This document shows, piece after piece, positions 1 through 48,180 of a DNA stretch of 48,180 nucleotides (its first letter is position 1; every line of letters starts with the position of its first letter). The translations under genes and the position numbers were made by a program. Origin of the DNA: a virus. A model generated the notes under the pieces. The model was not told the DNA's origin. It worked only from the letters and a program-made list of their open reading frames with translations, and ran no database searches. The stretch is taken from positions 1-48,180 of the IMG/VR virus record IMGVR_UViG_3300041405_000291. One strand, written 5' to 3'.

Positions 1-91
1 ACTGAACCGTTGAGGCCGGTTCATCGCTGCCTGTTCTTGTGGAACTAAAGAGCTTGTCTTGCCAGCCGCTTTGTCGAGCGGCTTGGTGGCA

Positions 92-120
92 AGAATATGC
101 ATGGATGCATATACAGTCAA
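92..120 (-). promoter_or_regulatory. Leftward promoter, probably for the tailocin operon
   Basis: Reading leftward there is a -35 TTGACT (120-115), a 17-bp spacer and a -10 TATTCT (97-92). The spacer holds a perfect dyad, ATATGCAT-GG-ATGCATAT (95-112). It points away from prtR toward a gene off the left edge. A repressor bound to the dyad would block RNA polymerase. That the downstream genes are a tailocin is inferred from the usual mutS-prtR-tailocin-cinA layout in fluorescent pseudomonads. Confidence 0.55.
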
Positions 121-164
121 TGCGCAAATGCATTTATTTATGCATTAAATTTGCGCGTATGCAT
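95..164. promoter_or_regulatory. Cluster of ATGCAT dyads (candidate PrtR operators)
   Basis: Five ATGCAT hexamers fall within 70 bases (97-102, 105-110, 128-133, 140-145, 159-164). They form ATATGCAT-GG-ATGCATAT (95-112) and AATGCAT-N6-ATGCATT (127-146). Related TGCATA half-sites recur upstream of prtR (984-1050). The shared motif on both sides of one repressor gene suggests its operator; binding itself cannot be seen from sequence. Confidence 0.5.
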
Positions 165-206
165 GAAACCCATGCGGGCCAAGGGGTGGGGAGATTTCTG
201 CAGGCG

Positions 207-233
207 AAAAAAAACCTGCCGGGGGGGCAGGTT
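207..233 (-). terminator. Intrinsic terminator of prtR
   Basis: On the minus strand, just past the prtR stop, AACCTGCC and GGCAGGTT form an 8-bp stem around a G/C loop and are followed by a run of eight T. This separates prtR from the promoter at 92-120. Confidence 0.85.
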
Positions 234-252
234 TCAGTTGGATGAACGAGTG

Positions 253-996
253 TTAGCGGGCGTACATGCCCCACCAGAAGACGTGACCGAGGATGACGAT
301 CTGCTCTTCCTGGATTTCCTGAAAGCTGTAGTCCTCGTCCGGATGCTCGTCGCGATTGAAGCTGCGCAGACGGATGCCGGTGGGCAGGCGATAGAGTTGT
401 TTCACGCGCAATTGGCCGTTGTGATTGATCGCATACAGATCGCCATCGATGATGTCGCCGATGCCGCACTTGCCGGCGTTGACGCCGACGGTGGCGCCAT
501 CACGCAGAACCGGCAACATGCTGTTGCCGCGTACGGTCACGCATTTGGCCTGGTCGAATTGCACGCCGTTGTGGCGCAGGCTGCGTTTGCCGAAGCGCAG
601 GCTGGAGCGCTCGCTCTCTTCGATGACGAATCTTCCTGATCCAGCAGCCAATTCAACCTCACGTAGAAAGGGCACCGACACCTCGTCGTCATCGACGGGG
701 GTGTCGTCGTCCCACAGGCTTATGTCCTTGAGTTCCGCATGCACGTCAGCGCGAGTGCCGCCGGTCGTTGGCGTGACATCCGCACGCCCGCGCAGCTGAT
801 CGGTGCTGACGTTGAAATATTCAGCAATCTTCGAGATGTGTTTATCCGAAGGATCGACAATCTTCCCGCTGAGAATCCGCGAGAGCGTTGATTGAGGCAC
901 GCCGGTGCGACGGTGGAGCTCCGTGGGGGAGATCCCGTGCTGGTCGAGCAGTGCTCTTAAGACGGAGGAAACGTTGCGTTTTTGCATAACGCGCAT
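253..996 (-). CDS. prtR: PrtR-type LexA-like transcriptional repressor
   Basis: 247-aa repressor. The N-terminal helix-turn-helix of the XRE/Cro type spans about residues 8-65 (TELHRRTGVPQSTLSRIL). The C-terminal S24/LexA-like self-cleavage domain has the catalytic Ser in RGNSMLP and a candidate Lys in the QLRVKQ segment. In Pseudomonas such proteins (PrtR) hold tailocin genes silent until RecA-stimulated cleavage. ATG at 996 was chosen because it is the first ATG after the upstream operator-like repeats; an in-frame ATG lies at 987. It is host DNA, outside the prophage, and is normally the neighbour of mutS. A T-rich terminator follows the stop. Confidence 0.85.
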   Translation of the reverse strand: MRVMQKRNVSSVLRALLDQHGISPTELHRRTGVPQSTLSRILSGKIVDPSDKHISKIAEYFNVSTDQLRGRADVTPTTGGTRADVHAELKDISLWDDDTPVDDDEVSVPFLREVELAAGSGRFVIEESERSSLRFGKRSLRHNGVQFDQAKCVTVRGNSMLPVLRDGATVGVNAGKCGIGDIIDGDLYAINHNGQLRVKQLYRLPTGIRLRSFNRDEHPDEDYSFQEIQEEQIVILGHVFWWGMYAR

Positions 997-1050
997 AGTG
1001 CTTGAAGTTTTTCCCGATGACAAATGCTGATTTGCATAAATCGTGCATAG
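984..1050. promoter_or_regulatory. prtR promoter region with TGCATA half-sites
   Basis: TTGCATAACGCGCATAG (983-998, overlapping the start codon) and TTGCATAAATCGTGCATAG (1032-1050) carry the same TGCATA core as the dyads at 95-164. The placement suggests autoregulation of prtR. No clear -10/-35 pair was identified. Confidence 0.4.
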
Positions 1051-1199
1051 ATCAAACTTTTCCCTGCCAGTAAACGCTCACCCGACCGCAGTGCCTGCGT
1101 CGGGCAGACTGGCCATGGTAACCTTGCGCCCATCGCGGAAAAGCCCGGCCACTGCCCGCGCTTTGCCCTACATCTTTTAACGAGTTGCCCGACAATCCG
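1051..1199. other. Native mutS leader, now detached from mutS
   Basis: Noncoding stretch between prtR and the stranded mutS start codon at 1200. It presumably holds the original mutS promoter and ribosome binding site, but I see no strong consensus -10/-35 pair. After prophage insertion, transcription from here would only read the 24-codon remnant ORF and then phage DNA. Confidence 0.5.
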
Positions 1200-1274
1200 A
1201 TGAATAAAGCCGTCTCCGACCTGTCCTCCCACACTCCGATTGTGCTGGAGTACCTGACAGCTTTGGTTGAATAG
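1200..1274 (+). pseudogene. mutS: Truncated 5' end of native mutS
   Basis: The first 41 bases (1200-1240) encode [13 protein letters not shown] and the first two bases of codon 14, matching the N-terminus of the intact mutS at 45444 ([13 protein letters not shown]). From 1241 the reading frame runs into phage sequence and stops at 1272-1274, giving a 24-residue ORF. This is the bacterial left half of the mutS gene cut by integration. Nine of 41 bases differ from the phage-borne copy, yet only one residue changes (V5I). Confidence 0.9.
1229..1240. other. attL core (CCACACTCCGAT)
   Basis: The 12-bp sequence CCACACTCCGAT occurs here, at the junction of the mutS remnant with phage DNA, and again at 45473-45484 inside intact mutS. 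Joining the two phage sides rebuilds an attP in which TCCAGCCACA and TGTGCTGGA are near-perfect inverted repeats flanking a ~7-bp central CTCCGAT. That is the expected form of core-type integrase sites around an overlap region. Confidence 0.85.
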
Positions 1275-1573
1275 GGCCGAGTTTGCAGGCTTAACCGAGC
1301 ATTCTCGCCCCCTCGCATAAACACATAGCGGGCATTAAATGGCATAGCTTAGCGTATGGTTTGCCCCATTTTTGCCCCATACCCTTCGACGTTCAAACGG
1401 CCCGACTGACGGATTGGGCTTGCTATCGCATCAGCCAGCGTACCATTCCAGCAGCGCAGCGCGTCCTCCTGCACTCCTTGCTTTGCCGACAGCAGCAATG
1501 GTTTCTTTGCCGCCAATCATAAGCGCTGCCGCTGCTATGCTTTAGCGTCTTCTGAAGGAGTGATACTAAAATT
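1275..1573. other. Left phage end, no gene seen
   Basis: About 300 bases between the remnant ORF and the SIR2-like gene. It contains the doubled TTGCCCCAT repeat (1360-1380) that recurs at the right end. A long-spaced Shine-Dalgarno (GAAGGAG) and a TATGCT -10-like hexamer lie just before 1574. No protein-like reading frame was found. Confidence 0.5.
1363..1379. repeat. 17-bp terminal repeat, left copy (candidate integrase arm site)
   Basis: GCCCCATTTTTGCCCCA is identical at 45397-45413 near the other phage end. It is itself a tandem of the half-site TTGCCCCA. The two copies lie ~120 bp inside the left core and ~60 bp inside the right core, where arm-type sites bound by the N-terminal domain of a tyrosine integrase would be expected. 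It is not the crossover core, because the mutS duplication places that elsewhere. Confidence 0.5.
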
Positions 1574-2800
1574 ATGAAAGCCTTATTTATTGGTGCCGGA
1601 GCCTCCTATGATTGTGGCATGCCGCTAGTTTGGGAACTTACGGCAGAGATAAGGCGTTGGATGTCTCCTGAGAAGCTGACTACGCTAAATGAAACTTGGA
1701 AATCTCGAGGCTGCGGATGGAATGATGAGGTGACATGCAGCCTGATTGGCCTTCTAAAGAATGAAAACCTTCACTACGAAAACATCATTGGAGCTATCGA
1801 AGTAGAGTGTTCTAGAGAGCGAAATGAGAAAACTAGGCAAGACTATCACTCAGCTCTCAGCTTTCTCCTTCAATTGGTATACGGCCTACTGCTTGAGAGA
1901 CAAGTCATAAATAATAATTACGCCTTGAGAGCGCTAGATGATTTCAACGGCATAAATGAGCTAGCAACAGAGAACAAACCCTTATGGATATTCTCATTGA
2001 ACCATGATTGCATAGTTGAGATGCTGGCTACAAAAACCAGCATACCTCTGAAGTCGGGGTTCAACGAAAGCATTAGTCTGCACATGAGCGTAGGTAGCGA
2101 TTCATCATATGAAATTGAATTCGAAAAGCTTAGCCGCGAATCCATTACACAGAATGAGTATGATTTCTTTAAGCCTGGCGAATATGGCATCAACCTTATA
2201 AAACTGCATGGGGCACTTGATATATTCGGACAAAATGACGCCCTCGACTATTTAAAAGTAAAACCGACGAGCAACAACCCAGCATCTTACGCAAATCAAC
2301 TCAGGCTAATAACCCAAATAAACCAAGACATCGCCGTGCGAGACGGCGTCATATGTACAAATGAAATCGTATACGAAGACAACGAAGGCAAGATTAATTT
2401 TCTACGTAAAAGCTTACTATCTGGCGCGCACAAATTCTCAAAAAAACTAACTCAGATAGCCCCCTCTGAGTTTCTATCTCTTTTCAAAGGAAGCCTCAAC
2501 TACGCCGATGAGCTCATTTGCATTGGATACAGTTTCGGGGACAACCATATTGACGAACAAATCGCTGAATGGATGTCGTTCTTAAAGTCTCGTAAGCTTT
2601 CGATTATCAATCCAGGCATCAAGTGTGTCCCCGACACGTTTAAACACTTGGCAGGGCAGGTCCAATGTTTTTCTATCGGAGCATCCGACTACTTCTTACA
2701 GCTGAATTCCAGCAAACTCACGACATCCCAGATGGCGCTGCGAGAGATGAGGAAAGAAGCGCGTGAAAAAATCAAGCGCGAATTAATGGGGCATCCGTGA
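1574..2800 (+). CDS. SIR2-like domain protein (defence candidate)
   Basis: 408 aa. Visible SIR2-fold motifs: GAGAS near the N-terminus (residues 7-11), SLNHD (141-145, the position of the SIR2 Asn/Asp pair), KLHGA (210-214, catalytic His 212) and CIGYSFGDNHID (316-327). This is the SIR2_2-like arrangement found in NAD-consuming antiphage proteins (ThsA, DSR, SIR2-STAND families). The C-terminal ~70 residues are charged and not recognised; no second enzymatic domain or membrane segment is seen. It stands alone, rightward, immediately inside attL, with visibly AT-richer codon use than the phage backbone. NAD+ degradation on infection is a family-based inference. The Shine-Dalgarno GAAGGAG lies unusually far (14 nt) from the ATG. 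Confidence 0.8.
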   Translation: MKALFIGAGASYDCGMPLVWELTAEIRRWMSPEKLTTLNETWKSRGCGWNDEVTCSLIGLLKNENLHYENIIGAIEVECSRERNEKTRQDYHSALSFLLQLVYGLLLERQVINNNYALRALDDFNGINELATENKPLWIFSLNHDCIVEMLATKTSIPLKSGFNESISLHMSVGSDSSYEIEFEKLSRESITQNEYDFFKPGEYGINLIKLHGALDIFGQNDALDYLKVKPTSNNPASYANQLRLITQINQDIAVRDGVICTNEIVYEDNEGKINFLRKSLLSGAHKFSKKLTQIAPSEFLSLFKGSLNYADELICIGYSFGDNHIDEQIAEWMSFLKSRKLSIINPGIKCVPDTFKHLAGQVQCFSIGASDYFLQLNSSKLTTSQMALREMRKEAREKIKRELMGHP

Positions 2801-3054
2801 AGTAGGGATAGGGATTCGAACCTCTTCATCTATCACCATAGACCGCTCCAGCCCAGCAGATACGCTTTTCTCGCTAATCGCGTATGGCCTGTCGCGGCCT
2901 ATCACGGCCCTGTTTCTGCCCTAATTTTTCCCTAAACGGCTTCATCTCCAGTACAGCATCCCCAGGCTACCGCTGAAGCTCAGCCTCAGCTTTGCACTGT
3001 TCACCATGCCAACTTACCCACTCATCTTGCTTAGAGACGCTAAAGCGTCTCTGA
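2801..3054. other. Noncoding spacer with tRNA-3'-like fragment and hairpin
   Basis: On the minus strand, GGTTCGAATCCC near 2812-2823 looks like a tRNA T-loop, but its T-stem does not pair and no cloverleaf is present. A perfect 8-bp hairpin, AGAGACGC-TAAA-GCGTCTCT, lies at 3033-3052 just past the leftward genes; it lacks a T-run. TGCCCTAATTTTTCCCTAA near 2919-2937 faintly resembles the terminal 17-bp repeats. No gene is seen. Confidence 0.4.
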
Positions 3055-3197
3055 TCAAACCATTCGAGGCAGAATAAGACGAATATCGTTCTGATCTAGA
3101 GAAAAAACGTAGCGATCCGCGTGCTCGATTATGATCTTCCGCATTTGTTGAGCGTTCTCTTCGCCAAGCTTTTTTCCTCTGTAACAAGGGCGTTTTC
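3055..3197 (-). CDS. Possible frameshifted extension of the 3198-3500 gene
   Basis: The reading frame one base off from the preceding gene stays open with protein-like composition (it includes GKKLGEENAQQMRKIIIEH and ends LILPRMV) and stops at 3055-3057. It has no start codon near the stop of the upstream gene; the first ATG gives only 29 residues. Either a frameshift broke a ~145-aa gene, or expression needs a ribosomal frameshift near CGT-AAA-AAT-AAG-TAG. I cannot tell which. Confidence 0.35.
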
Positions 3198-3500
3198 CTA
3201 CTTATTTTTACGATCTGAGCGTGCCGCACTCCAGAGTTCAATTTGCTCCCCGCACGCTTCAAACTCACTCACCAAGTGCTTCTTATCGTCTGGCAATACG
3301 ATGATGCTGCTTTTTTTGAACTGCTGCATCTGATGGGTAATGCTCATTTGCCGCGCGTTAGCCTGACTGATCTTGGCTTTGCTGATGACGTCGAGCAGCT
3401 CAGCCGGAACAGATGCTGGAGTTGTATAAAGCTCATCGCGGTAGGGTGTGCCCGTCAGAGCCTCAAATTCCTCAAGTGCTTCAAGATAGATGCTATTCAT
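3198..3500 (-). CDS. Hypothetical protein, 100 aa
   Basis: A good ribosome site (GAAGG) precedes the ATG. The N-terminus MNSIYLEALEEFEALTGTP is acidic and helical; the middle is rich in Q/K and the end is charged (AARSDRKNK). No family recognised. It is the last full gene of the leftward small-gene array, separated from its upstream neighbour by a hairpin spacer (3536-3575). See the adjacent possible frameshift extension. Confidence 0.6.
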   Translation of the reverse strand: MNSIYLEALEEFEALTGTPYRDELYTTPASVPAELLDVISKAKISQANARQMSITHQMQQFKKSSIIVLPDDKKHLVSEFEACGEQIELWSAARSDRKNK

Positions 3501-3535
3501 AGAGCCTTCTTCGTTCTTGAGGACGCGAAAGCCGC

Positions 3536-3575
3536 ATCCTTACACTGCCAAAGCCCGCGACTCGGCGGGCTGGTG
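3536..3575. repeat. Recurring intergenic element, copy C
   Basis: Plus-strand reading: TTACACTGCC (3540-3549), then AGCCCGC and GCGGGCT forming a 7-bp hairpin, then GGTGTGGCACGGCG. The same order of parts (Y-TAC-TG-M-C, GC hairpin, GGTGG/GCAG-CGG) occurs in the other wide spacers of this array. Confidence 0.5.
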
Positions 3576-3591
3576 TGGCACGGCGATTTCC

Positions 3592-3921
3592 TTACTTCAA
3601 GTACGCTAAAACAGCCATCACAACGCTTGCAATTGCAGCCATGCCAGCCACAACCGCAACAACAACGGACGACCAGGTAGCGCGACGTTGTGAGTTCTGA
3701 AGCGCCATTAGCTTTAGGTCTGTTTGTTGGCGACTAAGGTCGTCGTACTCGCGAAACAATCGCTCAGCGTCGTATCGGGCAGTTTGAAGCAGATGTTCGT
3801 CTTGGATTTGAGCATTAGGATCACCGTATCCGCTTCCAACTTGGTGTATTGACTTTGCTAAATTGGAAGCGATATCACTCGCCCTGATCCACTTGGCACG
3901 CGCTAGATCGATATTGTTCAT
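3592..3921 (-). CDS. Small C-terminally anchored membrane protein, 109 aa
   Basis: Start chosen at 3921 because GGAG lies 5 nt upstream. The body is helical and charged (residues ~1-80), followed by a single hydrophobic segment near the C-terminus (SSVVVAVVAGMAAIASVVMA) and a short LAYLK tail, so it is probably a tail-anchored inner membrane protein. No family recognised. It follows the lipoprotein gene by 19 nt, suggesting joint translation. Confidence 0.65.
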   Translation of the reverse strand: MNNIDLARAKWIRASDIASNLAKSIHQVGSGYGDPNAQIQDEHLLQTARYDAERLFREYDDLSRQQTDLKLMALQNSQRRATWSSVVVAVVAGMAAIASVVMAVLAYLK

Positions 3922-3940
3922 TGCTCCGTTTTCCTGGGGT

Positions 3941-4378
3941 TCAGTACGACGAACAGGTTGTATACCCATAATTGGTGATGCAGTTTGTGTTCATTGGCGT
4001 GTAGACCGGATTTTGGGGTACTACAACGGCGGGCTGCATCCTAGCCCCCACTCGATCTGCCACCATGGCCAAGTTCGCGCAGGTCATTTCCACAACCGGA
4101 CGATCGGACTCATCCACTATGGTGGCGCCGGCATTTGCCAGGCTCGTCTGGACCATATTGTCTAGCTTTGCCTGATCGTACAGGTATTGACTTGGATAGC
4201 CCTGTGTCTGAAAAACCACGTAATGATTGAATTGGTTGATAGTCATTAACTGCTCGCGCTTGCAGATACTGGCTTGGGCGACTCTTGTAGCGATGGTTTG
4301 GTAATCGGATTCGGGCAGTTGGGTTACGCAGCCAGTAAGTGCTAGCGCACCGGCGAATGTTAAAGCGTTCCGTGTCAT
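3941..4378 (-). CDS. Predicted lipoprotein, 145 aa
   Basis: The N-terminus MTRNALTFAGALALTGC is a lipoprotein signal peptide with lipobox LTGC (Cys17). AGAGGAG lies 5 nt before the ATG, which decides the start. The mature part has several Cys (CKREQ, EMTCANLA, TNC, TTCSSY) and an Asn/Tyr-rich C-terminus. It is exported and probably membrane anchored. Function unknown; envelope modification or superinfection exclusion is possible but only an inference. Confidence 0.7.
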   Translation of the reverse strand: MTRNALTFAGALALTGCVTQLPESDYQTIATRVAQASICKREQLMTINQFNHYVVFQTQGYPSQYLYDQAKLDNMVQTSLANAGATIVDESDRPVVEMTCANLAMVADRVGARMQPAVVVPQNPVYTPMNTNCITNYGYTTCSSY

Positions 4379-4429
4379 TCTAACTCCTCTTTCCTGCCTG
4401 ATCCTGGGGGCAGAAAGCACCCAATTTTT

Positions 4430-4475
4430 TATGGTCCTAGCCCGCGTAGGCAGGCTTGTGGGGGTAGCACTTTTT
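4430..4475. repeat. Recurring intergenic element, copy D (diverged)
   Basis: Between the genes at 4378 and 4500: an imperfect hairpin AGCCCGC...AGGCAGGCT followed by TGTGGGGGTAGCAC on the plus strand. It matches the hairpin and GGTGG/GCAGC part of copies A and C; the TACTGMC part is not conserved. Confidence 0.35.
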
Positions 4476-4499
4476 TCCGTGCGTGGGGGTTGATACTGC

Positions 4500-4931
4500 T
4501 CAACCTTCCCAGGCATCCGCGTCGTCCATTGCACTACGCAGATCTGGCTGAACCTTCTTAAGCTCATCAAGAGCCTCACGCAGGCTTGCTCCACTACAGG
4601 ACTGGCCAGCAGCATCTTCGGCATGAAAAAATCGCCATTCTCCGTCAGCAGTCCTCTCGCCGGTGTACCAATCGTGTGTTTGCCAGAAATCCAGCCGATC
4701 GGCGTCTTTTAACAGCCGTTTCAGTTGATCATTCGCGACCTGCCGCAACGCTTCCTGACCACCAACGGGGTGAAACCGATCAGCAGATTTCCAAGCCTTT
4801 TCGATAATGCCCGTAGCTCGCTTTTCGTCGCCGCCCAGGGCGGCAGCTATGCCTGTATGCAGGAGGTCAAACAGGAGCCGTTCACGCGGGTTCAGCCCTT
4901 CCCAATAAGACTCAGCTACTGTGGTTGTCAT
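4500..4931 (-). CDS. Hypothetical protein, 143 aa
   Basis: Soluble, acidic, helical protein (MTTTVAESYWEGLNPRERL; QVANDQLKRLLKDAD; ALDELKKVQPDL). The ribosome site context GGAAAACGATCATGA is identical to that of the gene at 5510, hinting at shared ancestry of the translation signals. It begins 10 nt after its upstream neighbour. No domain recognised. Confidence 0.65.
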   Translation of the reverse strand: MTTTVAESYWEGLNPRERLLFDLLHTGIAAALGGDEKRATGIIEKAWKSADRFHPVGGQEALRQVANDQLKRLLKDADRLDFWQTHDWYTGERTADGEWRFFHAEDAAGQSCSGASLREALDELKKVQPDLRSAMDDADAWEG

Positions 4932-4941
4932 GATCGTTTTC

Positions 4942-5214
4942 CTAGGCTTGCTCGACGTTTTGCCAGTGCAGTTCTACACCTGCTAATTCGCTTGCCGCTG
5001 CCTGCGCATCGCTCAGGTTTGAGAAGTGTTTTGGTAAGCCTGGATAAACTCGAACACCTGCGCGATTTGAATTGCATTGCAACGCAAAAGGCTTGAACAG
5101 ACGATTAAGAGTCTCGATTCCCAGCATTCTTTGCGCATCCACTTGGGCGATGTATTTGCATCTCGAGATCATGTGCATAATTTTCCATGGATTCGTAAGT
5201 CGTTGAAAAACCAT
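4942..5214 (-). CDS. Hypothetical protein, 90 aa
   Basis: Soluble protein without recognised domain; mid-part HMISRCKYIAQVDAQRMLGI, end SELAGVELHWQNVEQA. ATG at 5214 is preceded by AAGG; an in-frame ATG 12 codons later is an alternative. It is part of the leftward small-gene array. Confidence 0.55.
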   Translation of the reverse strand: MVFQRLTNPWKIMHMISRCKYIAQVDAQRMLGIETLNRLFKPFALQCNSNRAGVRVYPGLPKHFSNLSDAQAAASELAGVELHWQNVEQA

Positions 5215-5220
5215 GTGACC

Positions 5221-5252
5221 TTACTCATTCCGCCACGCTTGGCGGCGGGTTG
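5221..5252. repeat. Recurring intergenic element, short copy
   Basis: Plus strand TTACTCATTCCGCC, loop, GGCGG hairpin, then GGGTTGTCCGG. It has the same order of a TTACT motif followed by a GC hairpin as copies A-C and E, in a 44-bp spacer. The match is weaker than in the other copies. Confidence 0.3.
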
Positions 5253-5258
5253 TCCGGT

Positions 5259-5510
5259 CTATTCCTGAATTCCATCGAGGGTCGAGCGCAGTGTCGCTAG
5301 CCCGGCGGGCTGTAGGGCCGCTCGCAGGTCGGCCCAGGGAAATTGCGGCTTGTCCTCAGCCACCGTGCAGCCGCGCGCATGGTCGAATGCGAGGTTCTGC
5401 TCATACGAAGCGCGTTGATGTTGGCAGTCCACGCACTCGATCACCGCGCCGGTACCGGCGATTTGAGAGGGCAACAGGCGCCAGTTCTGGTGCCATTGTT
5501 CAATGTTCAT
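5259..5510 (-). CDS. Hypothetical small Cys-containing protein, 83 aa
   Basis: Starts MNIEQWHQNWRLLPSQIAG and contains CVDCQHQRA (Cys-x2-Cys) with a further Cys in ARGCTV, so a small metal site is possible but not proven. GAGGGAAAACGATC precedes the ATG. It is 12 nt downstream of the neighbouring gene, so probably co-translated with it. No family recognised. Confidence 0.6.
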   Translation of the reverse strand: MNIEQWHQNWRLLPSQIAGTGAVIECVDCQHQRASYEQNLAFDHARGCTVAEDKPQFPWADLRAALQPAGLATLRSTLDGIQE

Positions 5511-5522
5511 GATCGTTTTCCC

Positions 5523-5786
5523 TCACGACGGACGTAGCTCACGCCGCTTCCGCGCGATCGCCCTGGTGAGCGTCATTTTCAGCGCTTGTTCCTGCGCGTT
5601 GTCCAGTACACCGGCAAGGCGAAGACCAACGCAGATACCATCGGCTCTGCCTTCTTCATATGGGATTGCGCCGAGAGTGCCTACACGACAGATTTCCCTG
5701 AGCATATAGCCGACCGCATCATTGATGTGACCGGGAAGGGCCAGTTTGGCCAAGTCAATTTTAGCCAGTTCGTCCATATCATCCAT
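5523..5786 (-). CDS. Hypothetical protein, 87 aa
   Basis: MDDMDELAKIDLAKLALPGH, then a segment with GYMLREICRVGTLGAIPYEE and a basic C-terminus (RAIARKRRELRPS). No recognised domain. It lies between a long hairpin-bearing spacer upstream and a 12-nt gap to the next gene. Confidence 0.6.
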   Translation of the reverse strand: MDDMDELAKIDLAKLALPGHINDAVGYMLREICRVGTLGAIPYEEGRADGICVGLRLAGVLDNAQEQALKMTLTRAIARKRRELRPS

Positions 5787-5823
5787 ACTGATTAGCCTTC
5801 ATTGTTGAGACGCCAAAATGGAG

Positions 5824-5885
5824 TACCTCTACTGCCTCGGCCGCGGCGTTTTGACGGCCAGGGCGAGGGGTGCAGCTGAGCGACT
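5824..5885. repeat. Recurring intergenic element, copy E
   Basis: Plus strand CTCTACTGCC (5827-5836), then a GGCCG...CGGCC hairpin, then GGGGTGCAGCTGAGCG. It shares the order and wording of copies A and B within the 163-bp spacer between two small genes. The rest of the spacer shows no gene. Confidence 0.5.
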
Positions 5886-5949
5886 TTTCCGTTCTACCTT
5901 TGATCATCTGTGGTGCGCGACCTCAAACTCAAAGGCCGCGCTAAGTTGC

Positions 5950-6348
5950 CTATTCGCTCATAAAACTGAATTGGGTAAGTTCAAGTTGGCCGCGCTCCTT
6001 AGCTTCTGGCAGAACCTCAGCCATTTGCTTGATCTGGGCAATATGTGCCCCTGCCAGAATCAGAATCAGCTCACGCACGGTCTGGCCGAATCCCTCGTCC
6101 TCCTGCGGCGGCATAGGGAAAAGGCGTCCAACAGCTGAATCCTTAGGCCATCCTCCGCACGACCCTGCTTCAAAGTGATGAGTTGTGCTGACGTTGGCCG
6201 ACGAAATAGTGACTCTCAGATCATCATATGGAGTCTTGGTAGTAGCTTCTCGACCGAAATACGCTTCCTTTCGAGTGGCAACCGCCTCAACCTCGATCAG
6301 CACTTGATCACCTTCAGGCTTAGCCGTGATGCGGGTCTGCTTTTTCAT
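5950..6348 (-). CDS. Hypothetical protein, 132 aa
   Basis: ATG at 6348 preferred over TTG at 6354 because GAGG sits 7 nt upstream. N-terminal half is beta-rich (KKQTRITAKPEGDQVLIEVE; DDLRVTISSANVSTTHHF), C-terminal half helical (TVRELILILAGAHIAQIKQM). No family recognised. It is followed by a spacer with the recurring hairpin element. Confidence 0.65.
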   Translation of the reverse strand: MKKQTRITAKPEGDQVLIEVEAVATRKEAYFGREATTKTPYDDLRVTISSANVSTTHHFEAGSCGGWPKDSAVGRLFPMPPQEDEGFGQTVRELILILAGAHIAQIKQMAEVLPEAKERGQLELTQFSFMSE

Positions 6349-6384
6349 TCTCAATCCTCTAGAGCAACCAGCCGTTCCGGTTTG

Positions 6385-6440
6385 CTTCTACTGACCTGGC
6401 CCCGGCATTTGGGGGCCGAGGCTTGGGGTACAGCGGGCGT
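6385..6440. repeat. Recurring intergenic element, copy B
   Basis: Plus strand CTACTGACC (6388-6396), hairpin GGCCCCGGCATTTGGGGGCC, then GGGGTACAGCGGGC. Aligns by eye with copy A (TTTACTGACTTAGCCC...GGGCTGGTGGCTGCAGCGG). Confidence 0.5.
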
Positions 6441-6459
6441 TTTCCGTGACTTTAAATCG

Positions 6460-6780
6460 TTAAGCGATGCGTGTGATTTTTTTAGTTAGCGCACCTGGTG
6501 CTGTCCAGGTTTTAATCTCACTTGGTTCGCCGTTATCAATGCTGGTGATTAAATAGAGGATGTCTCCTAATGCATCGTCTACATTCAACCGCCCTTCACT
6601 GACCGCGGTAAGGGCCTCCTTCAAAGCAGATTCCATGCTCTCTAGCGTTTCGTCGTCAAGCGCTGACTCGCGAACATTGTCCATATCGACTTCTCTGGGC
6701 TGAGCGCGATCATCGTGCTCCTCTACGTCCTCGGCCCAGCGCATAGCTGGGCTTGGGTGGACCTGGTGCGACTCTCCCAT
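6460..6780 (-). CDS. Hypothetical acidic protein, 106 aa
   Basis: Start ATG at 6780 overlaps the stop of the upstream gene (TGATG), the classic form of translational coupling; a GTG one codon earlier is possible. Very acidic middle (AEDVEEHDD; SALDDETLESMESALKEAL). A DNA-mimic type role would fit the charge but is speculation. No family recognised. Confidence 0.6.
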   Translation of the reverse strand: MGESHQVHPSPAMRWAEDVEEHDDRAQPREVDMDNVRESALDDETLESMESALKEALTAVSEGRLNVDDALGDILYLITSIDNGEPSEIKTWTAPGALTKKITRIA

Positions 6781-6974
6781 CACTTACTGAGGCTATCGAC
6801 CTCGGCACTCAACTCTGCAACGCGTGTGCGCAGTGATTCACCTCTTGCTTCGTGCCTGCGATCCTGAGCTCCACTCCCATCTTCACGGCGAGAGTCATAT
6901 TCTTCCCACTGATCCAGCTCCTGGATGGCGCGTTCCAGCTCTGCTTTTTTATCCTCTAGCGTACTGCTCATCAT
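6780..6974 (-). CDS. Small coiled-coil protein, 64 aa
   Basis: Almost entirely heptad-like helix (LEDKKAELERAIQELDQWEE; RTRVAELSAEVDSL). AAGGA stands 5 nt upstream of the ATG. It is coupled by TGATG overlap to the acidic protein that follows, so the two may act as a pair. Confidence 0.6.
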   Translation of the reverse strand: MMSSTLEDKKAELERAIQELDQWEEYDSRREDGSGAQDRRHEARGESLRTRVAELSAEVDSLSK

Positions 6975-7009
6975 CGTGATCCTTGGCTAAGTGAGCGCCG
7001 ACCCGGTGC

Positions 7010-7056
7010 TGCTTTACTGACTTAGCCCGCACAAGGCGGGCTGGTGGCTGCAGCGG
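7010..7056. repeat. Recurring intergenic element, copy A
   Basis: Plus strand TTTACTGAC (7013-7021), hairpin AGCCCGC-ACAAG-GCGGGCT, then GGTGGCTGCAGCGG. It is the clearest copy and was used as reference for the others. Confidence 0.55.
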
Positions 7057-7060
7057 ACTT

Positions 7061-7375
7061 TCAAAGGTGGTTGCCATGCACCGAGCGCGTATAGCCGAGA
7101 GCCACATTGAACAATTCAGACTGGCTCGGATTCAAATAGCAGCTGCGCAGATCAATAGTGACTCTCAAGCCATCACCATCACGCTCGGCATCAATGCCAC
7201 GCGTCCGACACAAGGCGATAGATTGATCTGCCAACTTATCGGTAATGCGTTGGCGACCAGGGTTACTAGTCCTCAAATCAAAGTAAAAAGTGCTTCTCAT
7301 CGACCCGGCATCGCTGGAGAGGCGGTTTATGGTGGTTTCGATACAATTGTCGATGTCACGCATGGTTATAGACAT
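7061..7375 (-). CDS. Hypothetical protein, 104 aa
   Basis: First gene of the leftward array after its promoter. Begins MSITMRDIDNCIETTINRLS; alternating beta segments (STFYFDLRTS; LRVTIDLRSCYL). ATG at 7375 was chosen over the upstream TTG at 7432, because the region in between looks noncoding. No family recognised. Confidence 0.55.
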   Translation of the reverse strand: MSITMRDIDNCIETTINRLSSDAGSMRSTFYFDLRTSNPGRQRITDKLADQSIALCRTRGIDAERDGDGLRVTIDLRSCYLNPSQSELFNVALGYTRSVHGNHL

Positions 7376-7434
7376 TTCAAGGTCTCTTGGACATTTTGGA
7401 AGCTTCCATATTGAACCTTTAACTCTCCACAATC

Positions 7435-7462
7435 AATATCTTATTTTAAAAATAAGAATCAA
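7435..7462 (-). promoter_or_regulatory. Promoter of the small-gene array with palindromic operator
   Basis: Leftward -35 TTGATT (7462-7457) and -10 GATATT (7440-7435) with 16-bp spacing. The spacer is filled by a perfect 17-bp palindrome, CTTATTTTAAAAATAAG (7440-7456). The surroundings are strongly AT-rich compared with flanking coding DNA. A repressor or silencer bound there would occlude the promoter; its identity is unknown. Confidence 0.5.
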
Positions 7463-7490
7463 ATAAGAGCGTTTATTTTTTCACACCATT

Positions 7491-7545
7491 GCGGCGTCTA
7501 CACTGGCATAACCTGCGAGCCATTGAAATTGGGCGGGTAGCGACC
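7491..7545. repeat. Recurring element, recombinase-proximal copy
   Basis: Plus strand GGCGTCTACACTGGC (7493-7507) followed by a GCGAGC...GGCGGG region. It closely resembles copy C (CATCCTTACACTGCC then GCCCGC...GCGGGC). It lies between the recombinase stop and the array promoter, where a primary insertion site would sit if the array is recombinase-driven. Confidence 0.4.
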
Positions 7546-7555
7546 ATTGCTACGT

Positions 7556-8227
7556 TCAAAGCGCGACCTCAAACGCTCGGCGAATCGTTTCCTGGCACAC
7601 GCTTAGATAAGGCTTGCTATGGTCAAGGCAGGCATGGCCAAGAATGGTCTGCACCGTTTCAACGTCACCAGTTGCCGCCAATACCTTTGCCGCCAGGGAG
7701 CGCCTGCCGCTGTGCGACGCCCCCTGCTTGATACCTGCCTGCCGGTAGAGCCTGGTGATGGTCTGTTGCAGCGCATCACAAGCCCGGTACACCTCCGGCC
7801 CACTGTCCAGCTCCCGATGCTTGAATGCCAGTTCAAAAGCCTGCCCCTTGTGCGTCATGACCAGCTTTGAACCTGGGCGCAGACCTCGATACTCATCGGC
7901 ACCTGAAAGCCCCCAGCAGCGCCGGGTACGCACATCAAACCAAGCATCAAGCGCAGCAAGGCATCTGGTATGGGTCAGGTACACATTACGCGGTCGGCAG
8001 CCCTTAGTGATGTCTGCGCGCAAATACACCTCGGGCTTGATAGCTCCGCTCGGGTACAGCACGTCGGCCACCTCCAGCAATGCCAGCTCGGTGACGCGGA
8101 TACCGGTCGTGTGAGTAAGCCAAAGCAACATCACATCGCGCTCTGGTAGTCGACCAGTCACGGATGCAACGCGAACAAGGTGTTTGAATTGTCCAGGGCG
8201 AAGCGAGGTGGCACGGCGGGGAGTCAT
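7556..8227 (-). CDS. Tyrosine recombinase, catalytic domain only
   Basis: 223 aa. Catalytic residues visible: Arg in TTGIRVTEL, His-x-x-Arg in HSGRR, the second His in ILGH, and the Tyr nucleophile in HSKPYLSV. No N-terminal core-binding domain is present, so it is shorter than usual integrases (300-420 aa). It is distinct from the main integrase at 42773-44032 and reads into the small-gene array. It could act in excision, in resolution of phage dimers, or in shuffling the array; the last idea rests only on position and the repeated spacers. No clear start alternatives. Confidence 0.8.
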   Translation of the reverse strand: MTPRRATSLRPGQFKHLVRVASVTGRLPERDVMLLWLTHTTGIRVTELALLEVADVLYPSGAIKPEVYLRADITKGCRPRNVYLTHTRCLAALDAWFDVRTRRCWGLSGADEYRGLRPGSKLVMTHKGQAFELAFKHRELDSGPEVYRACDALQQTITRLYRQAGIKQGASHSGRRSLAAKVLAATGDVETVQTILGHACLDHSKPYLSVCQETIRRAFEVAL

Positions 8228-8347
8228 ACGGGCTCTCTGTCAGGATTGCGCGGGAATCGCGATGAATCTGTAGAGAGTGGTCAGCGGACCTCCTGAATAG
8301 CTTACAGGCACGCCCACTGTAATGTTCACGGAAAATGCCAAGGATGC

Positions 8348-9142
8348 TCAGAACAGACCGCCCAGCATTGCCGGCTCCCAGTTCATGATCACCAGCTCGC
8401 CGCTCACCTCGGCTTTGCCTTGCCGCTGGTTGGTATTGGAGTAACGGATGTCCAAGGTCTCAAAATGAAAGCCCTCGAAAACCCGGCGGATATCCGGATG
8501 ATCGTTGATGCTAACCATCACTTTGCCTTTGCAGCGGCGCATGAAGTCGGCCATCCGTTCGTAGTTCTCGAACGGAAAGTCCACGCCATAACCGGCTGTC
8601 TGCCAGTAAGGCGGATCCATGTAATGGAAGGTGTGGGCACGGTCGTAGCGTTCAGCGCATTCAAGCCAGGGGAGGTTTTCGACGTAGGTGCCGGACAGGC
8701 GTTGCCACGCGGCCGAGAGGTTTTCCTCGATACGCAGCAGGTTAATGGCCGGTGCAGTGGTCGCCGTGCCGAACGTCTGACCCGACACCTTGCCGGCAAA
8801 GGCATGGTGCTGCAGGTAGAAGAATCGGGCGGCGCGCTGGATGTCGGTAAGGGTTTCGGGGCGGGTCATCTTCTGCCATTCGAACACCTGCCGCGAGCTG
8901 AGCGCCCATTTGAATTGGCGCACAAATTCTTCGAGGTGGTTCTGCACGACGCGGTAAAGCGTGACCAGGTCGCCGTTGATGTCATTGAGGACTTCGACCG
9001 GCGATGGCTGGGGCTTCATGAAGTAGAGCGCGGCACCGCCGGCAAAGACTTCAACGTAGCATTCGTGTGGCGGAAAAAGCGGAATGAGGCGGTCGGCCAG
9101 GCGGCGTTTGCCGCCCATCCAAGGGATGATGGGTGTAGACAT
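8348..9142 (-). CDS. D12-class N6-adenine DNA methyltransferase
   Basis: 264 aa. MGGKRR near the N-terminus, AdoMet-binding motif VFAGGAALYF and catalytic motif DPPYW identify a Dam-type enzyme; GATC specificity is typical of the class but not certain. ATG at 9142 chosen (AAGG upstream); the upstream TTG is unlikely. It probably protects or marks phage DNA. A LexA box lies 18 bases upstream, suggesting SOS control. Confidence 0.88.
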   Translation of the reverse strand: MSTPIIPWMGGKRRLADRLIPLFPPHECYVEVFAGGAALYFMKPQPSPVEVLNDINGDLVTLYRVVQNHLEEFVRQFKWALSSRQVFEWQKMTRPETLTDIQRAARFFYLQHHAFAGKVSGQTFGTATTAPAINLLRIEENLSAAWQRLSGTYVENLPWLECAERYDRAHTFHYMDPPYWQTAGYGVDFPFENYERMADFMRRCKGKVMVSINDHPDIRRVFEGFHFETLDIRYSNTNQRQGKAEVSGELVIMNWEPAMLGGLF

Positions 9143-9159
9143 AAAAAGCAAGACCTTTA

Positions 9160-9175
9160 CTGTATGGATAAACAG
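9160..9175. promoter_or_regulatory. LexA (SOS) box
   Basis: CTGTATGGATAAACAG fits the gammaproteobacterial CTG-N10-CAG consensus exactly. It lies between the methylase (leftward) and the candidate rightward small RNA, so it could control either or both. Confidence 0.65.
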
Positions 9176-9177
9176 GT

Positions 9178-9294
9178 GCTAGGCTCGCCGCGCTTTGTGC
9201 ACGAAGCGGGAGCCTAGGCTGGACTTGCAGGGGCAATCTGCGGGTACGGTGGCCGGTCTGGATGTTGACGCATCCAAACCGGCCGCTCTTTTTT
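9178..9294 (+). ncRNA. Candidate SOS-linked small RNA
   Basis: A long hairpin (TAGGCTC 9180-9186 with GAGCCTA 9210-9216, continued inward by CCGC/GCGG) is followed by an intrinsic terminator on the same strand (9251-9294). No plus-strand gene precedes that terminator, so a ~110-nt transcript starting near the LexA box would explain both structures. A promoter was not clearly identified. Confidence 0.4.
9251..9294 (+). terminator. Strong rightward intrinsic terminator
   Basis: GGCCGGTCTGGATG (9251-9264) pairs with CATCCAAACCGGCC (9271-9284) with one mismatch, loop TTGACG, followed by GCTCTTTTTT. The T-run is only on the plus strand. Confidence 0.85.
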
Positions 9295-9441
9295 CGCTGC
9301 TGTATTGAGGTTATTGACACAGGAGTGGCGCACACTGCAGCGTGCGGAACCATGGTTGGCATTGAGAACAAATCCCGCCAACAATGCTTATTGATACGCC
9401 CGATACGCATCACCACAAATCATGTAAAGCAAGGAGGTTTT

Positions 9442-9723
9442 ATGAGTGCGCAACCAATTGAGTACTTCCTCGAGGTCTACGAGAATTCCTTTATCAATGA
9501 CCCCGTATGGAGCGTTGAGGCAAAAACCCCATTCCCAACTTTGTCTATAGGTGATCGCTTTGATCAGCGAGCCCTCACTAACGTCGCGTGGGACAGGGAG
9601 GCTAACGATGACCAGGAATACAGAGTCATAGACATCGACCATATATTTTGGAACGTCGGTGGCAAGTTAGGTCATAAGCTGATGGTGAAACTCGCGCTCA
9701 CACGCCGCACCCAGGACTTTTAA
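9442..9723 (+). CDS. Hypothetical protein, 93 aa
   Basis: Excellent ribosome site AAGGAGG 5 nt before the ATG decides the start. Soluble protein, MSAQPIEYFLEVYENSFIND, with a beta-rich end (RVIDIDHIFWNVGG; LMVKLALTRR). It is one of few rightward genes in the left half and converges on the Rz gene with only 9 bases between the stops. No domain recognised; moron-like. Confidence 0.65.
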   Translation: MSAQPIEYFLEVYENSFINDPVWSVEAKTPFPTLSIGDRFDQRALTNVAWDREANDDQEYRVIDIDHIFWNVGGKLGHKLMVKLALTRRTQDF

Positions 9724-9732
9724 GCAGCCGTT

Positions 9733-10269
9733 TTAGCGAAGAAGCTCGCGGACGTACGCTTGACAGGCCTGCAGCGAAATCAATCCTCGGTCGCCGTCAT
9801 CAGTGATGCCGATAATTCGTTGAGCATGCGCCGGGTCAAGTTCGGCTCTTGTGGGGCCATGAACCACGCTGCCGGTGGCGGTGGTGGCTGACATCGATCC
9901 GTTGGCACCGCCGGTGGTGGCGTCGAGTAGGACTGACAGGCGCAGATCAGCAGTGGCAAGGCGGTCGCGCAGGCGACCTTGATCACGTTGGACATCGCTC
10001 AAAGCTCGGTAATGGGTTTGTTCGCTGGTGGCCAGGCGCTGCTCGAGCGCAAGGCGTTTGTCTTGCTCGGCACGCTGCTGCGCAACCGTGGCCAGGGCCA
10101 ACTGGATAAGGGTTTGAGTGTGGAGTCGGGCCTGCTCTGCGAGCTGTTTGCCGTATCGCCAGTCCTGTAATTGCCACGCGATGGCTGCGGAAGCACCGGC
10201 TAAAACGGCCAGCAGCACACCTTTGGCCACCAGTCGATACGGCGTCGGGATCAGTTCGCCGAGACGCAT
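9733..10269 (-). CDS. Rz-like i-spanin (LysB-type)
   Basis: 178 aa. N-terminal membrane anchor (VAKGVLLAVLAGASAAIAWQ, about residues 14-33) then a long helical periplasmic domain (EQARLHTQTLIQLALATVAQ...). Rz proteins join with an outer membrane lipoprotein (Rz1) to disrupt the outer membrane at lysis. ATG at 10269 has GAGGGCGG upstream and overlaps the endolysin stop by 19 nt. Rz1 is nested in another frame. Confidence 0.8.
   Translation of the reverse strand: MRLGELIPTPYRLVAKGVLLAVLAGASAAIAWQLQDWRYGKQLAEQARLHTQTLIQLALATVAQQRAEQDKRLALEQRLATSEQTHYRALSDVQRDQGRLRDRLATADLRLSVLLDATTGGANGSMSATTATGSVVHGPTRAELDPAHAQRIIGITDDGDRGLISLQACQAYVRELLR
9780..9995 (-). CDS. Rz1-like o-spanin lipoprotein, nested inside Rz
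   Basis: 71 aa in a different frame wholly within the Rz gene. Signal peptide MSNVIKVACATALPLLICAC with lipobox ICAC (Cys20), then proline-rich stretches (STPPPAVP, QPPPPPAAW), the hallmark of Rz1. Nesting of Rz1 within Rz is known from lambda and P2. Confidence 0.8.
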   Translation of the reverse strand: MSNVIKVACATALPLLICACQSYSTPPPAVPTDRCQPPPPPAAWFMAPQEPNLTRRMLNELSASLMTATED

Positions 10270-10814
10270 AACACCGCCCTCGCCCGCCCCCACAATTCCA
10301 GCCGATCCTGCAGACCGTTCAGACCGCCATTGATCCTGCGGGTGATCGTGTTGAATTCGTTTTGATCGGCCAGCGCGTTCAGCCCATTCACGGACCAGAA
10401 CCATGCGGCCGACTCGGCGGCCCACTGCGGCAGCTCCAACAGTTCAGGCGTGCGCAGCAATCGCTCGTCACCGAACAGCGCCAAGCTGCAGCGCAGGTAA
10501 TTATCGTGGCCGGTGACCTGGATCAGACCGCGACCGCGATAGCGCTGGCCATCGCCATCCGCTGCCGGAGTGTTGCCTAATCTCGCTGCCAGATTGCCAG
10601 TGTCGTATTTGCTCAGGTACTGGTCGCCACCCAGTTCCCGGACGTACTGCAGTTGCCCCGACTCGTGACCGACCTGCGCCAGAAACGCGGCTTGCCGTTT
10701 CGGTGTGTTGATCTGCCGGTGCGCCATGGCTGCGTTGAGTGCGGATACAAAAAAGCCCGCTTGGCGGCGGGCGTTGGGCATGATGGTTTGAATCTGCTGC
10801 GTCGTTATCTGCAT
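10251..10814 (-). CDS. GH19 chitinase-like endolysin
   Basis: 187 aa. GH19 features: AFLAQVGHESGQ with the likely catalytic Glu51, RYRGRGLIQVTGHDNY, and ESAAWFW near the C-terminus. Such enzymes cleave peptidoglycan in phage lysis. No signal peptide is seen, so release depends on the holin. It is preceded by a terminator that closes the upstream small gene. Confidence 0.85.
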   Translation of the reverse strand: MQITTQQIQTIMPNARRQAGFFVSALNAAMAHRQINTPKRQAAFLAQVGHESGQLQYVRELGGDQYLSKYDTGNLAARLGNTPAADGDGQRYRGRGLIQVTGHDNYLRCSLALFGDERLLRTPELLELPQWAAESAAWFWSVNGLNALADQNEFNTITRRINGGLNGLQDRLELWGRARAVLCVSAN

Positions 10815-10828
10815 AAATGCTCCAAATG

Positions 10829-10852
10829 AAAAAGCCCGCTTTACGCGGGCTT
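10829..10852 (-). terminator. Intrinsic terminator upstream of the endolysin
   Basis: Leftward stem AAGCCCGC-N5-GCGGGCTT followed by TTTTTC. It ends the small-gene unit at 10874-11026; the late operon must read through it to reach lysis genes. Confidence 0.75.
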
Positions 10853-10873
10853 CTCAGTTAAATGACCTTTCGA

Positions 10874-11026
10874 TCAAAGGGTACATTTCGAGGTGGTAGG
10901 GTGGCGGATCATTTCATGCGCGCATTCTAAGTCAGCATTCCTCTTCTCAACGAATGGCGGCAACGCTGCTGCTGCAAATGCTAGCATCGGCACGAAATAC
11001 AACGTTAGGTACAGTCTTCCAAGCAT
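10874..11026 (-). CDS. Small membrane protein, 50 aa
   Basis: Short gene between the tail gene D and the endolysin. ATG at 11026 has AAAGGTAA upstream. One hydrophobic helix (YLTLYFVPMLAFAAAALPP), then a charged tail with two Cys (LECAHE, SKCTL). An overlapping frame (~11114-10950, containing NYIVFDGTEFGFSLASLKP) also looks protein-like but lacks a good start, so one of the two may be decayed. It could be an accessory lysis protein or moron; not recognised. Confidence 0.5.
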   Translation of the reverse strand: MLGRLYLTLYFVPMLAFAAAALPPFVEKRNADLECAHEMIRHPTTSKCTL

Positions 11027-11145
11027 CACAAGTTACCTTTCTGGTGGGTTTCAGAGACGCTAACGAAAAACCAAACTCCGTGCCATCGAACACGATGTAG
11101 TTACTCGAATGGGGGTTCACTTTCCATACGATCAGGGACGCTTCG

Positions 11146-12195
11146 CTACTGCTTGAGCTGAACGACCTTCAGATCCTTCACCGCTTTTTTCTTCCTGCCT
11201 TGCGCTTTCGCCTTGCCCTTCTTGCCACCGTTGCACTCGACCGTTGTGCTCCAGCCTGACTGGGTGAACACCTGCTCCACCGAATCGACCAGGTATTCAC
11301 CATCGAGACCAATCTTGAACCCTTGGGCATTGATCGATCGCTCGGCGAATAAGTCGGTGCGCCCAGGCATTTCCAAGCGGACCCCGGCCGTAGACCGATT
11401 GAAAGCCGCCAGCCGTGCCTTGGCCGCTTCTTCAGCTGCAGACTTGTTCGGGTAGATATGGCGGTCGGTATGCACCGGCGGCAGGCCGTCCGGTGATTCG
11501 TCGTTGTCGAGAGTGACCACCGCAAGCTTTCCGGTTTTCTTGTCTTGATGCTTGGTCGACACTGCCTTGTGCGTGTTGCGATCACCGAGTCGAAACTGGA
11601 AGCGGCTTACGTCACGCCGCTGGATCAGCAGAACACCAAAGCTCTTGCCCGAAGCGGTCTGCCCGGCTTGACGCGGCATCACCAGCAGCTTGCCGTCGGC
11701 GACCTTGGCTGTGCAGTCGTACTGCTTGGCCAGGCGGGTGATGAAATTGAAATCCGATTCACTCAGTTGGTCAGCGCGCGGCACCTTGGTCTGCACCGCG
11801 CACACCGGTTGCCAGCTGTTGCGTGCGGCGACGTCGGCAATGATCTGTGACAGTGGCACGTTCTCCCAACTGCCGCTGCGGGTGGACTTGCCGCTACCGC
11901 GCATGTCGCTGGCCTTACCGGTGATCACTAGCGTGTCCGGCGGACCGGATAGCTCGATCTCGTCGACGACATAGCGACCCATGCGGGTCAGCGACGTTTC
12001 GACATAACCGAGGAATATCTCAATGCTGGCTCCGCGCGGGGGCAGCACCACAGCACCATCCCGGTCATCGATACGCAGCTCGAATTCATCGGATTCCATG
12101 CCAGGCTTGTCGGTGGTTTTCAGCTGCAGCAGCCGGTCATTGATGAGTGCGGTGATGTCGGCGCCATCTGCCACGACGCGAAAGGCTGGGGTCAT
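11146..12195 (-). CDS. Phage late control gene D protein (tail hub)
   Basis: 349 aa of the P2 gpD/Mu gp44 family, which forms the baseplate hub that holds the spike. Supported by the N-terminal domain (TPAFRVVADGADITALINDR), the central LSESDFNFITRLAKQYDC signature and the lysine-rich tail. ATG at 12195 is preceded by a weak ribosome site. It follows gpU and gpX as in P2, but is separated from them by a moron and terminator. Confidence 0.85.
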   Translation of the reverse strand: MTPAFRVVADGADITALINDRLLQLKTTDKPGMESDEFELRIDDRDGAVVLPPRGASIEIFLGYVETSLTRMGRYVVDEIELSGPPDTLVITGKASDMRGSGKSTRSGSWENVPLSQIIADVAARNSWQPVCAVQTKVPRADQLSESDFNFITRLAKQYDCTAKVADGKLLVMPRQAGQTASGKSFGVLLIQRRDVSRFQFRLGDRNTHKAVSTKHQDKKTGKLAVVTLDNDESPDGLPPVHTDRHIYPNKSAAEEAAKARLAAFNRSTAGVRLEMPGRTDLFAERSINAQGFKIGLDGEYLVDSVEQVFTQSGWSTTVECNGGKKGKAKAQGRKKKAVKDLKVVQLKQ

Positions 12196-12208
12196 TTGTT
12201 TCGTCCAT

Positions 12209-12232
12209 AAAAAAGCCCGCACAGGGCGGGCT
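12209..12232 (-). terminator. Intrinsic terminator between moron and gene D
   Basis: AGCCCGC-N5-GCGGGCT followed by a run of T on the minus strand. The stem and loop are identical to those of the terminator at 22619-22641. Confidence 0.8.
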
Positions 12233-12269
12233 GAGTTGTTTGCGTGTTGCAAGCGAAAGGAAATGCCGA

Positions 12270-12593
12270 TCAGTCGATTTTGATGAGGACCAGGCTGTCT
12301 TCTCGCACAGCCATGCAGCTACCGCACACCGGGCAGGCAAAAACATCTGTCTTGGGGTCTACGGGAAGCGTTTTGGTACAGGCCGGGCAATTACCCACAA
12401 GGAAGTTTTCCCGAAAACCAAAGGTTTTGTAGAGGACTGCGAATACCAATCCCAGTGCCAGGAACCAACCCAATACCGGAATGAAGCACAGAAGAATTGC
12501 ACCAATGGTGCCGAAGATTATCCAGTTCAATCGGTAATTGAATTCACCCCAAAGGCTCCGTTTTACTTTCCTTAACTCTGTCGATCTTTCCAT
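12270..12593 (-). CDS. Membrane protein with zinc-ribbon tail (moron)
   Basis: 107 aa. Hydrophobic region WIIFGTIGAILLCFIPVLGW and ALGLVFAVLY (two helices, about residues 23-56), followed by a rubredoxin-like knuckle pair CPAC...CPVC. It interrupts the conserved X-D tail gene order and is followed by its own terminator, the layout of a moron expressed from the lysogen. Function unknown; a superinfection-exclusion role would be inference. Confidence 0.7.
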   Translation of the reverse strand: MERSTELRKVKRSLWGEFNYRLNWIIFGTIGAILLCFIPVLGWFLALGLVFAVLYKTFGFRENFLVGNCPACTKTLPVDPKTDVFACPVCGSCMAVREDSLVLIKID

Positions 12594-12682
12594 GAGGGGT
12601 CTCTCGCACCTTCCAAAAAAAAGGCGAGGCTATCGACGCTTCAAATCTACGGCAAACTGCCGCCACTGAATGTAAGCACGCT

Positions 12683-12889
12683 TCAGCCCCACAACATCAC
12701 GTCACCATTGCTGGGTGCCGGCAGATCCGGCAACTCAATCACTATGCCGGCGCGGTAAGGCTGCGGCTCGTCAGCCAGTCCCTGATTGGCATCGAGCACC
12801 GCCTCGACAGTCCCCTCAAGATGCCCATAAGCGTGGTAACAAAGGGTATCGAGCAGGTCCCCATCAGACGTTCTGCAGGTCATCGCCAT
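12683..12889 (-). CDS. Tail protein X (LysM-like)
   Basis: 68 aa, matching P2 gpX in size and position. Contains TSDGDLLDTLCYHAYGHLEG, the LysM-like pattern of the family, and ends NGDVMLWG. Start within the gpU 3' end (ATG 12889 with GGAG 9 nt upstream; ATG 12883 also possible). Required for tail completion in P2. Confidence 0.8.
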   Translation of the reverse strand: MAMTCRTSDGDLLDTLCYHAYGHLEGTVEAVLDANQGLADEPQPYRAGIVIELPDLPAPSNGDVMLWG

Positions 12890-13709
12890 AGCGCACGAAC
12901 TCCAAGGTGAACGCCTGCTTGCGCGGGATCCCGCCCTGCAGCAGCGCGCTCTGTTCTTCTTCAACGTTCTTCAGGCACCAAGTGCCCAGTACGTCGCCAT
13001 AACCGGTGGTGAGCGTTAGCGGCCGCAATTGGCTACCGAGACTGCGCAGGGTATCCAGTTGTTTGATGCCGCCTTTGAAGCCCGGAAAAATCGCGCCCTT
13101 CAGGGTGATTTTTTCCTCGCCGATGCCCACCGCCTGTTGCGCCGGTCGACGCGTCAGACGTTCTTGAGACGCCCAGCGAAACTCCGTCGAGCGCCGCAGT
13201 TCATCAAACGCAGCCGTGTCCAGGTTGAAGTAGTACGGCTGCGCGTTGGGATCGAGCGGCTGCACGATCAGCAGGTGCGGAAATGGCTGGACAGCCTCCG
13301 GCAGCGGCGTGGCATTACCGGACAGCGAACCGGTGGGCACTATGTTCGCCAGTGACGGGCTGACCTTGCCGGCGATCTTGTTGATCGCGGTGGACGCCCG
13401 CGCCGCCTGCTCCTTCAGTTCACCCATGCGCTCATCGATTTGCGAGACGGCGCGAGTGGCCTTGTTGTAGGTGGCCACGACCTGACCGACCTTGGCTTGA
13501 GCCGCATTGACGCTGCGCATCACGCGCTGCAGTTTGGCCCCGACCGCTGGCCCCACGATGGGGATGCCTTCCAGCTCGGAGGCCGCGCCGCTGATCTCGC
13601 TGATGGCACCGTTGACCGGTCCCATCATGCCGTCGAGGCTACGGCGTCCGGTCTCCCCCGCTGCCGCCAGATTTTTCAGACCAGACTGCAGCTGTTCCAT
13701 GTAAGCCAT
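12864..13709 (-). CDS. Tail protein U with N-terminal extension
   Basis: 281 aa. The C-terminal ~130 residues match P2 gpU (EKITLKGAIFPGFKGGIKQ; LTLTTGYGDVLGTWCLKNVE; EFVRYGDD). The N-terminal ~150 residues are a helical, Ala-rich extension absent from P2 gpU (159 aa). AAGGAGG precedes the ATG. It sits between the tape measure and X as in P2. Confidence 0.8.
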   Translation of the reverse strand: MAYMEQLQSGLKNLAAAGETGRRSLDGMMGPVNGAISEISGAASELEGIPIVGPAVGAKLQRVMRSVNAAQAKVGQVVATYNKATRAVSQIDERMGELKEQAARASTAINKIAGKVSPSLANIVPTGSLSGNATPLPEAVQPFPHLLIVQPLDPNAQPYYFNLDTAAFDELRRSTEFRWASQERLTRRPAQQAVGIGEEKITLKGAIFPGFKGGIKQLDTLRSLGSQLRPLTLTTGYGDVLGTWCLKNVEEEQSALLQGGIPRKQAFTLEFVRYGDDLQNV

Positions 13710-13718
13710 CGATCCTCC

Positions 13719-16196
13719 TTACACATGTGGTTCGTCATACAGCTTGCGGTTCTGCAGCTGCTGCGTGGCTTGCTGCATCTGCTGCTCGATAAAGGGCCGC
13801 AGCTCGCGAGCCATTTGTGCCGGGTCCTTCGCATCGCCTTGCACGGTGATGTGCAGCGGCGCCGATATCTCGATGCGCTGCTCAATCTTTGGAGGCTCGA
13901 CCTTGATCGCTGCAGGCCGTGGAGCCAGCAGTGCCGGTACGCTCGGCGGTGCGGGTGCGCTCAGGGAGCGGGTCACATCTCCCATCGCAGCCGCATCGGC
14001 GGCGCGCTCCGGCAACAGGCTCTGCACGGCCGATGGCGTGGCAACCGGACTCGCAGCCACGGGCGCAAATGATCGGGCAACGCCGCCCTTCACTGGCGGC
14101 AAGTTCTGCCCAGCGTTGGCCATCATCAGTGGCCCTGCATCGGGTACCTTTTTCAGTGATTCGTCCGCACCGAACAGCGACTTGCCAAGCGAGCCGCCCA
14201 AGGCATCACCGCCCACGTAACCGACATAGCCGCCAATCAGTCCGCCAACCATCGTGCCAATGATTGGCACCGCAGATCCAATGGCAGCACCTGCAGCGGC
14301 ACCGGCCAGCGTGCCCGCCAGACCACCGGCCGCTTGACCGTAGCCCTCGGCTTTTTCGTCCTGGGTTTCGGCATTCTGATAGGTGTCGTAAGCCTGATAT
14401 CCCGCCTGAGCAACGGCGAGGAATGCCGGGCCTTTCATGCCGCCGCCGATCTTGGCGCCACGGCCTCGACCGCCCCCCTTTCCACCTTTGCCCTTCTTGC
14501 CATTGCCGTCGGCATCAAGGCCGCCGCCATCCAGTCCAGCGCCACCGGGCGGCAAGTTGGTGACGATGACTTTTTGCGGGATGTTCGGGTTGCCCATCAG
14601 AGTGCCGCGCCCGATGTTCATCAGCCCCTTGCCGACCTTGAAAGCGCTGACCGCCCCCTTGAGCGCAATCAAGCCGGCGACAGCAGCGCCTATGCCAATG
14701 GTGACTCGAGGAAACTCGTCGGCAAACCCTGACATCTTGCGAGTTACGCTGGTAATACCTACGGCTACCGCATCGGTGACCGGTCGAATGGCGTCTCCGA
14801 TACTGCGCATTGCGTCGTCCATGCTCTGGGCCATTTCAGACCATTTCTGCGCAGAGGTTTGCCGGCGCTCGGCGAGGTTTTTGTCGAGGATTCCCGTGGC
14901 GTCTGCCGAATCCTTTTTGAGCTGGTTGTAGAGATCCTTGTTCTGCATGTAAGCGGTCAGCGCAGCCTTGACCTGCATGTCGGCAAACAGGTCACCAGTG
15001 CGCAAGGCCTCTTCCAACGCTTTCATCATGCCCTTGGCTTTTTCCGGATCGCTTTCTTTGCTGATGTTGGCTGTGGCTTCGGCCATCAACTGAGCTTTCT
15101 TTGGGTCGGTCGCGGCGATGTATTTTTGTGCCAGGACAAAGCTTGATTCCAACGTCGACATGCCGTTCTGCAGACCGGTATTCATCGACGCCTGATAATC
15201 GATGCCCGCCTTTTTGTAGGCATCCACCGTCTCACCCGAACCAATCTTGCCCATCCAGTTTTTCAGGTTGTTCGCTGCTTCATCAGCTCCGCCAGCCGTC
15301 TTCATCTGCACCTGCAGCATCGAACCCAACTGGGTTACGGCGTCCATGCCGTAGATGTTCAGGTTGCCCATGTCGGCCAGTAACTGCGGGAACCAGCGCG
15401 CCATGTCTGCAGACTCGAAGCTGCCCGCTTGACCTTGAAAGGCGATCGCTTCCAGCGCCTTTTGCATCATGGCCGGGTCGGTGATCTTAGCGTTCTGGCC
15501 CAGCGCGTTGATCATCTTCGCCGTCTCGGTACCGTCCGAACCTTGGCCGACAACAAACTTGGCAGCGGTCGGGGCATAGTCAAGCGCCTGTTTCAGATCC
15601 ATGCCTGCACCGACCAACGCATTGACCACCTCGGCCACTTGATTGCGCGCCATCCCGGTATCTTGCGAGGTGGTGATAATGGTGCGCGACATGTCCTGCT
15701 CTTGCGCCGTATTGGCAATGCCGGCCTTGATCGCGATGTCGCGAATGATTGCGCCGTAGTCGGCACTAACTTTGGTCGGGATCGCGGCGGCTGCGGCGAA
15801 CGCACCGGCTTGACCGATGGTGCTTTTCAGCCCCTGTCGGCCTTCTTCCATTTGCCGGTGACCCAGTGCTTTCAGTTCGGCGCCGACAGCCACGCGCCCC
15901 ATCGTGGCGTAGGCCTTGCTCAAGCGCCCGACCTCCACGCCTTGCTGCTTCAACAGGGCGAGGTTTTTCTCGTATTTGCTCAGGAGCTTATCTGCGCCTT
16001 CGGCGCCGGCCGTGTGCGCCTTTCGCCATTCGTCACGCAGACGCATGGTGTCGCCGATGGTGTTCTGCAGGACACGGGCTTTGCTGCCGACCGTGTCCAA
16101 GTGTTTGATCTTGCTTTCGACGTCCTTGAAGGCTTTGCCGACCGTCGAATCGACGGCGCCGCCAATGACAAAGCCAAGCGCGATGTTCTTCGCCAT
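13719..16196 (-). CDS. Tape measure protein
   Basis: 825 aa, close to P2 gpT. N-terminal coiled coil (residues ~20-110), a central helical domain with EVVNALVGAGMDLKQALDYA, Gly-rich hydrophobic stretches (LAGTLAGAAAGAAIGSAVPI; MVGGLIGGYVGYVGGDALGG) and a Pro-rich C-terminus. It sets tail length; at ~0.15 nm per residue a tail of roughly 120 nm is implied. GAGG lies before the ATG. Confidence 0.88.
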   Translation of the reverse strand: MAKNIALGFVIGGAVDSTVGKAFKDVESKIKHLDTVGSKARVLQNTIGDTMRLRDEWRKAHTAGAEGADKLLSKYEKNLALLKQQGVEVGRLSKAYATMGRVAVGAELKALGHRQMEEGRQGLKSTIGQAGAFAAAAAIPTKVSADYGAIIRDIAIKAGIANTAQEQDMSRTIITTSQDTGMARNQVAEVVNALVGAGMDLKQALDYAPTAAKFVVGQGSDGTETAKMINALGQNAKITDPAMMQKALEAIAFQGQAGSFESADMARWFPQLLADMGNLNIYGMDAVTQLGSMLQVQMKTAGGADEAANNLKNWMGKIGSGETVDAYKKAGIDYQASMNTGLQNGMSTLESSFVLAQKYIAATDPKKAQLMAEATANISKESDPEKAKGMMKALEEALRTGDLFADMQVKAALTAYMQNKDLYNQLKKDSADATGILDKNLAERRQTSAQKWSEMAQSMDDAMRSIGDAIRPVTDAVAVGITSVTRKMSGFADEFPRVTIGIGAAVAGLIALKGAVSAFKVGKGLMNIGRGTLMGNPNIPQKVIVTNLPPGGAGLDGGGLDADGNGKKGKGGKGGGRGRGAKIGGGMKGPAFLAVAQAGYQAYDTYQNAETQDEKAEGYGQAAGGLAGTLAGAAAGAAIGSAVPIIGTMVGGLIGGYVGYVGGDALGGSLGKSLFGADESLKKVPDAGPLMMANAGQNLPPVKGGVARSFAPVAASPVATPSAVQSLLPERAADAAAMGDVTRSLSAPAPPSVPALLAPRPAAIKVEPPKIEQRIEISAPLHITVQGDAKDPAQMARELRPFIEQQMQQATQQLQNRKLYDEPHV

Positions 16197-16233
16197 GTGC
16201 GTGCCTCATGTGTTGGAAAGTGGCAGCGGTGGC

Positions 16234-16390
16234 TCACTCAGAGAGCCACCACACAATGTCGTTGAAAGGCATGGCCAAGATCTCCGCGGCAGAAAATCCG
16301 GTCTCTTTGGCGAGACGCTTGGCCAGCGTCTTCAACGCAACACCATCAAACGCCGTCGTCTTCGACCAGACGAAAATAGCCGCCTTGTAA
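16234..16390 (-). CDS. E'-type extension of the tail assembly chaperone (frameshift product)
   Basis: Overlapping frame that continues past the gpE stop as GVALKTLAKRLAKETGF...PFNDIVWWLSE, the pattern of P2 gpE'-like C-termini. It has no start of its own. Relative to gpE it is in the +1 (equivalently -2) frame; the gpE end reads GGC-GTT-TGA-T. Expression as a gpE-E' fusion by programmed frameshift is expected for this family. Confidence 0.55.
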
Positions 16391-16657
16391 GCGCATGTAG
16401 TCGACCACTTTGAGGCCCATCAAGTCCGCTTCCGGGATCTGCGTAAGCGAGGAAAAAAGCGACATTTCACGCTTTTCATCATCACCATTACTGCTTGCCT
16501 GGGCTGCGCGAACATCACGCACACATGGTGCACGCACCGATAACGAGTCGACCGTAACGCCATTCAGTTCGGTCGGGTATTTGAGGCTCACACGGAAGCC
16601 TTCTTCGGTGATCTGCAGCCACTTCGGTAGTGGTTTTTCTGGGGTGACTTGAGTCAT
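16346..16657 (-). CDS. Tail assembly chaperone E
   Basis: 103 aa, MTQVTPEKPLPKWLQITEEG, ending YFRLVEDDGV. Family: P2 gpE-like/Phage_TAC, lying between tail tube and tape measure. AAGGA precedes the ATG. The chaperone coats the tape measure during tail assembly; the longer form arises by frameshift (see 16234-16390). Confidence 0.8.
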   Translation of the reverse strand: MTQVTPEKPLPKWLQITEEGFRVSLKYPTELNGVTVDSLSVRAPCVRDVRAAQASSNGDDEKREMSLFSSLTQIPEADLMGLKVVDYMRLQGGYFRLVEDDGV

Positions 16658-16666
16658 GTTTTATCC

Positions 16667-17170
16667 TTAAAGGCCTAGGGCCGTACGTTCTTCAGCAAGT
16701 TGATCGACGCCGTCGACCACCAGCACCATGCCAACCATGTCGATCTCGTAGATCAACCGACCGCCGACTTCGAGCTTGTAGTAGGTCAGCGCCATGTTGT
16801 GTTTGCTCTCGGCTTTTTCGCCGGCCTTCCAGTCGCCCATGTCGACCTCTTTGAGTCCGCCGCGCATGGTCACAATGACCGGCGTGACCTTGCCCTTGAG
16901 GCCTTTGAACGAGGCTCGGAAAACGGCGTTGCACGCTGTCCGGTCGGACAGGCCGAACCATTTCAGCGCCTCACGACGCACGCCGTTGGTGGTGAACCCG
17001 GCTTCGAGTTTTTCTACACCGGTAGGGATCTCGATCTCGCCGGCCATGCCGCCGCCCCGGTAGGTTTCAGTTTTCAGCACGACCTTGGGCAGCGTCAGGC
17101 TCGGCATCTCGCCGGCAAAACTCACGCCGTCGATAAACCCGGCGCAGTTGGACAGAACTTCAGGAATCAT
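16667..17170 (-). CDS. Major tail tube protein (FII)
   Basis: 167 aa, P2 FII family: MIPEVLSNCAGFIDGVSFAG, ALKWFGLSD, and MRGGLKEVDMGDWKAGEKAE. It forms the inner tube of the contractile tail. AAGGAGG is 7 nt before the ATG. It directly follows the sheath gene. Confidence 0.9.
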   Translation of the reverse strand: MIPEVLSNCAGFIDGVSFAGEMPSLTLPKVVLKTETYRGGGMAGEIEIPTGVEKLEAGFTTNGVRREALKWFGLSDRTACNAVFRASFKGLKGKVTPVIVTMRGGLKEVDMGDWKAGEKAESKHNMALTYYKLEVGGRLIYEIDMVGMVLVVDGVDQLAEERTALGL

Positions 17171-17182
17171 CAGGTGGCCTCC

Positions 17183-18349
17183 TTAGGCGGCTTCAAGCAC
17201 TTCAGTCATCCACTCGTTGGTGACTTCGAAGAGGAAATTCGGGTTCTCGGCCGGCGGCACGTCGGTGAAGCGGATCCGCCAGTACACCTTGCCCTGCTCG
17301 ATCTGGCTGGCCGTGTTCAGCTCCTGATCGGCGTACACCTCGAAATTGATCACCGCACCCTGATTTTTCAGGTCGCGCATGAACGCTTCCAGGCCGTCGG
17401 TGACGTCCTTGACGTAGGTCTTGGTGATCGAGCGGTCGACCGCCCATTTGTGGCCGGCCTGCACCGCGTCCATGAGGATAAACAGCGTGCGTACGCGTGT
17501 GACGAACGCCCATTTCGGATCGCTCGACAGCGTGCGGTTGCCCCAAAGGCGGTAACCGTCGTCGCGAATGATCGTGGTGATGTTCGCGTTGTTGAGCAGG
17601 TTGGCCCGGCAGGTTTCGTCGCCGTCCAGATATTCGACGGCGCGTGTGGTGCCGGTGATGCCGGTGAGCTCCTTGTTCGACGGCGATGCCCAGAAACCGT
17701 AAGTCGCATCGGTCCATGCGAACAGCCCAGCCGTCCATGCCGAGCCCGGTGCATCCACTGTCTTGCTCTCGCCGGTGTCCCAGAACCGCACACCGGGGTC
17801 GACCATGAACAGGTTGCGGCTGCCAAAGTTTTTGGCGTAGGCCATCGCGGCCTCATCAGTGGTGCATGGCCCGTCGATGATGCCGATGGCGCGCAGCTTC
17901 TGCGCCAGGCTGTCCATGGCGGTGGCCACCGCTTGAGTGGCGGAATGGCCCGGCGCGATCAGCAAGCGCGGCTGCGCGTTGAACAGGCTTTTACCATCGA
18001 GCAGCGCCTGCAGGCCGGTACGTTGACCGGATGCCAGAACGCCGCCGATGATCGCCGAAGTCTGGAGCGCCGGATCGTCCATCTTCGGCACGCCGATGGC
18101 GACGATCACCGCCTTGGCCTTGATGTAAATTGCTTGGCAGGCCTTGGTGATCGCCGAATCGGTGCCGAACGCAGCAATGGCCTCGCGTTCGGTGGTGATC
18201 AATTTAAGCTCCCCGGCCTTGGCGGTGCCGCCACCGAGCAAGCCGGGTGTGAAGGTGTCGCACAGGCCGATGATCGACGAGGACGGTAACGAGATGGTGC
18301 GTGCGCCGGTGTCGACCGAGGTGGTCGTGACGCCGTGGAAAAAGCTCAT
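17183..18349 (-). CDS. Tail sheath protein (FI)
   Basis: 388 aa, P2 FI/R-pyocin sheath family. Features: MSFFHGVTTTSVDTGARTIS, GLCDTF, DGDETCRANLLNNANITT, and C-terminal NPNFLFEVTNEW. The ATG at 18349 is preceded by GGAG. Contraction of this sheath drives the tube through the envelope. Two terminator-like hairpins lie upstream, so a promoter may serve this gene. Confidence 0.92.
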   Translation of the reverse strand: MSFFHGVTTTSVDTGARTISLPSSSIIGLCDTFTPGLLGGGTAKAGELKLITTEREAIAAFGTDSAITKACQAIYIKAKAVIVAIGVPKMDDPALQTSAIIGGVLASGQRTGLQALLDGKSLFNAQPRLLIAPGHSATQAVATAMDSLAQKLRAIGIIDGPCTTDEAAMAYAKNFGSRNLFMVDPGVRFWDTGESKTVDAPGSAWTAGLFAWTDATYGFWASPSNKELTGITGTTRAVEYLDGDETCRANLLNNANITTIIRDDGYRLWGNRTLSSDPKWAFVTRVRTLFILMDAVQAGHKWAVDRSITKTYVKDVTDGLEAFMRDLKNQGAVINFEVYADQELNTASQIEQGKVYWRIRFTDVPPAENPNFLFEVTNEWMTEVLEAA

Positions 18350-18425
18350 AGGGGTCAATCTCCAGAAACGACAAAGCCCCGCATAAGCGAGGCCATGAGG
18401 ATGTGTGTTACGCGTAACGGAAAGC

Positions 18426-18452
18426 AAAACGCCCCATCAGTGTGGGGCGTTT
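18426..18452. terminator. Terminator between fibre-assembly gene and sheath
   Basis: AACGCCCCA (18428-18436) pairs with TGGGGCGTT (18443-18451), loop TCAGTG; T-rich flanks on both strands. A second hairpin (GCCCCGC-ATAA-GCGAGGC) follows at about 18374-18391. Confidence 0.7.
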
Positions 18453-18876
18453 ATTGGACTTGCTCGATGAGCCAGGGCGGCGCAATCGGGCGGTGGTCGA
18501 TGAGTGGAAACTGCGTGCCTTGGGGCCAGTCGCGCAACAGGCGACGGTAGCTTTGCAGCTCCGCATATTGCTCAGGCGTGATCGTGGTCGTCCCGCCTTC
18601 CTCTACCTCGTCGCGATGCCGTGAAACCAGAAGATCAGTAGCCGCCAATTGCCGATCACGCCAAACACGCTCGACCGCGACCAGCGCCTCAGCGCTAGCC
18701 GGTGGCCGATCGATCAGGATGGGGCGACCAGACTCATCAGCAGCAACGACCATGCCGGCAGACTGCCCAGCCAGAATTGCGCGCCTATGCTCAAGGGAAA
18801 CCTCCACGCCATCTTCTGGGGTGGCAACGATGGTGCTGTCATAGAAGCCGAGTTGAGTTGCACTAAAGAAAATCAC
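18451..18876 (-). CDS. Tail fibre assembly chaperone
   Basis: 141 aa. Starts at GTG 18876, overlapping region just after the fibre stop. IFFSATQLGFYDS and the C-terminal RRLLRDWPQGTQFPLID are typical of Tfa/DUF4376-like chaperones, which fold the adjacent fibre tip. It likely co-evolves with the fibre gene immediately upstream. Confidence 0.75.
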   Translation of the reverse strand: MIFFSATQLGFYDSTIVATPEDGVEVSLEHRRAILAGQSAGMVVAADESGRPILIDRPPASAEALVAVERVWRDRQLAATDLLVSRHRDEVEEGGTTTITPEQYAELQSYRRLLRDWPQGTQFPLIDHRPIAPPWLIEQVQ

Positions 18877-18878
18877 GG

Positions 18879-20540
18879 TCAGTTCCCCCATACACGCCAA
18901 GAAACGACAGGATTTACAGAAAAGTTCGGTCCCGAGTTGGCATTGACCAAAATGCTATTGAGGCTGCTACCGTTCCTTCTCACCCCAGCAGTGGAAAACT
19001 CCGCCGCACCCGCCTGTGCCGACAACGGTACTGAGACCGTCGCTCCAAAAATTGCATTAGGAAACGCGGTCGGGAGGACCACTGTCACCTCGGCGTTATC
19101 TGTAACAGCGACAGATCCCCATTGCTCAATCAGCCCCGACGGAAGCTTTTGGTACCCGTTTGGCGAAAGATTCGCCATAAAACCCTGCCTGAGCTTCTTC
19201 GGCGTGACGATCGTCGTATCATCGGTGCCGGCATCAAACTGCATCTGCGTGGCAATCTTGGCCGTACCCACTTTGATTTCGGTAGCCTGCGTCGCCAAAG
19301 CCGCTAGCGCGGCAATGTCGATATTTCCCTGATTGATGGGCGCGTTCCACGCCTTGATGCACCACATCACCGCCAAGTTGCGCGGACGAGCACCAACCAA
19401 CGAACCATTTTGGTAGGCCACCGCCCCATTAGCGAACGTTACACCCGCCGAATCCATCGGATCGATGGTCGCGCCCGTATTTGGATAATCAGCTTTATCC
19501 ACCCTGTCGCCACTTACCGCGGCAATACCAGCCACATAATCGGGCGTACCCGCCAAAAGTTGATAGGCCGCTGTAGTTGCTTGCTTGGCAAGACCATCAG
19601 GTCCCACGGCATCGATACCGACCAATGTAGCTTTTTGAATGCTACCAATTGCCCGGCCCGCATCCACGCCCCGCCCATGATCCCAACCGCGCAGGAACTC
19701 GCCACGCGACTCCGGCAAGCGGAAATTGCCGGCACCTTCATCGCCCTTGTTGAAGGCCGTACCGAGAAACTCCGCCAGATCGGGATACAGCGCGATGCTC
19801 TTAACGCTGCCGTCGATTTCGAGGAAGCCCGGGGGAATTTTGTTCAACGGAAAACCCACCATCGTCCCCACCGGCAACGCCGAGGCCTGGGCAATCATCG
19901 CTTCGATTTCGGTCTTGGTGTAAGTGTCCTTGATGCCCATCCCGGCAAGTGTTTCCGGGTTATCACCCGACACGAAAACACCGCGATCGTTGACGTTGAC
20001 GCGTGTGTATTGGCCTGCTGCCTTGTTCTTCGGCAGCACTTCCAGAATGGCCGCGTCGACGTAGGCGCGCGAGGCCAGCACTATCGCCGGGTCAATCTTG
20101 AGCTGAATGTTGCCGGTGCTGGTGACAATGAAGTTCATCCGCACGATTTGCGTGCGACCAGAGCCCTGCGACAGCAGCGGTTTGAAGCTTGGCGCGCAGT
20201 TGGCCACCGCCACCAGATCGCCGTCCGCATCGTAGAGGCCGATTTCGCGGATCCACTTACCGCCCTCGTCGGCCGGGATGATCTGCTCGGCGATAATCAC
20301 CGCCGGGTTGACCGGGTCAATCTTCAGTTGATTGAGCGGCTTGCGGCGCCACTCGTTGATCAGCTTGGTTTGACTGGTCGACGGCACTGGATTCGGCGGA
20401 TCCGCCAGCCCGTTCGGGTTGGCATCACCCACGCCCATTTGCGTGATCAGCCAGGGAATGCCGAGCGCGTCGGCGTTCGCCTGCTTGGCCATCCCCACAT
20501 TGGTGAGGATCGCGAAAAATTGCGAGTTCACATCAATCAT
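18879..20540 (-). CDS. Tail fibre / collar-domain protein (receptor binding)
   Basis: 553 aa. N-terminal P2 gpH-like baseplate attachment region (MIDVNSQFFAILTNVGMAKQ; PNPVPSTSQTKLINEWRR), a phage tail-collar domain (ALPVGTMVGFPLNKIPPGFL... to RPRNLAVMWCIKAW, about residues 220-405) and a C-terminal beta domain ending SVNPVVSWRVWGN. The C-terminus probably determines host range. Confidence 0.85.
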   Translation of the reverse strand: MIDVNSQFFAILTNVGMAKQANADALGIPWLITQMGVGDANPNGLADPPNPVPSTSQTKLINEWRRKPLNQLKIDPVNPAVIIAEQIIPADEGGKWIREIGLYDADGDLVAVANCAPSFKPLLSQGSGRTQIVRMNFIVTSTGNIQLKIDPAIVLASRAYVDAAILEVLPKNKAAGQYTRVNVNDRGVFVSGDNPETLAGMGIKDTYTKTEIEAMIAQASALPVGTMVGFPLNKIPPGFLEIDGSVKSIALYPDLAEFLGTAFNKGDEGAGNFRLPESRGEFLRGWDHGRGVDAGRAIGSIQKATLVGIDAVGPDGLAKQATTAAYQLLAGTPDYVAGIAAVSGDRVDKADYPNTGATIDPMDSAGVTFANGAVAYQNGSLVGARPRNLAVMWCIKAWNAPINQGNIDIAALAALATQATEIKVGTAKIATQMQFDAGTDDTTIVTPKKLRQGFMANLSPNGYQKLPSGLIEQWGSVAVTDNAEVTVVLPTAFPNAIFGATVSVPLSAQAGAAEFSTAGVRRNGSSLNSILVNANSGPNFSVNPVVSWRVWGN

Positions 20541-21142
20541 TGGTAAACGTCCAGAGTGTCTACGGTGTGTTCGCGCCCGACCATGCCAAAGCTGCCGGTG
20601 ACTTCAATGTCACGCATCAGGGGTGGGTACACGTCGATTACGTCGCCTTCGTACAGGGCGACACTGATGTTCAAGTTGCCTTGGGTTTCGAGGCTGATGG
20701 CCAGGCCGGTGAGTTGCCGGCTGACCGGTTTGGCGTCATCAATCAGGCGGTCCAGTTCGCGGTACATTTCTTCGGTGATACCCGTATCCAGAACGCCGAC
20801 CTTCAACGCGAAGGTGCCCGGCACGCCTTCCGGAACGGTCTGCCACCATTCCAGTACCTTGATCAGATATCCCAGCGGTTCGACAACGCGTCGCAGCGCG
20901 CCGATGGTGCCCTTGTGCTTGTGGATGTAGAACGAGGCCTTGATCGCGGCGCGCTTGACCGGTTCTGGCCACGCCGGATCCCAGCGGTCAACTGACCAGG
21001 CCCACGCCAGATGCGGCAGCAAATGAACCGGACAAGTGTCGGGGTTGTACAGCGTGCGCAGCGGAATCAGCGTGGTCTCGGCAAACGTCGCCTCGATAGC
21101 GCGCTCCAAGGGGGTGCTGTTGAGCGGCAAAAGACTGCGCAT
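20537..21142 (-). CDS. Tail protein I (baseplate)
   Basis: 201 aa, P2 gpI family (MRSLLPLNSTPLERAIEATF; LAWAWSVDRWDPAWPE; HKGTIGALRRVVEPLG). Overlaps the fibre gene by 4 nt and follows J by one nt, the P2 order J-I-H. Confidence 0.9.
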   Translation of the reverse strand: MRSLLPLNSTPLERAIEATFAETTLIPLRTLYNPDTCPVHLLPHLAWAWSVDRWDPAWPEPVKRAAIKASFYIHKHKGTIGALRRVVEPLGYLIKVLEWWQTVPEGVPGTFALKVGVLDTGITEEMYRELDRLIDDAKPVSRQLTGLAISLETQGNLNISVALYEGDVIDVYPPLMRDIEVTGSFGMVGREHTVDTLDVYQ

Positions 21143-21143
21143 A

Positions 21144-22034
21144 TCAACCTCCCAACACGACGGTGCAATCGGTGCAGTACGCCGCCTGCGCCTTGGTCGG
21201 TTTCAGATCTTTCCAGTCTTTGAGTTCGACGCGCGCGACACCCGCGACGTGCAGCTGCGCGTCTACACCGGAGCGCGCTACTTCGACGCCCAAACGGCGG
21301 CGAGGATTGATCCATGCCGCCAATCGCTTGATGGCTTCGGCCAGCGCGGCGTCGTTTTCCGGGCCGGTGCCTTTCATGTGCAGCACGGCATCAATCCGGT
21401 ACGGCACGATCTCCGCGCCGCGCACTTCCACCCGATCACCGACGGGCCTTACGTCGTCGTCATTGACCGCCTCGGCAACCAATGCCAACAACTCAGGACC
21501 GACCGCGCCGTCACCTTCAAGGCCCAGCACCGTGACGTCCACGCAGGCCGGTTTCGGACTTTCGGCGGTGGCATCGGCGACCAGCGCTGAAGCATTACGC
21601 GCATGCAGGATGTAGCTGTTACGTGGCCCTGCTGTGGTCAATCCCTCGTACGCCATCTGCACTCGCTCGCGCAAGGCATCGTGCGACTCCATTACCGCCG
21701 CGACCGGCGGAACGGCCAGCGGATCAGCCGCCTGGATGACCAGGCGTTTCAGATTGACGTTGGCAGCCAGCTGATCAAGGTCAGCGCCGATGGCGTAGGC
21801 CAGAAATTGAGCCTTGGCCGCGTCGTTGACGCGCGCTCGGTTGCCGACCTTGATGTAACTGCCGACCTCTAGCAACTTGGTCACCGGATCGCTTTCCAGC
21901 GCCGCCGTCCAGTTGTCGCCCATGTAACCGCGAAAAACGTCTAGCGCTTCGCCGTACACCTCTTCGAAGTCGAGCGGCTCAAGAACGTCCGGCGCCGGCA
22001 GTTCGGTCAGATCCACCAGCGTACTCATACCCAC
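21144..22034 (-). CDS. Baseplate protein J
   Basis: 296 aa, Baseplate_J/P2 gpJ family: FEEVYGEALDVFRG, RERVQMAYEGLTTAGPRNSY, and a C-terminal CTDCTVVLGG. Part of the wedge. Overlaps gpW by 10 nt. Confidence 0.9.
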   Translation of the reverse strand: MGMSTLVDLTELPAPDVLEPLDFEEVYGEALDVFRGYMGDNWTAALESDPVTKLLEVGSYIKVGNRARVNDAAKAQFLAYAIGADLDQLAANVNLKRLVIQAADPLAVPPVAAVMESHDALRERVQMAYEGLTTAGPRNSYILHARNASALVADATAESPKPACVDVTVLGLEGDGAVGPELLALVAEAVNDDDVRPVGDRVEVRGAEIVPYRIDAVLHMKGTGPENDAALAEAIKRLAAWINPRRRLGVEVARSGVDAQLHVAGVARVELKDWKDLKPTKAQAAYCTDCTVVLGG

Positions 22035-22351
22035 ACCTCCAACGTGCCGCGCTCACCGAGGCATTCGCCGCTGACTCTGAAATTGATTTTTCCGCCCAGC
22101 ACCGAGGTGACGACGATGCGCTCGATCTTGAGTCGCGGTTCCCACTGGCGCAGCGCCCGAGCCGCTTCCGCTTGAGCAGCGCTCTTCCAGCCTTCGTTGA
22201 TGGGCAGGTCGACCATACGCCGCAGCTTGCTGCCGTACTCCGGACGCTCGCGGCGGCTCAGCAGCGGCGTGCCAAGGATGTCCGCCACCGACTGACGTAA
22301 ATGCTCGATGCCGGAGATGGGTTGCCCGGTGTGGCGATCCATTCCGATCAT
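22025..22351 (-). CDS. Baseplate protein W (gp25-like)
   Basis: 108 aa with GIEHLRQSVADILGTPLLSR, RPEYGSKL and the acidic end, the gp25/lysozyme-like family that anchors the sheath to the baseplate. In P2 it directly follows V; here two moron-like genes intervene. Confidence 0.88.
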   Translation of the reverse strand: MIGMDRHTGQPISGIEHLRQSVADILGTPLLSRRERPEYGSKLRRMVDLPINEGWKSAAQAEAARALRQWEPRLKIERIVVTSVLGGKINFRVSGECLGERGTLEVWV

Positions 22352-22356
22352 GTCAA

Positions 22357-22599
22357 TTACTCCGATGCAGGTTCCAAATCTGGATGGGAGGACAAAAACG
22401 CATATTGTTCGTCACCATCGGCAGTGATTCGGCCTCCAGCTACCGGTAACGTGCGACCGTCAGACATGACCAGATATCGGGAGGTATATAAAGTGTCGCG
22501 AAAGACTCGCGGCGGACCGACGGAACGGCTGTCTTGCACAGGCTCCGGGACGCTGACAGAGCGAGTATCCGAACTATCGTTGGTTTTGGTTCGGCTCAT
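22357..22599 (-). CDS. Hypothetical protein, 80 aa (insert between V and W)
   Basis: GGAG precedes the ATG at 22599. Composition: Ser/Thr-rich start (MSRTKTNDSSDTRSVSVPEP), then GRTLPVAGGRITADGDEQYA. No family recognised. Preceded by a terminator and only 5 nt from gpW. Confidence 0.6.
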   Translation of the reverse strand: MSRTKTNDSSDTRSVSVPEPVQDSRSVGPPRVFRDTLYTSRYLVMSDGRTLPVAGGRITADGDEQYAFLSSHPDLEPASE

Positions 22600-22618
22600 G
22601 AGAGATGCTCCAGAAATG

Positions 22619-22641
22619 AAAAAGCCCGCACAGGGCGGGCT
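22619..22641 (-). terminator. Intrinsic terminator after the 22697-22966 gene
   Basis: AGCCCGC-N5-GCGGGCT with TTTTTC on the minus strand; stem and loop identical to 12209-12232. Marks the end of a moron unit. Confidence 0.8.
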
Positions 22642-22696
22642 GAAGTACACCTAACTATAAGAGTGGGTGCACGTCCTCAAGGTATGTTTCAAACGA

Positions 22697-22966
22697 CTAC
22701 ACGGGATTAGGCTCCGCTTTGGAAAACGTAACGGTTACCTCCTTCAAGCCGATGGTTTTCAAGTCGCTCAAAGCAGCTTCGATGGTCTTGAAAATCTTCT
22801 CCCCCCCGCGCGCGGTTTCCAAATGAGTGCTGAGATGGGAAGGCAATTCTTTGGCCATATCAAACTGCACACTCCACACACTACGGCCCTCAGCGATACG
22901 TTCAGAAATGCGAGCCCCATTTATTGCACCAACGTGAAACATGCTGAACGCTTGTCCGATATCCAT
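22697..22966 (-). CDS. Hypothetical protein, 89 aa (moron)
   Basis: MDIGQAFSMFHVGAINGARI, FDMAKELPSHLSTHLET, and a final beta segment (KEVTVTFSKAEPNPV). Start at 22966 with GGGA upstream. It has its own promoter-like, palindrome-bearing region (22980-23040) and a terminator behind it, so it is likely expressed independently of the tail genes. Function unknown. Confidence 0.65.
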   Translation of the reverse strand: MDIGQAFSMFHVGAINGARISERIAEGRSVWSVQFDMAKELPSHLSTHLETARGGEKIFKTIEAALSDLKTIGLKEVTVTFSKAEPNPV

Positions 22967-22983
22967 CTCAGGATCCCTCTTAG

Positions 22984-23037
22984 TGAATGACGGCATCAAT
23001 ATGGCATTTTCAACATAACAAAACAACTGTTTTGTTT
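22984..23037 (-). promoter_or_regulatory. Moron promoter region with perfect inverted repeat
   Basis: AACAAAAC-AACT-GTTTTGTT (23017-23036) is an 8-bp perfect inverted repeat in an AT-rich island. Reading leftward, TTGTTT, 17 bp, CATATT forms a plausible promoter. The repeat would overlap the -35, suggesting an operator. Confidence 0.4.
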
Positions 23038-23067
23038 GTGCAATAAGTTATTAGTGTTGAGTGGCCG

Positions 23068-23655
23068 TCAATGCCTATGGTTCGGAGTGTTACCACCGAC
23101 GTCGATAACCTTGCCGGCACTGTTAATGTCGCCAGTGGTGGTCAACGTGCTGTTGATGACCGTCTCGCCATCGATTGTGACGGTGCCGACGAGGTTGATT
23201 TGCCTCGACATCAACCGGGTACGGTCGGGTGTCATCTCCAGCAACGAGTCTCCGACTTTCACGATGACCGTACCTGCGGGCAAGTTGATAGTGTAACTAT
23301 TGGCCTCCCAGTCGTAGATAAGCGAGCCACCATCGTCGAAGCGCCAGACCTCAACGTGATCGCGATTATCCGGTGGAGGTCCACCGTTGCCGTATAAGCC
23401 AGGAATGAACGTGCCTTGCGCCACGTCACCGCTTGCACTGATCAAGGTGCCCTGCTCGTTCAAACTCGGTGCCCGCCAGTGCCGTGCCTTGCCGGCGGCG
23501 ATGCTGTGCCAGCGCACCCAGCCGCTGACCCATTCACCATCCGAAACTCGACACACCGGGGGTGATGCGGCGAGATCCACTGCTACCACGTAGCAGTCCT
23601 TGACCAGGCCGGCGAGCATACGGTCGTGCTGTGCCGCGACGTAACCGGAACTCAC
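23068..23655 (-). CDS. Baseplate spike protein V
   Basis: 195 aa, P2 gpV family. OB-like N-terminal part (VVAVDLAASPPVCRVSDGEW), C-terminal beta-helix with repeated T-V-I-N steps, and the terminal PNHRH whose His-x-His motif coordinates iron at the spike tip in P2 and phi92. It overlaps the upstream gene by 4 nt. Confidence 0.9.
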   Translation of the reverse strand: MSSGYVAAQHDRMLAGLVKDCYVVAVDLAASPPVCRVSDGEWVSGWVRWHSIAAGKARHWRAPSLNEQGTLISASGDVAQGTFIPGLYGNGGPPPDNRDHVEVWRFDDGGSLIYDWEANSYTINLPAGTVIVKVGDSLLEMTPDRTRLMSRQINLVGTVTIDGETVINSTLTTTGDINSAGKVIDVGGNTPNHRH

Positions 23656-24170
23656 GGCACCTGCTCCGGACGGAACGGGCCGTCGCCTGGCTCAATGTTC
23701 AGCACCAGCGTGCCCGGTGGCTGATTCGGCCAAGGCCAGTCGGCCTCACCGAGGTAGATCTGCTGTGTCCATTCCACAACCCAGACGGTGTAGCCGTCCA
23801 GTTCAGGTTTGGTCCAGTCCTGCATGGCCTGTACAAACTCGGCGGGTTCGACCTCGACGCCCCACGACTGCATCCGTAGCAAGACCGCCAACTGACCAGC
23901 GATGAACACCGCTTGCTGTTGATGGTCAGGCTGGATCGGGTCGGTGATCACTCTCGCTTCGAACTTGCAGGACAGCCCGGTTTCGCCCGTTCCCGGATCG
24001 ATACCCGATTCCATCTCTGCGAGTTCGACCAGCACCGCCGGCAAGGCAATTCGATCATCAATGTTCGGCCAGACCGCGACGCTCTGAACGCCCGGCAGAT
24101 GACCCTGAATGTGTCGCTCGATGGCGCGATACAGCTGCTCAAGGCTGAACGGCTCGTCTTGATCCCTCAC
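23652..24170 (-). CDS. Tail completion/terminator-like protein
   Basis: 172 aa (LEQLYRAIERHIQGHLPGV; GQLAVLLRMQSWGVEVEPAE; VWVVEWTQQIYLGEADW). The position before V and size fit the tail terminator/completion role (P2 R/S region, Mu gp37-like). Exact family uncertain. Confidence 0.6.
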   Translation of the reverse strand: MRDQDEPFSLEQLYRAIERHIQGHLPGVQSVAVWPNIDDRIALPAVLVELAEMESGIDPGTGETGLSCKFEARVITDPIQPDHQQQAVFIAGQLAVLLRMQSWGVEVEPAEFVQAMQDWTKPELDGYTVWVVEWTQQIYLGEADWPWPNQPPGTLVLNIEPGDGPFRPEQVP

Positions 24171-24171
24171 G

Positions 24172-24828
24172 TCATTTCCCCTTCAGGTGCTTTTGCACTT
24201 CAAAGTTGAGTTCCTGCTGCAGGACGTGCAGCAGCTGTTCGTCAGCTTTGCGAACCCAGCTTTCGAAGTGCGGTCGGGCTTGCTCCAGCGATACCTTGGC
24301 CTTGGCCAGCGGGAAGCGGTTGTCGTGTTCGGCGATCCAGCCCGAACTCGCGCCGACCGCCCTGCTGACATCGCTGCCGGGATAATCGTCCGCCCTGAAG
24401 TGCTTGCTGCCGGTACGAATCCAGACGTCTGCGCTGTTGCCGTAGACCTTCTTGAAGAACGCACCTTGAAAGCGGCGCCCCGCCACCGACACGCCGGAGC
24501 GGCTCTGCCGAGGTCGGCCGATGCGGCTGGCTTCTATTGCATTGAGGCCGAACCACAGTTTGCCGCTGTTGGCACCGCCACTCACCGGGTAGGCTCGCAA
24601 TCGTTGCCGTACGGCAGCGACCGCAATGCGTTCCTGCCGGCCAACGGCACGGGCGATTTGCGTGGCGAGCCAGCGCAGGGTTTTGTTGATCGCACGGCGT
24701 TGGGCATTGGCCGCTGCTTTCGGTAACAACGCAGCGAAATCCTGAAAGGTTTTCAGGTCCGCCGCCGAGGTCTGCAGCGAGATCATCCCGCCGCCGGCCG
24801 AGGGCTTGAAGTGGCTGCCGACACTCAT
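24172..24828 (-). CDS. Minor tail protein Z-like
   Basis: 218 aa, lambda gpZ family: AAANAQRRAINKTLRWLATQ, FKKVYGNSADVWIRTGSKHF, basic throughout. It lies at the head-tail switch point of the genome, where lambda-like head genes meet P2/Mu-like tail genes. It ends 1 nt before the next start. Confidence 0.75.
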   Translation of the reverse strand: MSVGSHFKPSAGGGMISLQTSAADLKTFQDFAALLPKAAANAQRRAINKTLRWLATQIARAVGRQERIAVAAVRQRLRAYPVSGGANSGKLWFGLNAIEASRIGRPRQSRSGVSVAGRRFQGAFFKKVYGNSADVWIRTGSKHFRADDYPGSDVSRAVGASSGWIAEHDNRFPLAKAKVSLEQARPHFESWVRKADEQLLHVLQQELNFEVQKHLKGK

Positions 24829-25145
24829 GGTCGTTTCCTCAGTATCAAAGCGACGAGTCCGTCGCCGCCCGGCTCGAGCTGCAGCAAGTCGTAGTCGCCG
24901 CCACCGTCCAGCTCCGGCAGATCCACACTCACCAGCAGCCCTTTTTTCAGACCATGCGAATCACGGACGCGGATCTCAAACTTTGGCTCTCGCAACGCCG
25001 TTCTGATGTTGCCCATCTTGGGTTGCAACCAGGGCGCGGCGAACATGCCCAGCACCGGTTCGTCGCTGCCCTCGATCCGGGCCGTGTCGCCCAACGTTTC
25101 GAACACCGTGTCGTCGATGTCCTCCAGCAACTCCCGGAACGGCAC
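24825..25145 (-). CDS. Head-tail joining protein
   Basis: 106 aa starting at GTG 25145 (GGAG 8 nt upstream), overlapping the capsid stop. PFRELLEDIDDTVFETLGDT and LLQLEPGGDGLVALILRKRP resemble FII-like connector proteins that follow gpE in lambda-type phages. Family assignment is by position and size. Confidence 0.6.
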   Translation of the reverse strand: MPFRELLEDIDDTVFETLGDTARIEGSDEPVLGMFAAPWLQPKMGNIRTALREPKFEIRVRDSHGLKKGLLVSVDLPELDGGGDYDLLQLEPGGDGLVALILRKRP

Positions 25146-25147
25146 GG

Positions 25148-26143
25148 TCAAAGCTCCAGAAGAACCTGCGCACGTGGTCGCGTGCACAGATGCAGCGGGT
25201 TGGACTGCGCTTCACCGGCCATGCCTTTTTTGAACGGCAGCGGCTCGATCATGCTGTAGTAGGGAATGCCTTGGGTGTTGACCGTCTCCATGTAGTCAGC
25301 CGGCGCAAACACCGAGATGTACAGATCCGGCACGCCTTCAGGGATCAGCAGCGCCTTGTCGTCGTGCACGAACGACACGCCCGCCACCTTGCCACGGTAG
25401 CGCTCCCAGATGATGCCGCCGAACTCGAAGCTTTCACGAGCATCACCGCGCAGGGCGGCTGCCTGTTGACTGTTGAGGTAGGTCTCTTTGACCGACTTGT
25501 GAACGATCAGCTTGTTCCAGAAGTTCTTGCCGCAGAAGGCGCGGGACCCGGTGCTGGTGATACTGCCGAGTGCATCCTCCTGCATGTCCAGCGCTTCACC
25601 GCATTTGACCCGCAGCTCCGTGCCCGCATCCGCGAGCCCCATGGACAATTTCTGTCGTTGTACACCGAAGCGGTCGTAGAGGTCGAGCAGTACAGTCTTG
25701 CCATCGGCGTCGAGGATCTGGCCATTCAGTGCGCCCATGCGCTGAAATTCGTGCGTGGCGTCCAACTGACGCCGCGCCTTGGCCAAGCGCGCATTGACCA
25801 CGTCCTGTACCGCTTGTAACTCGGTGCGAGTGCCGAAGGCACGGATGCCTTGAATCTCGTCGGCCTTGATGGTGAAACGCTCCGGCAGGTGCACGGTGTT
25901 GAACGGGATCAGGTTGCGTTTGCTGGCAGCAACCACCAGACCAGAGGTGCCACGCTCACCCGCCGGTACCAGGGCCAAGGTGTCACCGTCCTTCTCGATC
26001 TGCACGGTCAGGGTGGTGATGCCCTCCTCGCGAAACAGGCCCAGTGCGCTGATGCGTCCCGGCAAGTAAGGTTGGTCGTTCAACGCAGCGGTCAGCGAAT
26101 CGACGCTAAAAGCTTCGTCGTCAAAAATGGCGATATCGGCCAT
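25148..26143 (-). CDS. Major capsid protein (lambda gpE family)
   Basis: 331 aa. ADIAIFDDEAFSVDSLTAAL, LPGRISALGLFREEGI, and TQGIPYYSMIEPLPFKKGMA are characteristic of the lambda gpE-type HK97-fold capsid. ATG at 26143 (GGAGAG upstream); upstream in-frame codons overlap a terminator and are unlikely to be coding. Confidence 0.9.
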   Translation of the reverse strand: MADIAIFDDEAFSVDSLTAALNDQPYLPGRISALGLFREEGITTLTVQIEKDGDTLALVPAGERGTSGLVVAASKRNLIPFNTVHLPERFTIKADEIQGIRAFGTRTELQAVQDVVNARLAKARRQLDATHEFQRMGALNGQILDADGKTVLLDLYDRFGVQRQKLSMGLADAGTELRVKCGEALDMQEDALGSITSTGSRAFCGKNFWNKLIVHKSVKETYLNSQQAAALRGDARESFEFGGIIWERYRGKVAGVSFVHDDKALLIPEGVPDLYISVFAPADYMETVNTQGIPYYSMIEPLPFKKGMAGEAQSNPLHLCTRPRAQVLLEL

Positions 26144-26161
26144 GGGTACTCTCCAGAAACG

Positions 26162-26184
26162 AAAAATCCCGCGCGCGGCGGGAT
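26162..26184 (-). terminator. Terminator-like hairpin between gpD and capsid genes
   Basis: ATCCCGC-N5-GCGGGAT with TTTTTC on the minus strand. It may adjust the ratio of decoration to capsid protein or be bypassed by antitermination. Confidence 0.65.
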
Positions 26185-26203
26185 GCATTTAAAAAGGATC
26201 GAC

Positions 26204-26548
26204 TCAGCGGACGATCAGATGGTGTGTCGCGAGAGCTTTCTCGGCGGCCGGGTCGAGGCCTGTCAGGTGGACCTCGCTGACCTCGGCAAGCCGGACAACA
26301 GCGCGACCGCGACGAACGACGTCTGACTCGCCGAGCGGGCCGTAGAGAATGGCAACGGCGTTTTCAGTGCCGTCTTCGGCGATCGGGTTGTACGGGGCGA
26401 ACTCGCCGGTTGCGGTCTCCAGGCCGAGGATCTGTCCGGGTTCCAGAGCGGGGCCGGCCGCGACGTTGATCGCTTCGCGAGAAATGTTTCCGGCGCCCTC
26501 GGACAGCAGGAACTCGCCTGCATGCATCGGTTCGCGTTTGATGGTCAT
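26204..26548 (-). CDS. Head decoration protein (lambda gpD family)
   Basis: 114 aa: FLLSEGAGNISREAINVAAG, GQILGLETATGEFAPYNP, AILYGPLGESD. Trimeric stabiliser of the expanded capsid. Overlaps the protease gene by 4 nt. Confidence 0.9.
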   Translation of the reverse strand: MTIKREPMHAGEFLLSEGAGNISREAINVAAGPALEPGQILGLETATGEFAPYNPIAEDGTENAVAILYGPLGESDVVRRGRAVVRLAEVSEVHLTGLDPAAEKALATHHLIVR

Positions 26549-27687
26549 GGTCTTGCTCCTTTAGAGGCTTGAGATTGTGCGGCCTGACGCGCTGCCCAAA
26601 TCGAGGGCGGATCGGGTTGCTTGGCTTGAATCTTGGGTGCCGGGTCTTCGTTCTGTGGCAGGCTGTTGTCGATCTCGAAGCCCCCACCTTTCCCTACAAC
26701 TTTGTCGAACAGCCGGGCACGCACGGCGCTGGTATCGAGTCCGGCCTGTACGAACTCCACCGCAAACTCTGGCAGCCGGGCAGCCACACACAGATCGCGG
26801 ATCGACTTGGCCTGAGTGATCGCGGCTTTCACGGTCGCTTCATCTACCAGCTTGGTAGTGGCAAGCAGTGGCTCGATCAGGTTGCTCATTCCGCCTTGGT
26901 TGCAGGACTTGGTGATCAGCAGAGCCAGCGCCGCCGCATCCGCACTAGGTGCCGATGGCTCAGGTTTGTCGACCACCGGCTCGGTCGGTTTCGTAGGTTC
27001 GTTGAGCAGATCCAGCAGCGCCTGGGGCGTGCGTTGGTATTTCTGCATGACCGTGCCCTGCCCCAGACACGCCTTGATTTGCACACCGTCGCCGACCTCG
27101 TCGGCCAATCCGAGGGCCACCGCTTCGCGGGCCGTCAGCCAGGTCTCGGCATTGACCAGACGCCGCAGCTCGACCTCGTCAATGTCCGGCGCCTTGGCCT
27201 TGTAGGCCGTGATGATGAGCTCCAGCGCTTGATCTAAAGCTGTCGCCACCTTGCGCATATCCTCGGCATCCCCCGAGGCATAGGTCCACGGGTTGTGGAT
27301 CATTAGTGCGGCGTTTTCCGCAACTATCACCCGATGAGCGCCGCAGACTGCAACGCTCGCAGCACTGGCAGCCAGGGCATCGACGCGGCCGGTGCAGCGC
27401 TCACCCAGACGCGACAGGGCGTTATGAATGGCCAGACCGTCGAACAGATCGCCGCCGATGCTGTTGAACGCCACTACAATCGGTGAGGTACCGTCATCCA
27501 GTGCGGCTAGGTCACGCACGAACTGATTGGCCGTAATGCCCCAGGTGCCGATCTCGCCGTAGACGTACACTTCGATAGTGCGCTGTTCGGCTTCACCGCT
27601 GGCCCGGAGGCTGTACCAGTGTTTGTCTTGCACGGGCAGTTGCCCGTCCAGTTTGTTGAAGATTCGTAGAGGGAACGGCGGTTTCAT
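26545..27687 (-). CDS. Head maturation protease (ClpP-like) with scaffold domain
   Basis: 380 aa. ClpP/S49-like fold: VAFNSIGGDLFDGLAIHNAL, catalytic Ser in ALAASAASVA, and NAALMIHNPW with the likely His. The C-terminal ~170 residues (helical, Pro/Gln-rich) probably act as scaffold, as in lambda gpC/Nu3 or similar fusions. Overlaps the portal gene by 4 nt. Confidence 0.88.
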   Translation of the reverse strand: MKPPFPLRIFNKLDGQLPVQDKHWYSLRASGEAEQRTIEVYVYGEIGTWGITANQFVRDLAALDDGTSPIVVAFNSIGGDLFDGLAIHNALSRLGERCTGRVDALAASAASVAVCGAHRVIVAENAALMIHNPWTYASGDAEDMRKVATALDQALELIITAYKAKAPDIDEVELRRLVNAETWLTAREAVALGLADEVGDGVQIKACLGQGTVMQKYQRTPQALLDLLNEPTKPTEPVVDKPEPSAPSADAAALALLITKSCNQGGMSNLIEPLLATTKLVDEATVKAAITQAKSIRDLCVAARLPEFAVEFVQAGLDTSAVRARLFDKVVGKGGGFEIDNSLPQNEDPAPKIQAKQPDPPSIWAARQAAQSQASKGARP

Positions 27688-29168
27688 GGTTTCTCCTGAT
27701 CGTCAGGGTGGGTATCGACCTCGACGAGCGTTCGGTAATTGAGGCCCAAATCGCGGGCACGTTGAGCGTCGGCGGCGTTCTCCGCGTCGACCGTTTCGGC
27801 GTCGTAGCCGGTACGCAAGCACATCTCACTGCGCGAACCGAATCCCGCATTGACCTCAAGCATTCGCGCCTGCACGTCCTGCACCGGTTGGATGTAGGCC
27901 CAGCCTTGCGGCACCCAACGCGTACGCAAAAATTCGCGACGACGCTTGGCGTAGTCCGGCAGTTCGATCACGCCGCTCAATACCGCCATATCCAGCCAAG
28001 CAGCGCGGACCGGCCGGCAAAGCTGATGGATGTAGACGTTGAATTGCAGTTGTTCGAGGCGGCGCCGGAACTCGTTGAGTACGACGCGCAGCGCACGGTC
28101 GTTGATGCCTTTCATATCACCCGTAAGGATCTCGTAGGGCGTATCGGTACCCGCTGCCGCTGCCATTAGTTGCTGACGCATGAAGTCCGGGTAGTTGTTG
28201 CCAGCGTCCGGTGGTTTGGAGAACTCGACCTCCTCACCGGCGCCCAGCTCCTGCATGGTGCCGGGTTCCAGCGCGACCATTGGCGTGAAGCCGTCGCGGT
28301 CGGCGGTGATCAGCTGGCCGGTGACCGGGTCGCGAGGTACCTGGCCCATGTCCGGCGACGGACGTTTGATGAAGCCGGCGAACAGATTGGAGACTTCCTG
28401 CCGGAACAGCACCGCGTCGTCGTAGTTGTCGAGACTGCGCAGACGTTTGAGAACCGGTGACATACGCGGCACGCCGCGCAACTGTCCCGGTTCCAGCGGT
28501 TCGAAGATGTGCAGCACCTGGCTGGCTGGCACGCGCACCAGTTGGTTGTAGCCGCTGTTGAGCGACGACGCGTCACGCGGGTGCGAGCGGTACATCCAGT
28601 AGGCCACGCGCTTGCCGGCCGGGTTGAACTCGATCCCGGCACGGATGATGTTGCCGGTCTTGGTCATCTCGAACTTGTCGTGCGGCACGAACTCCGGTGC
28701 CAGGGTCTGCAGCTGCAGCGGCACCACCAAGCCTTCGTCCAGACTGCGCGGACGCAATCGCACAAAGCACTCGCCTGCCGTTTCGACGGTGCGAGCCACC
28801 AGCGCCTGCTGGCCGTAGAAATCGCAGAGACCGTCAGCATCCGACTCGTCGGCCCAGTCGTCCCACAGCTCCTGCAGCAGGTTGCGCAACTCTTCGTCCT
28901 TGACCTTCGGACGCGGCGTGATGCCGGTGCCGATCAGGTTGCTGACGCGTTTGTTGATAGCATTGGCCGCATACGGGTCGTTACGCACCGCCGCGCGCGA
29001 ACGGGCACGCAGGTTGCGCAGCGCCGGGGTGTTGATGCTGTTGATGCCGTTATCAGAGGCATCCCAACTCGCCGAACGACGGCCCTCCCCAGCGCCTTCG
29101 TAGCTGGCCTTGATGTTCGATGGCAGCAAAAATCCGCTACGTGAGAGCGCCGGGAATTGTCGAGCCAT
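27684..29168 (-). CDS. Portal protein (lambda gpB family)
   Basis: 494 aa: ARQFPALSRSGFLLPSNIKA, VPASQVLHIFEPLEPGQLRG, MKGINDRALRVVLNEFRRRL. Forms the DNA entry vertex. Start overlaps the stop of the gpW-like gene (TGATGG). Confidence 0.92.
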   Translation of the reverse strand: MARQFPALSRSGFLLPSNIKASYEGAGEGRRSASWDASDNGINSINTPALRNLRARSRAAVRNDPYAANAINKRVSNLIGTGITPRPKVKDEELRNLLQELWDDWADESDADGLCDFYGQQALVARTVETAGECFVRLRPRSLDEGLVVPLQLQTLAPEFVPHDKFEMTKTGNIIRAGIEFNPAGKRVAYWMYRSHPRDASSLNSGYNQLVRVPASQVLHIFEPLEPGQLRGVPRMSPVLKRLRSLDNYDDAVLFRQEVSNLFAGFIKRPSPDMGQVPRDPVTGQLITADRDGFTPMVALEPGTMQELGAGEEVEFSKPPDAGNNYPDFMRQQLMAAAAGTDTPYEILTGDMKGINDRALRVVLNEFRRRLEQLQFNVYIHQLCRPVRAAWLDMAVLSGVIELPDYAKRRREFLRTRWVPQGWAYIQPVQDVQARMLEVNAGFGSRSEMCLRTGYDAETVDAENAADAQRARDLGLNYRTLVEVDTHPDDQEKP

Positions 29169-29374
29169 CAGATTCCCTTGCCCCCATGACTAAGTCGCAC
29201 AACCCGCGAACGCGGGCCGGCAGCGCTGGTGAGCGAACTGCGGATCTCTTCACGGGCGCGGAGCAGTTCGTCGACGTCGCGGTATTCCACCGTTCGGTCG
29301 CTGTAGCGCACGGTCTTTTCGCCACGCGCAATGGCGCGCTCGATGGCGTCGAGGTGTTTTGGAGTAAAGGACAT
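29168..29374 (-). CDS. Head-tail connector gpW-like
   Basis: 68 aa, the size and helical pattern of lambda gpW (MSFTPKHLDAIERAIARGEK; VEYRDVDELLRAREEI). Located between terminase and portal as in lambda. Confidence 0.85.
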   Translation of the reverse strand: MSFTPKHLDAIERAIARGEKTVRYSDRTVEYRDVDELLRAREEIRSSLTSAAGPRSRVVRLSHGGKGI

Positions 29375-29375
29375 A

Positions 29376-31400
29376 TCAGCGTCTCTTCAGGTAACCGCTG
29401 GTGGAGCTACGGCGTTGAGGGGGAGCTGCCGGTCGCGATTGCGCAGCCGGTGCAGCGGGTGGAGGTGCGGACTGAGCCTGACGCACTGCCGCAGGCGCAG
29501 GTGTTCGCTCGTCATTAACTCGCTCACCTTGAACAGGCTTGACGCCCAAGGCGTCGTCAAACAGGCCCGACTGAGCGAGGGCTTGTCGCACCCTGTCCCA
29601 ATCGTGTTCCTGATAGCGGTTGATGCCGAGGTAGTGCGCCATCGCGAGGCAGTACACCATCAGATCTAGCGCTTCGTTGCGCTCAGCCTTGCCCTTCACC
29701 CATTCGATGCGCTTGTGTCCGCGCACGTAGCGCACGACTTTGCGCTCGGCAACGCACTGGGCGAAGAACTCGTCCGGCAGGTCATTGGCGAAGTGCAGCG
29801 AACCGGGGCCGTCCGGGAACGGGTAGCGGTTGTAGATCCAATCTTTGGCAGTGTCGGTACCGACAAACCACAGCTCGGCGCCGTTGCGTTCGGTCTGGCC
29901 CTTCCATGTCACGTCGACCATGGACGGGCGCTGTGCAATCACCGGTCGGCCCGGCTTGCTCGCGCCCTTGATGGCGAAGATGTTGCGCCAGCGGCGAACG
30001 CGGCAGAACTGGTAGACCTCATCGGTGTGGTGACCGCCGGAATCGACGCCGACGGCGAGAATCGCCAGACCGACACCACAGGGATGCCGGTAACGGGCCT
30101 TGAGTTTCTCGTCCAGGACAGCCCAGGTGCGCTCGTCTGCCGGATCGCCCCAGATGATCTGGTGGTCGACCACCCAGCGCTCCATGCCGACGCCAAAGCC
30201 CATCACCATCAGTTCCAAGCGGTTGGCCTGGACGTCGACGGCGCCGGTCAGCATCAACACACCGACCGGCATTGCACCGAGGGTGTAAGTCTCCAGCCGC
30301 GCCCGAGCGATCAGCACTTCCGCCTTGGTCTGTTCGAGCGCGCTGTCCCAGACCTTGGCCAGACGAGTGTTGTAGAACACCTGCATCAGGCTCGTGTCGC
30401 CTTGATCCTGCGCTTTTTTGGCGTCTTCAAACTCCTCAGCAAGGCCGGCCCAATCCATCCAGCCAGTCGGCGAATACAGGGCGTTGAGATGAAAGCCAAC
30501 GGTTTTGCCGTCGCCGTCCGCATGGGCACGCCACTCGCCTCGGGCGAGCATGTCGCTCTTGTGGTGTTCCTCAATCAGCACGTCGCATTCAGGTGCTGCG
30601 CACTCGTAATGCACAGAGCTGAGGTCCTTGCTGTAGTGCAGCCGCTCCCATTCCAGCACCTGCATATGACCGCAGGTGGGACACGGCACGTAGTAGTGTC
30701 GCTGGTCGCTCGACTCGAACAGATCCGCAATTCGCGAGGCGCCCTTGATCGTTGGCGAGCTGGAAAAATAGATCTTGGCGTTACGGCCGAAATTGGTCGC
30801 CCGCGTCTCGGCCAGCCGGATGGGATCACCCTCCTGGCCGACGTCATTCTCCCAACGGTCGACCTCGTCGCCGTAGATATAACGTGCCGACAGCTCCGAA
30901 AGGTTGGCCGCAGAACCGGCCGTGGTGACGTACAGCGAGCCACCCTCGAATTCCTTGGTGTCCATCGTGTTGCGTGCGTCCCGCGAGCGGGTGGCCGCGA
31001 CCCGTTCGCGCAGAACGGGGGTGGCCTTGATGGTCTTGCTGATCCGCCCCGACACTCGCTTGGACAGGCCAAGGCTGGGGAGCAGCGCCAGGATGTTCGA
31101 CGGTGCCATGTGGATTAGGCCGCCCATCCAGTTCAGGGCGATCTGCGTTTTCATCAGCTGCGAGGCCACCATGGTGATAACGCGTCTGCAAGGGTGAGCG
31201 GGCGAAAGGCAGCGCATTGGCTCGCGGGCATAAGGTGTTCGAGAGGTGCGGTACTGGCCGGGTTCAGGGGCGCCGGTGTCACGCGGGATTCGCATGTACT
31301 CGTCGGCCCATTCGTCGATCCAGAGATCGGGGTCGGGGCGCAGTCCACGGAAATAAGCCTCACGGTACACCTCTGCACCGTCAGGAAATTCCGTGTGCAT
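29376..31400 (-). CDS. Terminase large subunit (lambda GpA family)
   Basis: 674 aa. N-terminal ATPase with a Walker-A-like segment around Lys84 (VASQLMKTQIALN), acidic Walker B-like YIYGDEVDRW, a Cys pair CPTCGHMQVLEW, and C-terminal nuclease part (VDVQANRLELMVMGFG; AVGVDSGGHHTDEVY). Lambda GpA enzymes cut at cos sites, so packaging is probably cos-type. Confidence 0.92.
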   Translation of the reverse strand: MHTEFPDGAEVYREAYFRGLRPDPDLWIDEWADEYMRIPRDTGAPEPGQYRTSRTPYAREPMRCLSPAHPCRRVITMVASQLMKTQIALNWMGGLIHMAPSNILALLPSLGLSKRVSGRISKTIKATPVLRERVAATRSRDARNTMDTKEFEGGSLYVTTAGSAANLSELSARYIYGDEVDRWENDVGQEGDPIRLAETRATNFGRNAKIYFSSSPTIKGASRIADLFESSDQRHYYVPCPTCGHMQVLEWERLHYSKDLSSVHYECAAPECDVLIEEHHKSDMLARGEWRAHADGDGKTVGFHLNALYSPTGWMDWAGLAEEFEDAKKAQDQGDTSLMQVFYNTRLAKVWDSALEQTKAEVLIARARLETYTLGAMPVGVLMLTGAVDVQANRLELMVMGFGVGMERWVVDHQIIWGDPADERTWAVLDEKLKARYRHPCGVGLAILAVGVDSGGHHTDEVYQFCRVRRWRNIFAIKGASKPGRPVIAQRPSMVDVTWKGQTERNGAELWFVGTDTAKDWIYNRYPFPDGPGSLHFANDLPDEFFAQCVAERKVVRYVRGHKRIEWVKGKAERNEALDLMVYCLAMAHYLGINRYQEHDWDRVRQALAQSGLFDDALGVKPVQGERVNDERTPAPAAVRQAQSAPPPAAPAAQSRPAAPPQRRSSTSGYLKRR

Positions 31401-31404
31401 GGGT

Positions 31405-32007
31405 TCAATCCGTTGTCATGGCGTGTTCAAGGTCTGCTGAAGAGAGGCGCTCGGCCTCTTCCAGCGTTCGGCGGAAGGTGGCGGTCAGGTGCTTTTCGAT
31501 CAGCCAGGGATCGGTCATGGCCGCAAGGTCGTGGGAGAGTTGCGGCAGCGGACCGAACAGTTGATCGCGCAGCAAGCGGCCTGCGTTGTAGGCGCCGGTT
31601 TCTACCGCCTCCTTGGAGACCAGCGAGCCTTGAGCTTTGCCCACTTCGATCTCCGCCAGCTTGGCCATGTTGTGTTCACGCAGTGCGCGGGCCTTCTGGA
31701 AGTCGGGCTGCTTGCCATCGCTAGTGAGAACCTGCGGCGGCGCAGCCGTGGAAGTCGGCTCGGTCTGGGTCGACAGTTGGCTGTAAACGTCACGCTGAAT
31801 CCGGTCTTGCTGGTGACGCTCGGCGACGGCAGTTTTGCTTGGGTCAGCGGTGTCGCGAATCAATGCTTCGCTGGCCTGTACGTCCACCAGTTTTCCGTCC
31901 GGCGACAGCACTAGGCGGTTGTTGTTTTTCAACCAGGTGATGTAGCTCGGCGCCCTGCCGATGCGCGCCGCGAAGGCGCTTTTTGACAGGTAAGTTGTTT
32001 CTGTCAT
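31405..32007 (-). CDS. Terminase small subunit (Nu1-like)
   Basis: 200 aa with an N-terminal winged-helix-like start (TYLSKSAFAARIGRAPSYIT WLKNNNRLV). AAGGAGGG precedes ATG 32007 and decides the start. Binds DNA near cos and recruits the large subunit, whose gene starts 4 nt further on. Confidence 0.82.
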   Translation of the reverse strand: MTETTYLSKSAFAARIGRAPSYITWLKNNNRLVLSPDGKLVDVQASEALIRDTADPSKTAVAERHQQDRIQRDVYSQLSTQTEPTSTAAPPQVLTSDGKQPDFQKARALREHNMAKLAEIEVGKAQGSLVSKEAVETGAYNAGRLLRDQLFGPLPQLSHDLAAMTDPWLIEKHLTATFRRTLEEAERLSSADLEHAMTTD

Positions 32008-32099
32008 AAGCCCTCCTTTCAACGGCTTTCAATGCAGACCTTTCAATTTCAATGGATTGAATTTCAGTAAGCTGAGGGTGCTCCCGCTAACAGTTTCCC

Positions 32100-32172
32100 G
32101 CGGGTTTCCGACCCCGTGTCCTTCAGATACCCCTAGGGTCCCCGGCAGTTTTCGGGGTGCCGGGGCGGTGCA
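32100..32172. other. Candidate cos region
   Basis: GC-rich noncoding DNA immediately upstream of the Nu1-like gene, with a perfect 8-bp dyad CCCCGGCA (32140-32147) / TGCCGGGG (32158-32165) and GGGGCGG alongside. Lambda-type cos lies just upstream of nu1, so this is the expected place. Cut position cannot be read from sequence. Confidence 0.35.
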
Positions 32173-32517
32173 TCACCCCTGCCCGCCGCTGGTTGGCGGG
32201 GCTTCGCTGAGGCCCAATCGCTTGGCAGCCCATCGTTCGTACAACCCGATGGCAACGTCCGCGCCGGCCATTGCCGTCAAACAACCCAACGCACCAGCCG
32301 TCCACAGCGACATCCCGGCGGCAATCATCAACATCATCGCCGTCACCCCGCAGACAATGCAGGCACCCGACCGAAGTGCAAGCCTGCGCAACAACGCCCA
32401 GCCCCGCGCCCCATCCTTGTCCGCCCGCCACATCTCCCCCGATACGCCACCGACCAGAGCCAGGACGATCACTAACCAGATCGGCATTTCTGCCAGTGCT
32501 TGTTGCTCGCTTGTCAT
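32173..32517 (-). CDS. Holin
   Basis: 114 aa. MTSEQQALAEMPIWLVIVLA begins a first helix; further hydrophobic segments at GACIVCGVTAMMLMIAAGMS and AGALGCLTAMAGADVAIGLY give about three helices, with a charged C-terminus. GAGGTAGG precedes the ATG. It lies far from the endolysin, upstream of terminase, as in several Pseudomonas phages. Confidence 0.8.
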   Translation of the reverse strand: MTSEQQALAEMPIWLVIVLALVGGVSGEMWRADKDGARGWALLRRLALRSGACIVCGVTAMMLMIAAGMSLWTAGALGCLTAMAGADVAIGLYERWAAKRLGLSEAPPTSGGQG

Positions 32518-32535
32518 CGCCTACCTCATGAACGC

Positions 32536-32560
32536 AAAAACCCGGCGCAATGGCCGGGTT
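32536..32560 (-). terminator. Terminator upstream of the holin/late operon
   Basis: AACCCGGC/GCCGGGTT stem followed by TTTTTGC leftward. It stands between the Q-like gene and all late genes, the position of lambda tR'. Confidence 0.75.
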
Positions 32561-32613
32561 TGGTGGTGTGGTGCATGCCGCTCTCTGCGGTCGCACCTAT
32601 CGAAGATGACTAC

Positions 32614-32642
32614 TTTTTACAGGTCGATTCCGGTGGCAGCAA
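32614..32642 (-). promoter_or_regulatory. Candidate late promoter
   Basis: Leftward TTGCTG (32642-32637), 17-bp spacer, TAAAAA (32619-32614), about 55 bases before the terminator at 32560. Constitutive transcription stopping at that terminator until antitermination would match the lambda pR' model. Match to consensus is moderate. Confidence 0.35.
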
Positions 32643-32743
32643 CCCTGTTTTAATGCCACCCGGTGAATAAGTGGGTAACGCAGGGTGAACGCCTAGCGAA
32701 TGTCGGCGAATACACCACCACGGCATTCTGTTGTTTCTATGGT

Positions 32744-33020
32744 GTCCCATACGTCCCACTTCTCAGAATCGAAGTGGGACGCCTGAGAGCGCCTGAATTC
32801 GGGGCTTCGCCCCACTGTCCTACCTATCTTTCTTCTTTCTCGTGTAAAGGAAGAATTTTAAAGAACACGCGTTCGCGCGTAAGCGCGTAATGCTCGCCCG
32901 CTACGCTCACACGGGCGGGAGGCACTTCTAGGCGGGACGGTGGGACAGCCCAACAACGACAAGGCCCGCACCTGTCCCACTGCATCAAAACGCAGCGAGA
33001 CAAGACGGGCCAGTGGGACA
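32744..33020. other. GTGGGAC repeat field (candidate replication origin)
   Basis: A 528-base stretch (32518-33045) without a convincing gene holds five exact GTGGGAC/GTCCCAC copies (32753, 32774, 32940, 32974, 33013) plus near-copies at 32744, 32817 and 32932. Two form an 11-bp hairpin, CGTCCCACTTC-N8-GAAGTGGGACG (32752-32781). It lies just downstream of the VapE-type primase-helicase gene, where iterons recognised by such proteins are found in P4-like systems. The role as an origin is inference. Confidence 0.45.
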
Positions 33021-33045
33021 ACAACAGCCGGACGAATGCTTGGAG

Positions 33046-33405
33046 TCACGCAGCCAGCCCCATCATCACGCCGAAGATCTGCAGGTGCGCCTCATGCAAA
33101 CGCTGATAGTACGTATCGCGGCCACAACCGCAGTGGGCATACCGCAGGCGCATATCCACATCGAGCGTGCAGTAATGCTCACGCACCACCGTTACCAGCT
33201 CTGGCGCGAGGTGCTTGGTCACAATCAGCTCAATGTCCAACGAACTCTCCAGCGGCGCCCGGAAAGCACGCCGCCCCCTGATCAGTTGCCCGTTGCTCTC
33301 CATCATCATGGCAACCATGTTTCCCCCTGCCAGCCCTCCTTTTGAATGTTCCGAGTGCAGCTCCTGCGCCCACAACCGAAGCAGCGAATCGATCTCCTTA
33401 ATCAA
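33046..33405 (-). CDS. Q-like antiterminator or late regulator
   Basis: 119 aa from a TTG start with GAGGAG upstream; overlaps the primase stop. The C-terminal part (VVREHYCTLDVDMRLRYAHC...YYQRLHEAHLQI) has the sigma-like helix-turn-helix pattern of Q/RinA/ArpU-type late regulators. It is the last gene before the terminator and late operon. Assigned by pattern and place; an alternative is a small unrelated DNA-binding protein. Confidence 0.5.
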   Translation of the reverse strand: MIKEIDSLLRLWAQELHSEHSKGGLAGGNMVAMMMESNGQLIRGRRAFRAPLESSLDIELIVTKHLAPELVTVVREHYCTLDVDMRLRYAHCGCGRDTYYQRLHEAHLQIFGVMMGLAA

Positions 33406-35614
33406 AGCAAGGCTCCTCTAACTCCACTCGCTGCAACGCCGAAGCACCGCCCCACCCTGCCGGCTTCTTGTATGCCCAAGGCCGCTGGCCGCTCTTTGCC
33501 AACGCCGGCAACCGAACACGCCGCCAGCCCAACCGATGCATGATCGCGCCGACGCGCATCTGCTCCGGTTTGCCCCAATGCCCGAAGTCCAACTTCAACG
33601 CACTGGTGAGCACGTCGCTACCGGTGGTGGTCTCGCCGATCTGCGACTCCTCGAGCCAGGTCAAAATCGGACCTTCCCATTCATCCACAACGAAACGCTC
33701 GTCCTGCTCTTCGCCGAACATCGCCGCTTCATCCAGCGTCACCCACCAGAGGTCGCCCGCGTCGTAGCAGAACACTGCCTCCGCCCATAGCTGATCGCGC
33801 ATCGAGCGCAACAACTCCAGATCCACCTTCGTACACCCGACCGGCCAGTAACGCCGGTTGCCGGTGGCGTCCTTCAGGTACTCGTCTTGGTTGGTCGTAC
33901 CCACGAACACACACTGGCGTGGCACGTCCATTGTTCTGCGGCCGTAGCTCTCGCGGTAAGTGTCGGTGGACGCCGAAAAGAACTGCTTGGCCTTCGTACT
34001 CTCAGCCTTGTTGAAGCTGTCCAGCTCGCCCAGCTCGACGATCCACTTGCCCCGGATCGCCTGAAAGCCGTCCTTGTCGCCCAGCGCAAACGGCGTGTCC
34101 ATGAACCACTCGCCGCCGAGAATGCTCATCGCCGTCGACTTACCGGCGCCCTGCGCACCTTCCAGAATCATCACCGAGTCAGCCTTGCAACCCGGCTTCA
34201 TCACCCGCGCCACGGCCGACAACATCCAGCGCTTGCCGACCTTTGCCGAATAATCTGTCGCCTTCACGCCCATGACGTCGGTAAGCCAACTTTCAAGCCG
34301 AGGCACCTGATCCCACTGCAGCTTGCGCAGGTACTGGCGTACTGGATGAAACGCATGGTCATGCGCAACCACACTCACCGCCTCGATCACATGCGAAGCC
34401 TTGACCCGCAAGTTGTACTGCTGCGCGAGCCACTTCATCACTCGCACATCATCAATGTCCGCCCAATCACCCGTGCCGCCGCCATACGGCGCCGCTCGTA
34501 GCTTGACGATCTTCGAGCTGAACGCGCTGTAGCTGATCACACCGGCCCAACGCTCATCGTTGGCCAGGATCAACTCGACGTTCTGCATGTGCGCAATCAG
34601 CGCGCCGCTTTCGCTGCGTGCCAGCAGATCCTTCCAACCACCCGCAGCCGGCGGCTTGACGACCGCCAACACTTGACGGCGCACCGCCTCCAAACCTTCA
34701 GCAACATGCAGATCGTTGAAGTCGGTCCACTTGGCTTCTCGCTCGCCAGAAAAGATCGGCGCGACCACCTGGCCGCCGACAATCAGCGCTGCGTTGTTTG
34801 CCTTCTCTTCACCGGGGTTCCACGCCTCGCCATTCGGCTTCGTTGTCTTCCAGTCATCGTCCCGGCAGATGATCAGCGGGCAACCGGCGAAACGCTCGCG
34901 CATGGCCTTGCAAACCACCAGCAAATTGCCCGCATCAAACGCAACGGCCACAGTCAGAGACGTGGCCATATGCAGGCTTGCGCCGGTAGCGTAACCCTCA
35001 CACACCAGCACCGGCTCGCCCGGATCCGGGTGCGGCCCGATCAGATGGAAAGCACCCTCTTTGGACATGCCGTAAGGCCAATAGGATTTGTCCCGCCCGG
35101 TGTCCTCTTGCTTGGTCGGGAACACCACCTGCAGGCCGACAATCTCGTCCCGCACATTGCTCATCGGTACCAGGAAGGCGCCAGTGCGCGGCGCATACCG
35201 AACGCCGAAGCCGACAATCTGCTTGCGATCCAGATAGTCGCTACGGCCCTTCTCCGGCATGCGCTTGAACATACCGGCCGCTCGATTGGCCGCGCGACGT
35301 GCAGCGTTGGCCGAGATCTCAGCCGCGCGGCGTTTGGCCTCCTCCTGTCGAGCGCGCATAACTTCGCGTTCTTCAGGCGACATCCGCCCAGCCTTGACCT
35401 TGATCTTCTGAGACTCGCCCGAACGCCAGTCACCGAACGCACCGAAGATCAGCGTCTCGCCTTTCTGCGTGTGCTGCTCGTGAACGACATACCAACCGTT
35501 CTTTTCCTTGCCCTTGTCTTGCATCGTTTTGCAGCGGGTCAGCTTGCCGAAAACCAATGGCTGCGCAGGCTCAAGACCGTAATCCGCGAATTGCCCTAAT
35601 ACCTCATCGAGCAT
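33398..35614 (-). CDS. Toprim/VapE primase-helicase
   Basis: 738 aa. N-terminal zinc-less primase-like region (residues ~1-130), a Toprim segment (EPVLVCEGYATGASLHMATS, with LIICRDDD further on), and a C-terminal virulence-associated-E/SF3-type helicase with Walker A GAQGAGKST and the FVGTTNQDEYLKD and NRRYWPV motifs. It would prime and unwind phage DNA at replication. Start overlaps the TraR/DksA-type gene by 11 nt, indicating coupling. Confidence 0.88.
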   Translation of the reverse strand: MLDEVLGQFADYGLEPAQPLVFGKLTRCKTMQDKGKEKNGWYVVHEQHTQKGETLIFGAFGDWRSGESQKIKVKAGRMSPEEREVMRARQEEAKRRAAEISANAARRAANRAAGMFKRMPEKGRSDYLDRKQIVGFGVRYAPRTGAFLVPMSNVRDEIVGLQVVFPTKQEDTGRDKSYWPYGMSKEGAFHLIGPHPDPGEPVLVCEGYATGASLHMATSLTVAVAFDAGNLLVVCKAMRERFAGCPLIICRDDDWKTTKPNGEAWNPGEEKANNAALIVGGQVVAPIFSGEREAKWTDFNDLHVAEGLEAVRRQVLAVVKPPAAGGWKDLLARSESGALIAHMQNVELILANDERWAGVISYSAFSSKIVKLRAAPYGGGTGDWADIDDVRVMKWLAQQYNLRVKASHVIEAVSVVAHDHAFHPVRQYLRKLQWDQVPRLESWLTDVMGVKATDYSAKVGKRWMLSAVARVMKPGCKADSVMILEGAQGAGKSTAMSILGGEWFMDTPFALGDKDGFQAIRGKWIVELGELDSFNKAESTKAKQFFSASTDTYRESYGRRTMDVPRQCVFVGTTNQDEYLKDATGNRRYWPVGCTKVDLELLRSMRDQLWAEAVFCYDAGDLWWVTLDEAAMFGEEQDERFVVDEWEGPILTWLEESQIGETTTGSDVLTSALKLDFGHWGKPEQMRVGAIMHRLGWRRVRLPALAKSGQRPWAYKKPAGWGGASALQRVELEEPCFD

Positions 35615-35834
35615 GGCGCGCCCCTTTCAACTCTGCGAGGGATAGGCAATCCACGCACTGCGTACAACCGGGCTGCGCCAAACGGCGAGCCTCAGGAATT
35701 GGGCCATCACAGGCCTCACAGAACAGAAACGAATGCGCCGCCAAGGCGGGCTTGGCGGCGAGGAGACGTGCAGCCAGCGCCTGATCAATGCGCTCCTGCA
35801 CTAGGTCATTAGCGAAGTCGACGATATCAACCAC
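35604..35834 (-). CDS. TraR/DksA-type zinc finger protein
   Basis: 76 aa from GTG 35834, overlapping the CII stop by 8 nt. C4 zinc finger: FLFCEACDGPIPEARR and CTQCVDC. These small phage proteins bind the RNA polymerase secondary channel as DksA does. N-terminal helix VDFANDLVQERIDQALAARL fits the family. Confidence 0.8.
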   Translation of the reverse strand: MVDIVDFANDLVQERIDQALAARLLAAKPALAAHSFLFCEACDGPIPEARRLAQPGCTQCVDCLSLAELKGARHAR

Positions 35835-36345
35835 GATCAGTACCCCGCGTCGTCTGATTGACGTAGGTGGCGCGGTTGAACAATCCCAACAGCCCTTGAA
35901 TCCCACGGAACACCTGCAGGCGAATCGCGGCCAGTTCCTCATCGGAAACAACCCCGTCGCCAATGCTCTTGGCCCAGGTATCCGCCAGATCCGCAACCTG
36001 CCGGAAGTACTCGGCAATACCGGTGGTCAACGTCTCCGGCATGTCGTTGGTGTATGCCTCAGCCAGCTCCTGCCAAGTCGTGTCACCCACCAACGCATGC
36101 ACCGCATCCAGAATGCGGCGATCCTTGGTCAGCTCCAGAATCTCGCCGAACTCTTGAATGTTCACCGTGTGGCTGGGGTGGGTTGGGGACAGCTTGTGCT
36201 GCAGCGTGGTCGCATTTCGGCCGGTGGTGGCGGCGATGGCTGCGGCGCCGCCGGGGTAGTCCCGAGCGGCATGGTAAAGCGCGAGATCGAGCGGCAAAAC
36301 TTCCCGCTGCGCCCGCTCAACAGAACTCAGAGCGATACGGCTCAT
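35827..36345 (-). CDS. CII-type phage regulatory protein
   Basis: 172 aa. DLALYHAARDYPGGAAAIAA then TTLQHKLSPTHPSHTVNIQE match the CII (CP76-like) family of P2-like and Pseudomonas phages. AAGGA precedes the ATG. First large gene of the leftward early operon. Confidence 0.75.
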   Translation of the reverse strand: MSRIALSSVERAQREVLPLDLALYHAARDYPGGAAAIAATTGRNATTLQHKLSPTHPSHTVNIQEFGEILELTKDRRILDAVHALVGDTTWQELAEAYTNDMPETLTTGIAEYFRQVADLADTWAKSIGDGVVSDEELAAIRLQVFRGIQGLLGLFNRATYVNQTTRGTDRG

Positions 36346-36676
36346 GGCATTAATCCTTGTAAGTTGCCAGTGCCGCGCGACATGCAGTGGTGATACATTT
36401 GCCGCGTGGCTTGAAAGGGCCCAAACGCCGGCTAGATCTTCGGGATCGATACCGGCACCGTGCCGGGGCGAGCAATCCGTTGCTCACCCCTGGCGCAACA
36501 GCTGCCAAATCTGTGGTGGAAGAGGCAGCAACACCAAGGCTTCCGAGCCTTGGAAAAGCGCGATAAAGAGCGGTGGTTGCATGTGGTGTGCCCGCCTTTC
36601 TCTATCGCAACCCGACAGCGCTGAGGTGGTGCGTGCCGGGAGGAACTGGGCGGCCCTTGGGTCGCCTTTTTTCTGA
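36346..36676. other. Spacer in the leftward early operon
   Basis: About 330 bases between CII and Cro. Apart from a possible 32-residue ORF (36484-36582) and short GC-rich inverted repeats around 36444-36490, nothing is recognised. Confidence 0.4.
36484..36582 (-). CDS. Possible 32-aa peptide
   Basis: MQPPLFIALFQGSEALVLLP and a PPQIWQLLRQG end; hydrophobic, with an AAAGGCGGG stretch about 10 nt upstream. Between cro and cII. Too short to judge; may be chance. Confidence 0.25.
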   Translation of the reverse strand: MQPPLFIALFQGSEALVLLPLPPQIWQLLRQG

Positions 36677-36937
36677 CTACGCTGCAGCTTTTTGTGGAGC
36701 CGAAGCGTTCAACAGCCAAGCCGCTTGGAATGCGTTGCCTTTCTGCTTCGCGGCAGTCGCTAACAGCTCGGCGTACTTGGTTTCACCTGTGTAGTCCGTT
36801 CGCGGCAGGCATGCCGCCTGACGCCATTTGTTCAGTGCCTGGTAGCTTCTATTGCATACCTTCGCAGCGGCCCCGATGCCGCCTACGGCTTCAAAAGCAA
36901 ACGCAATTGCGCTCGGAAAATCTGCGGGGTCCAACAT
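36677..36937 (-). CDS. Cro-like repressor
   Basis: 86 aa; GGAGG 6 nt before ATG 36937. FAFEAVGGIGAAAKVCNRSY QALNKWRQAACLP is a YdaS/Cro-like helix-turn-helix. Divergent from cI across shared operators, as in lambda. Ala/Gln-rich tail. Confidence 0.8.
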   Translation of the reverse strand: MLDPADFPSAIAFAFEAVGGIGAAAKVCNRSYQALNKWRQAACLPRTDYTGETKYAELLATAAKQKGNAFQAAWLLNASAPQKAAA

Positions 36938-36951
36938 GACAACCTCCATTT

Positions 36952-37025
36952 ATCAACTTGCGGTTGATGTTATAGCTCAACTGACTATTGCGCAACCTTT
37001 ATGAGACTCTCAACTCATGGTTGAT
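36952..37025. promoter_or_regulatory. cI-cro operator region with three 17-bp dyads
   Basis: ATCAACTTGCGGTTGAT (36952-36968) and CTCAACTCATGGTTGAT (37009-37025, over the cI start codon) share the dyad TCAAC-N5-GTTGA; a half-conserved site lies at 36976-36992. The leftward cro promoter has -10 TATAAC (36974-36969). Overlap of a site with the cI ATG fits autoregulation and a leaderless or very short-leader cI mRNA. Confidence 0.65.
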
Positions 37026-37748
37026 AAAAATTCTCTCCGCGCAGCTTTCAGCGAGCGCCTACACGAAGCTCTCAACGATGCCGGCGTACGTGCCCGTGGT
37101 CGTGGAGTGGATATTCATCGTCAGTTGAAAAGCGTAGGGGTTGATAAAACGACCCAGGCCATCAGCAAATGGCTGAATGGCGAAGCGATGGCTGAGGCGG
37201 ATAGCATGTCGGCCCTCTGCTCATGGCTTGGTGTCAGGCGGGAATGGCTTGAGTATGGGGTTCTCCCGAAAGAGCAGACTGGCCATAGCAACGTTCGCGT
37301 TTTAGCCCCTAGTGACTTGAGCAACGTCAGTGAAATCAATCAGCGCTTTGGCAAAGTCCCATTGATCTCTTGGGTTCAGGCCGGGGCTTGGTGCGAGGCG
37401 ATCTCAAACATAGAGAATTATGATAGTGACTCTTGGTTGTCGTGCCCGGTTCCGATTAGCAACCATGGCTATGCCTTGAAGGTTCTCGGTGACTCAATGA
37501 CTAATCCAGGACCTGGGCGCAGCTACCCAACAGGATGTATTATTTTTGTCGATCCTGAAGCTGAAACAAAGACAGGGGATCGAGTAATTGCCAGAGTGCC
37601 CCGCACAAATGAAGCAACCTTCAAAATATTAGTAGAGGACGCTGGCCGACAATTTCTAAGACCCATCAATCCGCAATATCCAATCATTGACATTACGGAG
37701 GAGACACATATTTGCGGCAAAGTCGTTGGCTCATTCATCCCAGAATAA
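37017..37748 (+). CDS. CI-like repressor (S24 self-cleaving)
   Basis: 243 aa. N-terminal helix-turn-helix (RQLKSVGVDKTTQAISKWLN region), linker, and S24/LexA-type domain with catalytic Ser in LGDSMTNPG and Lys region in VIARVPRTNEATFKIL. Maintains lysogeny and should be cleaved on RecA activation. Sites for it are proposed at 36952-37025 and 39830-39867. Converges with the Septu genes. Confidence 0.88.
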   Translation: MVDKNSLRAAFSERLHEALNDAGVRARGRGVDIHRQLKSVGVDKTTQAISKWLNGEAMAEADSMSALCSWLGVRREWLEYGVLPKEQTGHSNVRVLAPSDLSNVSEINQRFGKVPLISWVQAGAWCEAISNIENYDSDSWLSCPVPISNHGYALKVLGDSMTNPGPGRSYPTGCIIFVDPEAETKTGDRVIARVPRTNEATFKILVEDAGRQFLRPINPQYPIIDITEETHICGKVVGSFIPE

Positions 37749-37765
37749 AAGCTTATTTAAATCAG

Positions 37766-38509
37766 TCACATCATATTTATCATTATTTTAGCTTCGCGAT
37801 ATATTTTGGAGCGCCCTAAAAACCATGAGGCGAAGCCGGAATACTTTTCACTTTCTCGTGCAAGCATCTCAATCCTATCGATCGCCTCACGTATAGAGCG
37901 CAGTCTGTTAGCTTTTTTCTTCAATGTATTTACGCTGTGATAATTCGCGACAGCTTGTTTTAGGGATAGTTCGAAATCGTGGAGACTCACATGAATTTTC
38001 GAACGAGGCTCCCATAACCGCAGAGTATTGAGCCCGCAAACCTCTATAGTTAGCTCGGCAACATCATACGTTGGCCCCGGCCAGCTCTTTACATTCAACC
38101 CTTCGTAATAAAAATAATGAGCAGGATCTAAATCATAAGGATTGACTATAGGCTCTTTACCTGTATCGTGATCGTCTTTATTCCCATTGCAACGCCTACA
38201 CGCTGGCAATAAATTTAACCATTCAAAGGTTTGGTCTGGATAAATTGATTTTGGTTTAAAATGTTCAACCTCAACATTCCCACCCTCTGACGGAATGCAT
38301 TCGCAGAACGTACATTTCCCATTGGAAGAACGAGTAAGTTCTGACTTGACATCCTTGTGCCGGTAAGGAGCTATTAACAGCTCCTTTTCTTTTTCCGGAA
38401 TATTCTTATAAGAACCATGAACATCAATCGCCTCTTTCAGCTTCCGAGTCAACTCGACTTTATTATTTTTCAAATATTCTGGCTCAGTTCCTCTATTAAG
38501 CTTAATCAT
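37766..38509 (-). CDS. ptuB: Septu HNH endonuclease PtuB
   Basis: 247 aa. HNH fold with zinc knuckles: CTFC (Cys66, Cys69), EHFKPKS (Glu82-His83), WLNLLPACRRCNGNK (Asn99, Cys104, Cys107, Lys111). This is the PtuB/TIGR02646-type arrangement. ATG at 38509 overlaps the ptuA stop, so the two are translationally coupled. With PtuA it forms the Septu defence system, an ATPase-nuclease complex that attacks phage nucleic acids on infection. No reverse transcriptase is nearby, so it is Septu rather than retron Ec78. Confidence 0.85.
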   Translation of the reverse strand: MIKLNRGTEPEYLKNNKVELTRKLKEAIDVHGSYKNIPEKEKELLIAPYRHKDVKSELTRSSNGKCTFCECIPSEGGNVEVEHFKPKSIYPDQTFEWLNLLPACRRCNGNKDDHDTGKEPIVNPYDLDPAHYFYYEGLNVKSWPGPTYDVAELTIEVCGLNTLRLWEPRSKIHVSLHDFELSLKQAVANYHSVNTLKKKANRLRSIREAIDRIEMLARESEKYSGFASWFLGRSKIYREAKIMINMM

Positions 38510-39740
38510 CCTTAAGAGCCACCAGAGATGCAAGTTTAGCCTTTAGCACGATCACTATAGTATCGCTTGGATGTGCTACTCTCTCTAGGCTAGCGATAGC
38601 CTCCTCCAACGCTCCCAGGTCTCTCTCTTCTGCCTTAGAAATAGCCGCACCAATTAGACGTTGATAATCCTTATTTTCTAAGCTTTTAACATCCATAACA
38701 TCGGTCAGAATCTGATCAGTTGACCATCCTGAATATAATTGATCAGATGACGTTATTTCGCCGCCCACTGCGTTTGCAGGCATGATTAGTACTTCATTCT
38801 CTTTAGCAGACGCAAGCAAGTGGGGCGAATGCGTTGTAACAATAAATTGCAGCTTAGGAAAAAGTTTTAACAACCCATCGCGCAACGTAAATTGCCACTC
38901 AGGATGAAGATGCAGATCCAGCTCATCGATCAATACCGTTCCACTTGCAGTAGCCGCCAAACGGTTTGACTGACTAGTTGTTTCCACCCATTCAAATATC
39001 ATCACAATTATGGTAAAAACCGCTTGAAACCCAGAAGAAAGTTCTTCTAAATAACACCGTCTCCCATAGATAGAAAATATTGGCTCTAGATCTCGACCGA
39101 TCTCAATAAACTTAAAATCGCTACCATCAGGACCAATGTATTGAAGCGCATCTGTAAACCTAGAAAAATTTTCTCGCTCTACAGCCGCCCAATCCTTGTC
39201 AATAATAAAATACCTATTAACGAGCCATTGCTTAATATCTCCTGCCCATTCGCCATGCAAAGACTTTACGCTGTTTTTCCGGTAGGTCTTAATAGCATCT
39301 TCAACAGGTAACTCCCTTGCCACACCCTCTATCAACTTATACCTAATACTCCGATTTGCACCAATAAATAAAGGCGAAAGTGACTCGGCGCGATCCTCGT
39401 ACGTTTTAATGTACTGCCGCCCCTCTTCAACGGAAACCCCTTGATTTCCTATTTTAAAACTGCCTTTTCGATATCCGCCACTTAAAGAGTTCTTTCCCAA
39501 ACCGATTCTTAATTTGTCGTCCCCATCCACCATATCTATCCACATGACAGATTGTTCACTAACTGTCGAATATCCGACGCCAGACACGTCAAAACAGTGA
39601 GCTATGCACACCAAGACTGAAGTTTTTCCACAACCATTAGGTCCAGCGATGAAATTAAAGCTCGGGCCAAACTCAATATTAAGAGTTTCAAACTTCCTGA
39701 CATTTTCTACGTGAAGCTTTTCTAAATATCTGACTGACAT
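38502..39740 (-). CDS. ptuA: Septu ATPase PtuA
   Basis: 412 aa SMC/ABC-like ATPase: Walker A AGPNGCGKTS (32-41), ABC-type signature ELSSGFQ (233-239), Walker B VLIDELDLHLHP (269-280), and switch His in TTHSPH. AAGGA lies before ATG 39740. AT-richer than the phage backbone, consistent with acquisition as a cassette. It lies between cI and the early promoter, divergent from the latter. Confidence 0.88.
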   Translation of the reverse strand: MSVRYLEKLHVENVRKFETLNIEFGPSFNFIAGPNGCGKTSVLVCIAHCFDVSGVGYSTVSEQSVMWIDMVDGDDKLRIGLGKNSLSGGYRKGSFKIGNQGVSVEEGRQYIKTYEDRAESLSPLFIGANRSIRYKLIEGVARELPVEDAIKTYRKNSVKSLHGEWAGDIKQWLVNRYFIIDKDWAAVERENFSRFTDALQYIGPDGSDFKFIEIGRDLEPIFSIYGRRCYLEELSSGFQAVFTIIVMIFEWVETTSQSNRLAATASGTVLIDELDLHLHPEWQFTLRDGLLKLFPKLQFIVTTHSPHLLASAKENEVLIMPANAVGGEITSSDQLYSGWSTDQILTDVMDVKSLENKDYQRLIGAAISKAEERDLGALEEAIASLERVAHPSDTIVIVLKAKLASLVALKDD

Positions 39741-39829
39741 TGCTGTTCCTTGCAAGCTGGATGCATCGATAGCCAATAATGATTGTTCACAAGGCAGAAA
39801 GCCACTGCCATAAGGAGCCCAACAGAAAC

Positions 39830-39870
39830 ATCAACCAGCAGTTGACAGTTATCAATTTTCGGTTGATATT
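39830..39870 (+). promoter_or_regulatory. CI-controlled rightward early promoter
   Basis: -35 TTGACA (39842-39847), 17-bp spacer, -10 GATATT (39865-39870). Two dyads of the CI operator type overlap it: ATCAACCAGCAGTTGAC (39830-39846) and ATCAATTTTCGGTTGAT (39851-39867), centres 21 bp apart on one face of the helix. Drives the operon 39901-44032. Confidence 0.75.
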
Positions 39871-39900
39871 CACTAGACTCTTCCACCACAGAGCAGAGAA

Positions 39901-40077
39901 ATGAATATCAAGACATCAGTGCATGCACATCCAGCAGCAGTAGACCCCCGGGTAATTTTTGAGATTCGCCGTCGAGCCCGCGAATGCGGCTGCACGTTTG
40001 TTGCAACCAAACGGAAGATGACAGCAGGCACCACTCCTGCCCCAGTCAATCCGAACGGCGGAGGGCACGCAGCATGA
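39901..40077 (+). CDS. Hypothetical protein, 58 aa
   Basis: First gene behind the early promoter. MNIKTSVHAHPAAVDPRVIF, then basic EIRRRARECGCTFVATKRKM. Ends by ATGA overlap with the next gene, so coupled. No family recognised. Confidence 0.6.
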   Translation: MNIKTSVHAHPAAVDPRVIFEIRRRARECGCTFVATKRKMTAGTTPAPVNPNGGGHAA

Positions 40078-40664
40078 TCAAGTACAAAATCGACAACCGC
40101 ACCCTGCAGCTGCTCAATGCTCAGGTCAACTTGACCGAGACTTTCAACCACGTCCTACGGACCGCGCCTAGGCGCGAGTGCTTGGCGTTTCGCCTCAAGG
40201 TTGAACGTGGCATCACGGAAAGCACCTTCGTCGTGGAGCTGGGCAGCGAGCGCCACACGCTGACCCTGCCGAACGAAAAGAAGATGCATCTAAAGCTGGC
40301 GGACTTCATCGAAGAGATCGCCAACGGCCCGTTCGATGCGAGCAATACCAGCGACCTGCTGCACCGTCCCCACGCCAGCCGCGAATACGGCCGCTTTGAG
40401 GTATCGGATAAGCAGCGGGTGTTCGAGCTGGTACGCACCGGCGGCGTACTGAGCCTCGACATGGGCTTCGAATACCCACTCCAGGTTGCGCTGCACCGCA
40501 CTCAATCACGCTCAGGCGTCACCACCATCCTGAGCATCGGTAACAAAAGCCCGCACACCCGGTGCTTCACCGTGTACGGCAGCGATGCAGATATCTACGT
40601 CAAGGTAAGCGAGTCCATCAATCATCTTGCTGCTGCGGCCACCCCAGCCGCGCACGCGGCATGA
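40074..40664 (+). CDS. Hypothetical early protein, 196 aa
   Basis: ATG at 40074 overlaps the preceding stop. MIKYKIDNRTLQLLNAQVNL; mixed alpha/beta; ends in an Ala-rich tail (AAAATPAAHAA). Found in an operon of early functions. Family not recognised. Confidence 0.65.
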   Translation: MIKYKIDNRTLQLLNAQVNLTETFNHVLRTAPRRECLAFRLKVERGITESTFVVELGSERHTLTLPNEKKMHLKLADFIEEIANGPFDASNTSDLLHRPHASREYGRFEVSDKQRVFELVRTGGVLSLDMGFEYPLQVALHRTQSRSGVTTILSIGNKSPHTRCFTVYGSDADIYVKVSESINHLAAAATPAAHAA

Positions 40665-40674
40665 GGGGCGCACC

Positions 40675-40959
40675 ATGGAACGCACCCTCGCCCAAGCCGC
40701 AACCCACCTCGGCCTGACCCGCCCGAAGCTCATCGCACGCATGCGTGAAAAAGGTCTGCTCAACGATCGGAACCTACCGGCCTACCCCAACCGTGACCGC
40801 GACTACCTGCGGATCAAGGATGGCCACTGGTATCACGATCAGCTCGGCATGCAATACAGCCAATCGACCCGGATCAAGCAGCCCGGAATCCGCTGGCTAG
40901 CTGAGCAGTTGGGCATCGACCTGCCTGCCATCCCGGCTGACAGCCGTGACGTGGCCTAG
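40675..40959 (+). CDS. KilAC/antirepressor-like DNA-binding protein
   Basis: 94 aa. ERTLAQAATHLGLTRPKLIA RMREKGLLN and DGHWYHDQLGMQYSQSTRIK resemble the C-terminal KilAC domain of phage antirepressors, here without an N-terminal Ant/Bro domain. GAGGGG precedes the ATG. It may modulate CI; inference from family. Confidence 0.55.
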   Translation: MERTLAQAATHLGLTRPKLIARMREKGLLNDRNLPAYPNRDRDYLRIKDGHWYHDQLGMQYSQSTRIKQPGIRWLAEQLGIDLPAIPADSRDVA

Positions 40960-41125
40960 GGAATACGCCCGCCAGATCATCGCCATGCGGACACGAGAGG
41001 AGCGCAACGCCGCGCTCCTCGAAGTGCCCGAACATCTGCGCGAGCTGACCAGAACGCACTGCTTGAACGACTGGAACCACCCGGCCAGAAAACAACGCAA
41101 GGAGGCCCAACAAAGCCATGAGTAA
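40946..41125 (+). CDS. Small basic protein, 59 aa
   Basis: GTG start inside the end of the KilAC-like gene; TWPREYARQIIAMRTREERN and PEHLRELTRTHCLNDWNHPA. Overlaps the next gene as well (ATG before its stop), so tightly coupled on both sides. Unknown function. Confidence 0.6.
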   Translation: MTWPREYARQIIAMRTREERNAALLEVPEHLRELTRTHCLNDWNHPARKQRKEAQQSHE

Positions 41126-41435
41126 CACAGCACAAAACCCTCTGCGCCTGCACCCGGCGCCGGAATCAGCCACTGTCGAGTTGCTCTACCGCATATTCGG
41201 TGACGTCCTGATCCCGCTCGAAAAAGTGCGCGAGCAGTATTTCCGCAACCTCAACGAGCAATCGTTCGTGGCCGAGATAAGCAGCGGTCGCATCCAGCTC
41301 CCCATCACCACGCTGGACACCAGCCGCAAGGCACCGAAGTACGCACACATCCGCCACGTCGCCTCACTGATCGACATCCGCGCTTACAAGGCCGACGAAG
41401 ACATGCAGCGGCAGCAGGACGACACCAACGAGTAA
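41118..41435 (+). CDS. PrtN-like pyocin activator family protein
   Basis: 105 aa. TVELLYRIFGDVLIPLEKVR, YFRNLNEQSFVAEISSGRIQ and YAHIRHVASLIDIRAYKADE match the PrtN family. In P. aeruginosa PrtN activates pyocin genes and is repressed by PrtR. Here it sits in the CI-controlled early operon of a prophage next to a PrtR-regulated locus. It could activate phage late genes or the tailocin. AAGGAGG lies 12 nt upstream. Confidence 0.75.
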   Translation: MSNTAQNPLRLHPAPESATVELLYRIFGDVLIPLEKVREQYFRNLNEQSFVAEISSGRIQLPITTLDTSRKAPKYAHIRHVASLIDIRAYKADEDMQRQQDDTNE

Positions 41436-41492
41436 CACCCAAAAACCAACGGCTGCCACCACCAGCCGAAGACTTCACCAGGAGCACACCAC

Positions 41493-41960
41493 ATGACTGC
41501 AGTTCAAATCTACGCGCTGATAGCGATCGTCCTCATGACCGCCGGCGTTTACTGGCTCGCCTACCGGCACGGCTTCAACAGTGGCCGAGCCGAGGGACAT
41601 TCAGAGGGCTACAGCGAAGGCTATGACGTTGGCGGCTGTGTTGGGTATCGAGACGGCCAAGCGATCCAGAGCGCTGATAGCGCGGAAGAAATCCGCAACC
41701 TGCGGCACACCCTTGATCAGGCACACAACCAACGCAAGAAACTCTACACGCACTATGAGCGCGCCTTGGCTGCCTCAAAACTTGGCGAACAGGAACGACT
41801 GATCCTACTGGAAATCGCCGAGAAACTCCGGATCGCATCTGAAACATTCAGCGCCTTTCGCACCGGCAAAAAGCTGGAACGCGATACCAGCGCCCTCCGT
41901 GACCAGGCGCTGGCCATGGCTGCTCTGCTGGAACCGGTCGAGCAGGAGAACGCCGCATGA
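41493..41960 (+). CDS. Membrane-anchored coiled-coil protein, 155 aa
   Basis: N-terminal helix TAVQIYALIAIVLMTAGVYW LAY, then a Gly/Ser/Glu repeat (GRAEGHSEGYSEGYDVGG) and a long coiled coil. AGGAG precedes the ATG. Ends by ATGA overlap with the next gene. Function unknown; common type in Pseudomonas phage early regions. Confidence 0.65.
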   Translation: MTAVQIYALIAIVLMTAGVYWLAYRHGFNSGRAEGHSEGYSEGYDVGGCVGYRDGQAIQSADSAEEIRNLRHTLDQAHNQRKKLYTHYERALAASKLGEQERLILLEIAEKLRIASETFSAFRTGKKLERDTSALRDQALAMAALLEPVEQENAA

Positions 41961-42571
41961 GCGAAATCCGTCCCCAATCCAGCACCCACCGCAACCCGGC
42001 TAACGCCCCATCAGCGGCTGATGCACCAACGCGCACTCAAATTTCGGAGGAAAGCGGCATGCAAATGGACCAGCACGACACCCAATCCACGACCGCTTTG
42101 CTCCGCAAGGAAACCAGCGTCGACATACTAGAAACAAACAGTCTCTGCTGCGCAGCAGCAGGCATTATTGTTCCTTGCAGCAGCTCCACCGAGGCACTTA
42201 TACCCCACGTAAAGCTGCGCGAGGCAGCGACACCCAATGCCACGCTAAACGCTCAGAATCGCCCGCCCGCGCAGCTTGCGGAGGGGTATAAGCACCCCGT
42301 TTGCGCCTCCGAACGCCCCGAAAAAATTGCCGCCAACAAGGTGCAGATCAACGAGCGCGCCGAGTTCGAAAAAGAGTTCCCAGTGCCCGAAGGTCTGCAG
42401 TACTGCACACAGCGAGGCACGTACATCACCGCACCAGGCGCGAATACATCCGACTCATTCGCCCGTGAGCATTACGCGTACCGGGCCGGCTTCGCCGCTT
42501 GGAGTCGCAGAGCGTGGAAGCATGCCGCGCTAGTTGCTCAGCAAGAAGGGACGTGCCCATGCAGCCTCTAA
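41957..42571 (+). CDS. Hypothetical protein, 204 aa
   Basis: Ser/Thr/Ala-rich, disordered-looking N-terminal half; C-terminal domain FEKEFPVPEGLQYCTQRGTY ... YAYRAGFAAWSRRAW looks folded and conserved in type. Translation coupled to the preceding gene. Unknown. Confidence 0.6.
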   Translation: MSEIRPQSSTHRNPANAPSAADAPTRTQISEESGMQMDQHDTQSTTALLRKETSVDILETNSLCCAAAGIIVPCSSSTEALIPHVKLREAATPNATLNAQNRPPAQLAEGYKHPVCASERPEKIAANKVQINERAEFEKEFPVPEGLQYCTQRGTYITAPGANTSDSFAREHYAYRAGFAAWSRRAWKHAALVAQQEGTCPCSL

Positions 42572-42608
42572 CATTCGTCCTGCACTTGATGCTACGGGAG
42601 ACACAATC

Positions 42609-42806
42609 ATGAGCCTCCCTCGCTGGGTGATGATCAACCGAGCCTCCGAACTCACTGGATATAGCGAAGACGCAATTCGCCACAAGGTTAAAAACGGCAC
42701 GTGGGCTCAAGGCAGGGTCTGGCGCAAGACGCCAGACGGCCGAATCGCAATCAACATGACGGAGTATGACAAGTGGGCCGAGAGCGCACCGCAGCAAGCG
42801 GCCTAG
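42609..42806 (+). CDS. Excisionase-like protein (Xis)
   Basis: 65 aa. PRWVMINRASELTGYSEDAI RHKVKNGTW, then VWRKTPDGRIAINMTEYDKW: a MerR/excisionase winged-helix typical of Xis beside tyrosine integrases. Overlaps the integrase start. Would direct excision and so restore native mutS. Confidence 0.8.
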   Translation: MSLPRWVMINRASELTGYSEDAIRHKVKNGTWAQGRVWRKTPDGRIAINMTEYDKWAESAPQQAA

Positions 42807-44032
42807 AGGCAGAGCTGGCCAAACACAAAGGGATTGAGATACACGGCGGAAGCATTCGCGTCGTATTCATGTGGCGGCGAATTCGCTGCCGCGAAACCCT
42901 TGGCTTGCCCGTGACCAAAGCCAACGTCAAGCATGCCGCCCTACTCAGGGCGGCAATTCTTCACGAGATCAAGACAGGGCATTTTGAGTACGGTCGCCAC
43001 TTCCCAAACTCAAAAAATGCGACGAACTACACGGCCGTAAAAGACGAGCGGATCGGGGCGCTGCTTGCGCGTTACAAACCGCTGAAGGCTGTCGACATCA
43101 CTCCAATGACCGAAGAAAAGTACGGCTATGCATTGGATATCTGCGCTGAATTGCTAGGCTCGGATCGCTTGGTGGGCATCCTGCTACCCGAAGATATCCA
43201 ACGACTGAGAACCCAATTGATCGCCACCAGGGCGCCGTCGACGGCGAACCATTACCTGGCGACTTTCGCCGGCTTCTTAGCGTGGTGTGAAGACAACAGA
43301 TATTGCCGTGAGGGGTTGGCGGCGGCCTGCGTCCGTTTCGCAATGATCGGACGCGAACCAGATCCTCTGACGAAAGCAGAGTTCGACCAGTTGATAAATA
43401 AGGGCTGTTTACACGTTCAGGATTCGGCTGCGATCACACTCGCCGTTTACACAGGACTTAGACCCGGAGAATTATGCGGGCTGGCGGTGGAGGATATTGA
43501 CCTGGCGTCCGGGCAGCTACACATTACCAGAGCGATCACTGCAGACGGCACCTTCAAAGTCCCCAAAACTGGTAAGCCCCGCACCGTATTTTTGATGCCA
43601 CCAGCCCTCGATGCTTGCAAAAGCCTTATCGGTCTCGTTGAAAACCATGAACCGAGGACTATCGAGATTTATATGAATCGGCATGAGAGCAGGCAGGAAA
43701 CGGTAACGCCATTGCTGTCTCCGACCACGCAGGCTCGAAAGAAAATCATCAATCACTGGTACGTCCCGACATCATGGAATACCAAATGGGCCGCCGTACA
43801 AAAACGCTCTGAGATACGCCCGCGCCGGCCCTATCAGACCAGACATACATATGCATGCTGGTGCCTGACTGCGCGTGGCAATTTGGCGTTCATTGCGAAA
43901 CAGATGGGACACAAAGACTTCACTATGCTAGTTGAGGTATATGCAAAATGGATGGATGACGAATCCCCTTCCGAGCTAAAAAATATATGGTCGGCACTGA
44001 CAAAACAGTTCAAGGCACCATCCCTTTATTAA
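42773..44032 (+). CDS. Phage integrase (tyrosine recombinase)
   Basis: 419 aa from GTG 42773. N-terminal arm-binding region, SAM-like core-binding domain, catalytic domain with Arg in YTGLRPGELCGL, His-x-x-Arg in QTRHTYACW, GH in QMGHKDF, and Tyr in VEVYAKWM. Full-length and intact. Lies ~1.4 kb from attR because the PIN gene intervenes. Its last 23 bp overlap that convergent gene. Confidence 0.92.
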   Translation: MGRERTAASGLEAELAKHKGIEIHGGSIRVVFMWRRIRCRETLGLPVTKANVKHAALLRAAILHEIKTGHFEYGRHFPNSKNATNYTAVKDERIGALLARYKPLKAVDITPMTEEKYGYALDICAELLGSDRLVGILLPEDIQRLRTQLIATRAPSTANHYLATFAGFLAWCEDNRYCREGLAAACVRFAMIGREPDPLTKAEFDQLINKGCLHVQDSAAITLAVYTGLRPGELCGLAVEDIDLASGQLHITRAITADGTFKVPKTGKPRTVFLMPPALDACKSLIGLVENHEPRTIEIYMNRHESRQETVTPLLSPTTQARKKIINHWYVPTSWNTKWAAVQKRSEIRPRRPYQTRHTYACWCLTARGNLAFIAKQMGHKDFTMLVEVYAKWMDDESPSELKNIWSALTKQFKAPSLY

Positions 44033-45263
44033 AACCCTCATTTATCATCTTTATAGAGTCCGCCGCTGATCGAGTTAAGCGTTCGCGGCGTACTCTCTCA
44101 AGCTCAACCTCCACCATTTCACGCATTGAATCCATACTTCGAATCGCGTCAACACAACGCTTATAAGATTCCTCTTCAGAATCAATATTGAGCGCGATCA
44201 GGCCTGCACGAATACTTGCCAGAGACTGCAATTCCTTTTTCATCTCAAGCAATGATAAAACAAGCGCTTCCTCCCTCTCCCTGAGGCTACTATCAGTATC
44301 CTTTACCCAACCCAAAGTCTTATCAAAAAACCATTTACCGGGAAAGCTCGGACAATCTGATTTTATCGCATAGAGCATATTTTCTTGATCATCCACGCGA
44401 ATATCACGAATCTCTTTAACGGCTTCCTCAGAGTCATCCTGGTTTAGGTATTCGCTTGCCCTTTCTAGAAACCTATCGGGAGAGTACATATAAAAAGATG
44501 AACCAACGACAGATAAAAACTCCTCTTTTAGCTTCGGCTGTGGCCCAAGAGTCTTACCCTGAAATGTATACCACCAATCTTCCTTTGCATCACCCGTCAC
44601 AAAGATCACCGGCTTTTGGTCAGCTTTTGCTTTATCGAGAATTTGTAGCCAGACTATATAGTCGCCATAAGGCCTACACCTTTCATCAAAAATTATTGAA
44701 TCAGAGGCTTTTTTCACATCACAAAAACCCGGTGGAATTTTTTGCTCATATCGCTCCTGACCATCCTTTAGAATCCGCTCTAACTGAGCGCGCTCAAAAG
44801 CCTGACCAACTTTCCCATCAAACAATACCCCTAACTTATCCTTGATCTCATCCGAATTTATTCGCTTGTCATGAACACGTTTATTCTCATTTAACTCAGA
44901 TGAGAGCCGAGCGAACAAAGCTGAACTTTCAGTGAGAGTGGCCTCACTAACAAAAGGATGCTGATTGTGACTCTCTAAACTTTTCTTTAGAGCTTCAACC
45001 TTCTTGACCGCATCATCATATATCTTTCCCTGCTCACCAATCACGGCTAGTCGGTTATTTAGGTATTCGAACGCTACTTGATGAGGTATCCAAAGTCGCT
45101 CACCCAACGCCTCGAATACATCAAGCAGCTTCGCACAAGTGAGATCAGAGTATCGATAAAGATTGAGCAGAACATTAGCATCCAAGACAAAAATACAGTC
45201 GCCCCACATTTGATCGATATCATCGATTTGAGTCGAAAAAAAACCTGGGAATTCCGTTTTCAT
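44010..45263 (-). CDS. PIN-like domain protein (defence candidate)
   Basis: 417 aa. N-terminal PIN-like fold: IFVLDANVLLNLYRYSD (Asp28 as metal ligand), YLNNRLAVIGEQGKIYDDA, then DYIVWLQILDKAKADQKPVI FVTGDAKEDWW, the DUF4935/PIN_8-like pattern of putative RNases. The C-terminal third is coiled coil. ATG 45263 (GGAG upstream) preferred to 45281. AT-rich, placed between integrase and attR, a usual spot for acquired cargo. No antitoxin partner seen. Confidence 0.75.
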   Translation of the reverse strand: MKTEFPGFFSTQIDDIDQMWGDCIFVLDANVLLNLYRYSDLTCAKLLDVFEALGERLWIPHQVAFEYLNNRLAVIGEQGKIYDDAVKKVEALKKSLESHNQHPFVSEATLTESSALFARLSSELNENKRVHDKRINSDEIKDKLGVLFDGKVGQAFERAQLERILKDGQERYEQKIPPGFCDVKKASDSIIFDERCRPYGDYIVWLQILDKAKADQKPVIFVTGDAKEDWWYTFQGKTLGPQPKLKEEFLSVVGSSFYMYSPDRFLERASEYLNQDDSEEAVKEIRDIRVDDQENMLYAIKSDCPSFPGKWFFDKTLGWVKDTDSSLREREEALVLSLLEMKKELQSLASIRAGLIALNIDSEEESYKRCVDAIRSMDSMREMVEVELERVRRERLTRSAADSIKMINEGFNKGMVP

Positions 45264-45443
45264 TGTTTGCTCCGGCCTCATAGTGGTGGCAGGGTGGTGG
45301 CGTCACACTCAACATAGTCCCGACTGGCATTCCCCACCACCCCCTATGTTAACCTCGTTCTATTCGGTGGAATTTTGGCAAGCAACACGCGCCACCGCCC
45401 CATTTTTGCCCCACACCTCTACCAGAATCACTCTAAGACATTG
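45264..45443. promoter_or_regulatory. Phage-supplied mutS upstream region
   Basis: 180 bases between the divergent PIN gene and the mutS ATG. Holds GGGTGGTGG (45292-45300) with its complement CCACCACCC (45334-45342), a weak -10-like TATGTT (45345-45350) without a good -35, the 17-bp terminal repeat, and only AAGA as ribosome site. mutS must be expressed from here or by read-through. Confidence 0.45.
45397..45413. repeat. 17-bp terminal repeat, right copy
   Basis: GCCCCATTTTTGCCCCA, identical to 1363-1379. Lies 30 bases before the phage-borne mutS start codon, so integrase binding and mutS leader overlap. Confidence 0.5.
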
Positions 45444-48026
45444 ATGAATAAAGCAATTTCAGATTTATCCAGCCACACTCCGATGATGCAGCAATACTGG
45501 CGCCTGAAGAATCAGCATCCGGACCAGCTGATGTTTTATCGCATGGGCGATTTCTACGAAATCTTCTACGAAGATGCGAAGAAAGCCGCCAAGTTGCTGG
45601 ACATCACCCTGACCGCGCGCGGGCAGTCGGCGGGACAGGCGATTCCGATGTGTGGGATTCCTTACCACGCGGCGGAAGGTTACCTGGCGAAACTGGTCAA
45701 GCTCGGCGAGTCGGTGGTGATTTGCGAGCAGGTCGGCGACCCGGCCACCAGCAAAGGCCCGGTGGAGCGTCAAGTCGTACGGATCATCACGCCGGGGACG
45801 GTCAGTGACGAAGCGTTACTCGATGAACGCCGCGATAACCTGATCGCAGCTGTATTGGGCGATGAGCGCCTGTTCGGTCTGGCGGTGCTGGACATCACCA
45901 GCGGCAACTTCACCGTGCTAGAGATCAAAGGCTGGGAAAACCTGCTGGCAGAACTGGAGCGGGTGAATCCGGTTGAGCTGCTGATTCCGGATGACTGGCC
46001 TAAAGACCTGCCGGCGGAGAAACGCCGTGGCGTACGTCGTCGTGCGCCGTGGGACTTTGAGCGTGACTCGGCGTTGAAAAGTCTCTGCCAGCAGTTTTCC
46101 ACTCAAGACCTGAAAGGCTTCGGCTGCGAAAACCTGACCCTGGCCATCGGCGCTGCCGGCTGCCTGCTGGCCTACGCCAAAGAGACCCAGCGCACCGCCC
46201 TGCCCCACTTGCGCAGCCTGCGTCACGAACGTCTCGATGACACCGTGGTGCTCGACGGCGCCAGCCGGCGCAATCTGGAACTCGACACCAATCTGGCCGG
46301 TGGCCGCGACAACACGCTGCAATCGGTGGTCGATCGTTGCCAGACCGCCATGGGCAGCCGTTTGCTGACTCGTTGGCTGAACCGGCCGTTGCGCGACCTC
46401 ACAGTGCTGCTGGCACGCCAGACGTCGATTCGCTGCCTGCTCGACGGCTACCGTTTTGAAAAGCTGCAACCGCAGCTCAAGGAAATCGGCGACATCGAGC
46501 GGATCCTGGCGCGAATCGGCCTGCGTAATGCGCGACCACGTGACCTTGCGCGTCTGCGTGACGCTCTCGGCGCACTGCCCGAACTGCAAGTGGCGATGAC
46601 CGATCTGGAAGCGCCGCACCTGCAGCATCTGGCGGCCACCACCAGCACCTATCCAGAACTGGCGGCGCTGCTGGCAAAAGCCATTATCGACAACCCGCCT
46701 GCGGTGATCCGCGACGGCGGCGTGCTGAAAACCGGTTACGACAGTGAACTCGACGAACTGCAATCGCTGAGCGAAAACGCCGGCCAGTTCCTCATCGATC
46801 TGGAAGCCCGGGAGAAGGCCCGTACTGGTCTGGCCAATCTAAAAGTTGGCTACAACCGTATCCACGGCTACTTCATCGAACTGCCGAGCAAGCAGGCTGA
46901 ATCGGCGCCGGCCGACTACATCCGCCGGCAGACGCTCAAAGGCGCCGAGCGTTTCATCACGCCCGAGCTGAAAGAATTCGAAGACAAGGCGCTGTCGGCC
47001 AAGAGTCGCGCGCTGGCTCGGGAAAAAATGCTTTATGAGGCGCTGCTCGAAGACTTGATCAGCCAGTTGCCGCCGTTGCAGGACACCGCCGGCGCCTTGG
47101 CCGAGCTGGATGTGCTGAGCAACCTTGCCGAGCGTGCCTTGAACCTCGACCTTAACTGCCCGCGTTTCGTCAGCGAGCCGTGCATGCGCATCACCCAGGG
47201 TCGTCACCCGGTAGTCGAGCAAGTGCTGACCACGCCGTTCGTGGCCAACGACCTGAGCCTGGACGACAATACGCGCATGCTGGTCATCACCGGCCCGAAC
47301 ATGGGCGGTAAATCCACTTACATGCGGCAAACCGCTTTGATCGTGTTGCTGGCGCATATCGGAAGTTTCGTGCCGGCCGCCAGTTGCGAGTTATCGCTGG
47401 TCGACCGCATCTTCACCCGTATCGGCTCAAGCGATGATCTGGCCGGCGGTCGCTCGACCTTCATGGTCGAGATGAGCGAAACCGCCAACATCCTGCATAA
47501 CGCGACCGAGCGCAGTCTGGTGCTGATGGACGAAGTCGGGCGCGGTACCAGCACCTTTGACGGTCTGTCGCTGGCGTGGGCGGCGGCCGAGCGCTTGGCT
47601 CATCTGCGCGCCTACACCCTGTTCGCCACGCACTATTTTGAACTGACCGTGCTGCCCGAAGCCGAACCTCTTGTAGCTAACGTGCACCTCAACGCTACCG
47701 AGCACAACGAACGGATCGTGTTCCTGCACCACGTTCTGCCTGGGCCGGCCAGCCAGAGCTACGGCTTGGCAGTCGCGCAACTGGCCGGCGTGCCGAGCGA
47801 AGTAATCTTGCGCGCGCGCGAGCATCTGAGCCGTCTGGAAGACACCGCCCTGCCGCACGAGGCGCCGAAACCGGCAGCGAAGGGCAAGCCGTCGACACCG
47901 CAGCAAAGCGATATGTTCGCCTCGCTGCCACATCCGGTGCTCGATGAGTTGGCCAAGGTCGATCTGGACGACATGACGCCACGTCGAGCGCTGGAAATGC
48001 TCTATGCACTGAAGAACCGGATATAA
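45444..48026 (+). CDS. mutS: DNA mismatch repair protein MutS
   Basis: 860 aa, normal length. Mismatch-binding motif GDFYEIF (Phe37, Glu39), clamp and lever domains, Walker [10 protein letters not shown], Walker [17 protein letters not shown], and C-terminal [16 protein letters not shown]. The ATG at 45444 matches the native N-terminus; an upstream in-frame TTG at 45375 lies in phage DNA and is not needed. The first 41 bases are phage-borne and were swapped in by integration; the native 5' end remains at 1200. Confidence 0.95.
45473..45484. other. attR core (CCACACTCCGAT)
   Basis: Identical 12 bases to attL at 1229-1240, lying in codons 10-14 of intact mutS. Upstream is phage, downstream is host mutS. 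Confidence 0.85.
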
Positions 48027-48064
48027 GCACTGAAGAAGCGGATATAACGCAATTCGCTTCAAGC

Positions 48065-48180
48065 TGTTAGAATCTCGCGCGGTTCGGGATGCTGCTGGCT
48101 CATAGCCTGGTCAGCAGGTATCGCTCCCGAACCTGGCGACCCCAACCGTGAAGGGGCAACGCTGCCGCCGCCTGAGGAGA
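48065..48180 (+). ncRNA. Structured leader or small RNA downstream of mutS
   Basis: A -10-like TTAGAAT (48067-48073) is followed within ~10 bases by a closed stem GGTTCGGGA (48081-48089) / TCCCGAACC (48125-48133) with inner TGCTG/CAGCA and GGCT/AGCC pairings, then a second hairpin CCCC (48140-48143) / GGGG (48153-48156). This looks like a structured 5' leader reading off the right edge. In many pseudomonads fdxA lies next to mutS, so it may be its leader. I could not assign a riboswitch class. Confidence 0.45.

Follow-up and report, generated by a model that had tools for sequence, protein, structure and literature searches.

A contractile-tailed prophage at the 5' end of mutS

The window, meaning the complete stretch of 48,180 nucleotides analysed here, is a Pseudomonas virus record in which the 5' end of mutS is interrupted by a 44.2-kb contractile-tailed prophage with integrase (int) and excisionase (xis) genes. 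The features referred to below are as follows:

1..1199, left host flank, 86.4-96.8% identical to 13 empty relatives
253-1023 (-), LexA/PrtR-type repressor gene (Peptidase_S24 and HTH_3), in the host flank upstream of and divergent from mutS
1200..1274 (+), stranded host mutS start (attL), a 24-codon stub whose first 41 bp open the uninterrupted mutS in relatives
1229..1240 (+), putative core, left copy, CCACACTCCGAT
1241..1252 (+), putative P' half-site TGTGCTGGAGTA, immediately 3' of the core and resembling the host GATGCAGCAGTA
1363..1379 (+), putative P' arm sites GCCCCATTTTTGCCCCA
1574..2800 (+), SIR2-like cargo gene at the left end (PADLOC SIR2, E=1.9e-14)
10251..32022 (-), genes for endolysin, tail, tape measure, sheath, fibres, baseplate, head, portal and terminase (contractile-tailed)
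33398..35614 (-), primase/helicase
37017..37748 (+), phage repressor, S24-type
37766..39776 (-), Septu defence pair: PtuB 37766-38533 (E=1.3e-102) and PtuA 38502-39776 (E=1.5e-177, PADLOC)
42534..42806 (+), excisionase (phrog_539, E=4.8e-14)
42773..44032 (+), tyrosine integrase, type I (Arm-DNA-bind_2 and Phage_integrase)
44010..45281 (-), cargo gene with a PIN_8 domain (E=4.1e-65), lying between int and attR
45397..45413 (+), putative P arm sites GCCCCATTTTTGCCCCA
45444..45472 (+), phage-borne replacement mutS start codons
45473..45484 (+), putative core, right copy (attR), CCACACTCCGAT
45444..48026 (+), intact, uninterrupted mutS (860 aa) with its start from the phage

Profile matches gave the genes of a temperate contractile-tailed phage, comprising terminase, portal, capsid, sheath, baseplate, repressor, int and xis, and the SIR2-like cargo gene had no match in a Pfam search. 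None of the named phages is close to the window, with the best matches showing 71-79% identity over at most 14% of the query. The nearest named integrases are those of two Aeromonas phages.

The anatomy and the reading frame can be read directly from the DNA, and agree with an earlier note on this stretch, which had the prophage splitting mutS and leaving the host start stranded at positions 1200-1240. The ORF from the ATG at 1200 encodes 13 residues of the MutS start followed by IVLEYLTALVE and a stop codon, and the translation start of the intact mutS comes from the element. A recount of the two starts gave the same nine differences in 41 bases as the earlier note, affecting six codons, of which five are synonymous and the sixth results in V5I. 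The 12-bp identical stretch CCACACTCCGAT is the putative crossover core and spans the codons for HTPM in the HTPMMQQ motif of MutS. The note's statement that the phage carries the first 14 codons holds for codons 1 to approximately 10, which are certain to be phage-supplied, and is slightly generous for the remainder, since the last base of codon 10 through codon 14 constitutes the shared core. Both junctions are present in 27 lysogens including the window, and the junction is in frame in all of them.

The phage-borne mutS codons sit between paired integrase-arm-like repeats and the core, with the repeat distance fixed on either side. In 79 distinct junctions the P arm repeat occupies conserved positions -47 to -31 relative to the ATG, and the paired P' repeat starts 120-122 and 131-133 bp past the core in 25/27 attL sequences. 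The core is directly followed by TGTG in 25 of the 27 attL sequences, including that of the window, and by GATG in the other two.

Empty sites and attP-type junctions in relatives

For a joined-site test, 600 bp of each flank were fused at the core and aligned to relatives, and 13 element-free relatives picked from a genus scan were examined. The joined flanks were colinear with all 13 (87.8-96.3% identity), with the alignments reaching query base 1200 in 12 relatives and stopping at base 1129 in one, where the sequence compared ends. As the joined flanks align in this colinear fashion, the junction is not a chance match, and the uninterrupted site for which a search of related Pseudomonas genomes had been proposed is present in all 13 element-free relatives examined. 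The orphaned host start upstream of the prophage matches mutS of the same 13 relatives.

Junctions of the attP type, in which the phage mutS start is followed by P' sequence, were found in four metagenome virus contigs (L012, L015, L017 and L069), lying in each case between int and left-end phage genes. In L069 there is a second junction 4.2 kb away, and two prophages in series could be an alternative source of such a contig junction. Together with the joined site in the 13 relatives, these junctions in virus contigs of relatives support the suggestion that excision would restore the original gene. Judging by the window's joined flanks, excision should leave no scar or frameshift of the kind known from Vibrio splendidus 12B01.

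Constraint on the phage-borne mutS codons

We surveyed 103 integrase loci, at 84 of which mutS is located downstream in frame. None of these 84 copies contains a stop codon over the part covered (300 codons in 61; complete ORFs of 859-863 aa in 56). Diversity over codons 2-9 was 0.16, 0.11 and 0.40 at positions 1, 2 and 3, respectively, compared to 0.62-0.71 in the upstream noncoding DNA, and parsimony on an integrase tree of 74 sequences gave totals of 44, 24 and 120 changes over eight codons (5.5, 3.0 and 15.0 per site) versus 25.2 per noncoding site. This supports purifying selection on the phage-borne codons, and the proposal that the phage segment is kept by selection to rebuild MutS fits well with the predominance of third-position variation and the lack of stop codons in 84/84 copies, over the part covered. 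There were 30 variants among the 79 13-residue phage starts, the commonest being that of the window (n=27). Ten host/phage pairs have starts that can be compared; of their 49 differing codons, 33 are synonymous, with the G009 pair synonymous at only one of five. Where the host is of the MSDLSAHTP type, the phage start adds residues.

Integrases of this kind require only a short shared core, and the duplicated start could thus be a chance by-product, with host DNA captured together with the core and no selection for MutS. The bases in and beside the core indeed follow those of the host itself, with core wobble positions matching in 75/81 cells versus 49.9 in shuffled pairs. Such a capture does not, however, account for the three-base periodicity, for an ATG-to-core spacing that is constant in 78/79 distinct junctions (the exception, L059, has its ATG one codon further upstream), or for a segment that is free of stops and recoded through synonymous Ser and Leu codons, and we regard it as scarcely credible.

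Another possibility is that conservation of the segment concerns chiefly its DNA, for binding of integrase or host factors or for the structure of the start region, with the peptide as a side effect. This would be in line with the near-invariant TAA at -10 to -8, the TG at -2/-1, the arm repeats and the near-invariant ATT at codon 5, where the third position underwent just two changes, compared to 28 at that position in each of codons 6 and 8. However, codons 6, 7 and 8 are often altered at their third positions, and codon 8 at its first as well, with few changes at second positions, which makes this possibility very improbable as the main explanation. Part of the segment is constrained at the nucleotide level too, and probably this constraint acts alongside coding selection.

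Leaders and mutS expression

Simple consensus scans of the host and phage leaders did not detect a sigma-70-type promoter in either, and terminator scans of both were likewise negative. As the scans gave no promoter, the promoter swap upon integration is putative and follows from position, with the DNA upstream of the phage start being phage-borne. Predicted folding of the start region is weaker in phage starts (mean -3.5 vs -5.9 kcal/mol for host starts, Wilcoxon p 0.002), as is predicted pairing with the anti-Shine-Dalgarno sequence (-0.5 vs -1.7, p 0.017), in a set of 26 of the 27 host/phage pairs which omits G010 (no in-frame ATG) and retains G021, G022 and G027 despite the implausible upstream ATG chosen by the script. 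The combination of weaker folding and weaker pairing makes no prediction on relative expression. The gap between int and the mutS ATG ranges from -1 to +51 bp in 25/85 type I junctions, where mutS transcription should begin inside int or upstream of it, and the other 60 junctions contain cargo; in the window, int ends 1.4 kb from mutS.

The earlier note interpreted the locus as a reversible mismatch-repair switch. In an adaptive switch, integration and excision would shift mutS between two promoters, and the mutation rate would track the phage state. The difference in leader between the integrated and excised states is compatible with this, as is the proximity of int and mutS in those 25 junctions, and the mutS element of V. 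splendidus 12B01 shows that such an element can alter the mutation rate (PMC5296598). Nevertheless, such a switch is not supported, as MutS is encoded in frame in either state and purifying selection on the phage codons argues for constancy. When a full temperate phage excises, lysis normally follows, which also counts against a switch. The sequence shows no sign of silencing as in Streptococcus pyogenes mutL or of a 2-bp scar as in 12B01, and the analogy drawn with S. pyogenes mutL has the wrong sign, since the islands there block mutL transcription (PMC3430984, PMC4689407) whereas the window has an in-frame MutS in both states. We therefore consider the switch quite improbable.

Integrase types and distribution in Pseudomonas

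The type I integrase was found in 23/398 genomes and a type II integrase in nine, with one genome containing both. The type II integrase of Pseudomonas phage phiAH14a has no BLAST similarity to type I, and uses the same mutS codons; the element of Escherichia coli 536 probably represents a third integrase lineage on these codons. G080, with an integrase of 57% identity, lacks mutS within 3.8 kb downstream, and G220 has a start which looks like type I without a type I integrase in the 2.2 kb examined. One could take the first codons of mutS to be a convergent prophage harbour, for at least two dissimilar Pseudomonas integrase lineages and probably the one of E. coli 536, with each attP re-encoding the MutS N-terminus and, where int abuts mutS, with the mismatch-repair level following int transcription and the mutation rate following the prophage state while the protein is retained; taken as a whole, we think this unlikely.

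Proposed mode of integration

Our preferred reading is a gene-restoring and near-neutral integration into mutS rather than a switch, which we hold to be very probable. The attB site of the integrase of this temperate contractile-tailed phage would be formed by the first codons of mutS, and attP by a recoded MutS start located between the P-arm integrase sites and the 12-bp core. Crossover at the core would cut off the host start, leaving a short dead ORF, and join the remainder of mutS in frame to the phage start, with Int and Xis restoring the exact host gene upon excision. That the integrase acts at these sites, and that excision is active in the window's strain, we infer from this arrangement. 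Expression of MutS from phage DNA would have to be adequate, and the phage start would be maintained by selection on the MutS protein, presumably because the lysogen then retains mismatch repair.

The mutS codons carried and maintained by the phage are useless to it except in a lysogen, and the many junctions thus show that selection for a host protein can act on a phage attachment site.

Comparison with known systems

The insertion strategy, in which an element restores the start of mutS, was known in outline before. The closest precedent, which the earlier note does not mention, is the set of mobile elements in the mutS HTPMMQQ motif described by Chu et al. 2017 (mBio, PMC5296598), which includes Pseudomonas putida F1 and was obtained with a 12B01-related integrase at most 300 bp from mutS as search criterion. 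The gene and the motif are the same, and there too the host start is orphaned upstream while the element supplies a start and upstream region; excision is scar-free for the elements of P. putida F1, E. coli 536 and B. multivorans CF2, whereas the V. splendidus 12B01 element leaves a 2-bp scar, which is not expected for the element in the window. BLAST detected no similarity between the window integrase and the 249-aa integrase ORF of E. coli 536 (itself without a catalytic-domain match), and the window's integrase gene points towards mutS whereas that of the E. coli 536 element points away. Our results extend the 2017 finding to a Pseudomonas phage family, with separate integrase lineages at the same codons.

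The SXT/R391 ICEs restore the 5' end of prfC. They likewise rely on a tyrosine recombinase that targets the 5' end of a conserved gene, but are conjugative elements rather than phages and use another gene (PMC2654960, PMC2791158). Similarly, the dusA-associated islands insert into a conserved gene, replace its 5' end and may restore function, and differ in target gene and in having no link with mismatch repair (Farrugia et al. 2015, PMC4482086). The SpyCI islands in S. pyogenes mutL are also phage-like elements that occupy the 5' end of a gene for mismatch repair (PMC3430984, PMC4689407), but their integration produces a mutator, whereas in the window MutS is rebuilt; in SpyCIM5, mutL is driven by a promoter within int, which provides a model for the abutting int-mutS arrangement.

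Finally, phiAH14a of Pseudomonas sp. ANT_H14 (KU708004; PMC4936722) is a packaged genome in which an attP with MutS-start codons lies beside int. It differs from the window in its type II integrase without BLAST similarity and in its shorter start. The terms mutS, attP and attB do not occur in the main text of PMC4936722, and the mutS-type attP of this phage was apparently unreported before. With inducible phages such as phiAH14a, the effect of mutS prophages on the mutation rate becomes testable.

Junctions of the prophage with mutS

The open reading frame that begins at the host start of mutS (1200-1240) runs into phage DNA and meets a stop after 24 codons, and a MutS of 860 aa is encoded from 45444, where the phage supplies the start. 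The coordinates and counts of the earlier note are correct: the host and phage copies differ at nine of their first 41 bases and in six codons, five of them synonymously, with V5I as the sole residue change. The last 12 of these 41 bases, CCACACTCCGAT, are identical in both copies (1229-1240 and 45473-45484) and were taken as the core; to credit the phage with the first 14 codons was therefore slightly generous, as this shared core covers the sequence from the end of codon 10 up to and including codon 14. The G+C content of the first 30 bases is 30% in the phage copy versus 53% in the host copy.

The window is the virus record itself, without attached host genome, and its cores lie approximately 44.2 kb apart. 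Profile matches between them (terminase, portal, protease, major capsid, tape measure, tail sheath, baseplate and fibre proteins, and further endolysin, primase/helicase and an S24 repressor) identify the element, as judged from gene content, as a contractile-tailed temperate phage, for which no close named phage was found. The following features lie between the cores:

1574-2800, SIR2-like gene just within the left end, without a Pfam match
37766-39776, Septu defence pair PtuA/PtuB, adjoining the phage repressor
41118-41435, second excisionase-like ORF (phrog_1300, E=6.3e-27)
42534-42806, excisionase (Xis) near the right end, pointing to mutS, overlapping int
42773-44032, tyrosine integrase (int, 419 aa) near the right end, pointing to mutS
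44010-45281, PIN_8 cargo gene between int and mutS/attR

There is also a second integrase-like ORF at 7556-8227 (phrog_216, E=2.9e-16), which adjoins a DNA methyltransferase gene (8348-9151). A PrtR-like repressor is located upstream of mutS at 253-1023, and as tailocins of P. fluorescens are known to reside in the mutS-cinA region (PMC2647930), the prophage appears to adjoin a second phage-derived locus.

The uninterrupted site in related genomes

From a scan of 398 genomes of the genus, 13 element-free genomes were picked by their single match to the host start, 12 of which are identical to the host copy of the window over the 41 bases, while one (L174) differs at one base. The host start continues directly into MMQQYW in 13/13, and the window flanks joined at the core are colinear with all of them at 87.8-96.3% identity (one alignment stops at base 1129, the end of that relative's sequence piece). 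The joined host site in prophage-free relatives, which the earlier note had made its own test, is present in these 13 picked genomes.

Distribution of mutS junctions

The search with the integrase gave 103 loci, 73 from virus contigs and 30 from named genomes (27 titled Pseudomonas). mutS follows downstream in frame at 84 of these, and no stop was found in the covered mutS stretch of any of the 84 (61 with 300 codons covered; 56 complete, 859-863 aa). Four of the 19 loci without mutS, all from metagenomes (L012, L015, L017 and L069), have an attP-type junction, in which the phage mutS start is followed by P' sequence, the phage side of the left core; int lies to one side and, to the other, lysis, methylase or tail genes homologous to those at the left end of the window's prophage, and there is an arm-like repeat pair 121-134 bp after the core. 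A variant in an isolate genome (L066) has phage genes on both sides and GATG after the core, with no arm-like pair there, and the sequence of L087 stops at the core, while the remaining 13 loci have no attR, with a host-like stub in two (L029, L070). L069 contains two P'-type junctions 4.2 kb apart (L069:5444, L069:9616), the first beside an integrase 26% identical to the window's family (type I), and may represent elements in series or hold a further integrase type.

Stub and phage start were compared in 26 genomes, comprising 25 of the 30 named-genome loci and one genome from the genus scan (G063); left out were G012 (stub at a contig end), G016, G017 and G029 (without stub match) and L085. 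All 26 junctions leave mutS in frame, and TGTG directly follows the core in 24 of them and in the window, with GATG in G018 and G028.

Constraint on the phage-borne start and anatomy of the attachment site

The 84 loci and the window together provide 79 distinct phage starts, in which diversity at codon positions 1, 2 and 3 of codons 2-9 is 0.16, 0.11 and 0.40, versus 0.62 and 0.71 in two upstream noncoding stretches. Parsimony on a tree of 74 integrases (85 junctions minus 6 with an incomplete integrase and 5 duplicates) assigns the same positions 44, 24 and 120 changes in total, or 5.5, 3.0 and 15.0 per site, compared to 25.2 per noncoding site. Codon 8 (Leu in 62 of the 79 starts, Phe in 14, Ile in 3) accounts for 22 of the first-position changes, half of their total. 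Such substitution patterns indicate that the phage start outside the core is under constraint at the protein level. Two observations count against a strict version of this reading: 30 different 13-residue starts occur among the 79 (that of the window being the commonest, 27/79), and not all codons that differ between host and phage are synonymous (33 of 49, in ten pairs with comparable starts). Codon 5 (45456-45458 in the window) is nearly always ATT despite free variation at other third positions, pointing to a constraint on the DNA itself; with the near-invariant TAA at -10 to -8 and TG at -2/-1 in the 79 junctions, some constraint on DNA or RNA is thus probably also present.

A repeat pair, GCCCCA-5 bp-GCCCCA, lies 31-47 bp upstream of the phage ATG with near-invariant central bases in the 79 junctions, and in 25 of 27 left ends the pair recurs on the far side of the core, its repeats starting at distances of 120-122 and 131-133 bp (L156 has one repeat there, L158 none). 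These pairs are putative integrase arm sites, which would place the MutS start codons between the P arm and the core. When phage and host starts within lysogens were compared with shuffled pairs, host relatedness not being controlled, wobble positions inside the core matched in 75/81 cells versus 49.9 and codon 10 in 53/81 versus 31.6, while codons 5-8 matched in 202/324 versus 190.9, a value reached by 0.9% of shuffles. The core therefore seems to follow the host, and the upstream codons, barely above shuffled, to be largely the phage's own. In hosts with a MutS starting MSDLSAHTP, the phage start brings extra residues.

Distance between int and mutS

In 25 of the 85 type I junctions int ends -1 to +51 bp from the mutS ATG (only part of int is covered in four of these, L099 and L102-L104). 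At L060, L074, L092 and L100 the int stop overlaps the mutS ATG (TGATG), an arrangement in which translation of host mutS could be coupled to that of phage int. The other 60 junctions have 0.8-4.4 kb between int and mutS, and 58 of these slots, including that of the window (44010-45281), contain at least one ORF of at least 150 aa. Such ORFs are mostly directed away from mutS (83/89) and fall into 30 BLAST clusters; the largest has 21 members, and the two of them that were run against Pfam match PIN_8. Pfam searches of 18 of the 30 cluster representatives and PADLOC searches of 16 type I slot proteins mostly gave no match; besides PIN_8 they gave PARIS-like AriA/AriB, an LmuA-like protein and a weak RT-protease. 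Some type II elements, whose integrase is of a second kind, also possess a slot, and a Zeta-toxin-like gene occupies one of these.

Integrases of other types at these mutS codons

Type I integrase is present in at least 23 of the 398 genus genomes (E below 1e-60), 22 times beside a mutS start, the remaining one being G080. Re-examination of 26 genus-scan genomes, 24 with at least two start matches, identified type II elements in nine (at least 9 of the 398), with an integrase of approximately 330 aa and their own MutS start (one of two sequences, the second being MDLSSHTP). G372 has both types: its contig C1 contains serial prophage junctions within mutS (L198, L192, L193, L210), namely the host stub, a pair of type II starts with P'-type sequence after each, and the type I start, which is the one joined to mutS; both type II integrase copies look damaged.

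At L182 (L182:2608-3600) the type II integrase shows 100% identity to its counterpart in phiAH14a, a mitomycin C-induced phage of Pseudomonas sp. ANT_H14 (PMC4936722), and the phiAH14a record KU708004 contains MutS-start codons just beyond int (L207:5048-5110). The terms mutS, attP and attB do not occur in the main text of the phiAH14a paper (PMC4936722), and the MutS start in its attP is apparently unreported.

In E. coli 536, whose element was investigated by Chu et al. (PMC5296598), the mutS stub junction reads MSTIENFDAHTPMMH-stop, with a rebuilt start at the other junction. The integrase ORF of this element (249 aa) matches Arm-DNA-bind_3 and a central domain but no catalytic domain, and was therefore compared over its N-terminal part only; BLAST gave no meaningful similarity among type I, type II and this part of the E. 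coli 536 integrase (lowest E-value 0.41). Types I and II both match Pfam Phage_integrase, and are thus distant members of one superfamily.

Probable gene-restoring integration and known systems

The insertion is most likely a gene-restoring integration: Int would recombine attP with the mutS codons, stranding the host start while the phage start takes over mutS in frame, and excision by Int and Xis would restore the host gene. Lysogens without MutS would be mutators, and phages with a faithful start would thus be favoured. The reversible mismatch-repair switch proposed in the earlier note fails on its main point, as MutS is encoded in both states, but by analogy mutS expression could still differ between them: Chu et al. 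proposed expression differences for the P. putida F1, E. coli 536 and B. multivorans CF2 elements (PMC5296598), and in SpyCIM5 mutL is driven by a promoter inside int (PMC3430984). The int-mutS junctions are natural places to test for such a difference.

Chu et al. had already described the principle and the motif, together with an example from Pseudomonas, in 2017 (PMC5296598), and the element in the window belongs to this already known kind of mobile elements in mutS. Searches of open-licence literature gave no later paper about phage families that target mutS, and as far as those searches reach, the selection statistics, attP anatomy, attP-type junctions, phiAH14a attP, second integrase lineage and cargo slot are new. 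Integration of SXT in prfC is likewise gene-restoring. The same has been described for the dusA islands (PMC4482086).

Follow-up and report, generated by a model that had tools for sequence, protein, structure and literature searches.

Organization of the Array

The window analysed here is a 48,180-nucleotide stretch of viral DNA (IMG/VR record IMGVR_UViG_3300041405_000291, a Pseudomonas prophage), and all features described below lie on its minus strand. The locus is headed by the gene of a tyrosine recombinase that consists of the catalytic domain only (7556-8227; 223 aa, PF00589). Upstream of it, the left end of the platform, ATTTTCCGTGAACA, occupies 8323-8336 and combines an inverted GGAAAA core with the arm GTGAACA. 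The recombinase gene is followed by an AT-rich stretch (7400-7490) with the palindromic TCTTATTT..AAATAAGA, which, judged from its sequence, is the probable promoter region of the array; plasmid relatives have comparable AT-rich palindromic stretches ahead of their first array genes. About 11 small ORFs, all leftward, are located between 3198 and 7375. Their Pfam and PHROG matches are essentially nil, in agreement with the initial annotation, which had described eleven small leftward genes without known function.

The first array gene (7061-7375), to which no function was assigned, is 99% identical in the chromosomal array L053. Cassette 2 comprises a hairpin leader (7011-7054; covariance model R2 match 7011-7067, E 0.007) and a gene for a coiled-coil-like protein of 64 aa (6780-6974) with a homologue in L053, while cassette 3 comprises a leader at 6720-6763 (R2 match 6720-6776, E 2.7e-12) and a gene at 6460-6684 that is identical in L053. 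The boundary GGAAAA at 6440-6445 introduces cassette 4 (leader 6385-6434, R2 match 6385-6447, E 2.5e-12; gene 5950-6348), the one at 5885-5890 cassette 5 (leader 5826-5876, R2 match 5826-5889, E 1e-8; gene 5523-5786) and the one at 5516-5521 cassette 6 (gene 5259-5510), which is devoid of a hairpin leader. The same hexamer is found at 5181-5186, where homology to L066 begins, ahead of the cassette 7 gene (4942-5178; 77% aa identical to its L066 homologue, which has other neighbours), and at 4937-4942, where homology to L008 begins, ahead of the cassette 8 gene (4500-4931), whose N-terminal half is common to the P. syringae plasmid pMG4_1215 (L008). Further GGAAAA boundaries at 4473-4478 and 3929-3934 flank the lipoprotein-like cassette 9 gene (3941-4378); its L058 homologue is 80% aa identical, and the homology to L058 stops at the second of these boundaries. 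The cassette 10 gene (3592-3921) encodes a hydrophobic segment at the C-terminus of its product. It is followed by the boundary GGAAAT (3586-3591), at which homology to L029, L032 and L042 begins, and by cassette 11, with a weak hairpin leader (3539-3579, R2 match 3539-3592, E 0.07) and a gene (3198-3500) whose counterparts, 81-90% aa identical, occupy different positions in three further arrays. The last recognised boundary is the GGAAAA at 3193-3198. In total, nine boundaries of the window have GGAAAN directly after a stop codon; this short spacer motif, the one relevant to exchange, is absent from the initial annotation.

The Recombinase

In the profile search, PF00589 matches the recombinase with an E value of 2.8e-10 over residues 9-209 of 223, which indicates that the protein has no separate N-terminal core-binding domain. 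Residues R44, K75, H172, R175, H198 and Y207 are invariant in alignment A7, corresponding to the R..K..HxxR..H..Y pattern of the tyrosine recombinase superfamily. The lone, catalytic-domain-only recombinase of the initial annotation is thus confirmed. The best NCBIfam matches are Xer/IntI models, all far under cut-off: the integron integrase model TIGR02249 reaches 30.5 bits against a cut-off of 265, and the XerA, XerC and XerD models outscore it, yet remain far under their own cut-offs. A FimB-type model is absent among these matches. From these scores, the protein can be classed as a distant Xer/IntI-like relative. Its AlphaFold model (pLDDT 42.5) is too poor for use. Numerous copies of the recombinase are broken.

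Hairpin Leaders

Because a regular-expression hairpin finder proved too noisy, covariance models were used instead. R2 was built solely from elements outside the window, so that its application to the window is non-circular. It gives five matches there, three strong, one fair and one weak, all on the minus strand and all within the array. The recurring hairpin spacer proposed earlier is therefore confirmed in part, most firmly for the three strong copies. R2 detects nothing in the spacers at ~4430-4470 and ~5215-5260; similarly, the supposed copy beside the recombinase (~7485-7540) gives no R2 match and is not supported. No Rfam family reaches threshold in the window. The stem pairs covary, with a score of 0.25 versus 0.15 for shuffled sequences and lower values for slid versions. 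The hairpins are located 9-15 nt downstream of GGAAAN. In 64/77 cases GGAA[AT] precedes the hairpin by no more than 40 nt, against an expectation of 11%. All matches with E<0.05 and known recombinase orientation point in the same direction as the recombinase. Some cassettes, then, carry the hairpins as conserved, covarying 5′ leaders. Leader peptides were also considered for them and dropped by eye, as frame and start are inconsistent.

The initial annotation had also allowed for RNA hairpins in mRNA processing. We give even odds to the hairpins being purely mRNA elements, i.e., translation start leaders or processing sites carried as passengers in cassettes with no role in recombination. Such a function is consistent with their position between a stop codon and the Shine-Dalgarno sequence of the next gene, ~80-90 nt before the gene start, and with their optional, covarying nature, and it is compatible with a capture platform. 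Their near-restriction to these arrays (19 matches in 79 genomes), on the other hand, points to a connection with the cassette system. The RNA explanation may still hold for the hairpins themselves, but for the array as a whole it is cassette exchange that is strongly supported.

Cassette Exchange and GGAAAN Junctions

The exchange is readily apparent from the comparison of the window with L053: their sequences share 99.5% identity along a stretch of 1,899 bp that begins at the left end and reaches TCACGGAAAAC at the boundary 6440-6445, beyond which they are unrelated. Four window cassettes and the first block are found again in other arrays. Phages, plasmids and chromosomes have all taken part in such exchanges. 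Furthermore, cassettes 97-99.8% identical to each other occupy different positions among unrelated neighbours in L005/L032/L053, L005/L050, L016/L046 and L023/L061. A gene set and gene order common to all relatives, which the initial annotation had named as the contrary outcome, is clearly not observed; gene content differs. These exchanges between arrays strongly support the integron-like platform with exchangeable, recombinase-headed cassettes that had been proposed.

Homology breaks at GGAAAN, just past the preceding stop codon. Among pairs at least 95% identical, 27/38 breakpoints fall at GGAA[AT] versus 4.7% at random; in a wider set, the figures are 38/69 for starts and 49/96 for ends, versus 0.6% for random pairs. 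The remaining 11/38 high-identity breakpoints lie away from GGAA[AT], a few of them in hairpins or genes. An insertion is preserved together with its empty site: in L017, TATAGGAAAT is directly followed by GGATCATGAACATT, while in L054 TATAGGAAAT is followed by GTCGCTCC, a hairpin cassette of ~1.18 kb and TATAGGAAAA before GGATCATGAACATT, with flanks 99% identical between the two loci. In L023, a promoter-regulator block from a pA506-type head lies behind a cassette and is joined immediately after GGAAAAG.

The junctions had been expected inside the hairpin element; generally they lie at GGAAAN, ~10-15 nt upstream of it. A hairpin spacer that acts as the recombination site, folded as a single strand like attC, with GGAAAN merely a flanking landmark, is consequently unlikely. 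It would account for the covariation of the stem, for the imperfect pairing possible between the outer TAC..GTA, for the close spacing to GGAAAN and the near-confinement to such arrays, and for a few breakpoints inside the hairpin (L017/L021, L017/L045). However, the majority of breakpoints precede the hairpin, hairpin-less cassettes move equally cleanly (L023/L061, L016/L046, L007/L011/L051), and distant relatives retain GGAAA with few or no hairpin matches.

The junction sequence itself could be interpreted without any dedicated system, as ordinary illegitimate or homologous recombination whose survivors are joined at the common Shine-Dalgarno sequence GGAAA. In hairpin-less cassettes GGAAA does stand at Shine-Dalgarno distance, so part of the breakpoint signal could come from selection for a retained ribosome-binding site, and 5-6 bp of identity could act as microhomology. 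In hairpin cassettes, however, the gene starts ~80-90 nt past the hairpin, which means that GGAAA, ~95 nt from the start codon, is not a Shine-Dalgarno sequence there, and the junction is still at this position. The left end ATTTTCCGTGAACA, inverted and upstream of the recombinase, cannot be a ribosome-binding site of the array either; it is kept at the same place in ~50 loci with unrelated sequence leftward, and two distant relatives, L078 and L085, have it as well, indicating that GGAAAA is more than a Shine-Dalgarno sequence. Considering, in addition, that no other recombinase family is found at the head of these arrays and that orientation is fixed, recombination without a dedicated system is improbable.

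Some features argue against a recombinase-driven capture platform with GGAAAN as its site, among them the broken recombinase copies and the high-identity breakpoints away from GGAA[AT]. Tyrosine recombinases would not be expected to use so short a core, and the flanks of the core are nearly information-free: the logo of 210 sites is limited to aGGAAAA(c), with no conserved sequence past the short core. Comparison of the recombinase 3′ ends revealed no conserved, attI-like acceptor site. One L023 junction coincides with the place at which the window recombinase gene has a GGAAAC; among the 3′ ends compared, only the window and L053 carry this GGAAAC, and it was rejected as a conserved attI. In the search for an empty chromosomal target, the left flank of L053 (~100 bp) was found to be common to four species, and the candidate empty site L090 itself carries a hairpin element and may be a decayed platform.

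Proposed Mechanism

Cassettes travel as units, with a GGAAAN junction, a conserved left end, fixed orientation and extremely diverse genes. We estimate at roughly three in four the probability that the locus is a gene-cassette capture platform working like an integron. Its fixed head would consist of the inverted left end TTTTCCGTGAACA, the recombinase and the promoter, and the small ORFs would come after it, all oriented alike. The mobile unit would extend from just past one GGAAAN through the end of the next, and contain the ATG, the gene and its stop codon, preceded in some units by a hairpin leader that brings a Shine-Dalgarno sequence of its own. Crossover within or just after GGAAAN would insert such units, presumably with excision as the counterpart and possibly through circular intermediates. 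The association of the recombinase with the arrays suggests that it catalyses the exchange. The array would be transcribed from the AT-rich region, and the hairpins may serve as translation or RNA-processing leaders or aid the recombinase in locating the cassette. In hairpin-less cassettes GGAAA takes the place of the Shine-Dalgarno sequence, so that an inserted ORF would be translatable at once.

Relation to Known Systems

Like integrons, these arrays have a tyrosine recombinase at one end and co-directional, exchangeable, mostly single-gene cassettes, mostly of unknown function. Unlike integron integrases, the recombinase has no N-terminal core-binding domain, and its model scores place it outside the IntI family. 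Integron attC sites recombine at GTTRRRY, whereas the cassettes described here lack canonical attC ends and break at GGAAAN, and no attI was found among the compared recombinase 3′ ends. Integrons express their cassettes from an outward promoter (Pc), a role for which the AT-rich palindromic region after the recombinase would be the candidate here. Moreover, intI usually faces away from the cassette array, while this recombinase is co-directional with it. The pdif modules of Acinetobacter plasmids are likewise small and moved by tyrosine recombinases; they are bounded by ~28-bp dif-like sites recognised by the chromosomal XerC/XerD, in contrast to the 6-bp core without conserved flanks and the dedicated recombinase found here. 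FimB and FimE are catalytic-domain-only recombinases of ~200 aa with short recognition sequences, but they invert one segment rather than exchange cassettes in fixed orientation.

The rulAB integron-like elements (ILEs), as described in PMC4542609, share with these arrays the Pseudomonas host, tyrosine recombinases and variable gene content. They encode a 385-aa XerD-like integrase and two more recombinase genes and enter rulB as complete elements, with a 3-bp repeat; neither cassette-by-cassette exchange nor GGAAAN junctions were found in the passages covered. With a single 223-aa recombinase and diverse left flanks, the present platform differs from the ILEs so described.

No published description of such a system was found in the open-access library that was searched. 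For modular gene capture, integrons are the textbook example; another platform, independent of them and equipped with a recombinase of its own and minimal sites, would imply more than one origin of cassette capture, would explain where many small plasmid and phage ORFans come from, and would raise the question of how a tyrosine recombinase could use a 6-bp site.

Distribution

The recombinase heads co-directional arrays of differing small ORFan genes in ~6% of the Pseudomonas species sampled, and hundreds of plasmid records from Beta- and Gammaproteobacteria contain relatives. Even where the recombinases are only 33-51% identical, head, array and GGAAA spacers are the same. The suggestion of a phage-borne system does not extend to a phage-specific one: the relatives are mostly on plasmids and chromosomes, and the whole-array DNA had no match among phage records, its relatives coming from plasmids. 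Among related phages the location of the platform is constant, but the cassettes differ. The chances appear evenly balanced that these loci constitute a widespread, undescribed gene-capture class, in which a catalytic-domain-only recombinase would move single genes at a 6-bp site doubling as a ribosome-binding site, with captured ORFs translatable on arrival, and which would be a main source of ORFans on plasmids and phages of these two bacterial classes. Since the platform is present on conjugative plasmids of several genera, it could carry genes between genera. The cassettes include restriction-, abortive-infection- and superinfection-exclusion-like genes.

The array in the prophage

The IMG/VR virus record (48,180 bp) is a prophage of Pseudomonas type, and mutS lies at one of its ends. 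ORF analysis agrees with the initial annotation in finding eleven small leftward genes at 3055-8227, headed by a 223-aa tyrosine recombinase (7556-8227, minus strand). None of the array genes has a convincing match in Pfam or PHROG. The recurring GC-rich hairpin is likewise real: a covariance model built solely on elements from other loci finds five copies in the window (E 2.5e-12, 2.7e-12, 1e-8, 0.007 and 0.07), and every window match lies on the coding strand and inside the array. The copy proposed beside the recombinase is not recovered by this model.

Cassette exchange and its junctions

Cassettes move as units, in fixed orientation. In an all-against-all comparison of the arrays, single genes are common to arrays at high identity, yet occupy other positions beside unrelated neighbours. 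Shared cassettes of this kind occur in the relative loci L005 and L032 (461 bp, 99.3%), L005 and L050 (485 bp, 99.0%), L023 and L061 (242 bp, 99.6%), and L016 and L046 (244 bp, 97%). From the window, 3193-3595 recurs in L029, L032 and L042 (85-91%), and counterparts of the genes at 3941-4378, 4500-4931 and 4942-5178 are found in L058, L008 and L066, respectively. Furthermore, the homology of the related phages L005, L032, L050 and L051 to the window begins upstream of the platform and reaches into the recombinase gene, and their cassettes differ. The proposed exchange is borne out: neither gene content nor gene order is constant among the relatives.

The cassette junction is GGAAAN. Homology breaks at this core just past the stop codon; breaks inside the hairpin, where the junctions had been expected, are not the rule. 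The cleanest case is L017 versus L054, the same DNA without and with a 1.18-kb hairpin cassette; the left joint of the insertion is GGAAAT| and the right joint GGAAAA| (the bar marks the breakpoint), and the empty site reads GGAAAT|GGATCATG. Between the window and L053, identity is 99.5% across 1,899 bp and ends at TCACGGAAAAC. Among pairs at least 95% identical, which are not fully independent, GGAA[AT] marks 27 of 38 breakpoints, compared with 4.7% of random array positions. In a wider set, the motif is found within 12 nt in both loci at 38/69 starts and 49/96 ends, compared with 0.6% of random pairs. The logo of 210 boundaries reads aGGAAAA(c) and little else; as these sites were preselected for GGAAA, its informative part is how little the flanks add.

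Hairpin elements

Searching both strands of 890 kb of recombinase loci gave 82 hairpin matches (E<0.05), all 82 on the strand of the recombinase; in a second locus set, the strands agree wherever the recombinase orientation is known. Only 19 matches occur in 79 whole Pseudomonas genomes, many of them inside recombinase-headed arrays. At eight further hairpin places, recombinase pieces or a divergent recombinase lie nearby in three, and none lies within the retrieved range in five. The stem covaries, and GGAA[AT] lies at most 40 nt upstream of the hairpin in 64 of 77 cases (11% expected). In hairpin-bearing cassettes, the distance from GGAA[AT] to the start codon is ~95 nt, and a separate Shine-Dalgarno sequence lies closer to the gene. 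The most likely role of the hairpins is that of 5' leaders within cassettes, with an effect on translation or RNA. They may also have a part in recombination, as suggested by a few breakpoints located within hairpins (L017/L021, L017/L045).

Left end of the platform

The left end of the platform (8323..8336, minus strand), upstream of the recombinase, is conserved. Its sequence, ATTTTCCGTGAACA, repeats the core in inverted orientation and occupies the same place in ~50 loci whose sequences further left are unrelated. In L085 and L078, whose recombinases are only 33% and 65% identical, respectively, to that of the window, it takes the form TTTCCGTGAACA; other distant relatives have TTTTCC with a different arm. 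GGAAA is more than a Shine-Dalgarno sequence, because it stands ~95 nt from the start codon in hairpin cassettes and because of this inverted copy. In L023, behind a cassette and joined to it at GGAAAAG|, sits a promoter-regulator block that carries the final codons of a recombinase of the type on plasmid pA506.

The ~100 bp directly left of the platform are common to four species (L013, L017, L021 and L053). This flank also occurs in a fifth genome (L090, ~1500-1750), where ATTTCCCTGATCA and a hairpin element come next; the site would be an empty target or a platform that has decayed.

Mechanism and relation to known systems

The recombinase, whose catalytic residues are conserved, would catalyse cassette exchange, probably via circular intermediates, and a promoter would serve the array. 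In hairpin-less cassettes, GGAAA may be both recombination site and ribosome-binding site. The platform works like an integron, but by model score its recombinase falls outside IntI, and its junction does not resemble attC. The rulAB integron-like elements (PMC4542609) also differ from it. A full-text search of the open-access journal literature found no published description of the system, and its novelty is provisional. If recombination at GGAAAN were proven, the system could count as categorically new.

Distribution and cassette contents

Searched as DNA, the array has no match in phage records and matches 120 plasmid records, mostly from Pseudomonas; at the protein level, 482 plasmid records match at E 1e-5 and 251 at 1e-15. 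The recombinase is present in 25 of 399 Pseudomonas species genomes (E<=1e-30), and 37 genome loci were retrieved for comparison. Small co-directional genes, usually annotated as hypothetical, follow the recombinase in every annotated plasmid locus examined (pA506, P. siliginis, P. syringae pPP1-1, Rms163, Aromatoleum, Vibrio and others), with more than 25 genes in Rms163. The gene directly behind the recombinase is often a regulator or a toxin-antitoxin pair (PapB-like, AbrB/MazE-MazF, HTH). In L079, L084, L010 and L075, the first pair is often AbrB/MazE with a MazF/PemK/ChpB toxin and its own promoter-like region, and such pairs may stabilise the platform. Split, truncated or duplicated recombinase copies are common within arrays (L015 at 13458-13865, L030, L060, L064, L066 and others), which suggests that the enzyme is frequently lost.

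Cassette ORFs have a median length of 95 aa in the set from which 143 were compared with Pfam; few of these match, and the 25 families listed, nearly all found once, include Abi_C, PIN and NYN domains. A methyl-directed restriction enzyme is recognised by PADLOC, and two further proteins resemble superinfection-exclusion proteins in PHROGs.

Elsewhere on the prophage, a SIR2-like protein lies just outside the array (1574-2800, plus strand; PADLOC SIR2 defence models, E 1.9e-14), and a Septu defence pair at 37766-39776 (minus strand) comprises a PtuA-like ATPase (PADLOC E 1.5e-177) and a PtuB-like HNH protein (E 1.3e-102). A second, conventional phage integrase is identified by profile match at 42773-44032; between it and mutS lies a PIN_8-domain protein (44010-45281, minus strand; Pfam E 4e-65) with no PADLOC match. 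At ~2800-2830, a tRNA T-arm-like sequence, GGTTCGAATCCCTATCCCTACTT on the minus strand, stands without a full tRNA and is possibly the trace of an attachment site.

Follow-up and report, generated by a model that had tools for sequence, protein, structure and literature searches.

A Septu gene pair between cI and the early left promoter of a temperate prophage, in what is very likely an exchangeable defence slot

Introduction

Is the gene pair that lies between the repressor gene and the early left promoter of this prophage the chance occupant of a general cargo site or the present content of a defence slot, and when would it be expressed? The DNA analysed here (the window, 48,180 bases of an IMG/VR virus record) carries a contractile-tailed temperate prophage, with genes for terminase, portal, major head protein, tape measure and baseplate and a P2-type tail gene. 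A preliminary description recognised the pair as the Septu genes ptuA and ptuB and likened their place to that of rexAB beside lambda cI, from which expression in the lysogen and exclusion of other phages were proposed. From the analysis of the pair, its operators and the same interval in related prophages, it is concluded with high confidence that, in a family of temperate contractile-tailed Pseudomonas prophages, this part of the immunity region serves as an exchangeable slot for defence genes, which here holds a complete Septu system free of any retron.

The prophage and its immunity region

The genes run in the order primase, CII-like and cro-like (all on the minus strand), cI (plus), ptuB and ptuA (minus), followed by the early left genes, a KilAC-like gene and the integrase (plus). 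The placing of ptuAB between cI and the early promoter was therefore correct, with cI on one side and pL and its operators on the other (Table 1). The product of the cro-like gene has a weak match to the carph-isopro domain, under the family cut-off.

Table 1. Features of the immunity region, in window coordinates
Feature	Position	Strand	Remarks
cro-like gene	36677..36949	-	Divergent from cI; conserved in relatives; name cro given by position
Right operator next to cro	36951..36969	.	TATCAAC-n5-GTTGAT, nearly invariant in 99 loci
Right operator across cI start codon	37008..37026	.	TATCAAC-n5-GTTGAT motif
cI, S24-type repressor	37017..37748	+	Peptidase_S24, E 2e-24
ptuB, Septu HNH nuclease	37766..38509	-	247 aa from MIKL start; PADLOC PDLC00336 (PtuB1), E 1.3e-102
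ptuA, Septu ATPase	38502..39740	-	412 aa; PADLOC PDLC00279 (PtuA1), E 1.5e-177, full length
Candidate ptuA promoter, leftward	39827..39855	-	TTGATA-17-GATGTT, weak; read from leader alignment, within the operators
Left operator OL2, cargo side	39829..39847	.	19.7 bits (right-operator matrix)
pL, early promoter	39842..39870	+	TTGACA-17-GATATT, strong; both left operators overlap it
Left operator OL1	39850..39868	.	21.2 bits (right-operator matrix)
First early left operon gene, right slot border	39901..40077	+	58 aa; conserved in 74 viral and 30 genome/phage-record loci
Second early left gene	40074..40664	+	196 aa; PHROG 15582, unknown function

The host of the window is very probably a Pseudomonas, since the closest relatives of the immunity region lie in Pseudomonas species, with a cI identity of 97 % in P. 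folii. Viral contigs gave 80 relatives of cI and Pseudomonas genomes 30, and the prophage family is present in 22 of 398 sampled Pseudomonas species genomes (about 5 %). The phage collection held no annotated isolate of the family, its sole close match being an unannotated 7.5 kb scaffold.

The window terminates in a mutS gene, apparently part of the host flank. This gene and a PIN-domain gene adjoin the integrase (44010-48026), in a probable attachment region and host flank, and mutS as a neighbour suggests the integration site. Distant from the main integrase, the 7556-9151 region holds a second tyrosine-recombinase-like gene (7556-8227; Phage_integrase, E 3e-10) and a D12 adenine methyltransferase gene (8348-9151).

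Identification of the Septu pair

Both genes match the Septu profiles of PADLOC (Table 1), in agreement with the earlier identification. PtuA also matches Pfam AAA_15/AAA_21 and the solved PtuA structure PDB 8ee4 (E 3e-19), and the PDB matches of PtuB are weak ones to retron PtuB (best 7e-6). The key motifs said to be present in both proteins were all found: PtuA is an SMC/ABC-like ATPase with the Walker A motif GPNGCGKTS, an LSSG signature, the Walker B motif VLIDELDLHLHP and a TTHSP switch, and the adjoining ptuB encodes an HNH nuclease with CxxC and the HNH core VEH..W.N..C..CN. These motifs are invariant or nearly so in an alignment of eight homologous loci, two of which (L003 and L088) are both phage KS9.

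The ptuA gene starts at the ATG at 39740, which is preceded by a Shine-Dalgarno-like site. The ptuB open reading frame extends up to 38533; the start is most likely the ATG at 38509, with its conserved MIKL, rather than 38533. In one locus (L060:6758-7513) the tblastn match to PtuB seems to cross a TGA upstream of MIKL, in support of the shorter form. A start at 38509 gives an overlap of 8 bp with the end of ptuA. Compared with their homologues in Pseudomonas folii (L089), dN/dS is about 0.006/0.053 for ptuA (ratio about 0.11) and about 0.017/0.086 for ptuB (ratio about 0.20); these low ratios suggest purifying selection on the two genes.

Septu PtuAB (8ee4) and the PtuAB of retron I-A Ec78 consist, like the pair here, of a PtuA ATPase and a PtuB HNH protein. 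A retron-linked Septu (retron I-A, Ec78/Ec83) was rejected for this locus: the interval between cI and OL contains ptuA and ptuB only, with no retron reverse transcriptase, so that the cassette has two genes where Ec78 has a reverse transcriptase as well, and the Rfam search of the window gave no match, with no ncRNA beside ptuAB. The NCBIfam retron PtuA and PtuB models score far under their cut-offs (132 versus 500 bits and 57 versus 150 bits, respectively).

Cargo of the slot in related prophages

Relatives were picked by their cI and not by their cargo, so the cargo did not bias the sample; the exceptions are L002, picked by its PtuA, and L087, picked by DNA similarity. With the slot taken as the interval from the cI stop codon to the first early gene, the survey covered 108 slots (75, plus 30 mostly in named Pseudomonas genomes, plus 3), of which 97 are filled (93 distinct sequences) and 11 are empty, at 103-114 bp. 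In the filled slots, all 127 open reading frames kept (at least 80 aa) are on the minus strand, opposite to cI. The GC content is 0.41 in the slot versus 0.59 in the flanking backbone, and is lower in the slot in 96 of the 97.

The cargo of the viral loci forms 37 protein clusters, and viral and genome cargo together form 29 sets and one singleton (L099). A survey of this kind had been proposed in the preliminary description, with alternative defence genes in mind, and such genes do occur in the same slot. PADLOC profiles matched 18 of the 29 sets (60/93 loci): two kinds of Septu, Lamassu LmuABC, a CBASS cyclase with a 2TM effector, DRT5, PD-T4-10_B with PDC-S21, PDC-S20, PDC-S28, PDC-S49, an AbiC-like family, a NACHT protein, a SIR2 protein, an AAA pair and KAP, plus weaker ones. 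Strong matches include DRT5 (E 2e-204), LmuB (E 8e-152), the CBASS cyclase (E 3e-123) and PDC-S28 (1043 bits); several of the 18 are partial or weak, for example PDC-M34B, PDC-M36A, PDC-S31, PDC-S60 and a trypsin-like protein.

The other 11 sets (33/93 loci) have no PADLOC defence profile match. Among the 29 sets, that of L057 encodes a lipoprotein-like protein and a trypsin-like protease, and that of L012 a papain-like amidase. These observations would suit a general cargo (moron) site, not a defence slot, in which Septu lies by chance. It is nevertheless very improbable that the site is of this general kind, given that 18 of the 29 sets match defence profiles, many of them strongly, whereas PADLOC matched none of the six proteins tested from the backbone of this phage, and that no metabolic or virulence cargo was recognised in the slots. 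Conserved borders, many unrelated cargos, richness in defence genes and the existence of empty sites together give the site the properties of a defence hotspot.

Pairs of loci with a cI identity of at least 95 % carry the same cargo in 8 of 24 cases, and below 95 % the proportion is 3.5-4.2 % in every bin. Below this identity, cargo is thus nearly independent of cI relatedness, and the flat rate indicates that cargo is swapped faster than cI diverges. The slot extends from the cI stop codon, its left border, to OL/pL, its right border, which CI would control. On the defence-slot reading, whole cassettes would be swapped between phages through recombination in the conserved flanks, as suggested by the flat relation of cargo to cI, the low GC content and the sharp borders.

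Orientation of the cargo relative to cI

The analogy with rex holds for position and fails for wiring. Like lambda rexAB, ptuAB lie between cI and the left operator and promoter, but they are on the opposite strand to cI and point toward it, a fact absent from the preliminary description. Neither here nor in any of the 97 filled slots is the cargo on the same strand as cI and co-transcribed with it. The cI promoter and transcript therefore cannot express ptuAB and another promoter is needed, so that expression with cI in the manner of rex has to be abandoned.

At the convergent junction between cI and cargo, terminators were found in the cargo direction in 8 of 94 cases and in the cI direction in 3 of 94. 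With so few terminators, cargo transcripts may run antisense into cI; a stable lysogen would then have to tolerate such transcription.

Operators, promoters and the timing of expression

A matrix trained on the right-side palindromic sites only (the two between cro and cI, in 99 loci) found four strong sites over the 48 kb window, two of them being OL1 and OL2. The best score in the window outside these four is 8.6 bits, and shuffled 48 kb sequence gave no site above 12 bits. The best promoter is at an identical offset, that of pL, in 80 of 105 loci. By their motifs, the sites at 39829-39870 are the left operator and pL, and CI would be expected to bind there; the CI operators that had been supposed in the divergent region are thus located, as CI-type sites between ptuA and the first early gene. 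On the right side, the cI start codon is inside an operator, leaving little leader room, so that the cI mRNA may have no leader or almost none, like the transcript from lambda PRM.

Neither the scan nor the leader alignment revealed a conserved or good leftward promoter ahead of ptuA. The general promoter scan of the loci yielded no agreed leftward cargo promoter, the best candidates being scattered across loci, partly because OL2 has two registers, and a uniform leftward cargo promoter at OL was rejected. The candidate listed for ptuA in Table 1 is not the top scorer in that scan.

The reading that we consider the likelier is that ptuAB are on in the lysogen, either from a constitutive promoter of their own or with CI at OL1 aiding a leftward promoter, and shield the lysogen from other phages in the way known for rexAB and bstA. 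The position matches that of rexAB, and the repressor neighbours in known slots (rexAB, bstA, RexABpp) protect lysogens (PMC8585504, PMC12894663). OL1 adjoins the upstream end of the candidate leftward promoter, at about the place of an activator site, and some cargo families have their own good promoters immediately beyond OL2, for example TTGACA-16-TACATT in L013 and a strong TTGACA-15-TATATT in L086, L087 and L093. This expression in the lysogen is harder to reconcile with the opposed strands, which preclude a common transcript with cI, and with the lack of a good promoter seen ahead of ptuA in the window.

Alternatively, with pL and the leftward promoter both under the operators, ptuAB would be silent or weakly expressed in the lysogen and would be switched on together with the early genes upon infection or induction, to act against co-infecting phages. 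Such repression by CI is possible but on the unlikely side. The one candidate leftward promoter common to the Septu-bearing relatives is covered by OL1 and OL2, and in the alignment of the four Septu leaders conservation falls mainly on the operators. Moreover, the class of OL2 (near, far or absent) tracks the cargo family in a shuffle test that ignores phage relatedness (mutual information, p 0.0002, 5000 shuffles; p 0.03 for OL2 presence alone), as if the operator edge belonged to the cassette, and the association is consistent with an edge that may travel with it. However, all 11 empty slots have OL2, whereas 25 of the 88 distinct filled slots lack it or have a poor version, and it may serve pL only. 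Since the candidate ptuA promoter is within both operators, CI could equally shut ptuAB off or allow their expression.

A further proposal is that OL1 and OL2 govern two face-to-face promoters, pL and a leftward cargo promoter, that one CI would thereby time about 30 interchangeable systems, and that cargo transcription into cI would feed back on the lysogeny decision; as a whole, this is unlikely.

To return to the slot itself, the cassette, always oriented toward cI, would have to bring its own promoter near OL, and the most likely time of Septu action would be the lysogenic state or the early stage of an infection. The PtuA ATPase complex would sense infection and release PtuB, whose HNH nuclease activity would cut nucleic acid and abort the infection by the competitor phage, the gain to the prophage most likely being the exclusion of competitors. 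One characterised E. coli Septu cleaves host tRNA-Tyr (PMC13096335).

Comparison with known systems

Hotspots beside cI are known from K139-like Vibrio phages, in which defence genes lie between cI and int (Rousset 2022, PMC9122126), and, from Degnan 2007 as cited in PMC8585504, from lambdoid phages, in the form of the cI-n mosaic hotspot. The K139 site resembles this slot in lying on the cI side and the integrase side and in its varied defence systems, but its cargo is downstream of cI on the same strand, whereas here the cargo is convergent with cI and bordered by CI-type operators. Septu is named among the cargo of the two further hotspots in the same report (PMC9122126). Lambda, with its order cI-rexAB-OL/pL-N, shares exclusion genes and mosaic exchange with this slot; however, lambda rexAB, like BstA, run with cI and are taken to share its promoter, where all cargo here runs against it, and the phage families are unrelated, the present one having a contractile tail and a CP76-type CII.

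RexABpp of the P. putida prophage P1 (PMC12894663) is likewise a case of defence genes adjoining a CI-like repressor in a Pseudomonas prophage, but it sits within the repressor operon and belongs to another protein family. Burkholderia phage KS9 carries Septu genes (gp02/gp03), its PtuA being 52-53 % identical to that of the window; KS9 is an unrelated phage, and its Septu genes are beside the integrase and not cI.

What is new is therefore a further hotspot on the cI side, in a Pseudomonas prophage family, with cargo always convergent to cI and a border of CI-type operators. The open-access literature contained no report of this exact slot in Pseudomonas, which is weak evidence of absence. 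The slot is a defined and easily recognised address, from the cI stop codon to the TTGACA of pL, and its inverted cargo allows a direct test of whether prophage defences need the promoter of the repressor.

Uncharacterised and unusual cargos

The 11 cargo sets that PADLOC did not match are promising sources of new anti-phage systems. One recurrent family without PADLOC or Pfam match (L049:6715-7785, with L048, L071, L051, L100, L110 and L133) has N-terminal hydrophobic helices and a C-terminal domain with a conserved D..E.K pattern. In the predicted structure (pLDDT 63) the C-terminal domain is well predicted and has a weak likeness to the Card1/Can2 nucleases (best E 3e-4, low TM). This likeness and the conserved pattern suggest, as a lead, a membrane-anchored PD-(D/E)xK nuclease and a candidate new defence.

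A second family (L014:6759-8534, with L086, L087, L093 and L116) encodes a protein of about 590 aa without profile match, in which a strongly conserved DLQIDCGDKLLVVEIKG stretch looks like a PD-(D/E)xK nuclease core; the predicted structure of L014 is too poor for use (pLDDT 63, pTM 0.39). A HIT-domain protein with a small membrane protein, without defence profile match, occurs in three loci (L016:5653-6916, with L031 and L033). The papain-like amidase is the slot cargo of L012, and the lipoprotein-like protein and trypsin-like protease at L057:6814-8730 are an unusual pair for a phage.
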